DNA of 46,058 nt from the IMG/VR virus record IMGVR_UViG_3300001533_000950, positions 1 to 46,058 of that record; one strand, 5' to 3'. The first letter of the stretch is position 1. Each line of letters opens with the position of its first letter. The notes under the pieces are model-generated. The model was not told the DNA's origin, made no database searches, and was given only the letters and a program-made list of their open reading frames with translations. Shown here piece after piece: positions 1 to 46,058 of this stretch. The DNA comes from a virus. Position numbers and translations under genes: made by a program.

Positions 1-183
1 GATGGCTCCGGCGACTGCTACGGCTTCGGCGACGGCGACGGATACGGCACCGGCTGCGGTTCCGGCTACGGCTCCGGTTACGGCGCCGGCATTGGCTACG
101 GCGCCGGCATTGGCTACGGCTTCGGCGACGGCTCCGGCTCCGGCTACGGCTACGGCGAGCCTGGCCACGGTCGCAACGACTAG
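1..183 (+). CDS. Gly/Tyr/Ser-rich small protein, 5' truncated
   Basis: Frame 1 is open from the window edge to TAG at 181-183 and encodes about 60 residues in which almost every second residue is Gly (GYG, GSG, GDG, GIG units), ending in GRND. The start is outside the window. I chose this frame over the Ala/Thr-rich frame at 2-229 because a second copy of the same kind of protein (3313-3453) has the same Gly-alternating register and also ends in RND. The DNA is a degenerate GGC-NNN repeat. No function is known to me. Such sequences are low complexity and could form a flexible or aggregating peptide. Confidence is moderate that it is a real gene and low on any role. Confidence 0.5.
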   Translation, partial: DGSGDCYGFGDGDGYGTGCGSGYGSGYGAGIGYGAGIGYGFGDGSGSGYGYGEPGHGRND

Positions 184-262
184 AGGAAGGGGGCTCCCGA
201 TGAGGAAGTACAGTGAGATCGCGGAGTAGTGCGCTGCCCTTTCCACGTTTAGGAGGTGTGAG

Positions 263-907
263 ATGGAGAAGATAGTGGTAACGAGGCATCCGGCCCTGAT
301 CCAGCTCCTGCTGGAGCGGGGAATCGTACAGGGCGGGACCGAGGTAGTCGGTCACGCCACTGCCGAGATGGTCCGGGGGCGGCACGTGATCGGCGTGCTG
401 CCTCTGGAGCTGGCGGCAGAGGCCGAGATGGTGACGGTCGTTCCTCTCGCGGTGCCTCCCGAGATGCGGGGGCGGGAGTTGACGGTCGAGGAGGTCCGGC
501 GGTACGCCGGCGAGCCCAAGACCTACCGGGTCACCGGCTCGACCCGGTGGTACGGGTTTCATGAGTCCATCCGACTGGTGGATGGGCCGAGCCGCGAGGA
601 GGTCGAGTATGAGCTTGGGGCATCTCTCTTGGGTGAGTGTCGAAACGATGCCTTGATCTGGGAAGAAGGGAGGTACCTGGAGCAGGTCACGCCCCGGCAG
701 AGGTGCCGGGTCGAGCGAGACCTTGAAGGGCTCTGCGAGACCGCAGACTTCGGCGCGGGAGACGTGCCGGAGGCGACGGTGGCCTTCGCCGCCCGAGAGG
801 CGGACCGGCTGGCCGCTGCGATGGGTCAACCCAGGCCCGAGTGCCAGCCGTATCTCGGGGCTGCGATCACGAACTGGGGTCGCGGAGAGACGACAGAGGA
901 GTTGTGA
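263..907 (+). CDS. Csx16 (VVA1548-family)-like protein with C-terminal extension; candidate anti-CRISPR ring nuclease
   Basis: 214 aa, ATG preceded by AGGAGG. Residues 1-90 carry the pattern I associate with CRISPR-associated Csx16: VTRH at 6-9, then VVGHA near 28-32, GVLPLELA at 44-51 and RGREL at 69-73 followed by an acidic helix and a closing YRV at 88-90. Csx16 normally sits beside type III CRISPR effectors and, from memory of recent reports, belongs with ring nucleases that destroy cyclic oligoadenylates. Here there is no cas gene nearby, so in a phage the simplest role is blocking type III immunity, as AcrIII-1 does. Residues 91-214 have no relation I recognise and contain four Cys (126, 148, 158, 194). 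Followed after 1 nt by the next gene (TGA-G-ATG). The family call is fairly sure; activity is inference. Confidence 0.72.
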   Translation: MEKIVVTRHPALIQLLLERGIVQGGTEVVGHATAEMVRGRHVIGVLPLELAAEAEMVTVVPLAVPPEMRGRELTVEEVRRYAGEPKTYRVTGSTRWYGFHESIRLVDGPSREEVEYELGASLLGECRNDALIWEEGRYLEQVTPRQRCRVERDLEGLCETADFGAGDVPEATVAFAAREADRLAAAMGQPRPECQPYLGAAITNWGRGETTEEL

Positions 908-908
908 G

Positions 909-1112
909 ATGAAGCAATCGGACCGGATCATATCAGCGGCGGAGGAGCTGATCGAGTGCCTCCGCGCATTCCGGCACACGCCGGCGGGGATCCCTGGACC
1001 GTATACCGGGCTCGACACGGAGGAGCGGCGCCAGGCGATCGAGCGCGTGGATGAGGCGATCGAGAGCCTGGACCGGAGGATTGATGAGTGCTGGGGACGC
1101 AGGAGACCCTAG
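909..1112 (+). CDS. hypothetical protein, small, helical
   Basis: 67 aa. The ATG lies one base after the stop of the Csx16-like gene with GAGGAG upstream, so translation is probably coupled. The protein is charged and helix-prone (AAEELIECLRAF near 11-22; a second helix from about 41 ending ESLDRRIDEC), with a polar Gly/Pro linker between. No domain is recognised. It could be a partner of the Csx16-like protein because of the coupling, but nothing in the sequence shows this. Confidence 0.6.
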   Translation: MKQSDRIISAAEELIECLRAFRHTPAGIPGPYTGLDTEERRQAIERVDEAIESLDRRIDECWGRRRP

Positions 1113-1140
1113 CAGGAGCCCATAGAAGAAGGAGAGTCCC

Positions 1141-1755
1141 ATGCGAATCATCGAGAGCCTGAAGTATGGCGGAGAGTGCCGCAAGTGCGGCGCCGAGATT
1201 GCCGCAGGCGAGCGAGCAGGATACGAGCGTCGAGTGGGGATCTTCTGCCCGGACTGTATGCCTACCGATTCGGAGGAGATCCGCGAATACAGACTCGAAG
1301 GCGCAGAGCGCAAGGCCGAGCGTCTGGACGGTTGGGCACAAAAGCGAGAGGAGCGAGCGGAGCGGCAGCTCAATTCGCACCCAGAAATCCGTAGGGATTG
1401 GGCATTTATCACTCAGCCGGGCCGCATCCCGCTGCGCGAGCGGATGAACAGGGCGGACGAACGGGCCTGTGAGTCTATGGCTAAAGCCAGGTCCATGCGT
1501 GGACGAGCCGCCAGCCTGCGCAGTAGCGTGCGCGTCAAAGGCGATGCCGACGCCAAGCGCCAGGCTCTGCGCGACTACGTCCGGGCCAGGATCAAACCTG
1601 GCGACGACATAAAGACAGCCCACTTCGGCCGAGGCACGGTCCTGAAGGTGAATCGAAAGACGGCGCGAATCGGAAACTGCGGCACATCGGGCACCTACGA
1701 AACGCTGGTTGATCTGTCCTTTATCGTTCCGCCGGAGCCCGATACCAGCAAATAG
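1141..1755 (+). CDS. DUF3560-like protein with N-terminal zinc ribbon
   Basis: 204 aa, ATG preceded by GAAGGAGAG. An N-terminal CxxC pair (C14, C17) and a second CPDC pair near 37-40 look like a small zinc ribbon. The middle part, starting near residue 60 with AERLDGWAQKREERAE and continuing through a helical segment rich in Arg/Glu, resembles DUF3560 proteins found in phages and plasmids. These have the same 'RAERleGwa.kre..Ae' helix and a second 'R.R...r.D.....m.kA' helix. The C-terminal third has an SH3/KOW-like beta stretch (KPGDDIKTAHFGRGTVLKV). Function of the family is unknown. Lies in the GC-rich accessory arm. Confidence 0.6.
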   Translation: MRIIESLKYGGECRKCGAEIAAGERAGYERRVGIFCPDCMPTDSEEIREYRLEGAERKAERLDGWAQKREERAERQLNSHPEIRRDWAFITQPGRIPLRERMNRADERACESMAKARSMRGRAASLRSSVRVKGDADAKRQALRDYVRARIKPGDDIKTAHFGRGTVLKVNRKTARIGNCGTSGTYETLVDLSFIVPPEPDTSK

Positions 1756-1832
1756 AGGGTCGTCAGCCGCCGGGGTGCCGTGGGTACGACTGCTGCGGCA
1801 CCTCGGCTCGGACAACGGAGAGGAGGCGTGAG

Positions 1833-2096
1833 ATGTGCGAAGAGAGAGTAGCACGCATCCTGGCTTGGATGCATGAACAGACGGCGAACCACGGCGGACA
1901 CCTGTCGTGGGCGTACTACGAGGAGGACCGGCTCATCACCGACGAGGGTGACACCCTTGGCCCGGACTATCAGTGGCACGGCGTGTCACAGGGCGAGTGG
2001 CTACAGATCATGGATGAGCTAGGGGTGGGTGCTATCGGCTACGGGGGCGAGCCCAGGAACGTAGTGGAGGTTCGGCACGAGGACGCGGAAACGTAG
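1833..2096 (+). CDS. hypothetical protein
   Basis: 87 aa. The ATG is preceded by GAGGAGGCGTGAG, the same initiation context as several other genes of this arm. The sequence is acidic with several Trp (WMHEQT, WAYYEEDR, QWHGVSQGEW) and a Gly-rich turn (GVGAIGYGGEP). No family is recognised. It reads as a compact soluble protein. The 78-bp gap from the previous gene contains no convincing terminator. Transcribed with the following gene. Confidence 0.6.
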   Translation: MCEERVARILAWMHEQTANHGGHLSWAYYEEDRLITDEGDTLGPDYQWHGVSQGEWLQIMDELGVGAIGYGGEPRNVVEVRHEDAET

Positions 2097-2105
2097 GAGG
2101 ATGCG

Positions 2106-2309
2106 ATGAAAAGTTACGTAGACGGCATGAAGCGCGGGTTGGAAGTTGCCCAGGCATGGGAGCGAGCAGCCCTTGCGGCACGGGACAAACGTGTCAAGGA
2201 AGGCAAAAGTCTGGAGGGTTTTCAGTCTCAAATCACGATGGCGAGAAACATCATCGGCGAGCTGGACAGTTCGATTGCATTTGAAGAGTCAAAGCTCAAT
2301 GTTGGCTAA
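2106..2309 (+). CDS. hypothetical small helical protein
   Basis: 67 aa. Two in-phase ATG-like choices exist; the ATG at 2101 is closed by a stop after two codons, so 2106 is the start, with AGGAGGATGCG just upstream. The protein is nearly all helix-forming (YVDGMKRGLEVAQAW, AALAARDKRVKEGKS, ITMARNIIGELDSSIAFEE). No family is recognised. It is the last gene before a strong terminator hairpin, so it closes the first accessory operon. Confidence 0.6.
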   Translation: MKSYVDGMKRGLEVAQAWERAALAARDKRVKEGKSLEGFQSQITMARNIIGELDSSIAFEESKLNVG

Positions 2310-2314
2310 GGTAG

Positions 2315-2349
2315 AGGGGTGGCGAGGTAAAATCCATCGCCACCCCTTT
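2315..2349 (+). terminator. rho-independent terminator of the first accessory operon
   Basis: A perfect 11-bp stem, AGGGGTGGCGA (2315-2325) and TCGCCACCCCT (2337-2347), with an 11-nt AT-rich loop and a short T run after it. It starts 6 bases after the stop of the 2106-2309 gene. It separates the GC-rich genes to the left from the XRE regulator unit to the right. Confidence 0.8.
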
Positions 2350-2426
2350 CAGCGGAGAGCAACCGGGGCGGAGGTGCAGACTCGTTTCCCAGCAGCAAAA
2401 ATATCATACCTTGAAGGCGATTCGGA

Positions 2427-2468
2427 GTCAACCATGATGTTGACGTCAAGTCTCCCCCGTGCGACAAT
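2427..2468 (+). promoter_or_regulatory. promoter and operator dyads of the XRE regulator
   Basis: A sigma70-like promoter can be read as TTGACG (2440-2445), 17 bases, GACAAT (2463-2468), followed 26 bases later by the start codon at 2494. Over and beside the -35 box are two dyads: GTCAAC-N6-GTTGAC (2427-2444) and the perfect palindrome TTGACGTCAA (2440-2449). Overlap of a dyad with the -35 box is the usual layout of an autorepressor site. The same half-site GTCAAC/GTTGAC recurs in two dyads at 44788-44838. Confidence 0.5.
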
Positions 2469-2493
2469 CCAAGTGGATGGCAGAAAGGGCATC

Positions 2494-2793
2494 ATGAATC
2501 TCACTTGGGAGACAAGAAAAAGGGCTGCAACTAGGATCAAGGCATGCAGGGAGGCGGCTGAATTGACAGTTGATAAATTGGCGAAAATCACAGGCGCATC
2601 CCGCGCTACTCTGTACGGATTGGAAGCAAACCTGGGTAATTCGAGAACGCAGTATCCTAGTGCTGTACTGCTACTTACCCTTGCAAATGTGTACAATGTG
2701 TCTCCGATGTGGCTAAGTGGATTGGAGGCTGACGATGTCAAATCCGATGCGGAGACAGTGAAGCGGGAAGTGGCTCTGTGGAGGAAAGGATAA
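2494..2793 (+). CDS. XRE-family HTH transcriptional regulator
   Basis: 99 aa. An open frame extends further upstream, but the ATG at 2494 has AGAAAGGG at proper spacing, and the candidate promoter at 2440-2468 would lie inside any longer version. The HTH is typical: a charged first helix (RAATRIKACREAAEL), then LTVDKLAKITGASRATLYGLE as scaffold and recognition helices, then a third part on residence in a list of 'places' (VLLLTLANVYNVSPMWLSGLE), as in Cro/C1-type proteins. It probably represses its own promoter and may control the late operon through the matching dyads near 44.8 kb. The gene is lower in GC than its neighbours. Confidence 0.85.
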   Translation: MNLTWETRKRAATRIKACREAAELTVDKLAKITGASRATLYGLEANLGNSRTQYPSAVLLLTLANVYNVSPMWLSGLEADDVKSDAETVKREVALWRKG

Positions 2794-2799
2794 TATTCG

Positions 2800-3309
2800 A
2801 TGCCATCTGGAGTTCTCAAGGGTGAGTATCATCACGCATCGTTTGTGCCGCAGTCGATCAACTTTCCAGGACGGATCAACGGATTGCGATACACAGCGGA
2901 GAAATCACAAGGCAGGGGTTGGCTCAACTTGCAACTTGCGACGGAAGCTCAAGCTCGAAATTGGAAGCTAGATATACGAGTGCATCGTGAACAGATCATA
3001 AGGCGAAAGAATCAGGAATCGGCGCGCAGGTATGGGCCAGGTGCAGCACGGACCAAGGACTGGAGCATTCCGCCGGCAAAGTGGGGATGGTGTCACAAGC
3101 ACAGATGCTCACTTGAGTATTCATCATCACTCGGTTGTAACGTGCATGGATATCTTTACGATTGCGAGCGATGTAGAGACGAACAGATAGAGTTCGGGGG
3201 GCTAATGAGAATTGTTTGGCTATGGTACATGGGCAGAATACCGCTTCCTCCGGACCTTGAAAAATTGGGAGAAGAATGGGTACGTCAGTTAGCGGAGAGA
3301 GCGAAGTAA
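2800..3309 (+). CDS. hypothetical protein with Cys/His cluster
   Basis: 169 aa, ATG 6 bases after the regulator stop with AAAGGA upstream, so it shares that operon. The N-terminal 90 residues are basic with no recognised fold. From about 99 there is a metal-site-like run (WCHKHRC, then GCNVHGY, then DCERCRDEQ), that is CxxxxC...C.V.H....C..C, compatible with a small zinc-binding module. The C-terminus is helical and aromatic (MRIVWLWYMGRIPLPPDLEKLG). Function is unknown; a partner of the regulator or a nucleic-acid binding protein is possible. Confidence 0.6.
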   Translation: MPSGVLKGEYHHASFVPQSINFPGRINGLRYTAEKSQGRGWLNLQLATEAQARNWKLDIRVHREQIIRRKNQESARRYGPGAARTKDWSIPPAKWGWCHKHRCSLEYSSSLGCNVHGYLYDCERCRDEQIEFGGLMRIVWLWYMGRIPLPPDLEKLGEEWVRQLAERAK

Positions 3310-3312
3310 CAG

Positions 3313-3453
3313 ATGCGTAATGGATGCTCCGGCAACGGCTCCGGCTTAGGCTACGGCTACGGCTCCGGCTTATGCTACGGCTACGGCTCCGGCTTAGGCT
3401 ACGGCTCCGGCTTAGGCTACGGCAGCCAACCGGAGGTTGCGCGCAACGACTAG
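3313..3453 (+). CDS. Gly/Tyr/Ser-rich mini-protein ending in RND
   Basis: 46 aa, ATG only 3 bases after the preceding stop, so likely translated by coupling. After MRNGC comes a run of GSGLGYG / GYGSGLCYG units, then a short tail SQPEVARND. The repeat DNA is a 12-15 bp GGCTACGGCTCCGGCTTA unit. The C-terminal RND and the GGC-NNN repeat are shared with the truncated gene at 1-183, which suggests two related mini-genes. The Arg/Leu-rich frame over the same DNA is rejected. I recognise no function; the repeat makes copy-number change easy. Confidence 0.5.
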   Translation: MRNGCSGNGSGLGYGYGSGLCYGYGSGLGYGSGLGYGSQPEVARND

Positions 3454-3642
3454 GCTACGTCCCGCTGGGACAAGAAAGGAGACCACCCCGCCCGCGTCCG
3501 GTCAGTGGACGAGTACACCAGCGCCGAACAGCCGGCCGTCGAACCGGTGGCGCGAGTAGAGTACGAGGCTACGGGCAGGCTCTCGCGGTCATTGCAGGCT
3601 TGTGAGCACGGCCGCGGGCGGGGGGCGGACTTTACAGACTAG
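3454..3642 (+). other. open continuation of the Gly-rich ORF after its amber stop
   Basis: The frame of the 3313-3453 ORF stays open after TAG for 62 codons, to TAG at 3640-3642. The translation looks protein-like (for example VDEYTSAEQPAVEPVARVEY near the middle). There is a GTG at 3505 but no good ribosome site; AAAGGAG at 3474-3480 lies about 25 bases from it. It may be the remnant of a gene whose 5' end was replaced by the Gly repeat, a weak GTG-started ORF, or a readthrough product. The stretch holds nothing else I can support. Confidence 0.25.
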
Positions 3643-3669
3643 ACGGGTCTAACTAGGGAGGGGAGTGAG

Positions 3670-4011
3670 ATGACAGCAAAAGCTACTATTGGCGGACTAT
3701 TGTTGGTTTGGGATCCGATCATTGAACGATGGTTATTGGACTCCGATTTGGTGTTGGGGGCTACCGATGTGCGCACATTCCCAGAGACGCAGGACGACTG
3801 GACCCCGGTCAACGGGCTGAGCGAGATCCCGGAGGAGTTCAAGGACGGGCGGAGTGTGGAGGTGACTTTCTCGAACAAGGTGCGAGTGATCCAACACTCT
3901 CCCAGCACGACCTATTGGAAGTATTCAGGTGTCGGAGGTCGGTTTTCGCCGTATGACGGCAGACACGTCACCGCCTACCGAATCCCGAAGCCGTACAAGG
4001 GAGGGGAGTGA
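3670..4011 (+). CDS. hypothetical protein
   Basis: 113 aa, ATG with GGGAGGGGAGTGAG upstream. It is a beta-rich looking sequence (GGLLLVWDPIIERWLL; SVEVTFSNKVRVIQH; TYWKYSGVGGRFSPY) with a basic-Gly tail KPYKGGE. No family is recognised. Its last bases supply the ribosome site and the TGA-G-ATG junction of the next gene, so the two are coupled. Confidence 0.6.
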   Translation: MTAKATIGGLLLVWDPIIERWLLDSDLVLGATDVRTFPETQDDWTPVNGLSEIPEEFKDGRSVEVTFSNKVRVIQHSPSTTYWKYSGVGGRFSPYDGRHVTAYRIPKPYKGGE

Positions 4012-4012
4012 G

Positions 4013-4183
4013 ATGTCTGATTATGAGTGGATTGCTCGTGGCACGTGCGTGCTAGACAGGACCGGTCGGCAAATCATGATGGTTGTACCGACGAACGCGA
4101 CCATGAAGCAGGCGGCAATGGCAGCACGTCTGATCGCCGAGGACCACAATGCGGCCATGGCCGACGGGGAGGAGGAGGGATGA
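4013..4183 (+). CDS. hypothetical small protein
   Basis: 56 aa, starting one base after the previous stop with GGGAGGGGAGTGAG upstream. The sequence begins MSDYEWIARGTCVLD and has a helix MKQAAMAARLIAEDHNAAM, then an acidic-Gly tail DGEEEG. The N-terminal half, followed by 'A.LIAEDHN', resembles short phage proteins of unknown role that look like half of a two-strand-helix fold. Its stop overlaps the next ATG (ATGA). Confidence 0.6.
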   Translation: MSDYEWIARGTCVLDRTGRQIMMVVPTNATMKQAAMAARLIAEDHNAAMADGEEEG

Positions 4184-4797
4184 CCCCGCAACCCGGCGAC
4201 GTAATCAACACCACCGGCATCGCCCCGTTCGGACTCTCGTGGCACAAGCTCTCGCGCTGGACCGTCACGCAAGGCATCCACGCCTACCAGCGATGGCTGC
4301 GAGGCTACCCGCATCCGGCGTGGACGAGGACTCACACGCGGCTGTGTATCGACCGGGATCTTATCATGTCCGTCACGGACCCGGTGTGCAAGTGGGAGAC
4401 GTGGGCTGAGGTCGAGGCCATGTACCCACCAGAGAACATCAAGATCATGCGGCCGAAGTTCCACGACTACAGCATAGACGGCGATGCGCACCTGTTATGC
4501 GCTGCCGCGAACCTGATCGGCCGCAAGTACGATCGCGGTCAGCTGGTGGACATCATGCTGAACCGGCTGCTTGGGATCCCTGACGGCGAGTTCACACGCA
4601 TCTTCGATGCCGGGACCGCTCGCACCGTGTGCTCAGGCGGCGTGGCTGCGTGCTTCGAGTATCACCGGCTGTCCCTGCCCGAGCATCTGCGCTGGCCGCG
4701 TCTGTTCGGCGGGATGTACATCGAGCGTGTGCCGCCGGCTGCATTTGAGGCGCTGCCGCGTGGGGCTGAGTGGGAGATGGAGTTTGAGCATGTCTGA
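4180..4797 (+). CDS. permuted papain-fold (YiiX / NlpC-P60-like) hydrolase, putative
   Basis: 205 aa, ATG overlapping the previous stop with GGAGGAGGG upstream. Features fitting a permuted NlpC/P60-like cysteine hydrolase: PGDVI near the N-terminus (residues 5-9), a conserved-looking THTRLCID (51-58), a helix with LIGRKYD (112-118), and the nucleophile-type motif TVCSGGVAACFE (149-160), where C151 would be the Cys. Such enzymes cut peptides, amides or acyl groups. Substrate is unknown. The present C-terminus (EWEMEFEHV) may be altered: a 20-bp repeat of this end recurs at 5511-5530 after the next gene and continues in phase as EEVR-stop, as if the original 3' end had been displaced by an insertion. 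Confidence 0.5.
   Translation: MTPQPGDVINTTGIAPFGLSWHKLSRWTVTQGIHAYQRWLRGYPHPAWTRTHTRLCIDRDLIMSVTDPVCKWETWAEVEAMYPPENIKIMRPKFHDYSIDGDAHLLCAAANLIGRKYDRGQLVDIMLNRLLGIPDGEFTRIFDAGTARTVCSGGVAACFEYHRLSLPEHLRWPRLFGGMYIERVPPAAFEALPRGAEWEMEFEHV
4769..4788 (+). repeat. left copy of 20-bp direct repeat flanking the PP-loop gene
   Basis: AGTGGGAGATGGAGTTTGAG, identical to 5511-5530. It lies at the very 3' end of the hydrolase gene, just before the ATG of the PAPS-reductase-like gene. Confidence 0.9.
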
Positions 4798-5512
4798 TAG
4801 ACTCATTGTTAGCGTGTCTGGCGGCGCGGACAGCACGGCCATCGCTTTGCTGCTGCATGAGCGCGGCGAAGACTTTGAGCTTCTGTTTGCTGACACTGGG
4901 GCAGAGTTGCCAGAGGTCTACTGGTTCTTGCCAAGGCTGGCGCAGTACGTCGGCAAGCCGCTCCACGTGGTCAGCGACGGTGGATTCTACAAGTTCTTGT
5001 CTGGATACGGATACTTGTTGCCTGGGAATCGGTGCCGCTGGTGTACCCGCGTGCTCAAGATGATCCCGCTCGATTTCTGGATGGCCGCTGAAAAGATCCA
5101 GCGCGTTGCAGTCGGTATACGTGCCGACGAGCCCAAGCGGCAACGTCAACCAGAGCGGAGGGCCGGAGAGCACGAGACGACTTGGCCACTAGTAGACGCC
5201 GGAATGGGAAAGTCAGACGTGAAGGCATTGTGCGCAAAGCACGACATGCTAATCCCGGTATATGAGTGGCGCACGAATGTGAGTTGTTTCTGCTGCCCGT
5301 TCCAGCGCAAGGCTGACTGGCGTGGGCTTCTGAAGCATCATCCTAATTTGTATGCCGTCGCCGAGGAGTGGGAGCGCCAGAGCATTCGGACCACCGAGAA
5401 AGGCTTCACATGGTCGCATTGGCCGTTGGATAAGTTGCGCACTGCAACCAAAGCGCAGATAGACATGTGGCCGGAGCAAGAAGAGCAGCCTTGTTTGATC
5501 TGTACGGCCTAG
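4790..5512 (+). CDS. PAPS reductase / PP-loop adenine nucleotide alpha-hydrolase family protein
   Basis: 240 aa, overlapping the end of the previous gene by 8 bases. The PP-loop motif SGGADS is at residues 10-15, in the expected place after the first strand (LIVSVS). Then follow LLFADTGAELPEVY (31-44), typical of phosphoadenosine phosphosulfate reductase-like proteins, a CRWC pair (82-85) and a CFCC cluster (166-169). The four-Cys pattern suggests an iron-sulfur centre, as in DndC-like and other phage members. The reaction cannot be fixed: sulfate activation chemistry, tRNA or DNA thiolation and a reductase are all open. No other Dnd gene is present. The gene sits exactly between two 20-bp direct repeats, so it looks like an inserted extra gene. 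Confidence 0.85.
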   Translation: MSDRLIVSVSGGADSTAIALLLHERGEDFELLFADTGAELPEVYWFLPRLAQYVGKPLHVVSDGGFYKFLSGYGYLLPGNRCRWCTRVLKMIPLDFWMAAEKIQRVAVGIRADEPKRQRQPERRAGEHETTWPLVDAGMGKSDVKALCAKHDMLIPVYEWRTNVSCFCCPFQRKADWRGLLKHHPNLYAVAEEWERQSIRTTEKGFTWSHWPLDKLRTATKAQIDMWPEQEEQPCLICTA

Positions 5513-5530
5513 TGGGAGATGGAGTTTGAG
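5511..5530 (+). repeat. right copy of 20-bp direct repeat flanking the PP-loop gene
   Basis: AGTGGGAGATGGAGTTTGAG again, 742 bp from the left copy. In the frame matching the hydrolase gene it continues EEVR and TGA at 5538-5540, a plausible former C-terminus. The rest of the gap to 5581 holds only a poor 16-codon GTG frame. Confidence 0.9.
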
Positions 5531-5581
5531 GAGGTACGGTGAACAATCAAGGATTACTTGACGGTTCCTGGGAGGGAAACA

Positions 5582-5800
5582 ATGACTGAGTACGAGGTCC
5601 GGGCTGTGTCCTACATAATCGCACCGAAGGGCGCAGGCCTACATGACGAGAGGGCGACGCTCATCGAGCTGTCAGACGAGGGCGCTGGTGAGTTCGTCGA
5701 AGTGACGCAAGCCGGCGGAGGCATCCGCTTCGACAAGGACGAGTGGCCCGGTATCGTGCAGCTTATCGAGGCGATGATGAAGAGCGTCCGGGACGACTAG
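5582..5800 (+). CDS. hypothetical small protein
   Basis: 72 aa. ATG at 5582 has GGGAGGG five bases upstream; a TTG at 5558 in the same frame has no ribosome site. It is an acidic mixed alpha/beta sequence: strand (EYEVRAVSYIIAP), strand (ERATLIELSDEG), Gly-rich turn (QAGGGIRFDKDEW) and a closing helix (IVQLIEAMMKSV). No family is recognised. Confidence 0.65.
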   Translation: MTEYEVRAVSYIIAPKGAGLHDERATLIELSDEGAGEFVEVTQAGGGIRFDKDEWPGIVQLIEAMMKSVRDD

Positions 5801-6590
5801 GGGAAGGAAAGGTAGACTTGACTGTTCAACCGGAGGAGGACGCATGACCACCAACGGGCCACAAACGGGCCACATCGACCGGGGCGAGTGGACAGGAGAG
5901 GAGGGACCATGCTCAGAGTAGGAAGCTGGAGGGCACATCAAGCCCGGTGCGACCGTGCTGCGCAACTTCGGCCTGGAGGCGTGCTATCGAGGCGTGTACT
6001 GGGAGCCAGACCGATCGTGGTGCGAGTACGTGGACTCGGTGGACGGCTGGCTGCGCGATGAGAGCGGCCGTCTCGTGCAGACAACCAGCGGCAAGTCCGT
6101 ATGGGATCACAAGGTGGTCGATGGCGGCAGGATTGCGCGGATCATGTTCAAGTCACTACGCGAGACTCCGTGGTGCCACGGCGTCATGCTGGAGATGCTA
6201 TCACGGCGGTGCATCATGCCGCAGTGGGTAGTGGGCCGTGGCTGGGGCGGAGCGAGCGTACACTGGGATCGGTTCTTCGATGAGGTCATGTCAGTTATCA
6301 AGGTGCGCAACAGATCGAAGAAATGGATCATCACGCTGAACGGGCGGCATGGCGCGTTCGTGCGGCCCGATGACCTTGAGTACGCAACGTTCAACAAGCT
6401 CGAAGGCGCGATGGTGCGGCCGGAGTTCCCGGACCTTGTGGACTCGCATGACATGTCCGGCGGCGCGTACATCACTCGCTGGGACTACTGGATCGAGAGA
6501 ATGCAAGCGCACCCGTCGATCCTGGAGGGGTTCGCGCAGCCCGAGTGGGGCTCGGACGTGGTCGATCAATACACGCGGTTCCATGCCGCT

Positions 6591-6630
6591 CTCTGCACGA
6601 TGTTCGATGCCTCTGCACGATGTTCGATGC
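6591..6630 (+). repeat. 20-bp perfect tandem duplication causing a frameshift
   Basis: CTCTGCACGATGTTCGATGC twice in a row. Twenty is not a multiple of three, so the downstream frame moves, and the two halves of the ORF match only if one copy is removed. Confidence 0.95.
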
Positions 6631-6724
6631 GATCTGCATCCGGCACATGGACGCACCCGGACACTGGGAGCGGATGAACGGGTGGCACCCGGTCTACGAC
6701 ACGCTCCAGGCACTCGGCGAGCCG

Positions 6725-6772
6725 ACGATCCCAGCGCGGAGAAAGAACACGATCCCAGCGCGGAGAAAGAAC
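6725..6772 (+). repeat. 24-bp perfect tandem duplication, in phase
   Basis: Two adjacent identical 24-bp units (6725-6748 and 6749-6772) coding TIPARRKN twice. They lie 95 bp after the frameshifting duplication. Confidence 0.95.
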
Positions 6773-6876
6773 GAAGTCTGGTGGCGTGAGTTCCAGGGCG
6801 GGCGGCTGATGCTCAACCCGGCCCGGTACGCTGTCCAGGTTGCGGGCGTGACTGTGCCTGCGATGGACTTCGTGAC

Positions 6877-7545
6877 TTAAGGTGGAAGATCTGAAGGATC
6901 TTCTACTTCAATGTCATAGTCGTAGGGCGCTGTTGCCTTGGGTTCGATCTTTCGTTTGGTCTTGCGCCGAGAAGAGATAGAACGTTCAGCCTTTTCGCTT
7001 ACGTTCTTGACCTTCTCGGCTTCAGACACAAGAAGATTGAACGTGTTTTGATTGACGTTCAGCCCTCCAGGGACAACCCCATCTGGAAGGCGATCTTCTG
7101 GAGGATTGAGCACAAGGTTCTCATTCATTGGCTTGATCCAATCATGAGACACCTTGAGGAGTTTTATCAGGGTTGTTGTTGAGGTTTCAGCTAGGATTTC
7201 GGGGTCAGATAGCCGGCGCTCGATCTCTTTCAGAACAACATCAATGATTCCGTAGTATTTGTTGGCGTAGACTGCGAGGTTCTTTGCGACGCCAGACATC
7301 AGGATGATAGCGATGCGGCGCCTTTCCCGACGCAATGTTGCTGAGATCTTGTCAGCAGGAGCGTCGAGCACCTTTGCGATCTTGTCAACGGACGAGCCTT
7401 CTGCGACGAGAGCGCCTATCTGTTTCAGTAGGTCTTCGTCTACAAATTGCTCATTCATTGGTGCGATGTTTTGTTTATTCGGCAGATCGCCGCCGGCAAC
7501 GAGCAGAGACAAGACATCGTTTGATAGATGATTATTTTCTCTCAT
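6877..7545 (-). CDS. HTH protein, putative small terminase subunit
   Basis: 222 aa from the ATG at 7545. The open frame reaches 7728, but that part lies over the oppositely oriented helicase gene. The ribosome site is weak, so the start is uncertain. Near residues 35-70 an HTH-like segment is seen (EDLLKQIGALVAEGSSVDK, then IAKVLDAPADKISATLRRE). A long helical part follows (KNLAVYANKYYGIIDVVLKE, LSDPEILAETSTTTLIKLL) and then a basic tail (SSRRKTKRKIEP). HTH, then oligomerising helices and a variable tail is how small terminase subunits are built. The large subunit is encoded at 15592, on the other strand. A DNA-binding regulator is the alternative. Its stop overlaps that of the broken gene on the plus strand. 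Confidence 0.45.
   Translation of the reverse strand: MRENNHLSNDVLSLLVAGGDLPNKQNIAPMNEQFVDEDLLKQIGALVAEGSSVDKIAKVLDAPADKISATLRRERRRIAIILMSGVAKNLAVYANKYYGIIDVVLKEIERRLSDPEILAETSTTTLIKLLKVSHDWIKPMNENLVLNPPEDRLPDGVVPGGLNVNQNTFNLLVSEAEKVKNVSEKAERSISSRRKTKRKIEPKATAPYDYDIEVEDPSDLPP
6882..6912 (+). terminator. hairpin at the convergent gene ends, possible terminator
   Basis: GTGGAAGATC (6882-6891), loop TGAAG, GATCTTCTAC (6897-6906): a 10-bp stem with one G-U pair, two bases after the plus-strand stop. The T tract is weak. It lies inside the last codons of the minus-strand gene that ends at 6877, so it could serve plus-strand transcripts only. Confidence 0.35.
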
Positions 7546-7575
7546 AGGATGATCGTAACACATGGAGAAACAGGC

Positions 7576-9264
7576 ATGAAACTCATTCTTGACCAAGCGA
7601 GGCGCAGAGCTATAGCAGAGAGGTGCAACGAAACTTACATGCTGCGCTCTTGGCTGCGAGACGTCCATGGATGCAAGTTCAAGGGAGGGTATTGGGAGTT
7701 CCCCCTCGATCTTGACATCCTGAATCACATTTCAACCTCAATAAAGCACTACGGCGCCGAAGTGACGATGACTCCTGAAATGGCGCAATGGTACAAAAAA
7801 GAAACAGAAGCCCGGACAATTCTTGAGCAGGCCAGAAACGGCGGAATCGAAGCTAAGATGCATGTCGAATGGAAACACAAGCCATTCCCTCATCAGGTTG
7901 ACGGAGTTGAATGGCTCATCGCTTCTGACTGGTGTATGTTGCTAGACGATATGGGGTTAGGGAAAACGGCACAAGCTATTACTGCTGCTAATAACCTGGA
8001 AAAGAGATCCGTAATCGTGGTGGCGTGTCCGAACACGGTCAAGGAAGTGTGGGCCGAAGAGATAGCCAAGTTTTCAACGGTTCCGGCGATGGTCCTTGTT
8101 CCGAAAGGTCCAACGAAGATTCGCAAAGAATCAATCCTTCACGTAGTCGAAAAAGCCAACGAATACGACGGCAATAGATGGATTATCGTAAACTATGAGA
8201 GTCTCAGGTTCTTCTCGGATGCGTTTCTCAAGGCGACAGATGGCGCAATCCTCATTTGCGACGAAGCTCACAGGCTCAAAAACGCAAGAGCCAAAGTGAC
8301 TAAAATCGTCGAAGCCAGCACGCCAAGAAAGCTCTGGTTGCTAACAGGAACACCTATTGCGAACCGAGCGGAAGACCTGTGGAGCCTCATGAACATCGTG
8401 CGGCCGGGCTTGGCTGGGTTCTACTGGTACGATTTCGAGCGTAACTACATCATTCGCAACAAGTTCGGAGGTATTAGCCGGTATCAGAATCTTGGGTTTC
8501 TTGCCGACAAGCTCTCCAGAGTGAGCCTTGGGCGCAAGAAAGAAAACTGCATCGACTTGCCAGACAAGCTATTCGAGAAAAGGATAGTGGAGCTATCTCC
8601 TACAGAGAAGAAGACTTACAAGCGAATGAAGGATAGCATGCGTACCTGGCTTGAAGATGACGTATCAGAACCTCCCACGATTTCGCAAACGGCAGAGTTC
8701 ACTACTCGATTCATCAGGCTTCGGCAGATTACTGATGGACTGGTGAGCGAGGGCGGGGATGGACAAAAAAGCTGGTCGAAGGAATTGACGAAGATCTCAG
8801 AAGCGATCCAAGCGTGGGAAGATTCCGGCCGGCGCCGCTGCGTCATGTGGTTCCAGTACGTCGATGTTCTCAAAAAGGCAGCTGAGATGCTCAGGCGCGC
8901 CCAGGTGGGCCTAATTCACGGGGGTGTGACCACTGCATCTCGGAAAGAGGAGATCGTGCAGTGGGCGGCACGTGACGAGTCCATTCTCCTATGTCAGATG
9001 GACACCGCTGGCGTCGGGCTGAACCTACAAGCCGGAGACCTTCAAATCTTTGTCGATCTACCATTGACACCTATGCAACGGCACCAGTGCATAGATAGAT
9101 TACACCGAATCGGGCAACAAAATAGTGTCACGATCGTTGACATAATTGCAAAAGAAACGGTCGATGAAAAGATACTAGCAACGCTGGCCAAAAAGATCGA
9201 CATTGCGAATTATGTAGAGAGCAAAAGTTACGGCTTGAATGCCATGAAGGATATGGTAAAATAG
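7576..9264 (+). CDS. SNF2/SWI2-family superfamily II helicase
   Basis: 562 aa. ATG 7576 with GGAGAAA upstream is preferred to in-frame starts at 7528 and 7549, which have no site. All main motifs are visible: Q/entry PHQVDGVEWL (105-114), Walker A DDMGLGKT (124-131), DEAH (229-232), TGTP (257-260), and late motifs DTAGVGLNLQAGD, then HQCIDRLHRIGQ near 507-518. The first 95 residues resemble the HARP/substrate-recognition lead seen in SMARCAL1-like proteins (GCKFKGGYWEFPLD). Phage members are usually placed with replication and recombination genes and may remodel forks. It begins the plus-strand nuclease operon and stands back to back with the small-terminase-like gene, about 30 bp apart. Confidence 0.92.
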   Translation: MKLILDQARRRAIAERCNETYMLRSWLRDVHGCKFKGGYWEFPLDLDILNHISTSIKHYGAEVTMTPEMAQWYKKETEARTILEQARNGGIEAKMHVEWKHKPFPHQVDGVEWLIASDWCMLLDDMGLGKTAQAITAANNLEKRSVIVVACPNTVKEVWAEEIAKFSTVPAMVLVPKGPTKIRKESILHVVEKANEYDGNRWIIVNYESLRFFSDAFLKATDGAILICDEAHRLKNARAKVTKIVEASTPRKLWLLTGTPIANRAEDLWSLMNIVRPGLAGFYWYDFERNYIIRNKFGGISRYQNLGFLADKLSRVSLGRKKENCIDLPDKLFEKRIVELSPTEKKTYKRMKDSMRTWLEDDVSEPPTISQTAEFTTRFIRLRQITDGLVSEGGDGQKSWSKELTKISEAIQAWEDSGRRRCVMWFQYVDVLKKAAEMLRRAQVGLIHGGVTTASRKEEIVQWAARDESILLCQMDTAGVGLNLQAGDLQIFVDLPLTPMQRHQCIDRLHRIGQQNSVTIVDIIAKETVDEKILATLAKKIDIANYVESKSYGLNAMKDMVK

Positions 9265-9285
9265 GCCACAGAAAGGAGGGCAAAA

Positions 9286-10080
9286 GTGGAGCCGATTGAC
9301 GACAAAGAAAGGGAAGAAATGAGGAACTTTCCTGTTGTTGATTCTTCTTTAGCTTTGGAGAGCTTGAAGGTGTGTATCGGCTTGTTGGGCCGGGCTGACT
9401 TCTTGACCGGATCGTATCATTGGCCTGGAGACTTGATCTATCCAGACGAGAGGCTCGTTGTCTTTGTTGATTCGTGCTACTGGCACAACTGCCCGAAGCA
9501 CACGTTCAAGCAGACTCCATGGGTCAAGTTTCGTATCAAGCGAGCCCTTTCGAAGCGCAGTTTGATAGAAGACAACCTGAAATCGGTAGACTGGACAGTC
9601 TACTCCGCTCTCGATTGCGAGGTCAAAGCGGATCCGCAGTCTTACGCTGCTGAGATCGTTTCTATCTTAGACTCATGCAAAAGAAAAAAGGGAAACGCCG
9701 CTGCGTCCATGAATGATCTTGACCTTGCCAATCTGGCGAGAATCGACGCAGCAAGCAGGGTCAACGACAAAGCATGGCGAGAGTTCGTCTACCACATTGC
9801 AGAGTTATATCGGCTTCCTCGCAAGGGCAGCAAGTTCGAGGTGGAGCGCCATTTCATTGAAGAGAAGGGATGGAAGAGGTCAGCCTTTGAAACGATATGG
9901 AATTGTGCATTCCATCATGAGGTGATTGCAAGGGTGAATATGGCATGGGCAACAGGTCCGCTCCATGATGCATGCATGGTAGACTGTGGCCACAGACCAA
10001 GAAAGGATAGGAATTATGACTTATCTGGCACGGATAAAGGACCTAGAGACCAGCGAGGTGTGGAAAGATTTGGAGGGTGA
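9286..10080 (+). CDS. Vsr-like PD-(D/E)xK endonuclease
   Basis: 264 aa, GTG start with GAAAGGAGGG at ideal spacing. The N-terminal domain matches very-short-patch-repair (Vsr) style nucleases: GD at 48-49 after the first turn, VVFVDSCYWHNCPKH at 58-72 (family pattern 'a.FvdGcFWHgC..H'), then WVKFRIKRALSKRSLIEDNLKSVDWTV in place of the 'K...N..RD......L...GW' helix. The C-terminal 130 residues are unrecognised (helical, with YHIAELYRLP). Vsr cuts at T:G mismatches; this relative lies next to an SNF2 helicase, a place where many phages have a VRR-NUC nuclease, so a role in junction or replication-intermediate cutting is likely. It overlaps the next gene by 65 bp. Confidence 0.7.
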   Translation: MEPIDDKEREEMRNFPVVDSSLALESLKVCIGLLGRADFLTGSYHWPGDLIYPDERLVVFVDSCYWHNCPKHTFKQTPWVKFRIKRALSKRSLIEDNLKSVDWTVYSALDCEVKADPQSYAAEIVSILDSCKRKKGNAAASMNDLDLANLARIDAASRVNDKAWREFVYHIAELYRLPRKGSKFEVERHFIEEKGWKRSAFETIWNCAFHHEVIARVNMAWATGPLHDACMVDCGHRPRKDRNYDLSGTDKGPRDQRGVERFGG

Positions 10081-10990
10081 CGAGCCATGCAAGGATCAAA
10101 CGGTATACTCCTCCAGCCGCCTGAGTAGCTGTGATTGCTTGTGGGCGTACAAGCTTCAGTACGTTGACATGATCGAGCCTCGGTCACGAAACTTCTCTTC
10201 AAGCGTGGGTACGATCCTGCACAAATCAATTGCTACAGCTCACGCCACGAATAAGCTCGGGGACTGGGGAGACATCTTCGATGAAACGTGGTCAGAAGAG
10301 ATCGACCGCAGCGAAGAATCGAATCTACCTTGGTCTGCCGATGTCACAGACGAAGAAATGACAAAATCGAGGGATGATGCGCTGAAAGTCTTGGGCAACT
10401 ACATCGAGAGGAATAGATCGGAAACCATCATCGGGGTCGAGATGCCGTTCTACTCTGTGCTCAAACATCCCAATACTGGGACTCGGTATCGGTTTACTGG
10501 CACGGTCGATCAGTTGCGGGTTGGGCCGAACGGAGGGATCTGGATCCCTGATCTCAAATACTGGAAAACCCCACCTCCGGAGGCATATCTATCGGTCGCC
10601 AAGGCGCCAACAACGTACGGACTGGCTCTGAAGCACGCGACGTTCGAAACCAACGACGGCGATCTCAGGCGTTTCGATTGTTATCCTGAGAGATTGAGCT
10701 GGTACATGCTTCGCAACCTGCTACCTTACAAACGCAAGGTGAAGAAAGCAGGGTTGGTTTTCGAAAAGGGCGATCTCCGTGGTGAGCCAGATATAGAAAT
10801 ACACCGAAGCCCAGCAGAGTACGATGACCGACTCACCAAGATATTCAGGTTGATTCAGATCATTCGCATGAACCTGTTCGTTGAGCAAGAAAGCCCGACG
10901 AAATGCACGATGTGCAAAATGAGTCATGCTTGTACCGTGAAGCACCTGGGATTCGAGGATGCGTTCTCGATCTCAGACAACGGCAACTAA
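10016..10990 (+). CDS. Cas4/RecB-like PD-(D/E)xK exonuclease with Cys cluster
   Basis: 324 aa. ATG 10016 has AAAGGATAGGA upstream, inside the end of the Vsr-like gene. RecB-nuclease motifs: a Cys pair SCDC (38-41), GTILHK (65-70, His of motif I), E142 in the middle strand, TGTVDQL (161-167, motif II Asp165), PDLKYWK (178-184, D-x-K motif III) and a final Cys set CTMCKMSHAC. The first and last Cys sets would hold an Fe-S cluster, as in Cas4 and AddB. Such phage proteins are thought to process double-strand ends for recombination. It is followed 14 bp later by the SSB-like gene, consistent with an end-resection and strand-binding pair. Confidence 0.82.
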   Translation: MTYLARIKDLETSEVWKDLEGDEPCKDQTVYSSSRLSSCDCLWAYKLQYVDMIEPRSRNFSSSVGTILHKSIATAHATNKLGDWGDIFDETWSEEIDRSEESNLPWSADVTDEEMTKSRDDALKVLGNYIERNRSETIIGVEMPFYSVLKHPNTGTRYRFTGTVDQLRVGPNGGIWIPDLKYWKTPPPEAYLSVAKAPTTYGLALKHATFETNDGDLRRFDCYPERLSWYMLRNLLPYKRKVKKAGLVFEKGDLRGEPDIEIHRSPAEYDDRLTKIFRLIQIIRMNLFVEQESPTKCTMCKMSHACTVKHLGFEDAFSISDNGN

Positions 10991-11004
10991 AACGGAGGTG
11001 TTCC

Positions 11005-11820
11005 ATGGCAGAGACCAAGGTTCAGAAGACGAAGCCGATGTCAGTGTCCCCTGCGTACGATTCCATGTGGGATGATCCTGTGGAAGATTTCATCGGACCT
11101 AAGATCCCGATGCTGAAGGCAGCACAAGGCGGCACCGAAAACATGCCGCTTGAGGCCAAGGAGGGAGAGTTTTTTAATACGGCTACAGGGGAAGTGTATC
11201 AGAACCCTGCCGTCCTGATGCTCTACATCGGAAAGCCCAGGCAGGCTCTCTATAAACCGTATCAGGTGGGAGTCAAGAAACCTCTGACGTGTAGCTCAAG
11301 CGACGGCATCATGCCGGACGGCGGAGACGGTATGCTTCCAGGTCCGTGCCGGAAGAAGGTTGGCGGAAGGTGGATCGACGCTTGCCCCAAGTGTTCGTGG
11401 GGAAACAAGAACGAGCCGCCCGAATGCACGACGCTCTACACCGCTCTTCTTTGGATCCTCGGATCGGAACAAGTGGTGGTCCATACATTCAAGCGAACCA
11501 GCGTCAAGGCTCTAAGGGCGGTTCTCACGCAGCGCAAAGCTATGTCCGAGAAGATCGTCGATAAAGACAGCCCCGACATCCACCCAAAGTTTTTGGCGCC
11601 CGTAAAGATGTACACTGAGCGACGGGCGAACTATCACGAAGTCAAGCTGGAACTCCTCCTGGACGAAGGAAGCCGCGTGCCGGCCGACTACGCTAGGAAC
11701 GTAATGGAGCTTACCAAGGGATTCGTCGAGCAGCTCGACTCGATGTCTACGGCTGAGATTACCGAAACCGAAGCAGAAGTGGTTGGCGTGCAGGTCAATC
11801 CTGATGAAGCCCCGTATTGA
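11005..11820 (+). CDS. zinc-binding protein, putative phage SSB-like protein
   Basis: 271 aa, ATG with CGGAGGTG upstream. The middle part has LTCSSSDGIMPD, then GPCRKK, then DACPKCSWG, PPEC: a four-to-five Cys zinc knuckle. It is followed by strands 'TLYTALLWILGSEQVVVHTFKRTSVKALRAVL', the pattern of phage proteins often labelled single-strand binding or DUF-type recombination partner. The tail is very acidic (TAEITETEAEVVGVQVNPDE), as SSB tails are. Placed directly after the Cas4/RecB-like nuclease. The assignment rests on layout and context rather than a diagnostic motif. Confidence 0.5.
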   Translation: MAETKVQKTKPMSVSPAYDSMWDDPVEDFIGPKIPMLKAAQGGTENMPLEAKEGEFFNTATGEVYQNPAVLMLYIGKPRQALYKPYQVGVKKPLTCSSSDGIMPDGGDGMLPGPCRKKVGGRWIDACPKCSWGNKNEPPECTTLYTALLWILGSEQVVVHTFKRTSVKALRAVLTQRKAMSEKIVDKDSPDIHPKFLAPVKMYTERRANYHEVKLELLLDEGSRVPADYARNVMELTKGFVEQLDSMSTAEITETEAEVVGVQVNPDEAPY

Positions 11821-11838
11821 TTTCGGAGGAACCAACAA

Positions 11839-12528
11839 ATGAAAAGTAGCCGAATCGACGAGAATCGGCTGTTTTCATGGGGCGCGGTAGGCAATCCCTT
11901 CCGCGCCCTTGATTACAAGCCAAAGATGTTTTGCGGCATAGACGAACTGTCCAAGGTAGACAAAGATCGAGAGATTCTCATCATCTGCGAGACTACTCAT
12001 CAATCGGTTTGCCTCGGTGCATGGATAATGTGGGTTCTTGGCAAGAGCGGATTCGCTAGTTGGGTTTCATTTCATGGTACGGATCACAACAACCTGAACC
12101 TAGAAGATCCAGGTTCAATGGTAACCGTCGGCATACCCATAGATACCATGGAACTTATCGACGCAAGCAACTTCGGGTGGAAGATGTTTGCTTGCCCTAC
12201 GACCGAAACATTCAGAGCGATGAAGTACATATCAAAAGCTATCAGATTCATGGATCATATTTGCTCTGTTCCGTGGGCCAGGATCTTGCTTCCGATGCGG
12301 CATATACCAGGCCAGTATTTCCAACGAACCACGGGCCATGGCGGGTATGATGCCATTGTCGAGGCGGCCGGCGCCACGAACGATGTTCATCCAGTTATGA
12401 GGAGGAAGGTTCGCAGATGGCTGAAAACTCACATGGCGAAAGATCAGCTCAACTACCTGAATGCACTTATGAATACCCGCAGCCGGGATGAGGCAGATGT
12501 CCTAATAGATCTGATCGAATCTGTGTGA
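11839..12528 (+). CDS. hypothetical protein
   Basis: 229 aa, ATG with CGGAGGAACC upstream. Rossmann-like start: strand DREILIICET, helix QSVCLGAWIMWVLG, strand WVSFHGTD, strand MVTVGIPID, strand WKMFACPT. These suggest an alpha/beta nucleotide-binding fold without a P-loop. The C-terminal half is basic and helical (VMRRKVRRWLKTHMAKDQLNYL). I do not recognise the family. It is the last gene of the plus-strand DNA-metabolism operon and is followed by a hairpin inside the opposing gene. Confidence 0.6.
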   Translation: MKSSRIDENRLFSWGAVGNPFRALDYKPKMFCGIDELSKVDKDREILIICETTHQSVCLGAWIMWVLGKSGFASWVSFHGTDHNNLNLEDPGSMVTVGIPIDTMELIDASNFGWKMFACPTTETFRAMKYISKAIRFMDHICSVPWARILLPMRHIPGQYFQRTTGHGGYDAIVEAAGATNDVHPVMRRKVRRWLKTHMAKDQLNYLNALMNTRSRDEADVLIDLIESV

Positions 12529-12529
12529 A

Positions 12530-13969
12530 TCAATACGGAGTAGGCTCGTAATAGGAATCCTGAGATCTGCCGGCGTCTACCAGGATTCCTATTTCTTTCC
12601 AGCATCTTCCGTCTCTCGTCCTGGCACTGACGAACCCTCTTTCATGAAGTTCATGTGATAGCTTGTTCGACGCCAAAGGTTTGTGGCCAGTATCCTCACA
12701 CCATTTCCTATACCTGGCGTAGACTATATCCTTCGTCACTTCATTGCCACCCACTACAACCAAGCAATCGTCCACGAACATCTGTATGATGTCCTGGTCA
12801 GCCTTATATTGATCGGTCGCGTCTTCTATCTCCATCGCAAGCCTCATCTTGCATTTCCCGCCTTGCCACTTCAGGCATCCTTCTATCATCCAATTCAGAA
12901 TACCGGAGCTTTCAGAGAGTAGAGATTCGTCCAGGTCAGGAACTTCGTTCTCTTTGTCTACTTTGAACCTGAAAGGGATCATCCTTATCCTGGTCCAAAT
13001 TGCTTGCTCCATGCTCTTGATGCCGGGCTTGTGGTTTGTTGCCAAGAACAGAGTAAACTTTGGGGTGAACTCGAAGAACTCTTTGTGAAGGAATCGCGCC
13101 GTTATCTTTCTGTCACCTGTGACTGATTTCACTAGAGACTCAGCCAGGTACGCCGATGCGTCTGACTCAGATGCTGTTACAAGCCGCTTGTCGTGGAGCA
13201 TTGCTATGTCGTTGGGTATCGAGACGCTGGTTCTCTGCATGAGCGTGGAGGCCGGGACAACAGCGGAGTAGTTTCCTATGATTTCAGACAGAGTATCGAG
13301 GAACACAGATTTCCCATTCATACCCGATCCGTGCAGGATGAATATGCATCTCTCCGATGTCAGGCCGGTTATGGAATATCCAACGATAAGCTGCAACGAG
13401 CTAATCATGGATTTGTTTTCGAGCATGATCTCATCGAGAAACTTCATCCACTTCGAGCACTTGGCAGATTCGTCGAACGATACATTGGCAAGATTGGTTA
13501 TCATGTCTTCTGGATTATGAGGCAAAAGCTGGCCAGTGCGGAGATCCACGGTTCCATTGAGACAGTTGAACTTGAAAGGGTCTGGATTGAACTGGTCGTT
13601 TTGTATGAGAATCTGCTTGTTGGCCACGGCAAGAGACAGAATCGACATAATCTTAGATGCGGACTGCGATGTCTTTGCCCAACTGAATATCTTCTTGGCT
13701 TCTTCTTCGTCACTCGCGTTCTGAGCTTCAGCCATGATAGACAGGGCAGTATTGCAAGCTAACTCGATAGCGGTTTCTTGCGAGAGAATCCAACGCTTAC
13801 CGTCATAGCACCACCAACCGCTCTTGGGAGAGAACCTAACAATATGTCCATACAGATCTACAAATCTGTATGAATTGCCTAGATCTGTGCATGGGTGGGA
13901 TGTTGCCACGTCACGATCTTTCTTTGCTAGTCGTTTTCTTCTGGATACGGAATCGGTTCGTCTGACCAT
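12530..13969 (-). CDS. P4/D5-type replicative helicase (phage/plasmid primase-helicase C-terminal part)
   Basis: 479 aa, ATG with AGAAGGAGA upstream, starting inside the gene before it. The order fits D5_N plus superfamily III helicase: CLNGTVDLRTGQLLPHNPEDMI at 136-157 (a hallmark of D5/P4 proteins), FDESAKCSKWMKFLDEIM (165-182), Walker A HGSGMNGKS at 213-221, then KRLVTASESD (Walker B region), FTLFLATNHKP (sensor) and WTRIRMIPF. A C-terminal winged-helix-like part follows. There is no TOPRIM or AEP primase domain; a separate CHC2 protein lies upstream in the same operon at 14870-15409. It likely acts as the replication helicase at the origin. Confidence 0.92.
   Translation of the reverse strand: MVRRTDSVSRRKRLAKKDRDVATSHPCTDLGNSYRFVDLYGHIVRFSPKSGWWCYDGKRWILSQETAIELACNTALSIMAEAQNASDEEEAKKIFSWAKTSQSASKIMSILSLAVANKQILIQNDQFNPDPFKFNCLNGTVDLRTGQLLPHNPEDMITNLANVSFDESAKCSKWMKFLDEIMLENKSMISSLQLIVGYSITGLTSERCIFILHGSGMNGKSVFLDTLSEIIGNYSAVVPASTLMQRTSVSIPNDIAMLHDKRLVTASESDASAYLAESLVKSVTGDRKITARFLHKEFFEFTPKFTLFLATNHKPGIKSMEQAIWTRIRMIPFRFKVDKENEVPDLDESLLSESSGILNWMIEGCLKWQGGKCKMRLAMEIEDATDQYKADQDIIQMFVDDCLVVVGGNEVTKDIVYARYRKWCEDTGHKPLASNKLSHELHERGFVSARTRDGRCWKEIGILVDAGRSQDSYYEPTPY
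12550..12600 (+). terminator. terminator hairpin placed inside the opposing helicase gene
   Basis: AATAGGAATCCT (12550-12561) pairs perfectly with AGGATTCCTATT (12582-12593), loop 20 nt, followed on the plus strand by the T-rich TCTTTCC. It starts 22 bases after the stop of the 11839-12528 gene and encodes part of the C-terminus of the minus-strand helicase. Confidence 0.55.
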
Positions 13970-14121
13970 TCTCCTTCTGGAACCCTTAGACGCATGTTAC
14001 GGATTTCGATGTCTCCAATCCATGACAATCCCCACGGACCTTTGGTTGGATTCGGGCCTGGGCCAACAGCTCGATACCAATACCAACCTGAAACCTTCGG
14101 CCTCTCTGTCGTCGCTCTCAT
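13927..14121 (-). CDS. hypothetical small protein, Trp-rich
   Basis: 64 aa, ATG with TTAGGAAA upstream, overlapping the helicase start by 43 bases and carrying that gene's ribosome site. Sequence: MRATTERPKVSGWYWYRAVG, then PTKGPWGLSWIGDIEI, then an acidic tail PIPYPEEND. It resembles short phage proteins of the 'GWYWYR / W.G..EI' kind with no known role. Real-gene support is the site and the overlap layout. Confidence 0.6.
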   Translation of the reverse strand: MRATTERPKVSGWYWYRAVGPGPNPTKGPWGLSWIGDIEIRNMRLRVPEGEWSDEPIPYPEEND

Positions 14122-14137
14122 TTCCTAAGCCTCCAAC

Positions 14138-14174
14138 GCAGCGGGAGCGAAGAGGGTTTCCTCGCTCCCGCTGC
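14138..14174. other. perfect 13-bp inverted repeat between two minus-strand genes
   Basis: GCAGCGGGAGCGA (14138-14150) and TCGCTCCCGCTGC (14162-14174), 11-nt loop. No T tract on either strand, so termination is doubtful; an mRNA-stability or processing hairpin is possible. It occupies almost the whole gap between the 13927 and 14189 genes. Confidence 0.6.
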
Positions 14175-14188
14175 TTGCCGATGACCCT

Positions 14189-14515
14189 CTACGATTCTCT
14201 TTCCAGTTCGGGGGCTTCCTCGTTATCATCCGAAGAGACATCAGAATCCTCCACGAACGATCCGGCCCAGTCCATGGATTCTTTGCTCTTTTTCCCGCGA
14301 GGGGAAAACACCTTGCGAAGATTCTCGTCTTCCAGGACGACCTGCTCCCTGGTCTTCACGTTGAATACGAGCCATGCGTATTCTCCAACCTGGGTATCTC
14401 CCTTGGGCAAATGAACCGTCATAGGGTACTTCAGGCGGATACCTCTCCAATCGCTCGTTGACTTCTTCGAGAGGGCAATTGGCTTAGCATCATTGGGGTT
14501 GGACTTACGAGGCAT
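14189..14515 (-). CDS. hypothetical protein with acidic tail
   Basis: 108 aa, ATG with GAAGGAGAAA upstream, overlapping the previous gene by 11 bases. Basic, probably disordered N-terminus (PRKSNPNDAKPIALSKK), a beta-type middle (WRGIRLKYPMTVHLPKG, VGEYAWLVFNVKTREQVVLE) and a strongly acidic Ser-rich end (DVSSDDNEEAPELERES). No family is recognised. Part of the minus-strand replication set. Confidence 0.6.
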   Translation of the reverse strand: MPRKSNPNDAKPIALSKKSTSDWRGIRLKYPMTVHLPKGDTQVGEYAWLVFNVKTREQVVLEDENLRKVFSPRGKKSKESMDWAGSFVEDSDVSSDDNEEAPELERES

Positions 14516-14864
14516 TCAGTTTCTCCTTCCTTTTGAAAAGCAGATCAGCAACAGTGTCAATGATTGAGTCGATGATGATGTTCTCAAACCACGTCTCCGC
14601 CGGTTCGAAAAGGACAGGAATATCAACGTTGATACCTACATCGGGATCATGGTAGAGCTTCTTGATGATGTCTTTGCACCAAGACACGACCATGTCGTGA
14701 TCGGAAGAGCCCGCCTTTTCGCCGATTTCAAACACATTGAAACCGATCGTGACGACGATCTTGATGGCTTCGGCGAGCGTCACCTTGCCATCTGACTTGG
14801 CTTCTTTGATGACTCCGCCAACAAAATCTGCTCTGGACTTCAGTTCATCGTACTCCGGTAGCAT
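14505..14864 (-). CDS. hypothetical protein
   Basis: 119 aa. The open frame is longer, but ATG 14864 has AAAGGAGGTG at ideal spacing and avoids overlap with the CHC2 gene. Helical sequence: MLPEYDELKSRADFVGGVI, then a repeat-like KSDGKVTLAEAIKIVVTIG reminiscent of holin or TerB-like helices, then WFENIIIDSIIDTVADLLF as an amphipathic closing helix and a basic tail. There is no clear membrane span. Function unknown. Confidence 0.6.
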   Translation of the reverse strand: MLPEYDELKSRADFVGGVIKEAKSDGKVTLAEAIKIVVTIGFNVFEIGEKAGSSDHDMVVSWCKDIIKKLYHDPDVGINVDIPVLFEPAETWFENIIIDSIIDTVADLLFKRKEKLNAS

Positions 14865-14869
14865 CTTAT

Positions 14870-15409
14870 TCACCTCCTTTGAAGATAAAACATCAACTCC
14901 TGAGTCACTGCATCCAACTCGTTCCAACGCCGCAACGCAACAGCTTCAGCCTCTACGGAATCCCACAGCGCGTCTTCTGTGGATTTGCATGCCCTGGACT
15001 GAGCGATTGCGGCATCTCTTTCCCTTTTGATGAGAGAGTTCATACCTGACCAATTCGATCGAATCAGACCTTCGATGCGTTTTCGGGAGACGCGAGGCAA
15101 TCTGCTGGCACGGTACCCAATAGCGGTTGGCATGATTCCGCTACTGGCACAGAGAGCCTCAAGCGCCTCCCGAAAACGAACCCCGTGGGTCTTCCGGAAA
15201 AGATCAAAGACATCTCCTCCCTCTCCGCACCTGAAACAATGCCATAAATCGCCCTTGATGGACATAGCATCTTTCCGGTCTCTGGACTTTTGAGGGTCAC
15301 ACAATGGGCACCTGGATCGTCCACGAACGACATCAAACCCTAAGTCGTTCAGGATTCTTTCAATAGGCCAGGCGGCCCGTATGGACTCTATATCGTGAAG
15401 GTATGCCAT
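14870..15409 (-). CDS. CHC2 zinc-finger (DnaG-type N-terminal domain) protein
   Basis: About 179 aa from ATG 15409; a GTG at 15424 adds five residues, and neither start has a clear ribosome site. Counting from that GTG, C39-P-L-C42 and WHCFRCGEGG (61-70, C63 and C66) with H62 form the zinc-binding module of DnaG primases: ERILNDLGFDV, then CPLC, then GDLWHCFRCGEGGDVFDLF. The catalytic TOPRIM domain is missing: the rest is a helical region ending ELMFYLQRR. Such stand-alone zinc modules are known in phages with D5/P4 helicases. Here it heads the operon that ends with the P4-type helicase, so a split primase is likely, with the catalytic part either from the host or unrecognised. Confidence 0.8.
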   Translation of the reverse strand: MAYLHDIESIRAAWPIERILNDLGFDVVRGRSRCPLCDPQKSRDRKDAMSIKGDLWHCFRCGEGGDVFDLFRKTHGVRFREALEALCASSGIMPTAIGYRASRLPRVSRKRIEGLIRSNWSGMNSLIKRERDAAIAQSRACKSTEDALWDSVEAEAVALRRWNELDAVTQELMFYLQRR

Positions 15410-15591
15410 GCATCGTCGTGCCACCGAAAATCACAGGTGGGAACTGATGTTGATATTGCCATGCGCGAGAATAATCGTCAACACCAAAAACCAGAAACCC
15501 CACCCCTTTGCAGGGCAGGGCTCCTGGCGGATGACGCATCGAGTGTGAATGGAGTAATGACTCCCAACGATCCGTATTGTATGATCCAGGC

Positions 15592-17130
15592 ATGAGTTCG
15601 TCAATCAAAAATCCAGCCGTGAAGAGAGCTGTCCTAGAAAAGCTTTTCCCCGCAGCATTTTACAGCCCCAACAAGCCAGCGCCGCCAGAATGGATTGTCG
15701 AGCAAGGCGGCATGCCGGGCAGCCAATCTACTGGAGACGTGGCCTGGTTTGAATCTGATTCCCAATTGAGGGTCAGCGTAGGAGGCAACCGGGCAGCGAA
15801 AACGACGAAACTGGTGCTGGAAGCTGGGTCTTTCTGTCTCGGCAGGCGCCCATGGTACCCAGAGAGCAATGAGTGGGCCACCCGTGGACTGAAGAGCAAC
15901 TCCATGCAAAGAACCGGCCGGCCGGCCCGGTGCCGGTACGTTCTGCCAAGCTTCAAGGTACACTTGCCAGAGGTGGTCAACGAGTTCTCCAAGTGGTGGC
16001 CGGACAGCATGTACCGAGTGACCCGCAAGGATGAGCACGGTAGTCCGAGCGAGTTTACGTGGTTCAACGGCGCCAAGATCATGTTCATGTCACACCACAT
16101 GAGCAAGAGAGACGTAGAAGGTATCGAAGGGGATCTGAACGTATGGGACGAACCGCCGCCAAGGGACTTCTGGACGGGCTTGGAGCGAGGCATGGTTTCT
16201 ACTGGGGGCAGAACGATTGTTGGATGCACCCTCCTGGATGCGTCAGGTTGGTTCTGGGAAGAGATCATCAACGGCGAGAACGAAGATTCCACAGTGACCT
16301 GGCATTCGATCTGGGACAACACCCGTGAGAACGGGGGGTGCCACGACCAAACGTGCGAAAACGTCAGAATATGGCTGAAGAAGATCACGGATCCCGATGA
16401 ACGCCTGGCGCGTGAGCATGGATTTCCCATGCACGTAGGCGGACTTGTCCTGAAGGGACTCTCCTCGAAGAACATCATTGATGCGTTCGAATTGCCGCCG
16501 GATTCAATCATCGTCTCAGCGATCGACCCGGCAGGCAGCCGACCGTTTGCCGCGATCCATATCGCCTACCTAGAGCGAGACGGTTCCTGGATGGGCCACA
16601 TCTTCGACGAAACCTACCTGCCTCAATCAAAGAACGACCTCGGCGCCTTCTGCGAAATGTTCGTAGCCAAAGAAAAAGGAGAAATGGACCCGTATCATCC
16701 GTTTGAATCAGTGCTTACGTTGATAGATCCGTTCTCGAATGAACCACAAAAAGCTGACGCCATGGGTAGGACCATGAAGGACATCATCGAGGAAGATTAC
16801 AAGATCACCACTGTGGATGCTGATCGCAAGAACAAGAGGGCTCGGCTCATGCGATTGAACTCCAGGTTCGTCGATAAGAAATACATGGTATGGCGCAACT
16901 GCTCCAGGTTCATAGCAGAAGCGAAACGCTGGACATGGAACTCTGAATCAGCCAAGCTTACAAAGGGACCGGACGATCTGTGTGACTGCGTAAGTTACAT
17001 CGACCATTCTGACCCTCCCTCGACATTGATGGCCTATGCTGACGGAGAAGGCCGTGATGGCGTCTGGACACCTCCTGAATACCGGGAGCGTGAGAAACGA
17101 AGCGGCAGAAGCGAAATCCTCTATGCGTAA
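15592..17130 (+). CDS. terL: large terminase subunit
   Basis: 512 aa. ATG 15592 chosen; a TTG at 15577 is the other option and neither has a strong site. ATPase motifs: Walker A-like GGNRAAKT (64-71, the GGxRxGKT form common in terminases), Walker B LNVWDEPP (182-189) and a coupling region TGGRTIVGCTLLD (204-216). Nuclease domain: first Asp in SAIDPAG (309-315), then LTLIDPFS, and a third acidic site in DDLCDCVSYIDH near the C-terminus. It pumps DNA into the prohead through the portal. Unusually it is on the opposite strand and far from the portal (42034-44358). Its end overlaps the RusA gene by 8 bases. Confidence 0.92.
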   Translation: MSSSIKNPAVKRAVLEKLFPAAFYSPNKPAPPEWIVEQGGMPGSQSTGDVAWFESDSQLRVSVGGNRAAKTTKLVLEAGSFCLGRRPWYPESNEWATRGLKSNSMQRTGRPARCRYVLPSFKVHLPEVVNEFSKWWPDSMYRVTRKDEHGSPSEFTWFNGAKIMFMSHHMSKRDVEGIEGDLNVWDEPPPRDFWTGLERGMVSTGGRTIVGCTLLDASGWFWEEIINGENEDSTVTWHSIWDNTRENGGCHDQTCENVRIWLKKITDPDERLAREHGFPMHVGGLVLKGLSSKNIIDAFELPPDSIIVSAIDPAGSRPFAAIHIAYLERDGSWMGHIFDETYLPQSKNDLGAFCEMFVAKEKGEMDPYHPFESVLTLIDPFSNEPQKADAMGRTMKDIIEEDYKITTVDADRKNKRARLMRLNSRFVDKKYMVWRNCSRFIAEAKRWTWNSESAKLTKGPDDLCDCVSYIDHSDPPSTLMAYADGEGRDGVWTPPEYREREKRSGRSEILYA

Positions 17131-17518
17131 GGCAATCAGCATTCATACGGGCGACCTGCCGCATACATGGCAGAGAATGCGCGGCCAGAGGAACAAATAC
17201 AAACGCGCTGACCTGAGAGCTTGGGGTGAAAGGCTTGCCACGATCGCCAGGGAAGAGATAGAACTCACCGGAGCAGCCCCAGGATTCTATCCCTACGATG
17301 GGAAGCTGTTCATCCACATCATGATTATCGTGGACGACGAAAACGAGCTGCATGGCCTTGGCGATCCCGACAACATCGAGAAAGCCATCTTCGATGCGCT
17401 CACCGGCGTGGTCTACGTAGACGACAGAATCAAATACATTCGCAAGCACACCACAGAAGTCAAAGTCACAACAGACCCCGATATGGTCGGAACCCACATT
17501 CTAATCTACCTCATTTAG
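17123..17518 (+). CDS. rusA: RusA-like Holliday junction resolvase
   Basis: 131 aa from ATG 17123, which overlaps the terminase stop. The signature is GDPDNIEKAIFDALTGVVYVDDRI near residues 79-102: RusA proteins have 'D.DN..K...DaLnG....DD..V', where the Asp residues bind metal. The usual length is about 120 aa. It resolves four-way junctions, and next to a terminase it would clear branched DNA before packaging. Its stop overlaps by 4 bases the stop of the endolysin gene coming from the other side. Confidence 0.88.
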   Translation: MRKAISIHTGDLPHTWQRMRGQRNKYKRADLRAWGERLATIAREEIELTGAAPGFYPYDGKLFIHIMIIVDDENELHGLGDPDNIEKAIFDALTGVVYVDDRIKYIRKHTTEVKVTTDPDMVGTHILIYLI

Positions 17519-17976
17519 CACGAGAACCCGCCCTCCCGTGCCAAATCACGCCATTGCGGATGGTAGAAATGAGCCATATCAGGCGCATGTGACCAGTCCC
17601 CGCCCCACGCAAGGCCGATGTGGCGGGCGAGAGTAGCGACGACATCCCAAGGGCCATTCCAAGTCACTTTCGAGAATCTTCCAAATGATCCAGGCCGAGG
17701 AGTGCCGAAACAAATATCGAACGCCAATGCAGACGGCTCCACGACTCCTGCAATGGTTCTGGTAACGTTGTGCGGGCTCTTTCCGGGCTTCGCGTTCGTT
17801 ACGATTCTCCCTGGCATAGATCGACCCTGTTCATAGAGCTTGGATTGTTCTGTGTTCGATCGGTAGGTGCAGGTAATCAAGATGGGAGTCCCAATGGCAA
17901 ACATAGCAGACCTGATCCTCTTGGCTCTATCCTTAACCACAGGGTGAAGATCTTCAAGGTTACGGCTTGGCATCAT
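17515..17976 (-). CDS. endolysin, M15-family (L-Ala-D-Glu type) peptidase
   Basis: 153 aa. Zinc-peptidase pattern of Peptidase_M15_4: SPHN at 67-70 (His69), ALAFDI with Asp87, and GLAWGGDWSHAPDMAHF at 121-137 with the final His136 of the zinc triad and the Trp-Gly-Gly-Asp-Trp signature. An early segment (ILITCTYRSNTEQSKLYEQGRS) matches the 'GyRs...Q..Ly..Gr' part. These enzymes cut the peptide stem of peptidoglycan at the end of infection. No signal peptide, so it needs a holin; the gene just before it may provide one. It is the last gene of the late operon. Confidence 0.88.
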   Translation of the reverse strand: MMPSRNLEDLHPVVKDRAKRIRSAMFAIGTPILITCTYRSNTEQSKLYEQGRSMPGRIVTNAKPGKSPHNVTRTIAGVVEPSALAFDICFGTPRPGSFGRFSKVTWNGPWDVVATLARHIGLAWGGDWSHAPDMAHFYHPQWRDLAREGGFSC

Positions 17977-18308
17977 TATTTCCTGAATCCGTTGCGCATC
18001 AATATCTTGATGATAGTAGCCGTTTGAGATTCTATGGCTGAGTTTTGACTATGCAACATGTTCTTCAGGTCATTGATGTCGGATTTCAATTCTCTATGCA
18101 GCGTATCTATGCGTTCCTTGTGTACAGATTCTCCGACCACGAACTTTTCCGATAAAGCCCGATGTTGTATGGCGCACTCTTTCCTCGACATATACTCATC
18201 CTGTAAACGTTTCAATGGGCGCTGCGTTCGAAACTCTTTTTCGATCCATGCACTAAGAAAACCTCCAGCAGCGCCCAGAATACCAGTTAGAGCGTCTTGC
18301 ATGTCCAT
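17976..18308 (-). CDS. small coiled-coil protein, possible holin / XhlA-like lysis accessory
   Basis: 110 aa, ATG with CTGGAGAATAG upstream; its stop overlaps the start of the endolysin gene. The N-terminus has one weakly hydrophobic stretch (ALTGILGAAGGFLSAWI), then a charged coiled coil (HKERIDTLHRELKSDINDLKNML), then a short hydrophobic end (ATIIKILM). Coupling to the endolysin suggests a lysis role, and a coiled coil with a hydrophobic segment is typical of XhlA-like and some holin/antiholin proteins. The membrane segment is weak, so this is inference. Confidence 0.4.
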   Translation of the reverse strand: MDMQDALTGILGAAGGFLSAWIEKEFRTQRPLKRLQDEYMSRKECAIQHRALSEKFVVGESVHKERIDTLHRELKSDINDLKNMLHSQNSAIESQTATIIKILMRNGFRK

Positions 18309-18734
18309 CTATTCTCCAGGCGTTCGAATCCCATCTAGTTGCTTCATGAAATCGTAATCTTTGTCACTGGCGAATCTGAACCAGCCATCCTTGGATAGCT
18401 CCACGGTCGCAATGGCATCATCATGCCTCATAACAATAAACATATCTTCACCGATCTTGACTCGTTCGCCATGGTATCTCGCAAATACGATGTCCTCTCC
18501 TTCTGCAAAAGGAACCGGCTTACGAAGCACAACAGCTTCGTCATCATCGTGAATCACGTCAATGACTCTACCTTTGCCGACTTTGAATACCTGAGCGAAG
18601 AAAACTTCTTCAAGGGCAGTATCTGGAATGATGATGTTCTGCCCTTCTTTGTATTTGCCAGTGCTAAGATATGCACGGCAAACCATTGATCCATCTAAAG
18701 GCTTGATCGTAGATCCTGGCGGAAGTGTCAACAT
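18309..18734 (-). CDS. GroES (Cpn10)-like co-chaperonin
   Basis: 141 aa, ATG with GTAGGAGGA upstream. The Cpn10 layout is clear: IKPLDGSMVCRAYL (10-23) for the first barrel strand, a mobile-loop-like STGKYKEGQNIIIPDTA (24-40), FFAQVFKVGKGRV (45-57, the 'G.V.avG.G' strand), PFAEGEDIVFARYHGERVKI (75-94, 'vk.GD.Vlf.kyaG..v') and MFIVMRHDDAIATV (98-111). It is longer than the usual 95-100 aa, with about 30 extra C-terminal residues. As with T4 gp31, it could recruit host GroEL to fold phage proteins. It sits in the late operon between the giant ejection protein and the lysis genes. Confidence 0.85.
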   Translation of the reverse strand: MLTLPPGSTIKPLDGSMVCRAYLSTGKYKEGQNIIIPDTALEEVFFAQVFKVGKGRVIDVIHDDDEAVVLRKPVPFAEGEDIVFARYHGERVKIGEDMFIVMRHDDAIATVELSKDGWFRFASDKDYDFMKQLDGIRTPGE

Positions 18735-18746
18735 GTCGGGGTCCTC

Positions 18747-21700
18747 CTACTTTTCTTTGCCTAACTGCTTGTTGAATCTTTTCTCAGCATCTTCGAGCCA
18801 CGCTTCTGCCTCCCGTAGAAGCTTTGCTCTGCGACTCATATCTTTGGCTCTTTCTTCAAGAGTCCTGATAGCAGCGCCCTTGGCAATTCCGATCTGCTCC
18901 ATCTGATCGTATCTCATTTTCAGTATTTCCGCATTCGGATTCTGATAGTATGTGCCCAGTCCGCCTAATGCACGAATCAGCTTTTCACTCGCTTCCAGCT
19001 CTTTTCTGTCTTTGTGGAACTTCAGCACGCTGTTTGGACCTACGAACGAGGAGAACGGATCATTCCTGTCAAGCTCGTTGAGAAACCTTATGTTCCTAAG
19101 AATCGCAACAGCCTGCCTGGGCATCCGCATCCCAAGAAACTCTTGAGTCTCGCCTTCGAATGGTTCCGGTTCTCCGATGGATGGGACTCCAATCGCAGAT
19201 TCGGCAAACATCTTGACTAACGGAAAAGAGCTTTGCAGAGCGAACCTCGAAATGGAGTTCTTCGAATCCAAGGCCCCAACAATGTTCCCGATGTCTGCGG
19301 CCGGCAACCAACCTTCCAGGGCATTGAATCTCATTTCGCCAGATTCTGGGTTGAAGCCGGTTGAAACAGACCCTAGATCCTCGACAAACGTGCTAGCCCA
19401 TCCAGGAAGCATGCCATCTTGTAATCCTTCCGGTTCAAAGAAGTTTTCATGGATCCTTCTAAGGTTCGTCATACGATAGCGAGCCATCGGGTTGAACATG
19501 AGCTGCTCAAACTGCAAGGGGATGTTGAATCTCATCCATCGCCAGAATGGAAACATCCTCTGCATAAATTGTCTCTCGAATGGAGTCATCATCATATTGT
19601 TGAAGTTCCCGAGAAACTTCTTTGTAATGGCAGCAGAATCCTCGATGGACTTCCCACGGGCAAGCTGAGACGCAAACAGGGCCAGCCTATCAGAGTTCTC
19701 TATCCAGCGACCTGCCTCGCGTCCATACCTGACCATGTGCCAGTTCTGGGATCCGGGAACCCATGATGACCAATTGTTAGCCATGCTGGTAGACTGAAAA
19801 ACAGCATCCAATTCAGTAGACAGAAACCCAGAATCTAATACTCCCACCCTAGACGCAAGCTTATGCATCTCGTCACCGGAAATGCCATCTTTGAAACCCT
19901 TGATCGGGAAGCGTATATTGCTGGACCCTTTATGATCTTTGAATTGCCCGAGAAATTGCAGGTGTTTGGCTTTGTACCAAGATGTCACGTCGCTCGAAAA
20001 ATACCTGGGATCCATAGCAAACCCAGCATGAGTCATGTTGAAGAAGTTGCCGAAAGCGTTCCTTGAATGATAAGCAGGATAAAGCGGCAACGTATAACTG
20101 ATCCACCACTTCTTCATGCTGTCAATGGCTCTAATGGCTAGAGGATCAATTCCGTTTTTCATGAATGGCCGAGACGCATCAAGCATAGCAGCAGCGGCAC
20201 GCCGCTGAACCCATAGCTTGCCAAGATCCGGTTGCATGAGAACGACCTGTTCGCCACCAGGCAAGCTCCCTAACTTGACCCATATTTTCTTGTCTCGCGG
20301 GCTGAGATCATCCAGAGTTTCTCTGATGTATGGGCTGCCAGGGGTTATCAGCTCGCTCCAGAAATTGGCCGCTGCCGCAGACCGCGCTGTGTTCCTTGAC
20401 CCTGTTGCCAAGATCGTAGCGGGATCGACTTCAAACAGATCCGCAATTTCCCTGGTATCGTTTTTCCTGAACTTCTTCAGTATCTTGGTTCCAAAGTGAT
20501 CCTTCTTGTAGATTGGTCCAGGCTCAAACTTGGCCGCATCGGCAAGAGAAGTGAACTTCCCTTCTTGGCCGCCATGCTTCCACATCCCAGATCTAACTCT
20601 ATCCTCAATCTCTTCGTGAGAAAGAGCACGCCCTAGTTTTGTTGACCATTCTCTGTGAATGTCTTCAGCCGCGACGTTGCTGAACCTGGATCCTCTCGGA
20701 AACCGCTCCCCAAACCGATTCATAGCCTCTAAGCCATCCTTCGTAGCCATGTGCGGCACATAGTTTGGCGACTTGGCAATTTCTCTCCGAAGATCTATGA
20801 TGTCCTTTTGGAGTTTCAGAACGATAGGATCTTTCGACGCTTGCGACACAAGATACCTATGTGACGATTGAAGCCGCTGAAGATACTCGATCGCTGATAG
20901 ATGGTCTTTGTTGTCTAGGATGCTCTTAGCAACAGCATGACTAAACTCTGAACGATACGCTCTCATGAAGTCATCGACTGAAGCATTTTGCTTGGTCGCC
21001 ATGTCCTGCATAAAGGACTTCGTCCCTCTTTCTCCGGCTTCCAAGATCACGATCTTGTTTCTGTCGATCGCAACACGAGAGTCTTCTATGCGCTTGGCAG
21101 TGCTTCGTTTCGTCTCCTCGATTGCATTGTAGAAAGCTTCCTTGTGCTGAGCCAATAAACGTTTGTGTTTACGCTCCATCTTTCCTGTCAGCGAGCCTAG
21201 CCTGTCTGGAGAAACGCCGTAAGCAATGCGAATGTTACGAGAGTTTTCCCAAAAATCTCTGTAACGACCTACATGCCTGGCAAGCTCATCTGCGTCCTCT
21301 GCAAAATTATTGGAAAGCATCTGAACTGTTTTCTTCGCTTCCCTGGGGTTTGAGAAGTTTTTTCTAACAAACGTAAAACTTCGATGGTCAGCAATGTCAT
21401 CAAAGGATATTTCTCCAGCAGCCACTTTGCCAGCAAGAGACAAAACCTCATCAAAGTTTCTTTCCTCTGCGAGAACGTGAACGGAGTATCCTTTCTTCAG
21501 CAAAGGTTTCATGTCCTTGTAAACCTTGCTCGCTTCCCCCATCATCTTGTCACGCAAATAAGGCTCCAAGCTTGATAATGTATCTATCTCCCTATCAAGC
21601 TCCTTGAGACCAGTTCCCCGAATGAACGTAGTCCTCAGTGCCTTGTTCAGTTTGTCATGTTTCGACAATTCAGCGAGAGCAGCATCGGCACCTTTCTTGA

Positions 21701-22604
21701 GTCCTACTCCAGCGCCATGCATTGGATCCGCAACATGAGAAGCAACGGTGAGAACCTTGGACGCACGCGACAACTTCGGAATAGCTGCCGCCGACCTGAG
21801 GCCCATTCCGACCCCTCCGCCAATGAGAGAAGCGTCAAGCGTCATGTCTCCCATGAATCCATATACCTTGCGCGCATTCTCCCATGTCGCATCTTCTTTC
21901 GTTTGACCAGGCAGCAATGACTCAAGAACATTTTCGACGCCTTGAAATTGATGCGGCAAGTCAACGCCTTGAAACGCAATCTTGGCTGCCATGAGCCCTT
22001 CTGCCAAGGCTCTTTTGTGCTCTCTCGGGAGATTGTCCAGTACCTGAGCAAACTCGATGTGTTCATCGCCCTTCAAAACTCCATGAACCCTTTTCCATAT
22101 ATCTTCTGGACTCTTGCCTCCCGTGAAAAGATCATCAGCTACCGCAAACATCCAATCTTGAGTGAACCTATCCACGACGTCCATGGTCCACATAAACCCA
22201 CCAGGAACGCCCTTGAATGGCTTAGCAGCAATGTCTGCAAATGAATCTAACTTGGGAGTTTTCCCTGCTTTTTCAACGGCGCTCTTCTCGAACGCATACG
22301 CCTTGACATATCGCTCGACCAGCATTCGAGGCATTTTGGCAATAGAAATCTTCTGTGCCGAAGACAGTCCCTCCATGCCATAGAGATCTGTTCCCCTAGT
22401 TAGATCTGCTTTGGCTTCCTTGGTAACGACCATACCCAACCCAGAAGAGGGCGCCGGCGTTGAGCCAGCCTTGGGGCTGGAATACATAGGAGATTCACGC
22501 AACGCACCTTCAAGCGTCCCGAGCTTCTCCATCTCCGCAAGCTCTTCATCTGACTTGCCAGGCAGAGCTTTTCGAATCATGTCTTTCAGCTTATCAGTTC
22601 CCAA
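18747..22604 (-). CDS. giant virion protein, putative internal / DNA-ejection protein
   Basis: 1285 aa from a TTG at 22604 that overlaps the end of the previous gene; the next ATG is codon 9. Mostly helical and charged over its first 750 residues (several KxxE-rich helices, for example EEIEDRVRSGMWKHGGQEGK). Then come an aromatic, more hydrophobic zone (KKWWISYTLPLYPAYHSRNA; MMMTPFERQFMQRMFPFWRW) and a charged C-terminal coiled coil (LEERAKDMSRRAKLLREAEA). No enzyme motif seen. Size and position, after two small 'ejection-like' genes and tailspikes, fit the large internal virion protein that podoviruses inject to build a channel. Polyvalent-protein-like content cannot be excluded by eye. Confidence 0.55.
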   Translation of the reverse strand: MGTDKLKDMIRKALPGKSDEELAEMEKLGTLEGALRESPMYSSPKAGSTPAPSSGLGMVVTKEAKADLTRGTDLYGMEGLSSAQKISIAKMPRMLVERYVKAYAFEKSAVEKAGKTPKLDSFADIAAKPFKGVPGGFMWTMDVVDRFTQDWMFAVADDLFTGGKSPEDIWKRVHGVLKGDEHIEFAQVLDNLPREHKRALAEGLMAAKIAFQGVDLPHQFQGVENVLESLLPGQTKEDATWENARKVYGFMGDMTLDASLIGGGVGMGLRSAAAIPKLSRASKVLTVASHVADPMHGAGVGLKKGADAALAELSKHDKLNKALRTTFIRGTGLKELDREIDTLSSLEPYLRDKMMGEASKVYKDMKPLLKKGYSVHVLAEERNFDEVLSLAGKVAAGEISFDDIADHRSFTFVRKNFSNPREAKKTVQMLSNNFAEDADELARHVGRYRDFWENSRNIRIAYGVSPDRLGSLTGKMERKHKRLLAQHKEAFYNAIEETKRSTAKRIEDSRVAIDRNKIVILEAGERGTKSFMQDMATKQNASVDDFMRAYRSEFSHAVAKSILDNKDHLSAIEYLQRLQSSHRYLVSQASKDPIVLKLQKDIIDLRREIAKSPNYVPHMATKDGLEAMNRFGERFPRGSRFSNVAAEDIHREWSTKLGRALSHEEIEDRVRSGMWKHGGQEGKFTSLADAAKFEPGPIYKKDHFGTKILKKFRKNDTREIADLFEVDPATILATGSRNTARSAAAANFWSELITPGSPYIRETLDDLSPRDKKIWVKLGSLPGGEQVVLMQPDLGKLWVQRRAAAAMLDASRPFMKNGIDPLAIRAIDSMKKWWISYTLPLYPAYHSRNAFGNFFNMTHAGFAMDPRYFSSDVTSWYKAKHLQFLGQFKDHKGSSNIRFPIKGFKDGISGDEMHKLASRVGVLDSGFLSTELDAVFQSTSMANNWSSWVPGSQNWHMVRYGREAGRWIENSDRLALFASQLARGKSIEDSAAITKKFLGNFNNMMMTPFERQFMQRMFPFWRWMRFNIPLQFEQLMFNPMARYRMTNLRRIHENFFEPEGLQDGMLPGWASTFVEDLGSVSTGFNPESGEMRFNALEGWLPAADIGNIVGALDSKNSISRFALQSSFPLVKMFAESAIGVPSIGEPEPFEGETQEFLGMRMPRQAVAILRNIRFLNELDRNDPFSSFVGPNSVLKFHKDRKELEASEKLIRALGGLGTYYQNPNAEILKMRYDQMEQIGIAKGAAIRTLEERAKDMSRRAKLLREAEAWLEDAEKRFNKQLGKEK

Positions 22605-23496
22605 AGATCCCGCCTTTGGCTTGCATCATATTCAGCAATTCATCCAAGGTGTATTCAGGCTGCTCGCCCGTATCGCTCATAGATATATCTTCGCCAAATG
22701 CTTTCCTGAAAGACCTGGCCACAGCCGGGTTCTCTAGAAGCTCAGGAGCCAAAATCTTCAAAAATGCAATGGTATCCAGCAACCTGATATTGGCACGCGA
22801 ACCGGTCTCCTTGGACGCCGCCTCTGATTCAGATTTCCAAGTCTTGATTGATTCCTGCAATCGGGGATCCCCAATGTAAGGGACTTCGCCAGGGCCAAGT
22901 TTGGACATGTATATAGACCATGGCTCAGGAGGAATCCTGTTCATGAATTGCAACGGATCAGGCTGTCTTTTCATCTCCTCGATGTATGCTTTGTTGGCAA
23001 GATCCATCCGCATTCTTTCAGTCTCATCTTTGGATTCTGCTTTGAGCATCATCGACTGTCCAACGGATTGCATGCCAGCCCCCAGGCCCGCCCCCCAATT
23101 CAAAGGAGCCCCACCAGGCTGAACGAAATTGCCACGGTTCTTGATCGCTGCGGCAAGCGCACCGAGTCCACCCACAGCAATCAGTGCCTTTGCCCACGTG
23201 GGAAGGCCGCCAGAAGAAGTGATATCAGCCTCAGAGCCAGGGCCAGGGGCATGAGCGCGATCATACGGCGGCATAGAAGCCATGTCTTCACCCATTGGCC
23301 TTCTTCTCGGAATTGGCTTTCTCTTCTTGCCCACCACGTCAACGGCATCTGTCACGTAGCTAGGCAATGCATCAGGACTCATTTTCAACTCCTTTGGAGA
23401 AACCCTATTCTGACCAATTGCGATATTTATCGGTGTACCTAAAGGCGCCCCCAGACTGCCGGCCGGTATGGACAGGTACCGCAGCAACAGAATCAT
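22594..23496 (-). CDS. putative DNA-ejection / internal virion protein
   Basis: 300 aa from ATG 23496, one base after the previous stop, or 262 aa from ATG 23382, which has a stronger site (AAAGGAG). The tight packing of this operon favours the longer form, but this is undecided. After a Pro/Arg-rich linker (KKRKPIPRRRPMGED) there is a short hydrophobic Ala/Gly segment (WAKALIAVGGLGALAAAI), then a Gly-rich part (GAGLGAGMQSVGQSMMLKAES) of the type common at the head of ejection proteins, and a helical C-terminus. Lies between another such protein and the giant one. Confidence 0.5.
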   Translation of the reverse strand: MILLLRYLSIPAGSLGAPLGTPINIAIGQNRVSPKELKMSPDALPSYVTDAVDVVGKKRKPIPRRRPMGEDMASMPPYDRAHAPGPGSEADITSSGGLPTWAKALIAVGGLGALAAAIKNRGNFVQPGGAPLNWGAGLGAGMQSVGQSMMLKAESKDETERMRMDLANKAYIEEMKRQPDPLQFMNRIPPEPWSIYMSKLGPGEVPYIGDPRLQESIKTWKSESEAASKETGSRANIRLLDTIAFLKILAPELLENPAVARSFRKAFGEDISMSDTGEQPEYTLDELLNMMQAKGGIFGN

Positions 23497-23497
23497 T

Positions 23498-24238
23498 CTA
23501 ATCCTGCGAGCCGCGAGCCCATGTCATATTATCCATCAAATCGGTCCTGTAAGGCGCCATGTGCTGCGCATACCCTTTTGTCTGAGCCTGATACCCAGCA
23601 GATTGCGGCTGGGCCATGCGAATCTTCAAGAGACGGTCGAGAGCGGGGCTCTGCTGGATCATGAGAGCGTTTTGCAGGGCTATCTGACGCATAGCACTCA
23701 TGCGATCGAGTTCGGACGTCCTGGTCTGCGCCTGGCGTCCCAGCTCGCCTTGGTACAAACTACCATAATGTTGAGACGCCTGAGCGAGCAGTGGCCGAAG
23801 CATCTCTGCCTGAACGTCGTCCCTTGCGCTAGACATTCCCATCCCGCGCCCCATCATTCCCTCTGTGGCTCCGGCGCCCGCCATGCGGCCGGCTTCCTGT
23901 AGACCTCCGAAAGCAGCCTCCTTGAGCCTGTTCGTCGTTACCTGATCCAGCTCGCCTCTCATGAGATTCCCTGCCCCTACGCCCCCGACTTCTCCTTGAG
24001 CAAGCATATCTGCACTGATCCCACCATGACTCGAATAGTCAGACATCATCAAAGCAAAGGCAAGAGCCTGTTGGAGGGCAGCCAACTGCTGTTCCTCCTC
24101 TGTCTCTGGAATCAGCTTATGCATTTGCATGGACTGGCTTTCGGTAGGAGTGAACTTTGCCTGCCCCCCGCCAAACATCGCTCCTTGCAAGATACTCCCG
24201 CCAGCTTGAATCGCAGAAGCTGCAACTAATGGATTCAT
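23498..24238 (-). CDS. putative DNA-ejection / internal virion protein, Ala/Gly/Met-rich
   Basis: 246 aa, ATG with CTGGAGGAGC upstream; that site is formed by the last Trp-Arg codons of the gene before it. N-terminus MNPLVAASAIQAGGSILQGA is the kind of small-residue helix that starts many podoviral injection proteins. The rest is helical with many Gln, Met and Gly (MAGAGATEGMMGRGMGMSSA; RQIALQNALMIQQSPALDRL). No enzyme motif. Confidence 0.55.
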   Translation of the reverse strand: MNPLVAASAIQAGGSILQGAMFGGGQAKFTPTESQSMQMHKLIPETEEEQQLAALQQALAFALMMSDYSSHGGISADMLAQGEVGGVGAGNLMRGELDQVTTNRLKEAAFGGLQEAGRMAGAGATEGMMGRGMGMSSARDDVQAEMLRPLLAQASQHYGSLYQGELGRQAQTRTSELDRMSAMRQIALQNALMIQQSPALDRLLKIRMAQPQSAGYQAQTKGYAQHMAPYRTDLMDNMTWARGSQD

Positions 24239-24241
24239 CTT

Positions 24242-24673
24242 TCAGCTCCTCCAGGTAACGACGTACCCAGTGATCTTGTTCACAGAAGAACTAGAAACAT
24301 CTTCGTGAGCAATCACGCAGCCATCATAGCCAGACGTTTCCCTTCTGGTCCATTCCCCGGCAACTGTCGTACTCGGACCAAGAAGGTCACCCTGTACCAC
24401 ATTACCAGAAACAAGCAAACTTGTATGGCGCCCTCTGATTCTTACAGAACCATACCCGCCCACTTCGATGCCAGTGAAATCAACGGGACCAATAACCAAT
24501 TGCCTGACAGACAAAGTTGACGACGCTGTCATTCTAACGCAGATTGTGTTGGCATTCGCCTGCCATGTCAATATCGCGCAAGATCCAATTGGCATGCGAA
24601 CGTTTCCAGCATTCTTGACCTTCACAGAAAGCTGCCTCGAAGGAAACCTTGCAACTGAATGCTTCGATGGCAC
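24242..24673 (-). CDS. small beta-rich virion protein (third of three related genes)
   Basis: 143 aa. The open frame begins at a TTG at 24703, but the GTG at 24673 has GGAGGG exactly 7 bases upstream and overlaps the previous stop by one base (TAGTG), so I take GTG. Beta-type sequence with Ser/Thr/Val/Gly (VRQLVIGPVDFTGIEVGGYG; SLLVSGNVVQGDLLG). The C-terminus YDGCVIAHEDVSSSSVNKI, ending in TWRS, aligns with the ends of the next two genes upstream. Probably a decoration, fibre or tail-tip protein. Confidence 0.55.
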   Translation of the reverse strand: MPSKHSVARFPSRQLSVKVKNAGNVRMPIGSCAILTWQANANTICVRMTASSTLSVRQLVIGPVDFTGIEVGGYGSVRIRGRHTSLLVSGNVVQGDLLGPSTTVAGEWTRRETSGYDGCVIAHEDVSSSSVNKITGYVVTWRS

Positions 24674-25146
24674 TATCCTACCCTCCAAGGAAGTTGCAAG
24701 CAATAAATCTCACCAGAGCCAGTTGCAAGAGCCTCGTAAGCAACAACAGATCTGCCCCACGTATTGGTCAAATCGCCTGCTGTCGCTTTTACCATATACC
24801 CAGCTTTCTCAGAGCTTGGAATGAGCCAATCAAGAGTAGAAACCTGTCCATGGCAAAGGATCTTCACATGCCCAAACAAAGAAATCTGTCCTTGGCTATC
24901 AGTTCCGCTTGGAACGGCAATGTGTTCGGCGGCAATTCCTAGATACTTAAAACGGAAAGCTACTCCACCATAGTATCGACTGGGAATACACCAAATTGAA
25001 TCAGTATCTAATCCTGTAGTTGTTGGCAATGCTACAGCAGAAAACTTCTCTATCGGAACAAGGATTGAATTGTTCGTACTATGACACATAATAGACAAAG
25101 CAGCATTATCCTTAGAGGAATCTAGCAATACGTGATCGTGTTCCAC
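24673..25146 (-). CDS. small beta-rich virion protein (second of three related genes)
   Basis: 157 aa from GTG 25146, again 7 bases after GGAGGG; the open frame extends to 25173 without a site. It has the same layout as its neighbours: beta-rich, with C-terminus SVVAYEALATGSGEIYC followed by LPWRVG. The CCT-TGG-AGG codons of LPWR form the ribosome site of the following gene. Function unknown; likely part of the tail or capsid surface with the other two. Confidence 0.55.
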   Translation of the reverse strand: MEHDHVLLDSSKDNAALSIMCHSTNNSILVPIEKFSAVALPTTTGLDTDSIWCIPSRYYGGVAFRFKYLGIAAEHIAVPSGTDSQGQISLFGHVKILCHGQVSTLDWLIPSSEKAGYMVKATAGDLTNTWGRSVVAYEALATGSGEIYCLQLPWRVG

Positions 25147-25148
25147 AG

Positions 25149-25634
25149 CTACGCCCTCCAAGGAAGCATCCAAATAGATACAGTTGAATCGCCAGCTGTT
25201 GCATTTTCTGCTACAACTCCAAATGCATTGTAGACTTTCACGTCGACACCGGTAAGAAGATCAACTGACCCAGCCGTTACTGTGCTCAATCCAACATATC
25301 CTGTTTGGTCCATAGAAGTAGCCACTTTTTTCACGTCAACCTTCCCGCCAATGACAATGTCCGTGTAATCCCCTGCCGCAGTTCCTTGCAAGACGATTCC
25401 AGCAACTTTTCTGTGAGCAAGCGCAGAGAAAACGGCCGAACCGTGCAAAGTAGACGTATCGCCACGGGTACACATTGAAACAACCGGATAACCAGATGAC
25501 GATGTCCCCATGTAACAAACAACATCCCCGGTAACTACTGTTACCGATGACTGGACCCGCTCAATCATCCACGTTGAGTTCATCTCAAACGTCATTTCAT
25601 GAGCCGGCTGTCTCGTTCTGTCACCAATTGCCAT
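25149..25634 (-). CDS. small beta-rich virion protein (first of three related genes)
   Basis: 161 aa, ATG with CCAGGAG upstream. Beta-rich with a repeated 'G..v.l..' rhythm (TGDVVCYMGTSSSGYPVVSM; VAGIVLQGTAAGDYTDIVIG). C-terminus AFGVVAENATAGDSTVSIWM followed by LPWRA, as in the next gene. The pattern 'G.VaE.a.aG...v' is also seen in head-decoration barrel proteins, so a capsid or tail-tip decoration role is possible. Follows the tailspike genes directly. Confidence 0.55.
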   Translation of the reverse strand: MAIGDRTRQPAHEMTFEMNSTWMIERVQSSVTVVTGDVVCYMGTSSSGYPVVSMCTRGDTSTLHGSAVFSALAHRKVAGIVLQGTAAGDYTDIVIGGKVDVKKVATSMDQTGYVGLSTVTAGSVDLLTGVDVKVYNAFGVVAENATAGDSTVSIWMLPWRA

Positions 25635-25636
25635 CT

Positions 25637-27097
25637 CTATGCTCCTGGTGTATGAGAAACATCGTTGTCTGTCCCGCTATCCAAAACATCGCTTGTAGTG
25701 TTGTTGTCTACAACGTTTCCTACGCACACATTGTTTCTTGAGTACGCAGCGAAACGAATGCCGTATGATTGCGTTCTTGATCCTCCAGACCTATCATCAT
25801 TGCATGCGTTTCCTGTGACAGACACGTATTCCACTTGTTCGTCTACGCCTCCGCTCAATTCAATTCCAGCTGCTCCCGCGATCGAAATCCCGTTGTTGGC
25901 GCATGTATTTCCAGCAACGGTTCCATACGCACATCCGTTTCTTAGCCATATACCATTGTCCAAATGGAACGAACACGAATTGCCCGTGATTGAGAAATGC
26001 CGAATCGGACTTTCCTCCGAACCGTACAAAGATATGCCGTTGTTCTGATACGACGATCCAAGCATGACGTTGCCGGACACAACAAATCCAGTAATGCTGG
26101 TGCCAGGAATCCTTGAATTGAACGCAACAGCATCTTCCTTGTTATCGTAGAACTGGCAACTCCTGATCTTTATTCCCTTCGATCCACTACCAAAAATCGA
26201 CTCAACCAAAATGCCGTATTGATCGTTCGACTCAAAGAAACAATCGACAATGCCAAGATTCGAACATGAAGCCATCTTGATTCCAGATCCATCGTTGTCA
26301 CTGAAGAAACATCTAGAGATCTGCAACCCGATGATCTCCGCAGACCTGGTGTTCTGTCCGACCGTAGCGGCATGGTAGATGCCGTGGCCCTCAGAGCTAG
26401 TCGAGCTTCCGCACGACAAAAAATTGCACCTGTCAATCTTCGCAGAAATCGACCCGATAGCGTGTATGCCAGACCCCTCTATAGCGTTGAACGTGCAATT
26501 GGAAACAAAAGCACGCTTAGAACCCTCCAAAGATATACCTGCATGGTAACCATCCACCGTAGAGCTACCGTCGATCATCAGATCTCTGATCTGCATCCCT
26601 TCAGAATACCCAGACCTGTTGCCCATGACAAAAATTGGAACATTTGCCTTTGTTCCCGTCGTGAAGATTTTCGTGGATGGACCAGCGCCCACAAGAGTGA
26701 CGTTTGATTTGTCGTTGTTGCTTCCGCATAACCATATCGAGTTTTCCACGTTGTACGTGCCAGGAGGAAAGAATATGCATCCTCCGCTGTTAGGCAAATC
26801 ATCAATCGCTGATTGAATCCTAGATGAATCTCCAGCTAACCCAGTCCCGGCAGAATACGCCGTTACGTCAACGATGCAATATCCGGTTCCACCAAAGCCG
26901 AAGTACCTCTTGAACCCATAGAGAGAGTTTCCGCTGCCGTTGATATTTTGCCCAGCGGAAAGAACAATGTCTTCAGCAAGATCACTAGCAGTGATGCTAG
27001 ACATCGCCGCATCAACATCGTCTATATGAGTGTTCCAGTAAGAGTTTTTCCACGGAACCCTTTCGTCCAATTTACCTATCGTAGAAGAGAATCCCAT
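25637..27097 (-). CDS. tailspike with right-handed beta-helix (second of two)
   Basis: 486 aa, ATG with AGGGGGATAGG upstream. N-terminal head-binding-like part with ERVPWKNSYWNTHIDDVDAA, then the pectate-lyase/tailspike entrance YCIVDVTAYSAGTG, then IQSAIDDLPNSGGCIFFPPGTY (near 93-114). After that come many beta-helix rungs of the type 'GI.i.gs..isV.NC.F...' (ADKCNF-like and SGIKMASCSNLGIVDCFFES), ending with short asparagine-ladder rungs (ARNNVCVGNVVDNNTTSDVL). Such trimers bind and often cleave host surface sugars. Paralogous to the next gene. Confidence 0.85.
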   Translation of the reverse strand: MGFSSTIGKLDERVPWKNSYWNTHIDDVDAAMSSITASDLAEDIVLSAGQNINGSGNSLYGFKRYFGFGGTGYCIVDVTAYSAGTGLAGDSSRIQSAIDDLPNSGGCIFFPPGTYNVENSIWLCGSNNDKSNVTLVGAGPSTKIFTTGTKANVPIFVMGNRSGYSEGMQIRDLMIDGSSTVDGYHAGISLEGSKRAFVSNCTFNAIEGSGIHAIGSISAKIDRCNFLSCGSSTSSEGHGIYHAATVGQNTRSAEIIGLQISRCFFSDNDGSGIKMASCSNLGIVDCFFESNDQYGILVESIFGSGSKGIKIRSCQFYDNKEDAVAFNSRIPGTSITGFVVSGNVMLGSSYQNNGISLYGSEESPIRHFSITGNSCSFHLDNGIWLRNGCAYGTVAGNTCANNGISIAGAAGIELSGGVDEQVEYVSVTGNACNDDRSGGSRTQSYGIRFAAYSRNNVCVGNVVDNNTTSDVLDSGTDNDVSHTPGA

Positions 27098-27106
27098 CCT
27101 ATCCCC

Positions 27107-28609
27107 CTAGTACCCTGGGTTGTGACCGTACGATTGAGTTTCGTCTCCCTCGTTCATAAACTCAGCAGTCGCGTTCCCCTTCACTACGTTTGCTACGATT
27201 ACATTCTTCTGAATCCAACTAGCGTTCGTACTGTAACTGTTGAGATGAATGCCATAGTCCTGTGTAGATCCATCTCCCTTGTCATCACATGACGAATTAG
27301 CAACGACAGCATTGTTGCGCATAATGTCACCGCTGCTTCCGTGCGTGTTTCCTGGGCTATACAGAGAGATACCAGACAGATTGTTCCTGGCAACTGCGTT
27401 TGCGAACACAACCGAAGCTCTTCCTGCATCTCCATCAGTAGCTCCGCCACGATGGCCTCTGTAGATGATGCCAAATCCTTCAGACCCAGACGCATCCATG
27501 ATGACGTTGGACTTTGCGATGGTGTTGCGAATGTAGCACGTGTCGCCACCGTCTCCAGGCACTCTAACAAAAGCAACTCCAGGGCCGGTTGTTTCAAGAA
27601 TGACGTTGTCTTCAATGATGTGTCCACGGCAAAACTCAGGAGTGCCTTTGGTGTGAATCACCAGAATGCCGTAGCCGGATCCTCCTTGAATGGTATTCCC
27701 AGAGATTATAGCAGGGCGCATGTTCAAACCAGAATATACATCAAGCTTTATCGCTGCTACAGATGACGATCCGCCACAATCCTTGAAGTAGTTGTCTGTA
27801 ATGACAATTCCGATGCCGTCGTCATACAAAATACCGTTAGACACTACAGAATCAAAGTAGCATCCAGACACTGTTACACCAGTAGGAATCGTTGACGTAG
27901 TAGTGTAGATATTCACCCCAACGTCTCCTATGTCCTCGAAGACGCAATTTCGAATATCTATGTTCGTCGTGTTTCTGAAAACGTAAAGCGCATCATACGT
28001 CGCCAGTGTGTTTTTCAAGCCTATGTTTTCTATGGTCACATTCGATGCGAAGTTTACGTAGATGCCTCTTCCGGCGACACTGTTCGCATCAATGACAAAG
28101 TCTTTCAAGCAGTGCCCAGACAAATCAGAGGCGGATCCACCAAGGGAAAACACGCCAGCCGCATTCCCTGAAGCAGCAGTGATAACCGTTGACCTGCCAA
28201 AACCCTGAATGGTTACATTCTCAATCGCTCCGCCTGTTCCTCTAAGTATCACAGACGAGTTCATCGAGTACGTTCCAGGAGGTATCAATACGGTTCCACC
28301 CGTGTCTGGCAAAGCATCAATAGCATTCTGCAACGCAGTCAAGTTCTGAGCTGCACTGTTACCAGATTTGCCAAAATCGTATGCTGTAGAATCAATGACT
28401 CTAGCACTTGTAGATGGGCCAAACATCTTTCTCATGCCAAAGATGCTGGTTCCACCTATGAGATCTGTAGCCATGTTCAAAGTTCCAGCAGCGAAGTTGG
28501 TTCCATTCAAGTCACCAAGCGCGCTATCCAATGCATCGAGCATATCTCCAAAATGCTCATTCTTCCAAGGAGCATGCTCAGATATATACGATGGAGCTAC
28601 CCAGGCCAT
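27107..28609 (-). CDS. tailspike with right-handed beta-helix (first of two)
   Basis: 500 aa; its ATG overlaps the stop of the gp10-like gene (TAATG). Same plan as the following tailspike: SEHAPWKNEHFGDMLDALDS at the N-terminus, RVIDSTAYDFGKSG, then LQNAIDALPDTGGTVLIPPGTY, then a long run of beta-helix rungs rich in Gly, Asn, Val and Ile. The two share the first 120 residues best and differ in the helix, as expected if both attach to the same tail site but bind different sugars. Catalytic residues cannot be assigned by eye. Confidence 0.85.
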   Translation of the reverse strand: MAWVAPSYISEHAPWKNEHFGDMLDALDSALGDLNGTNFAAGTLNMATDLIGGTSIFGMRKMFGPSTSARVIDSTAYDFGKSGNSAAQNLTALQNAIDALPDTGGTVLIPPGTYSMNSSVILRGTGGAIENVTIQGFGRSTVITAASGNAAGVFSLGGSASDLSGHCLKDFVIDANSVAGRGIYVNFASNVTIENIGLKNTLATYDALYVFRNTTNIDIRNCVFEDIGDVGVNIYTTTSTIPTGVTVSGCYFDSVVSNGILYDDGIGIVITDNYFKDCGGSSSVAAIKLDVYSGLNMRPAIISGNTIQGGSGYGILVIHTKGTPEFCRGHIIEDNVILETTGPGVAFVRVPGDGGDTCYIRNTIAKSNVIMDASGSEGFGIIYRGHRGGATDGDAGRASVVFANAVARNNLSGISLYSPGNTHGSSGDIMRNNAVVANSSCDDKGDGSTQDYGIHLNSYSTNASWIQKNVIVANVVKGNATAEFMNEGDETQSYGHNPGY

Positions 28610-30195
28610 TATCCATGCCTCACTTCTTTGTAAGGGAATTGCCTGTCAGCCGTGACATCCATCTTGCCAACGTCGAAAACAAACCTAAACCCACGCAGCC
28701 TAGTCCTGCCGCGAGTTCCAGACATCCCGACGTTGATCGTGGTACCGCCTTCGCGCAAATGAACGACCGTCCTCCCTCTTATCGAGGACGGCACGAGCCT
28801 GATCTCTTTCCTAGCGTAGTACGGAGTAGGCATATCAGCAGGATTCATGGTTATGGCATCTTCGTTGGGATACCTAGAATCCCCATACCAAACGATGTTG
28901 ATGTCTCCCTCGCCCCAGTTGTCATACGACAGCCACATTTCTTTCCATGCCTTCATGGTGTATGCGTCGCCAGCGTCGATACCCATGAGCACAGCTTCCC
29001 AATCATAATCAGCTCGCGCAGACCCAGACGTGTCTTGGGCCTCTTCCCTGTGCTCAAGGTAAGCATACCTGAACCCACCTGTAAGAAGCTCATCTCTGCC
29101 GTTCCTTGCATCGTTAAATACAGCGGCCGATTGGAATCCGTAGTCCAGTTCAGAAACCTTCGGATTCCCTCTAGGCGTCTGGTACCTATAGTTGAAAACC
29201 ATGGTCTTGTCGTTCAGGCCATCCCCGTCCGTGTCATACGACAGCCACCAAAGATCGTGCCCATAATCATCCACTGCCACAGCTTTCTTCTTTCTCCTCA
29301 GAGGGACATCTCGCCACCTGTCAGAAACCTCTGAGTCAATGTATGCAGATTCAAGATCTCCATGCTCAAACACTCTGCGCAAAGAATGGATGCCTCTTCT
29401 TGAGCAGAACATCACATCTTTGTCGCCTACAAGGCTCGTCGTAGCGTGGCTCACGGCGCCAAGAGTAGAAGACAACGGCACGACGCTGAACGTAGACTCG
29501 GTAACACCTTGGAGCCTGTACGTTGCTCCGCCGCTTGGTCCATCTTTGAATACGATCATCTCGCCGGCAAACCCAGGAACCAAAGCACTGATCTCGTTGC
29601 CGTCTCCAGGCTCAACGACTATGTATCCTGACCCTTGCGAATTACTCCAATTCAAAGGATCGTATGGAGCAGAGTACCTCAGCGTAGACGGAGCCCCACG
29701 TTCTACCAACCAAAGACGATTCGCATGGCTTGCCACAAGGACGCTGGGAGGAGTGCCCTTGACTCTCTCCATAGAATCCATCGCGCCATCCCAGTAGTGG
29801 GGCACATTTATGTTGTTGGAATCTGACGCAACAAACAGATTCCCAGCAGATACAGCAAATGACAAGCTTGAATTGGCTCCGACAGATGCCAAGATCGGAT
29901 CCAGCGTCCCGTCCATTTCTGATTTTCGAATGATGCCATTGCCAAAGAGGATGAGCCACTCTCTCGGTTTCTTGGCAACCCATGATTGGCGGAAGTGAAA
30001 CAATCCCCTTACGTATCTGTCTGTTCCTGTCAAGGCAGATGTGTTCCACGACTTCCTGCCACCTCGGACAACTGGCAATCCATCCCTATCAAACACGAAG
30101 TTTTCAAGAACGGAAAAATCACCTGGCACTGTATCCTCTAATGGAACAGTAGTAACCAAGCTTCCTTGATTCTTCCTCACATCAATGAAGGGCAT
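28609..30195 (-). CDS. P22 gp10-like packaged-DNA stabilisation / tail hub protein
   Basis: 528 aa. MPFIDVRKNQGSLVTTVPLE, then NFVFDRDGLPVVRGGRKSWN at the start, GLFHFRQSW, VASHANRLWLVERGAPSTLR and MIVFKDGPSGGATYRLQG give the beta-propeller-like 'sample the state, then switch' sequence seen in P22 gp10-type tail proteins. These sit between the adaptor ring and the spike and keep DNA inside the head. C-terminal part carries short beta stretches (RTVVHLREGGTTINVGMSGT). Position between the adaptor paralogues and the tailspikes fits. I see no catalytic motif. Confidence 0.6.
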   Translation of the reverse strand: MPFIDVRKNQGSLVTTVPLEDTVPGDFSVLENFVFDRDGLPVVRGGRKSWNTSALTGTDRYVRGLFHFRQSWVAKKPREWLILFGNGIIRKSEMDGTLDPILASVGANSSLSFAVSAGNLFVASDSNNINVPHYWDGAMDSMERVKGTPPSVLVASHANRLWLVERGAPSTLRYSAPYDPLNWSNSQGSGYIVVEPGDGNEISALVPGFAGEMIVFKDGPSGGATYRLQGVTESTFSVVPLSSTLGAVSHATTSLVGDKDVMFCSRRGIHSLRRVFEHGDLESAYIDSEVSDRWRDVPLRRKKKAVAVDDYGHDLWWLSYDTDGDGLNDKTMVFNYRYQTPRGNPKVSELDYGFQSAAVFNDARNGRDELLTGGFRYAYLEHREEAQDTSGSARADYDWEAVLMGIDAGDAYTMKAWKEMWLSYDNWGEGDINIVWYGDSRYPNEDAITMNPADMPTPYYARKEIRLVPSSIRGRTVVHLREGGTTINVGMSGTRGRTRLRGFRFVFDVGKMDVTADRQFPYKEVRHG

Positions 30196-30197
30196 CG

Positions 30198-31205
30198 TTA
30201 CCGCCTATCAAACTCACTTGAAAACCTTAGCATCCCTCGCTGGCCGCCAGCACGCATCGTGTTGTCTGGACGGAAGCGGACCATCTCATCGGTCGTTTTT
30301 TTGTTGAAAACAATCCACCGCTCAAGATCGGTCTTCAGCCATCTTTCGTACGCACTCCCCATTTCCTGATACTTGTTCGCCTGCTGCCAATACGCTACCA
30401 CTCCCCTGACAAGCACGTCTATGTCTTCGTCTGCAAGGGGAATGATGTCTGAATCGCTCGACAGCTCAGTAGCGTGAGCCTTCTTGTACGTCAACGAAAC
30501 CCCATAGACATCATCGGGGAACGGATCCAATTCCATCTGATACAAAGCATTGGATACTTGCCTGATCGTCACATACCGAGGAATGCCCTCTGAATATGGC
30601 AACCCACGAACAGTGTGGCGCATGGCATCTATCTCTGACGGAGAGAGATACTGAAGCTCTCTGGTCGCCGCTCCCTCGATAGAAGCCGATACGAAATCCA
30701 AGAAATCATCAGGGAGATCGTACCTATCATGATGCATTTTGAACGAGTATTCCTTGCCTGTAAACGTAGCAAATGGGTATTTGTCAAGAGTCAACGACGT
30801 GTCGCTTGCTACGCTTGCGACTCGTAGGATTGTACCTTCCGCATCAATGCTATCTTCTGTGAGAATCAATGCAGATCCGCGAGTTGCAAATCCATCGTCT
30901 CCGTCCGTGTTCCATGTTGTGTTCGTCCCGGCAACGGCAAGAGTCCCAGAATTGATTCCGTAAATAGATACATCAGTACCATCCGAGCTTGTGTAGTTCG
31001 CCCTCGTAGCTATAAGCGTCTCAGCATAGTTCTCGACGGATCCATAATACCTGGCCATGTCACGACAAACAGAATTGATGATATCAAGAATCATGGCCAT
31101 CTTGACATCCTTGTCGTCCACGGTTTCAGGGTACGGCTTCATGCCATCTACAAAGAGAGACACCTTGCGAACAACAGAAATCAGCGTCGTTGACTTCGCG
31201 CTCAT
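30198..31205 (-). CDS. head-tail adaptor-like virion protein, paralogue 3
   Basis: 335 aa, ATG with GATGAGGATATAGAGC upstream. Begins TTLISVVRKVSLFVDGMKPY, matching the starts of the next two genes ('LL.vvR.vS.rvg..k.y.eTl.d.d'). The middle has NTTWNTDGDDGFATRGSALI, TSLTLDKYPFATFTG and YDLPDDFLDFVSASIEG, each with a counterpart in the paralogues. The C-terminal helix IDVLVRGVVAYWQQANKYQE is followed by the 'YERWL..L' segment. Such proteins form the ring under the portal in short-tailed phages. The exact role is inferred from layout. Confidence 0.6.
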   Translation of the reverse strand: MSAKSTTLISVVRKVSLFVDGMKPYPETVDDKDVKMAMILDIINSVCRDMARYYGSVENYAETLIATRANYTSSDGTDVSIYGINSGTLAVAGTNTTWNTDGDDGFATRGSALILTEDSIDAEGTILRVASVASDTSLTLDKYPFATFTGKEYSFKMHHDRYDLPDDFLDFVSASIEGAATRELQYLSPSEIDAMRHTVRGLPYSEGIPRYVTIRQVSNALYQMELDPFPDDVYGVSLTYKKAHATELSSDSDIIPLADEDIDVLVRGVVAYWQQANKYQEMGSAYERWLKTDLERWIVFNKKTTDEMVRFRPDNTMRAGGQRGMLRFSSEFDRR

Positions 31206-31208
31206 GCT

Positions 31209-32225
31209 CTATATCCTCATCCGAGAAAGAGGACTCACTTCTTCACGCTGCCGTATCTTCGGCGGAGTTGCATCTGTCCGTCTGAGGGTCATGCCCGCCC
31301 AAGGCTGCAAGACCTCCCGATGCCAAGCTTCGTAAGCATTCTCGTATCCCTGCTTGCTGAAGCTGCTCCACAAGGCATCCACGCCAGAGACAAGAACATC
31401 CATCGCAGAATCAGGGATCATGACATAGTCGCCATCATCTTCGATGTACTTGTGAGCCCTTGAATAGTTGATATAGAGGCCGTAATCCCTGTCAGGCATT
31501 GGATACAGTTGCAACCTGAACAACTGATCTTTCTCGATCACAGCACAATACACCGGCATACCGATCTGATAGGCCGAAGCAAGAACTCCGCCAGCCGCGA
31601 TCGTGTTTCGTATGTATTCAATCTCGGACCATTGCTTCATCGTCAAAAACGAATTGGCGGTAGTAGACGAATGACTCTGCACTGCGACAGACAAAAGAGA
31701 CGCAAAGTCAACAGGCAGTGTCACCCTGTCACGACACAACGAATATGAATATGTCACCCCGGAAATGTCGCCCCACTCAGAGGGCCACGATTCTGCAATA
31801 GACAGCGAAGTGTCTGAATATACCTGATAAACACGAAGAGGAAACGCTTCCGAAACTACATCGGGCTCTGTTATGTACAGCACAATGTTGCTTCTGTCCG
31901 TAGCTGCGGTATACGCACCTTCGTTGTATATCTCAGTAAACGAACTTCCTGACCCAGTCACCAATCCTGTCGATCCAATAGTTGTGATCGAATCAGAAAC
32001 TCCATCTCCTGTGACGTTGTCGTAGATCCTTACGTTGTAGTTAGCATTCAACATCGGGCTCGGCTTTGCCCGGCACATTTTCCGGATCACGCAATTGACG
32101 CACTCAATCATGTTTTTCGTTGGGATATCTGGATCAGACAGCGTCTCGACATACGCTCTGAAGTTTCCGACGCGCATGCTAACTGAACGAACCACATTCA
32201 AAAGGGTTCTATCTACAGCAGCCAT
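31209..32225 (-). CDS. head-tail adaptor-like virion protein, paralogue 2
   Basis: 338 aa from ATG 32225, 9 bases after AGGAG; another ATG at 32234 touches that site and is less likely. RTLLNVVRSVSMRVGNFRAY at the start, SSFTEIYNEGAYTAATDRSN, TSLSIAESWPSEWGDISG, RVTLPVDFASLLSVAVQSHS, YCAVIEKDQLFRLQLYPMPD and MDVLVSGVDALWSSF correspond block by block to the two neighbours. Probable tail adaptor or hub subunit. Confidence 0.6.
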   Translation of the reverse strand: MAAVDRTLLNVVRSVSMRVGNFRAYVETLSDPDIPTKNMIECVNCVIRKMCRAKPSPMLNANYNVRIYDNVTGDGVSDSITTIGSTGLVTGSGSSFTEIYNEGAYTAATDRSNIVLYITEPDVVSEAFPLRVYQVYSDTSLSIAESWPSEWGDISGVTYSYSLCRDRVTLPVDFASLLSVAVQSHSSTTANSFLTMKQWSEIEYIRNTIAAGGVLASAYQIGMPVYCAVIEKDQLFRLQLYPMPDRDYGLYINYSRAHKYIEDDGDYVMIPDSAMDVLVSGVDALWSSFSKQGYENAYEAWHREVLQPWAGMTLRRTDATPPKIRQREEVSPLSRMRI

Positions 32226-32237
32226 TGTTGTCATCTC

Positions 32238-33188
32238 CTATGATACTTGGTCGATGAAACTCACGTCTTCGCAAAAGGCATCATCAACCTCTGTAACGTA
32301 ATCACCCAAAACAGTGTCTCTCCATATCTGCTTCGCTTCTCTCCTATTTGGGTCATCTGTAGAAACGAAGTCTGCAACAATGCCGTCAATCAAAACATCA
32401 ACGGCATGTTCAGGTATCTGAACAACAACAGAATCAGGAGATGTTTGGTTGTCAACTGCCGTCGCAAAGTCAGAAACGTATACCACGTGCAGGCCATTAG
32501 CACTAAGCGGAGCCTTGTAAAGCTCAAGGTAGTAGCTGAACGTCTGATCCGTAGACGCAGACAAAGTAGACCTGGTAATTGTGCAATACTGCGGTCCCGG
32601 CGTACTGTACGGAAGATCCTGGGAATGTAGCCTCGATCGAATCATTGACAATTCTTGAGGAGTCTTGAATGTCAAAGACCTTCCGTATCCATACGCACCG
32701 ACAAGACCCATGAAGTCAGATGGCAACTCCAGTCGATCGCACACGACATACGCTCCGTCACTCGATAACGCAGGCCAATAAAACGGATCGACAAGCTCGA
32801 AATGAGTCGAATCCGTGATGCTCTCGATCCTGAGAAGCAGATTCCTCGCTGCATCATTCAGTTGGTAGACATACATAATCCCACCAGCATGATTGTCTGA
32901 TACGGTTCCGGTGTTGCACGTAACCGTAGTGTCGCCGTTTGACACCGTAGCCGTAATCGACGACCTTGCCGCAGGAGCTAAGAACGCTTCACGGAGAGCC
33001 CACCCTGGTTTCTTCGTTCTGATGATCTCTCGAATGACATCGTCATAAGATTGCAAAAACCTCTGAGTCACAATGTCTGCGTTCTGCAACGAAAGCGTTT
33101 CAATGTGGGGCTTCAGGTTGCCAACTCGGTAGCTTACGATCCTGGCAACATCAAGGAGCGTGTACGAAAAAGACTTTGTGAGATCCAT
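32238..33188 (-). CDS. head-tail adaptor-like virion protein, paralogue 1
   Basis: 316 aa, ATG with TAGGAGATAGAAG upstream. YTLLDVARIVSYRVGNLKPH at the start, TTVTCNTGTVSDNHAGG, RLELPSDFMGLVGAYGYG, QYCTITRSTLSAS and VDVLIDGIVADFVS place it in the same family as the next two genes. All three keep length, order of blocks and the closing 'A..iWr..vL..yv' helix. Three adjacent copies suggest either a hetero-ring or gene duplication with division of labour. Confidence 0.6.
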   Translation of the reverse strand: MDLTKSFSYTLLDVARIVSYRVGNLKPHIETLSLQNADIVTQRFLQSYDDVIREIIRTKKPGWALREAFLAPAARSSITATVSNGDTTVTCNTGTVSDNHAGGIMYVYQLNDAARNLLLRIESITDSTHFELVDPFYWPALSSDGAYVVCDRLELPSDFMGLVGAYGYGRSLTFKTPQELSMIRSRLHSQDLPYSTPGPQYCTITRSTLSASTDQTFSYYLELYKAPLSANGLHVVYVSDFATAVDNQTSPDSVVVQIPEHAVDVLIDGIVADFVSTDDPNRREAKQIWRDTVLGDYVTEVDDAFCEDVSFIDQVS

Positions 33189-33198
33189 CTTCTATCTC

Positions 33199-34452
33199 CT
33201 ACAGCCCTGCATGAGCAAGGATCTTTCGTCTTGCAGCTGTTCCTTCTTTCCATAGAACAGAAAGATGGACAGCAGACACCCTGGCTGCTACGCCCGTCGT
33301 AGATACGTTGTCTTCTACAGCTTCAAAGTTCGTACCAGTCAAGTCACTGTACTTCCACGATGCGCTAGTATTCGGATTTTGCTCCGACAACCACGAATAA
33401 TTAGGATACAAAATATCGCCTTCTAACGATGCACCAGTAGCAACAGCATAATCTGTCCCGTTGATGCGAGGATAAAACTTGACAATAGTTGCAGCAGGAG
33501 CAGACCCATCCATGTAGCTATACCAATCCACGCGAATAGCAACTATGCTGTCTCCGGTAGATGGGCCGTCTGTCAATGTTCCATAGGTCTCGTCCGAAAT
33601 GTCAAAAACCTGGGATTCTTTCCTGCCTGCCCTTGAATTGGTTATCCTGTTTATGCTGTTGACTTCACGATCGGAAGGATATTGCGCAGGATCGTTGTAT
33701 GCAATGTCGCTACGTTCCTGTAATCTAGTGTAGATTCCTAGCCAAGCTGTATAATTTCCATCATCTACAGGAACAGCGACAGAAGATACCGTGCAATCAG
33801 AATAGAACTTGTTGTTCGAAACGATAACGTCATCGAAATAGATTTCCCAGTTTCCGCTTAGGTCTCCCGCGCTCCCCGTGCTCTTCCCGAATCTGTAATA
33901 CGTTGGAGCTTCGTGATACGTCCAGCCTTCGTAATCAATCTCAAGCTCGCCATCCAACCAAACGCGGACCCTTCCGTCTTCTTCGTCCTCCGCAGACGCC
34001 CTCTGCCACCTGACTTCAATCAAGTGCCATGTGCCTATCTGAAGAGACGTACTACCCGTTTGCGCCGATGATCCGCTTGGCTTGAGAGAGAGATACCTAT
34101 TCGTCATCGTGAGGGCAAGATACCAAGGAGATGTCATTCCGCTGACGATTCTCAAATCGGTTCTTCCGAAACCAGTGACAACATCCTTAGCAGTCTTGAA
34201 CCAAAACGACAAGAAAACATCGTCATCATCCGTGCTGAACTCAGTAGATCTTCCGTTATTGGTCGCATTGTCAACGGAATACACATCAGCATATCCCTGA
34301 TGCGAAATGTTACTTGATGCGCATTTCAAGCAACCATCGCCGTGTTTCTGTCCGGAAACTACGCCATACGCATAATCGCCACTCAAATGCCATGACTGGC
34401 CAATTCCCTTAGTCGTACCCGGCTCAAACCCTATGTAAGTTAGTAAGCCCAT
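33199..34452 (-). CDS. LamG/concanavalin A-like lectin-fold virion protein
   Basis: 417 aa from ATG 34452 (AAGGTG upstream); the longer open frame overlaps the previous gene out of phase. The first half has the jelly-roll rhythm of LamG/Laminin_G_3 domains: VFLSFWFKTAKDV, RIVSGMTSPWYLALTMTNRY, GTWHLIEVRWQRASAEDEED, RVRVWLDGELEIDY and NWEIYFDDVIVSNNKFY. The C-terminal half is a second beta domain (SVAVPVDDGNYTAWL ... VSAVHLSVLWKEGTA). A surface lectin for host or sugar binding, or a tail-tip part, is likely. Confidence 0.65.
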   Translation of the reverse strand: MGLLTYIGFEPGTTKGIGQSWHLSGDYAYGVVSGQKHGDGCLKCASSNISHQGYADVYSVDNATNNGRSTEFSTDDDDVFLSFWFKTAKDVVTGFGRTDLRIVSGMTSPWYLALTMTNRYLSLKPSGSSAQTGSTSLQIGTWHLIEVRWQRASAEDEEDGRVRVWLDGELEIDYEGWTYHEAPTYYRFGKSTGSAGDLSGNWEIYFDDVIVSNNKFYSDCTVSSVAVPVDDGNYTAWLGIYTRLQERSDIAYNDPAQYPSDREVNSINRITNSRAGRKESQVFDISDETYGTLTDGPSTGDSIVAIRVDWYSYMDGSAPAATIVKFYPRINGTDYAVATGASLEGDILYPNYSWLSEQNPNTSASWKYSDLTGTNFEAVEDNVSTTGVAARVSAVHLSVLWKEGTAARRKILAHAGL

Positions 34453-34454
34453 TA

Positions 34455-34967
34455 CTACACCTTCGTGTAAGCAATCGTCACAGGCGCAATGACCGTTCCA
34501 TTCGCCCAGACGTTCACTGCCGTATTCGTTGCGCCCTGTGCCGGGTGCGCTACCAAGTTCCAATTGAAAGGAAGTTCCGGCCCTACATACCCACGAACGA
34601 ACGGAGTTGACCCAAACCGAAACTCAAATCTCCTGCCCGAATCGGCGTTTTCGTTGCAGATGCAAATGCCAAGCACCTTGATTGACGTGCCACCTCCTGG
34701 AGCAGAGATCACTGTCTGACTGCCAGACGCAGCCGAGAAACTCAAAAGAGCCACTGCATACCCTCTCGGAGTAGTCAGCCCGGCGTCCACAATGCCTTCT
34801 ATGGCAACAGTGTTCTCGACGTTCACTGTACCGTCGATATTGAACGTTGCTCCACTTGTGATCGCACCGATTTTGACGATCTTGCGAAGATCGCTATCTA
34901 CAGAAACCTCTCCACCAACAACTTTGGAGAAGTCAGAGGCGTTTGGATTCCAATTTCCGCTTGGCAT
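34455..34967 (-). CDS. beta-rich virion protein, unknown
   Basis: 170 aa; starts inside the end of the coiled-coil gene (35 bp overlap). A short N-terminal helix (NPNASDFSKVVGGEV) is followed by a beta-repeat stretch around ATFNIDGTVNVENTVAIEGI that looks like a small fibre segment, then a Ser/Gly/Val-rich barrel-like domain (ALLSFSAASGSQTVISAPGG; FRFGSTPFVRGYVG). Comparable 'SGRRFEFRFGS' layouts occur in small fibre or decoration proteins. Function unknown. Confidence 0.55.
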   Translation of the reverse strand: MPSGNWNPNASDFSKVVGGEVSVDSDLRKIVKIGAITSGATFNIDGTVNVENTVAIEGIVDAGLTTPRGYAVALLSFSAASGSQTVISAPGGGTSIKVLGICICNENADSGRRFEFRFGSTPFVRGYVGPELPFNWNLVAHPAQGATNTAVNVWANGTVIAPVTIAYTKV

Positions 34968-35928
34968 CTTCGATCATTCCCCATTGCTTGCGAATGTCGT
35001 CCCTAGCCTTCTCGATGGCTTTCTCTTGCATCATTACCCTGGACTCTCGCTGCAAGATTCTCGATTCGCGCTCATTATGAGCATCCTCAAGATACTTGAG
35101 CTTGCCTTGCTCAGACAAAAGATCTCTCTTGATCTGATTCAACCTAGCGGTTTCCGCTTGGCGCTCTACACTAATCTTCTCGATCTCTTTTGCGATCAGA
35201 GTAGATTGCTTCGACTTCTTCTCGGCTTCATCAATGATGCTATTTGCGAACCTTAAAGACTCCGAGGCTTCGTCAAGCTTGCTGCTCGCTATTCTCATCT
35301 TCTCGTCCGCTTCAGACTCAACCATCTCAGCGGCGCCGAAACGCTCATCTAACGCCATTCTGATTTCTTTGTTCGCAAGCTCCTTGCGTTCAAGGTCCTT
35401 CTTCTGGTCATCAATTGCCTTCTTGGCGTTCAAATTGTCAATAGCGTACACACGGTTCGCCTCTTCGTCGGCCATCAACCGAGCTTTCCTTGAGTCCAGA
35501 GAATCTCTCCATTCGTACAGGCGCCTCTCCTCTTCGCTGCAAAACGCCTCGCGCTCGGAGAGTTCCTTTTGCTTAGCCGTACGCTCTGCGTCAAACGACG
35601 CCCATGCAGCTTGCAACTTCTGAGCCTCCTCCTCGACTGTCTTCATTTCGAGAGAGGCAATCCGTTTGGCTTCTGAAAGATACTCATTCTTCTGTTGCTC
35701 AGCATTTTCGAGCAAGGCACTAGCTTCGGCTTCGGACTCCTCGATCTGCAACCGCAACTGGTTGAGAACAGCCTCGCGTTCCGCGATGACCCTTTCGAGG
35801 CGATCTACTTTGGAAGCAAGATCCAACCTAGCAACGATATCATCGTACTTCTTCTTGGCGACCTTCGTTGCAGCGCTAATGCTCTCAGCTGATTGTCCAG
35901 AAACAAGAGCATGCTTACTGGGCATCAT
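34933..35928 (-). CDS. long coiled-coil protein
   Basis: 331 aa; two adjacent ATGs overlap the stop of the previous gene, with TGGGGGTGG upstream. From about residue 40 to the end it is nearly unbroken heptad-type helix, rich in Glu, Lys, Ala, Leu (VDRLERVIAEREAVLNQLRL; ERESRILQRESRVMMQEKAI). There are no Pro-Gly breaks of note. It is too short for a tape measure of a long tail and lies among capsid-side genes. Candidates are an internal core rod, a fibre shaft or an assembly chaperone. Confidence 0.6.
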   Translation of the reverse strand: MMPSKHALVSGQSAESISAATKVAKKKYDDIVARLDLASKVDRLERVIAEREAVLNQLRLQIEESEAEASALLENAEQQKNEYLSEAKRIASLEMKTVEEEAQKLQAAWASFDAERTAKQKELSEREAFCSEEERRLYEWRDSLDSRKARLMADEEANRVYAIDNLNAKKAIDDQKKDLERKELANKEIRMALDERFGAAEMVESEADEKMRIASSKLDEASESLRFANSIIDEAEKKSKQSTLIAKEIEKISVERQAETARLNQIKRDLLSEQGKLKYLEDAHNERESRILQRESRVMMQEKAIEKARDDIRKQWGMIEDAKRKLESKRL

Positions 35929-36416
35929 CCACCCCCAGGATCCGGCCTGAATCCAATCTCGATAACCAAACTCTCAAGCTGCAAGCCACCCATAGACGTT
36001 GTGGAAACGCCCAAGTGAAAGTTCTTCGATCCAGTCTTGTCAAAATACGGAATGCCAAGATCGTTCTTCCCTTGAAACTGAATCTGAGTCGCCGCGCTGC
36101 TGAGTTCAAAGAAGTCAGCAGCCGCAAACGGCTCATGGTCGATGTAATGGTTCGATGTGATTGTATCAGAAGGAGTTGACCCGCTACTGAAAACAAACAC
36201 AGTAACTGCCTTGGCAACCGCCGTTCCTTCGTAAACTGCCAAATGCTCGATCGTGCCACGTAGCCTACTGTGAGCATCTACAGGAACAGCGCCGTCAACA
36301 AGATTCGTGGAATTGGCCGGGATGTCAGCCTGAACCAGCGATTTTTGAGATATGCCGCCCGTCAAAGCACTCCAATATGTAGGCCCCGCCCGAAACCACA
36401 ACAGATCTCTTGTCAT
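35925..36416 (-). CDS. beta-rich virion protein, unknown
   Basis: 163 aa; ATG overlaps the stop of the GT-methyltransferase gene (ATGA) with AAGGGGGAAAAG upstream. Beta-type composition with small polar residues (LRGTIEHLAVYEGTAVAKAV; TQIQFQGKNDLGIPYFDKTG; LQLESLVIEIGFRPDPGGG). No family recognised. Location suggests a structural protein. Confidence 0.5.
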   Translation of the reverse strand: MTRDLLWFRAGPTYWSALTGGISQKSLVQADIPANSTNLVDGAVPVDAHSRLRGTIEHLAVYEGTAVAKAVTVFVFSSGSTPSDTITSNHYIDHEPFAAADFFELSSAATQIQFQGKNDLGIPYFDKTGSKNFHLGVSTTSMGGLQLESLVIEIGFRPDPGGG

Positions 36417-37981
36417 TTCTTTTCCCCCTTCTTACGAACAATGCGCTTTTTCTTCGGGCTCTGCTCTTGCTGCGAACATACCGCCAACAAAAAATGAGGA
36501 TCCACCTTCATGATCTTGATGCTCTTGAAGTAAGCACCAAGCATCTTCTTCAGGCTCGAAGTATCAAACACTTGAACGTGCTCACCTTCGGGTGTGCCCT
36601 CAAGGTGGCCATCAGGGGTAGAGAAGATTGCCATCTTCGAATGAGACGCTTCTTTCATGAAAGCATGAAGCTTCTCATCATTCAAATGCTCAATCGTCTC
36701 TGTGGATACGACCACATGCTTATTGCCATCGACATGAAAACTTCCAGCGTCGCCAACGACACCGTCCATCCACCTGCTCTTCACCATCTCTATAGCCTTG
36801 TTCGAAACGTCAATCCCGAATACCTTGGATTGTTTCTTCTTGGCAAGCATATCCATCAGAACACCTACGCCGCAACCGACATCGACCACCGTAGAGCCTT
36901 CAGGAACAATTTCGCAAATCTTGTCATACAGTCCCATGTAAACCGTAGCCTTCTCTCCGAATCCATGGCCGCGAGATTCCCATACATGGTTCCAATACGA
37001 TGCTTTGTTGATATCCTTCTTCAAGTGCGGTGAATCCTTCGGCAACCCATAGATCGTTTGAGAGTTTACGTCGAGATGCCCACACTGAATCCATGCAGCA
37101 AGATAAACCTGCCACGCTCCTTCTCGGATGTTGTTGTTCAAAATGTCTTCGTGGACAGTGCTCAGAGGAATACCAAGCTTCTTGGCTGTGAGTTCATGCA
37201 TCCTCTTGCAGAAACGAATATCGTGGCCCCACATACCCTTGCCAGACACAAGATCGGAAGTGTCAAGCCACCATGGCTCCTCATCCAAAAGCTCACGCAT
37301 TTCAATCAAAGCCTCTACGCGAGCCATCATGCATCCCGCGCCTGCACCGAAGATAGGTTCAATGATACCCCTCTGGACAACAAAGTCCCAGTGAGCCCCT
37401 TGCCCATGCGTTTTGTAGACAAGGGGCTCCTGGCAATCCTCCCGAGTCGTATATATTCCAGTGACAATCGCAGCCTCCGGATGGCGCTCCATGATGTTGT
37501 GCATGTCATACAGCGCCTTCGGAGGCCATAGAGTGTCATCGTCCCAATAGGCGATGTACTTGGCGCCATTCTCGATCGCTTGCCATGTCATCTCATTTCT
37601 CGCTTGAGCAGAGAGAATAGACTTACGAAACAAGAACTGCACCGACGTGAGAAGAGGAAGAACAAGCTGCAACGGATTCGCCATCATCTCGATGGGAACC
37701 ATCCCAGCCCTGCGAACACGCAACCTCTGATCGAAATCCTCGCCGCACTTAGCACACTTCACAAAAATCTGCCTCGTTTTGCAGTGAGGACACTCGTAAA
37801 TGTTCGGATCGTCTTTGTCTCCGCATGGGATCACGATTGCGATCTTGGGAGATGTAGGCAACACCTTCGCCTGGGGGCGAAGATCCATCACCCTGAACAA
37901 GCCCTTGTCGGCCGCTTGATCCAAAGATTCCCGAACATCAAAAGGCATCTTCGGCATTGTTCTTTCGATCTTCTCAGACAT
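36413..37981 (-). CDS. fusion of GT-A glycosyltransferase and SAM-dependent methyltransferase
   Basis: 522 aa, ATG with TGGAGGATGT upstream. Residues 45-290: a GT-A fold with IAIVIPCGD at the first strand, a zinc-ribbon insert CPHC...CAKC (64-79), KYIAYWDDDTLWP (141-152) whose DDD binds the sugar-nucleotide metal, and FGAGAGCMMARVEAL plus WWLDTSDLVSGKGMWGHDIRFC for the acceptor side. Residues about 325-500: a class I methyltransferase with STVVDVGCGVGVLMDMLA (363-380), VFGIDVSNKAIEMV and VVSTETIEHL. One chain could add and then methylate a sugar. Its place between virion genes suggests modification of capsid or tail proteins; DNA-base modification is possible too. Confidence 0.82.
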   Translation of the reverse strand: MSEKIERTMPKMPFDVRESLDQAADKGLFRVMDLRPQAKVLPTSPKIAIVIPCGDKDDPNIYECPHCKTRQIFVKCAKCGEDFDQRLRVRRAGMVPIEMMANPLQLVLPLLTSVQFLFRKSILSAQARNEMTWQAIENGAKYIAYWDDDTLWPPKALYDMHNIMERHPEAAIVTGIYTTREDCQEPLVYKTHGQGAHWDFVVQRGIIEPIFGAGAGCMMARVEALIEMRELLDEEPWWLDTSDLVSGKGMWGHDIRFCKRMHELTAKKLGIPLSTVHEDILNNNIREGAWQVYLAAWIQCGHLDVNSQTIYGLPKDSPHLKKDINKASYWNHVWESRGHGFGEKATVYMGLYDKICEIVPEGSTVVDVGCGVGVLMDMLAKKKQSKVFGIDVSNKAIEMVKSRWMDGVVGDAGSFHVDGNKHVVVSTETIEHLNDEKLHAFMKEASHSKMAIFSTPDGHLEGTPEGEHVQVFDTSSLKKMLGAYFKSIKIMKVDPHFLLAVCSQQEQSPKKKRIVRKKGEKK

Positions 37982-38018
37982 ACATCCTCCACGGGGTTTG
38001 GTTTTGAGTTCCTACGTG

Positions 38019-38516
38019 CTAGATCTCGACAATGAAGGCTCCACCAATGCTGTTTGCTGTGCTGGCAGTGTTTCCGAGCATGATCTTAACACTCAAAAGC
38101 TTGCCAGCTGCGAACGTATCTGTGTCCTTCGCCTGAGTAGCCACAGCCGAATGCGTAACGGTAGTGTTGAGGGTCACAGAAAACCCAGTAGACGTGGAAC
38201 CCACATACACCGTCGCCGTGATGTGCCCTGTCGCCACCGCCGTCGGTGCGTAGATCGACAGTCCTACAACGCTACCAGCTTTCGGGGCTGCCCATTTCGT
38301 GCAAGTAGCAGATCCACACAGTCCAGCGTCACCAAGATCGTTCCCAGTGTCGCCGGCCGTGATGGCTTCCTTGAATGGAATCAGAATCTTCTGACCATCC
38401 ACGTTGTCTCCGAGAGAACAGCCATCGACACCACCTGTCCCAGTGTAGGTCAAACTGTCCGTGATGACCTGGGCGCCTCTCTTCGAAAGAAAATCCCCTC
38501 GAACATGGTCTGCCAT
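38019..38516 (-). CDS. beta-rich virion protein, possible head decoration protein
   Basis: 165 aa, ATG with GGAGGAGGTGGC upstream. After ADHVRGDFLSKRGAQVITDS the sequence is Gly/Thr/Val/Ala-rich beta (GSVVGLSIYAPTAVATGHIT; VKIMLGNTASTANSIGGAF), with two Cys close together (CGSATC). The gene comes directly after the major capsid protein, where decoration or fibre proteins are usual. Function is otherwise unknown. Confidence 0.5.
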   Translation of the reverse strand: MADHVRGDFLSKRGAQVITDSLTYTGTGGVDGCSLGDNVDGQKILIPFKEAITAGDTGNDLGDAGLCGSATCTKWAAPKAGSVVGLSIYAPTAVATGHITATVYVGSTSTGFSVTLNTTVTHSAVATQAKDTDTFAAGKLLSVKIMLGNTASTANSIGGAFIVEI

Positions 38517-38534
38517 TGTCAGCCACCTCCTCCC

Positions 38535-39440
38535 TTATGCGCCAGTGGACCCATAGATCGCCCTCGGATCCGAAGCCCCAAAGGAGCAGATGAAAAGAAC
38601 CTTCGTCTTCGCGGTGTGCGAATCGAAGTGGAAACCGTGGCTGGTCTGCGGCTTCGCATTCCAGTACCAATTGATCTCCGTGTTCTTCTTGTCACCAAGA
38701 ATCCACCACGCCGTCGAAGACGACAGGAACGGCCAGATCACAGGTGCCACCTTGCCGAAGACGTAGGACTTGGCGTGAGTGGTTGTATCATGCCGCATGG
38801 GAGACTGAAGAAGCTCATGCAACATCGGAGCCAGGTCCGGCTTGCAAAGGATCTTCGAGGGATTCTGCGGCTGCGGAAGCCCCTGAAGATCCTTCTGGTT
38901 CATGAACGCAACCAAAGCCGTCTCCAGCGCCGTATGCCCCAGAGCTGCCGTGGTCTTGTTCGAAAACTCGCCGGCGCCACGAACGTACTTGTGGTCCGTA
39001 TCACACACGTACTCCCCGTCAGCCGTGGTGTACGTAGCAAAGGTTCCGTCGAAGAACGAAGCTCCAAGCGTCTCCAGCGACATCCGCAGAGACCTCTTCA
39101 AGTGAGTGGCGTACTTCTTCGAGAACCCATCAAGGTCCTGCTGGGCGGCCATCCAACCAATCTGATACCCAAGCCCATACTGGACATGGGTATATGACTT
39201 GTATGGCCCCTGAACCATGTTGTCGTAGTTGACGGAGCCATTCTCGATCATGTCTTCGAACAAACCAAGCCCCGCAAACGTAGGAATCTGTTCCGTCATA
39301 CGCTTACTCGACTTGACATTGAAAAGAGATGACCAAATCAGAGACGGATCCTTCCATCTCTCAGGTCCAATGTAATCGTCGATGTAGGGAATACGATTGG
39401 CGTACGCCCTATGAAACGTTTCCCTGGTGAACATTGCCAT
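38535..39440 (-). CDS. major capsid protein, Mu T-like
   Basis: 301 aa, ATG with GAGGAAATGAG upstream. HK97-type capsid proteins of the Mu gpT kind have a 'TDHKY..G.G..SN' element, an E-loop and a P-domain helix; here CDTDHKYVRGAGEFSN (about 146-161) and the upstream LKRSLRMSLETLGASFFDGT fit. YKSYTHVQYGLGYQIGWMAA is like the N-arm/E-loop strand, and the C-terminal KTKVLFICSFGASDPRAIYG the last strand. Order scaffold - two small proteins - capsid is standard. The length of about 300 aa is normal. Confidence 0.75.
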   Translation of the reverse strand: MAMFTRETFHRAYANRIPYIDDYIGPERWKDPSLIWSSLFNVKSSKRMTEQIPTFAGLGLFEDMIENGSVNYDNMVQGPYKSYTHVQYGLGYQIGWMAAQQDLDGFSKKYATHLKRSLRMSLETLGASFFDGTFATYTTADGEYVCDTDHKYVRGAGEFSNKTTAALGHTALETALVAFMNQKDLQGLPQPQNPSKILCKPDLAPMLHELLQSPMRHDTTTHAKSYVFGKVAPVIWPFLSSSTAWWILGDKKNTEINWYWNAKPQTSHGFHFDSHTAKTKVLFICSFGASDPRAIYGSTGA

Positions 39441-39480
39441 TTCTCATTTCCTCCTATCTATGTCAAAACGTGAGCTTCAA

Positions 39481-40026
39481 CTAAGCCCAGGTGTTCTGGT
39501 ACGTCAAATTGACTCCGTAGGGGTTGAACTCAACGAGCAGATCGACATTCGTATTGGCCCACTCGTTGCCGATCTCGCCCGACTTCCCAACGATGCGAAG
39601 CGGGTACGCATCCATCGTATTCGTTCGTCCGGCGCTCGTCACCGAAACCTCGCACGTGGACAACCCTGAATCCGTCGAACCGCCACCGTTTCCAGTGACC
39701 TTGACGTTCATATTCAGCATCGTAGCTTCCGTGGTCGCCTTCGACCCGTCACTCTGACACTTGAACACGTGGTCGTGAGGCCAGAAATTGATCCTCGTGC
39801 GCGTCGTGGCCGACCCAGCATAGTATTGAGCGCACACACCAATTACGTCTGCCGGAGTTTCCGCCGCTCCAGCCTTCGCGTATCCAGACGCTGAATAGGT
39901 CAAGATCTGACCCACATACAGACTGGTCGAATACTTAGAAGCCAACGGAGCAGACCTCACATACGGAGCCCCGCCGTCCTTGCGATGAACAGGGACAAGT
40001 CCCCTTCGAAAATCGACGTTAGCCAT
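39481..40026 (-). CDS. putative head decoration / stabilisation protein
   Basis: 181 aa. ANVDFRRGLVPVHRKDGGAP at the start, LYVGQILTYSASGYAKAG, then VIGVCAQYYAGSA (the 'iGV...y......' strand of decoration barrel proteins), INFWPHDHVFKCQSDGS, and a closing DLLVEFNPYGVNLTYQNTWA. This 'G-v-l....g.v......d..iGv' arrangement precedes the major capsid gene in many Mu-like and podovirus heads. Overlaps the preceding gene by 8 bases. Confidence 0.55.
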   Translation of the reverse strand: MANVDFRRGLVPVHRKDGGAPYVRSAPLASKYSTSLYVGQILTYSASGYAKAGAAETPADVIGVCAQYYAGSATTRTRINFWPHDHVFKCQSDGSKATTEATMLNMNVKVTGNGGGSTDSGLSTCEVSVTSAGRTNTMDAYPLRIVGKSGEIGNEWANTNVDLLVEFNPYGVNLTYQNTWA

Positions 40027-40825
40027 CTTCGTTCTCCTCCTCTATCTCGGTTGGGACATAGCCTTCATATCCCTTCGGTCCCGAGAGCCTCATGTCCTGT
40101 ACGTGACCACCCGCGCTGGCAGCAATGACATCCCGCTCGTCATCAAACCCACTAACGTTGATGTCACCAAACGCCATCGTATCTTCCCCGCCCGACGACT
40201 TCCCGGCTATGGCCTGCGCTTGAATGCGGTATGTCTCCTCATGCTTGCGCATCCGCCTGGTAATGTCGTACCTCTCTGCCAACATCTTATCCCGAGAATC
40301 CACGATTCGCCTCGGTGCAATCTTGACAATCGCATCGTGACCAACCTTCAGGTATCCCTGCTCCGTCCATCGACCGGCCGGAACCACAATCCCTAACTCC
40401 TCGGCCCGATCCTTCGTCAACGGTTCGTAAATCTGCGCATCAAACGTGGGAAGGATTGGATTGCGTTGCTCACGATACTCCGAATCGAAGAAAACGTGAA
40501 CATGACGTTTCGTCTCTTCGGGAGCGGACCAATCCAGAGGATTCCGCTCGAAGAAGTCTCGCGGCACCGTTTCTGACAATCCCTGAGCACTGATACGATC
40601 TTCCGCCCACCTGGCCGCTTTGGTCTCTGCGCGGAACTTTGTCCTGCGCTTGGTCGGGACGCTTTCCTCTTCGACAACCCTGTGAGCTTCCCTGATCTTA
40701 TCTTTCTCGGTCCTGCGTTCACGAGCATCACGACTGCGCTCCTTCGCTTCGCATTCTTTTTCCACGCGCTCCCGCCTGGAAGCGATCGCCTTGGCCTTTT
40801 CCGCAATGTTGTCAAACTCTGCCAT
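40019..40825 (-). CDS. hypothetical virion-module protein, charged N-terminus
   Basis: 268 aa, ATG with GGGGAGGTGATGG upstream. Residues 1-80 are very basic/acidic helix (AEKAKAIASRRERVEKECEA; RERRTEKDKIREAHRVVEEE), which could be a disordered scaffold-like or DNA-contact part. Then comes a folded middle (HVHVFFDSEYREQRN, YLKVGHDAIVKIAPRRIVDS) and an acidic tail (TEIEEENEDG). Lies between scaffold and decoration genes. No family recognised. Confidence 0.5.
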   Translation of the reverse strand: MAEFDNIAEKAKAIASRRERVEKECEAKERSRDARERRTEKDKIREAHRVVEEESVPTKRRTKFRAETKAARWAEDRISAQGLSETVPRDFFERNPLDWSAPEETKRHVHVFFDSEYREQRNPILPTFDAQIYEPLTKDRAEELGIVVPAGRWTEQGYLKVGHDAIVKIAPRRIVDSRDKMLAERYDITRRMRKHEETYRIQAQAIAGKSSGGEDTMAFGDINVSGFDDERDVIAASAGGHVQDMRLSGPKGYEGYVPTEIEEENEDG

Positions 40826-40842
40826 GGTCCATCACCTCCCCT

Positions 40843-41739
40843 TTAGTTTTGAATCCTGTTCTGCGCAATGTAATTCTCCGATGCCGATGCTTTTCGTGCC
40901 AGGATCCTCTTGCGCGTGTCTTCGTCGTCAATGTCAATTTCCCATTCCTTGGCGATATCCCTGTCTTCGTCGGTGATTTCCTGTTCGCTGCGAGAGAAGC
41001 TTCTCCCACCACCCACGAGCTGAGAAAGCCTCTGGCGAGCTTCCTCCAAAGCGGCTTCACGAGTCGCCTGTCGGCTACTGTGAATCTTAGCCGCAACCGA
41101 CGGGTTTCCGGCAGCCGCAATCGCAAAAGACAACTTGTCGTGCAGATCCGTGCCCACAACATCCTTGTCGAGCAAGCCGGCAATGTCGCGCTTCACCTGC
41201 GCCGCACTGCGAATCAGCTCGCTGTCACCCTTCCCTAGCTCTTCGTTATAGTGCGACAACACATTCTCGGACAAGTGCTTCCCGAGACTGGAAAGCGACA
41301 TCTTTTTCTCAAGCTTCTGCTCGAACGCAGCAAGCCTCTTGTCGGAAAGACTCTCAAAATCCTTCTCAAGAAGCTTCCCAAGAAGTTCGGGACTATGCTT
41401 GATGGCAAACTCCATCGCTGCGCGCTTGTCTTCCTCGCTCTGCTTCGTACTTTCCGGCACCTGGGGTGACGCTATGGCCGGAGCTGATGGCCTGTTCATG
41501 ACACCAGACAAAAGATTCATGACCTGAGACGTTTCGGCCTTCTGGCCTGCCATGGATGCCTTCATCTCCTCGATCGCTTGCTTCAGAACTGCGATCTCAT
41601 CTGCCGATCCGCCCGCAGCAGAAGACTCCTTGCGAACCGGCTCAGCATCTTCTTCGCCTTCGGGCTCCTCGCCACCACCTTCGAACAAAGCCTCGATCTC
41701 ATCAGGCATCAGACCTTCAAATCCGCTTTCAGTGTCCAT
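40843..41739 (-). CDS. putative scaffold protein
   Basis: 298 aa. Very acidic, low-complexity N-terminus (FEGLMPDEIEALFEGGGEEP) and then helical, charged body (ADEIAVLKQAIEEMKASMAG; AAFEQKLEKKMSLSSLGKHL), closing with a basic tail (DTRKRILARKASASENYIAQ). This is the usual shape of head scaffold proteins, and the gene lies two genes after the portal and before the capsid. The start overlaps the end of the small gene upstream by 11 bases. Confidence 0.65.
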   Translation of the reverse strand: MDTESGFEGLMPDEIEALFEGGGEEPEGEEDAEPVRKESSAAGGSADEIAVLKQAIEEMKASMAGQKAETSQVMNLLSGVMNRPSAPAIASPQVPESTKQSEEDKRAAMEFAIKHSPELLGKLLEKDFESLSDKRLAAFEQKLEKKMSLSSLGKHLSENVLSHYNEELGKGDSELIRSAAQVKRDIAGLLDKDVVGTDLHDKLSFAIAAAGNPSVAAKIHSSRQATREAALEEARQRLSQLVGGGRSFSRSEQEITDEDRDIAKEWEIDIDDEDTRKRILARKASASENYIAQNRIQN

Positions 41740-42037
41740 CGGGGTTCCCTTCCTGCATGTTTTCGTCAGTGCCTGCGTAATTCGGCACCTTGCCTTCCTT
41801 CAGGGTCTTGAGCAGTTCGAACCTCAAACGCTCAACCGTCCTGAAGCCCTCTATCATGCCAGCCGACTTGCAATGGTTCATCGCCACTTCGTCGGCAGAA
41901 GTCCCGATGGGGAAATCGTACATGTTGTCCTTTAGGTTCTCTTGCAACGCCAAAAAATGCCTCCAGAAAATCCCGAAACCCACAGACCCATACGCCTGCT
42001 CAACCTCCGCCGCCATCCTCTTTGCTATTTCGCTCAT
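41729..42037 (-). CDS. hypothetical small protein between portal and scaffold
   Basis: 102 aa; ATG overlaps the portal stop (ATGA). Mostly helical (EIAKRMAAEVEQAYGSVGFG; MIEGFRTVERLRFELLKTLK). Proteins of similar length and helix content follow portal genes in several podoviruses. No function recognised. Confidence 0.55.
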   Translation of the reverse strand: MSEIAKRMAAEVEQAYGSVGFGIFWRHFLALQENLKDNMYDFPIGTSADEVAMNHCKSAGMIEGFRTVERLRFELLKTLKEGKVPNYAGTDENMQEGNPDGH

Positions 42038-44358
42038 TGCATCAACCCCTGATCCATGGAAGTCTCCACCGGTCCCGATACCGGCTCCATACCGCCCATC
42101 TGTGACTGCGTTACCATCTGCTGTCCACCCTGTCCACCCTGTCCGCCCTGCCCACCCTGCATCTGCGCCTGTGCCATCACCGACATCATCTGCTGATGAA
42201 CCTGCGCATGCTGAGACAACAACCTGACCTCACTCGGCCTGTCAAATACCGTCGCCATACGAGATGAATCCTGCATCAATTCGGCAATGACCGAAAGATG
42301 CTCTACGTGATCGTCACTCATCAATGGCTCGATGTAGATCCCCCGAGCCATTACCATGTTCTCGTCCTCCTGGCTCATCGGCGCCCGGTCCTCGCCTGAA
42401 GGAGGTGGCAAAATCTTCGAAGCGTTCTTCATCCCCGTAGCCTCTAAGAAATCTACCGTGAAATGCCACAACGCCTGAGGATTCTGCTGAATCAATGGAT
42501 TGCCCAGCGCATTCTGATACCTGACCAGTGCATTCTGCATCCTGAGCTGCGGATTGTTCACGTCCTCACCCAAATCAATCGAGAAATCGAACCTTCCCTG
42601 CAACGACCCTCGATCAATCTCCTGCAACCCACCCGTCCTGGTCCGTACCGTCTTGGATAACGGCATGTATGCAGAATACAAACTCATGTACTGCATAAGT
42701 ATCTCGCGTACGCCACCACCGCCCGACGGCATCCCACCCGTCATCAACCTCCGAAGTATCACGTCTGTGCGTAATTGCTGCTGACGCACAACCAGCGCAG
42801 TTCCGCCGAGAGTGCGCGGTGCGTTCGGACGAGTTGGACCCCGACCCAAACCCATGTCCGTCGAACCTATCGCCCTCTCGGCTTGAGTCTCTATCCCACT
42901 CTGCTCACGCCATAAATGAGAAGGATCCGTGGGAAACATGAATGGGTAAAAAGCGTCCTTCGGGTTCCGTGCCCTCACCAATGTTCCCGGCATGATCCTC
43001 AATGTGTCCGGCGCCAACCCAGACAACGGAGCATACATCCCACTCGGCTTCGATATGATCTCGATCGCGTCCCCACGTGCCCAATAAAATGCGTTCTCCT
43101 CCCTCTGCATCCCCTCCAATATCTCCGGAATCCCCATCCCGTAATACCTGTGCGTCACAGGAAGAAAATGCCAGTCCGCAAACGGCCGACGCCCATGCTG
43201 CCACAAATACTCAAGCCTGTGACGACAAAGCAAAACCTTCTTGCCTACATCTACCACCGCTCGCACAATCGACTCGTCGTACCCGTCACCATCTACGTCC
43301 TCAAACCTGTACTCCCACAACACCGCCACTTCACCCGACCGCGACTCCACTACGCTCTTCCCGAAATCCTCGTCCCTAGCCGAATCAACTACGTCCTCCT
43401 CCTCTGCCCCCGACCCGTACCCACCTCGCTTGATGCAGTAATCCTTCACCTTCTCCAAATCAGACTTCGAACACTGAAATAACCCATACCGCGCCCGCTT
43501 GGCTATCTCGTCGTAACTCATCCACTCCAACATCCAAAACTCACGAGCCGTCTGAAGATCCTTCGCGCTCGGAGGTACGAACATGTACTCCGGCCGCACA
43601 AGATTCAATGTCGGCGCGTCATACACCACATGATCGCGCTCAACCAGTACAATCGGCTCACTCGGACGAAATGGATGATTGTTCTCTACGTACGCCCGCC
43701 CCTCATGCTCGTACCCATCCTCGTCCTCAAACACAACCCTGTACTTCCCACCCTTCGACCGCTCCGGTACCTTCTCCAATAACCGCTCACCTAATGCCAA
43801 TGTCACCAAATCAGAATCCGCCGGACCCTTCACGCCATCACGCTTGGCCTCCTTGATCGCTTTCAATACGTCAGAAGGTAAGTATGCCTCCTTCAAAATC
43901 TTGCGAACATCATGACGCCACGCAATGTGTGAATACGCACTGCCAAACAAACACCCATCGTGAGTAAACGCATCAATGTGCGCTACCGCATTCGACTCAT
44001 TCTCCAGTGAATTGCGCATGAGCCATGTCCAGGTCTCCGCACGCTCGTTCATCACCCGCTCCGCTACACCCTCCAACGATGCGGGACTGACTTTGAAAAA
44101 ATCGAGACTCTGGAAAAAACTGCACAGAACCGAGTGAACGTCCTCAACCTTCGAAAATGTCAACGGCGGATTGAACTCCGTCGCGTGCTGCCACGGCTTG
44201 TTCAGCCGGCCTAACACCATCCTCCACTGACGATCCCACGTGACTAACCGACTCGTCCACTCCGCGTGCCCTGCCGATGTCTTGAACTCGTACCACCGCT
44301 CATAACACTCAAATGCCTCACGCTCCTGAGGCGATGAAAAGCCCTTGCGATCCGACAC
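42034..44358 (-). CDS. portal protein, P22-type large
   Basis: 774 aa, GTG start 9 bases after GGGAGG; size agrees with P22-like portals (about 700 aa). Blocks: REAFECYERWYEFKTSAGHA at the N-terminus, FLHDG-type FTHDGCLFGSAYSHIAWRHD, DAPTLNLVRPEYMFVPPSAK (the 'd.....d.f.DP' portal element), FADWHFLPVTHRYYGMGIPE, EILEGMQREENAFYWARGDA, and LRIMPGTLVRARNPKDAFYP (stem and crown region). The C-terminal 100 residues are Met/Gln/Gly-rich (short GGQGGQGGQGG run), probably flexible barrel-tip. It forms the dodecameric DNA gate of the head. Second gene of the late operon. Confidence 0.85.
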   Translation of the reverse strand: MSDRKGFSSPQEREAFECYERWYEFKTSAGHAEWTSRLVTWDRQWRMVLGRLNKPWQHATEFNPPLTFSKVEDVHSVLCSFFQSLDFFKVSPASLEGVAERVMNERAETWTWLMRNSLENESNAVAHIDAFTHDGCLFGSAYSHIAWRHDVRKILKEAYLPSDVLKAIKEAKRDGVKGPADSDLVTLALGERLLEKVPERSKGGKYRVVFEDEDGYEHEGRAYVENNHPFRPSEPIVLVERDHVVYDAPTLNLVRPEYMFVPPSAKDLQTAREFWMLEWMSYDEIAKRARYGLFQCSKSDLEKVKDYCIKRGGYGSGAEEEDVVDSARDEDFGKSVVESRSGEVAVLWEYRFEDVDGDGYDESIVRAVVDVGKKVLLCRHRLEYLWQHGRRPFADWHFLPVTHRYYGMGIPEILEGMQREENAFYWARGDAIEIISKPSGMYAPLSGLAPDTLRIMPGTLVRARNPKDAFYPFMFPTDPSHLWREQSGIETQAERAIGSTDMGLGRGPTRPNAPRTLGGTALVVRQQQLRTDVILRRLMTGGMPSGGGGVREILMQYMSLYSAYMPLSKTVRTRTGGLQEIDRGSLQGRFDFSIDLGEDVNNPQLRMQNALVRYQNALGNPLIQQNPQALWHFTVDFLEATGMKNASKILPPPSGEDRAPMSQEDENMVMARGIYIEPLMSDDHVEHLSVIAELMQDSSRMATVFDRPSEVRLLSQHAQVHQQMMSVMAQAQMQGGQGGQGGQGGQQMVTQSQMGGMEPVSGPVETSMDQGLMQ

Positions 44359-44379
44359 CTTCCATCACCTCCCATTCTC

Positions 44380-44751
44380 TCAATACCCGTACACCTCTGC
44401 CCATACCGTCGCGTCTACCGAAGACTGATTCGAAATCCGCATCATCGTCACATTCGTCAAACCACCTACCACAAACCCGCCAGCCGGTATGTCCCACCCT
44501 ACACCCTGCGTAGACGTTCCACCAGCCGCAAACCTTACCTTCACGTGCTGGTCCGCCTCTATCCGCACCGCCCGCGCCGCTGCCGATGTCCCTAACCCAC
44601 CCAAAGAAATCACCGTGTCCGCCGACCCACCTAGCAACACTACATGCCCTACACCCTCCGTGATCTCCTCGTCCGATACCACACTGTTCCAGTCTCTCCG
44701 GTCGCCACCATCTACCACCGAAAGCTGACCCGAATAGCTTACCCTGGCCAT
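44380..44751 (-). CDS. small beta-rich protein, first gene of the late operon
   Basis: 123 aa, ATG with GGGAGGTTGAGCG upstream. Beta-rich, Gly/Val/Ser/Ala: HVVLLGGSADTVISLGGLGT, QHVKVRFAAGGTSTQGVGWD, FVVGGLTNVTMMRISNQSSV. The pattern 'WdIPAgg..v......m.i.N.s..d..v' is common in small phage virion proteins of the spike or decoration type. An overlapping Gly-rich frame (44318-44758) is not supported by a ribosome site. It stands just before the portal and about 35 bases from an operator-like dyad. Confidence 0.55.
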   Translation of the reverse strand: MARVSYSGQLSVVDGGDRRDWNSVVSDEEITEGVGHVVLLGGSADTVISLGGLGTSAAARAVRIEADQHVKVRFAAGGTSTQGVGWDIPAGGFVVGGLTNVTMMRISNQSSVDATVWAEVYGY

Positions 44752-44786
44752 CGCTCAACCTCCCTCAAACCAGAACACCCAGTACC

Positions 44787-44839
44787 TGTCAACCACCAGT
44801 TGACACCGCCTTCCATGAACTGTCAACTCCAACTTGACA
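44787..44839. promoter_or_regulatory. two operator-like dyads upstream of the late operon
   Basis: TGTCAACCACCAGTTGACA (44787-44805) and TGTCAACTCCAACTTGACA (44821-44839). Both are TGTCAA-N7-TTGACA with start points 34 bp apart; the first is the perfect GTCAAC-N5-GTTGAC. The same half-sites with N6 occur at the promoter of the XRE gene (2427-2444). They lie 36-88 bp before the first late start codon on the minus strand, a good place for a repressor or activator. Confidence 0.6.
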
Positions 44840-44905
44840 CTTCCTTACTTTGACCATTGCAGGAGCCGTGGAGCCGTCTGCGCTGGTGTTCGATTTTCAT
44901 GGTAA

Positions 44906-44980
44906 CTGCGTACACCTGTACACAGACGACTTTTGCGTAAATGCAAAAAACTGTCCTTTATTCTGCGTACACCTGTACAC
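44906..44980. repeat. 18-bp direct repeat with a hairpin between the copies
   Basis: CTGCGTACACCTGTACAC at 44906-44923 and again at 44963-44980, 57 bp apart. Each holds the near-palindrome GTACACCTGTAC. Between them TTTTGC (44931-44936) and GCAAAA (44943-44948) form a small hairpin. Likely protein-binding sites; repeat identity is read directly. Confidence 0.85.
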
Positions 44981-45053
44981 TATTCCCCTCGCCACAAACT
45001 ACCGTCACACGCAATAACCACAATGACTTAGCCCCTGTTTTACACCTGCCCCG

Positions 45054-45394
45054 CGTCGATTGAGCCACCAAACCAATAAAATCAATCGACGCGATCGACA
45101 CAGCCATGCGAAACAAGCACTTACACCCACAGGTTTACACCGTATCATGTCGATTGATTTTGCCTATCGACACGCTGTAACTCCCACTAGCAACACGAGT
45201 AACCGGATGTTTACACTGTAATTGTCGATTGACCTCCAGGGTTTTTTTTATATATAGGTGTTTTAACTACCCTACTACTTAACTTTTAAAATCAATCGAC
45301 AACGAAAAAAAAAAAAGTATAAGTTCTTATGGCGTAAGACTTTAGGTCGTTGTCGATTAGTTTTTCTAATCGACAACGTGATCGTCAATCGACG
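45054..45394. repeat. iteron-like TCGATTGA / TCAATCGA boxes around an AT-rich tract (candidate origin)
   Basis: Boxes: CGTCGATTGA 45054-45063, TCAATCGACG 45082-45091, GTCGATTGATTTT 45149-45161 with TATCGACA 45165-45172, TTGTCGATTGA 45222-45232, TCAATCGACAA 45292-45302, the hairpin 45348-45378 and TCAATCGACG 45385-45394; one more CAATCGACA at 45601-45609. Several pair as inverted repeats. Between the 45222 and 45292 boxes is a T-rich, TATATATA stretch that would melt easily. GTTTACAC also recurs (45134, 45210). This is the look of an iteron origin or a multi-site regulatory region. Confidence 0.55.
45348..45378. other. perfect 13-bp hairpin with iteron core in the stem
   Basis: CGTTGTCGATTAG (45348-45360), loop TTTTT, CTAATCGACAACG (45366-45378). 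The stem carries the TTGTCGAT core of the surrounding boxes. It may be a cruciform-type initiator site rather than a terminator, since no T tract follows on either strand. Confidence 0.8.
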
Positions 45395-45769
45395 CAGAGA
45401 CGTAAACTCAATGCCCGTAAAGCCCACCAGCACAAGAAACTAAGTGCTGTTTCTTTGCTGAAAATTAGTATTAGGAAAACTTATACGAACTTATCTGCTT
45501 TCAAGCCAACGACTTACGCCATCGTGCAGGCTAACGCTTCCTCGATTTCACACGTTTGGCCAAAAGGCCAACCCTGAAACCCCTGCAAAACCGTCACTTC
45601 CAATCGACATTTTTTAAATGCGCTCGTAGAGCGGGTTTTCTGTAAGTGCTTGGTTTACAACGATTTGTAAAACGCTACCCCGCCAGGCTTATTTTTATCC
45701 TGCGCGCGCGTATGCGGATGGGATGGGAATATAAACACATGCATTCGGAGGCGCGGAGCCCCGTGGGGG

Positions 45770-45795
45770 TCCGATATCGGATGTCCGATATCGGA
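45770..45795. promoter_or_regulatory. two copies of a 12-bp perfect palindrome
   Basis: TCCGATATCGGA at 45770-45781 and 45784-45795, separated by TG, so the centres are 14 bp apart; followed by TATC, a partial third. It sits at the border between the AT-rich region and the GC-rich repeats. Looks like a tandem operator for a dimeric protein. Confidence 0.6.
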
Positions 45796-45816
45796 TATCT
45801 AGGGAGCGCCGGCGCC

Positions 45817-46058
45817 GAGGGAGCGCGCCGGCACTGCACCGAGGGAGCGCGCCGGCACTGCACCGAGGAAGCGCGCCGGCGCCAGAGCTAGCGCCGAGGT
45901 AGCGCGCTGGCCGGCGCCAGCGCCAGCGCCGAGGGAGCGCCAGCGCCGAGGGAGCGCCAGCGCCAGCGCCAGCGCCGAGGGAGCGCCAGCGCCGAGGGAG
46001 CGCGCTGGCCAGCGCCAGCGCCAGCGCCAGCGCCGAGGGAGCGCCAGCGCCGAGGGAG
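45817..46058. repeat. GC-rich tandem repeats running to the window end
   Basis: A 24-bp unit GAGGGAGCGCGCCGGCACTG+CACC is repeated exactly (45817-45840, 45841-45864) with a diverged third copy. Then come irregular mixtures of GAGGGAGCGCC and AGCGCC up to the last base. The units do not keep a reading frame. The window may end here because the repeat stops assembly. Confidence 0.85.

Follow-up and report, generated by a model that had tools for sequence, protein, structure and literature searches.

The operators of the repressors of mycobacteriophages L5 and L1 are stoperators of the sequence GGTGG(A/C)TGTCAAG (PMC1934351). They are asymmetric and numerous, one of them overlaps an early promoter, and one repressor serves several places in the genome (PMC1934351). 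The stoperators contain TGTCAAG, but their asymmetry sets them apart from the dyads of the phage analyzed here, IMGVR_UViG_3300001533_000950. This metagenomic IMG/VR virus contig of 46,058 bases is classed as linear, and its whole length is called the window below. An L5-type arrangement with many copies of GGTGGMTGTCAAG was rejected, as 23 matches with up to three mismatches were found in the window versus 23.4 expected.

The divergent CI/Cro operator regions of temperate phages also come close. When IMG/VR was scanned for a tandem TGTCAA-N7-TTGACA pair, 25 contigs were found, 19 of which have an adjacent helix-turn-helix (HTH) gene. In nine contigs (L138, L140, L143, L146-L149, L151, and L154), the pair lies between a CI-like XRE repressor and a Cro-like HTH gene; for L138, Pfam confirms both HTH families and a neighboring integrase. 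The pair adjoins another HTH gene in six contigs, an HTH gene of the SW..QAA type in three, and an HTH-like gene in one (L155). The contig ends beside the pair in L139, and no HTH gene was seen near the pair in L012-L015 and L141. The arrays of L012-L015 consist of three tandem dyads with GTCAAC arms, whose spacers alternate N5, N4, N5; in L014, they are located between the end of an apparent terminase gene and the portal gene. The nine CI/Cro regions share with our phage the tandem TGTCAA-N7-TTGACA dyads including −35 hexamers, as well as an XRE-family HTH protein. Their pairs lie between two HTH genes with a period of 47 bp, whereas the pair in the window precedes a late operon with a period of 34 bp, and neither a Cro-like partner nor an integrase was found. 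Nor were the features of a lambda-type CI/Cro switch found in the record: every gene near 2494 is on the + strand, so that no divergent repressor and Cro genes flank the dyad, and neither a second HTH_3 protein nor an integrase or other lysogeny module was detected.

The XRE gene and its dyad

Rightward early genes extend from ~0.26 to 12.5 kb and encode, among others, an SNF2 helicase, a PAPS reductase-like protein, and a PD-(D/E)XK nuclease. A D5-type primase/helicase comes after them on the opposite strand, and 15,577-17,130 codes for a protein similar to large terminases. The late block runs leftward from 44,751 to 17,515; its products are a small protein, the portal, the capsid, structural proteins of the virion, and an endolysin. 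The early-region protein at 263-907 matches PF09652 (Cas_VVA1548, putative CRISPR-associated; 2.8e-18), and a late-block protein (18309-18734) weakly matches a GroES-like co-chaperonin family (1.5e-5). Low-complexity repeats of the GGCTACGGCTCC type occupy 1-180 near the left end and 3324-3456, and those of the GCGCCGAGGGAG type occupy 45800-46058 at the right end. The first-pass annotation had remarked on the absence of an integrase, and this was borne out: the profiles PF00589, PF07508, and PF00239 detected no tyrosine integrase, serine recombinase, or resolvase in the record, which is possibly incomplete. The features around the XRE gene are as follows.

2316..2350, + strand: terminator-like hairpin GGGGTGGCGA...TCGCCACCCC, parting the gene at 2106-2309 from the XRE unit
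2403..2431, − strand: leftward sigma-70-like promoter TTGACT-17-TATGAT (consensus scan, 10/12)
2427..2444, unstranded: XRE-side dyad GTCAAC-CATGAT-GTTGAC (N6), from the sequence and a dyad scan
2440..2468, + strand: sigma-70-like promoter TTGACG-17-GACAAT (consensus scan, 9/12; TG precedes the −10 box)
2494..2793, + strand: XRE (Cro/CI-type) HTH regulator of 99 aa, counted from the preferred start

The XRE protein matches Pfam HTH_3 (2.2e-6) and HTH_31 (2.1e-6) and the transcriptional regulators of PHROG 8 (7.6e-9). Its HTH_3 score of 28.1 bits (27.3 bits in the record-wide scan) passes the curated cut-off of 23, and no other HTH_3 match occurs in the record. The structure model (mean pLDDT, 54) was too uncertain for use. 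The recognition helix carries SRATLY, which resembles GRAAIS of the L138-type XRE repressors; the likeness is weak because Arg is common at that position. The RNA of the upstream hairpin (2310-2356) folds with −28.1 kcal/mol (z = −5.7). The −35 box of the rightward XRE promoter falls within the right arm of the dyad, which runs on into the palindrome TTGACGTCAA (2440-2449), and that of the leftward promoter overlaps the left arm.

An alternative in-frame start, ATGATG at 2434, lies inside the dyad behind GGAG (2424-2427). If it were used, the dyad could fold around the start codon as a hairpin whose stem includes the Shine-Dalgarno sequence and whose loop contains the start codon. The dyad at 2427 would then work as RNA in translational control rather than as an operator, and the late dyads would be unrelated. 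The hairpin (−8.6 kcal/mol; z = −2.35) and the GGAG-N6-ATG spacing fit this explanation, whereas a longer RNA (2413-2500) folds no better than shuffled sequences (z = −0.63). The start at 2494 is preferred because it gives an N-terminal HTH, the arrangement of the L138-type XRE repressors, and RNA-level control is considered improbable.

The extended XRE-side pattern, GTCAAC-N6-GTTGACGTCAA, was found in 16 contigs, mostly inside ORFs, and none of 17 neighboring proteins has an HTH domain; it was thus rejected as a recurrent XRE operator. The independent support for the XRE-side dyad as a possible operator is weaker than that for the late-side pair. Searches for close relatives used the portal, XRE, and D5 primase proteins against IMG/VR and XRE against the GTDB genomes. 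These collections yielded distant portal and primase relatives only, with no XRE homolog and no close phage relative. MW202601 and MW202524, the nearest portal relatives with annotation, are without such dyads, and the promoter dyads inspected in MW202601 differ from those of the window. BirA- and TnrA-like boxes have spacings other than those of the window dyads.

The tandem pair before the late operon

The late side comprises the following features.

42034..44358, − strand: portal protein, late-block gene 2 (PHROG 1216 portal, 8e-29)
44380..44751, − strand: late-block gene 1, 123 aa (ORF list and translation)
44764..44826, − strand: two candidate leftward promoters (relaxed consensus scan, 9/12 each)
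44779..44846, unstranded: 34-bp tandem direct repeat, copies 44779-44812 and 44813-44846, 74% identical
44787..44805, unstranded: late dyad 1, TGTCAAC-CACCA-GTTGACA, lying ~36 bp before the late gene start
44821..44839, unstranded: late dyad 2, TGTCAAC-TCCAA-CTTGACA, 34 bp from late dyad 1

Late-block gene 1 belongs to no family that PHROG and Pfam searches could match. The 34-bp tandem repeat, located by a repeat search, carries both dyads; its copies agree at 13 of the 14 positions in the dyad arms and at 12 of the 20 remaining positions (p = 0.037). With their flanks, the sites are better described as TGTCAA-N7-TTGACA (19 bp) than as GTCAAC-N5-GTTGAC, and the window holds two exact matches and one 1-mismatch match to the longer form, versus 0.11 expected. 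A dyad arm forms the perfect −35 box TTGACA of each candidate late promoter (44826-44821 and 44792-44787). The −10 boxes (TCAACT and TTTGAG) are poor, and neither candidate passes the standard consensus scan.

The adjoining region at 44850-45700 is non-coding and AT-rich, with about ten TGTCGATT/AATCGACA half-sites arranged in inverted pairs and a perfect hairpin with 13-bp arms at 45348-45378 (z = −6.6). The cumulative GC skew has its minimum near the record end. This region is possibly a replication origin or a divergent control region. An exact 18-bp repeat, CTGCGTACACCTGTACAC, occurs in it at 44906-44923 and 44963-44980, and each copy holds the palindrome TACANNTGTA, which is found nowhere else in the window. 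TACANNTGTA is the core of the CopY/CopR operator (PMC7253601), and this match is probably a coincidence.

Tandem dyads of the late-side type are also found in cellular genomes. A scan of GTDB genomes yielded at least 120 stretches, mostly from Streptomyces and other Actinobacteria, and in 107 of those listed an SW..QAA HTH gene lies no more than 600 bp away. These proteins contain the helix-turn-helix SWxxIGxxLGxSRQAAQQRF and, in Streptomyces, often a Clp_N domain. Their genes lie beside tandem TGTCAAS-N5-STTGACA dyads (L016-L135), and the family is probably autoregulated, judging from this arrangement. In the literature, no name was found for the motif or its SW..QAA family. From base counts, well under one tandem pair would be expected by chance in the IMG/VR or the GTDB collection. 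The two surveys show that tandem TGTCAA-N7-TTGACA pairs are a widespread type of predicted operator, tied to several HTH families.

The late side of our phage has the same 19-bp dyad in tandem (TGTCAAS-N5-STTGACA at 44787-44805 and 44821-44839), with a period of 34 bp instead of 27-29 bp. A host regulator of the actinobacterial SW..QAA type might therefore read the late pair and place the phage late promoter under a host factor; the frequent SW..QAA neighbors in GTDB and the three viral contigs with such a gene beside their dyads favor this. However, the period is 27-29 bp in 114 of the at least 120 stretches listed and never 34, and a six-frame search of the window gave no SW..QAA protein (best E, 0.42). 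Host control of this kind thus seems hardly probable. Pairs of this type are repeatedly found next to HTH genes elsewhere, and the late-side pair is therefore very probably a real HTH-type operator pair.

Likeness of the two sites

The first-pass annotation had pointed to one dyad shared by the XRE promoter and the late operon, and its three members were all found: GTCAAC-N6-GTTGAC at 2427-2444, GTCAAC-N5-GTTGAC at 44788-44804, and GTCAAC-N5-CTTGAC at 44822-44838. Their sameness holds for the 6-bp arms only, since the XRE-side dyad is without the outer T/A and has one extra spacer base. The stated distance of 42 kb likewise applies to the record in linear form; in a circular or permuted genome, the sites would be about 3.7 kb apart across the ends.

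Scanning the window with GTCAAC-N{4,8}-GTTGAC gave two matches versus 0.01 expected, and none of 100 shuffles reached two. The dyad at 44822-44838 has one mismatch, and a lone 1-mismatch dyad is not unusual (0.85 expected). Equally good dyads do not abound elsewhere, as the annotation had allowed they might: no further match with zero or one mismatch was found, and those with two mismatches number 11 versus 12.5 expected. The choice of motif was post hoc, so the frequency with which any two widely separated inverted repeats have an equal arm was also determined. The window contains 117 inverted repeats with 6-bp arms and spacings of 3-9. Distant same-arm pairs average 1.2 in whole-window shuffles, and three were observed; when segments of intergenic DNA only were shuffled, a distant same-arm dyad pair appeared in 0.7% of the shuffles. 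From these two values, the coincidence of the dyads is unusual but not overwhelmingly so. Each dyad could be a short palindrome of the ordinary sort within promoter DNA; the abundance of 6-bp inverted repeats and the same-arm pairs expected in whole-window shuffles speak for this. The intergenic result, the 34-bp tandem repetition with conserved arms, and the recurrence of the pair type beside HTH genes make such chance likeness very unlikely.

At both places, one half of each dyad doubles as a −35 hexamer, TTGAC. This raises the chance of likeness between two promoter palindromes and could explain part of the resemblance. Two regulators may accordingly be considered: XRE would autoregulate at 2427, the late pair would be the operator of another phage protein with an unrecognized fold, and the likeness would stem from both operators overlapping the −35 hexamer TTGAC(A). 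The coincidence of −35-like hexamers with dyad arms at both places, the different spacers and flanks, and the missing HTH association of the extended XRE-side pattern elsewhere agree with this arrangement. On the other side, the shared 6-bp arms exceed the shuffles, and XRE is the only HTH_3 protein found, with no other regulator recognized among the scanned proteins of the record. Two separate regulators are unlikely on this evidence, and they rank directly after a single XRE protein acting at both places.

A possible single regulator for early and late sites

The best single explanation, favored tentatively and somewhat short of an even chance, is that the XRE protein acts on both the 2427 and the 44.8-kb sites, as the annotation had suggested. 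Binding of both places by the phage's regulator is plausible. The suggestion gains from the company that the late pair keeps: this class stands beside HTH genes in the viral contigs and the genome stretches surveyed, including nine contigs with an XRE-family phage repressor, and XRE is the sole HTH_3 protein of the window. The two exact dyads, the same-arm intergenic pair, and the conserved tandem arms are in its favor, as are the strong hairpin that isolates the XRE unit and the promoter-like −35 box inside the dyad. It is weakened by the N6 versus N5 spacers, which put the half-site register off by one base pair, by the missing outer T and HTH association (0/17) on the XRE side, and by the double role of half of each dyad as a −35 hexamer. 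The tandem pair adjoins its HTH gene in most other genomes but not in this phage, the late side is without a good −10 box, and no XRE homolog or close phage relative was found. The alternation of N5, N4, and N5 within the L012-L015 arrays means that a 1-bp change in spacing alone is no refutation.

Here, we propose how a single XRE protein might operate. A dimeric HTH protein would use the 44.8-kb sites as a tandem pair of operators, lying over the −35 boxes of a leftward late promoter region, and the 2427 dyad would be an operator covering the −35 box in front of the XRE gene. Both places would most likely be bound by the XRE protein that the phage itself encodes. Produced early, XRE would occupy its own −35 box, resulting in autorepression, and on the pair before the portal operon it would hold back late transcription. 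This hold may end once the XRE level falls or another factor displaces XRE. What the analysis shows are the sequences, their positions and statistics, and the link of the late-side pair type to HTH genes elsewhere; any binding of the dyads, XRE as the ligand at each, and the repressive sign are inferred.

It is possible, although on balance doubtful, that in a phage without a detectable integrase an early XRE protein directly represses both its own gene and, through a tandem pair, a distant structural operon. If so, the phage would have an early-to-late timing switch without a recognized late sigma factor, antiterminator, or phage RNA polymerase. Tandem TGTCAA-N7-TTGACA pairs, being widespread and tied to HTH genes, can serve in the prediction of regulatory targets, both for metagenomic phages and for actinobacteria. 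For this poorly known phage group, in which no late activator is recognized, direct repression by XRE would provide a testable mechanism of late-gene timing.
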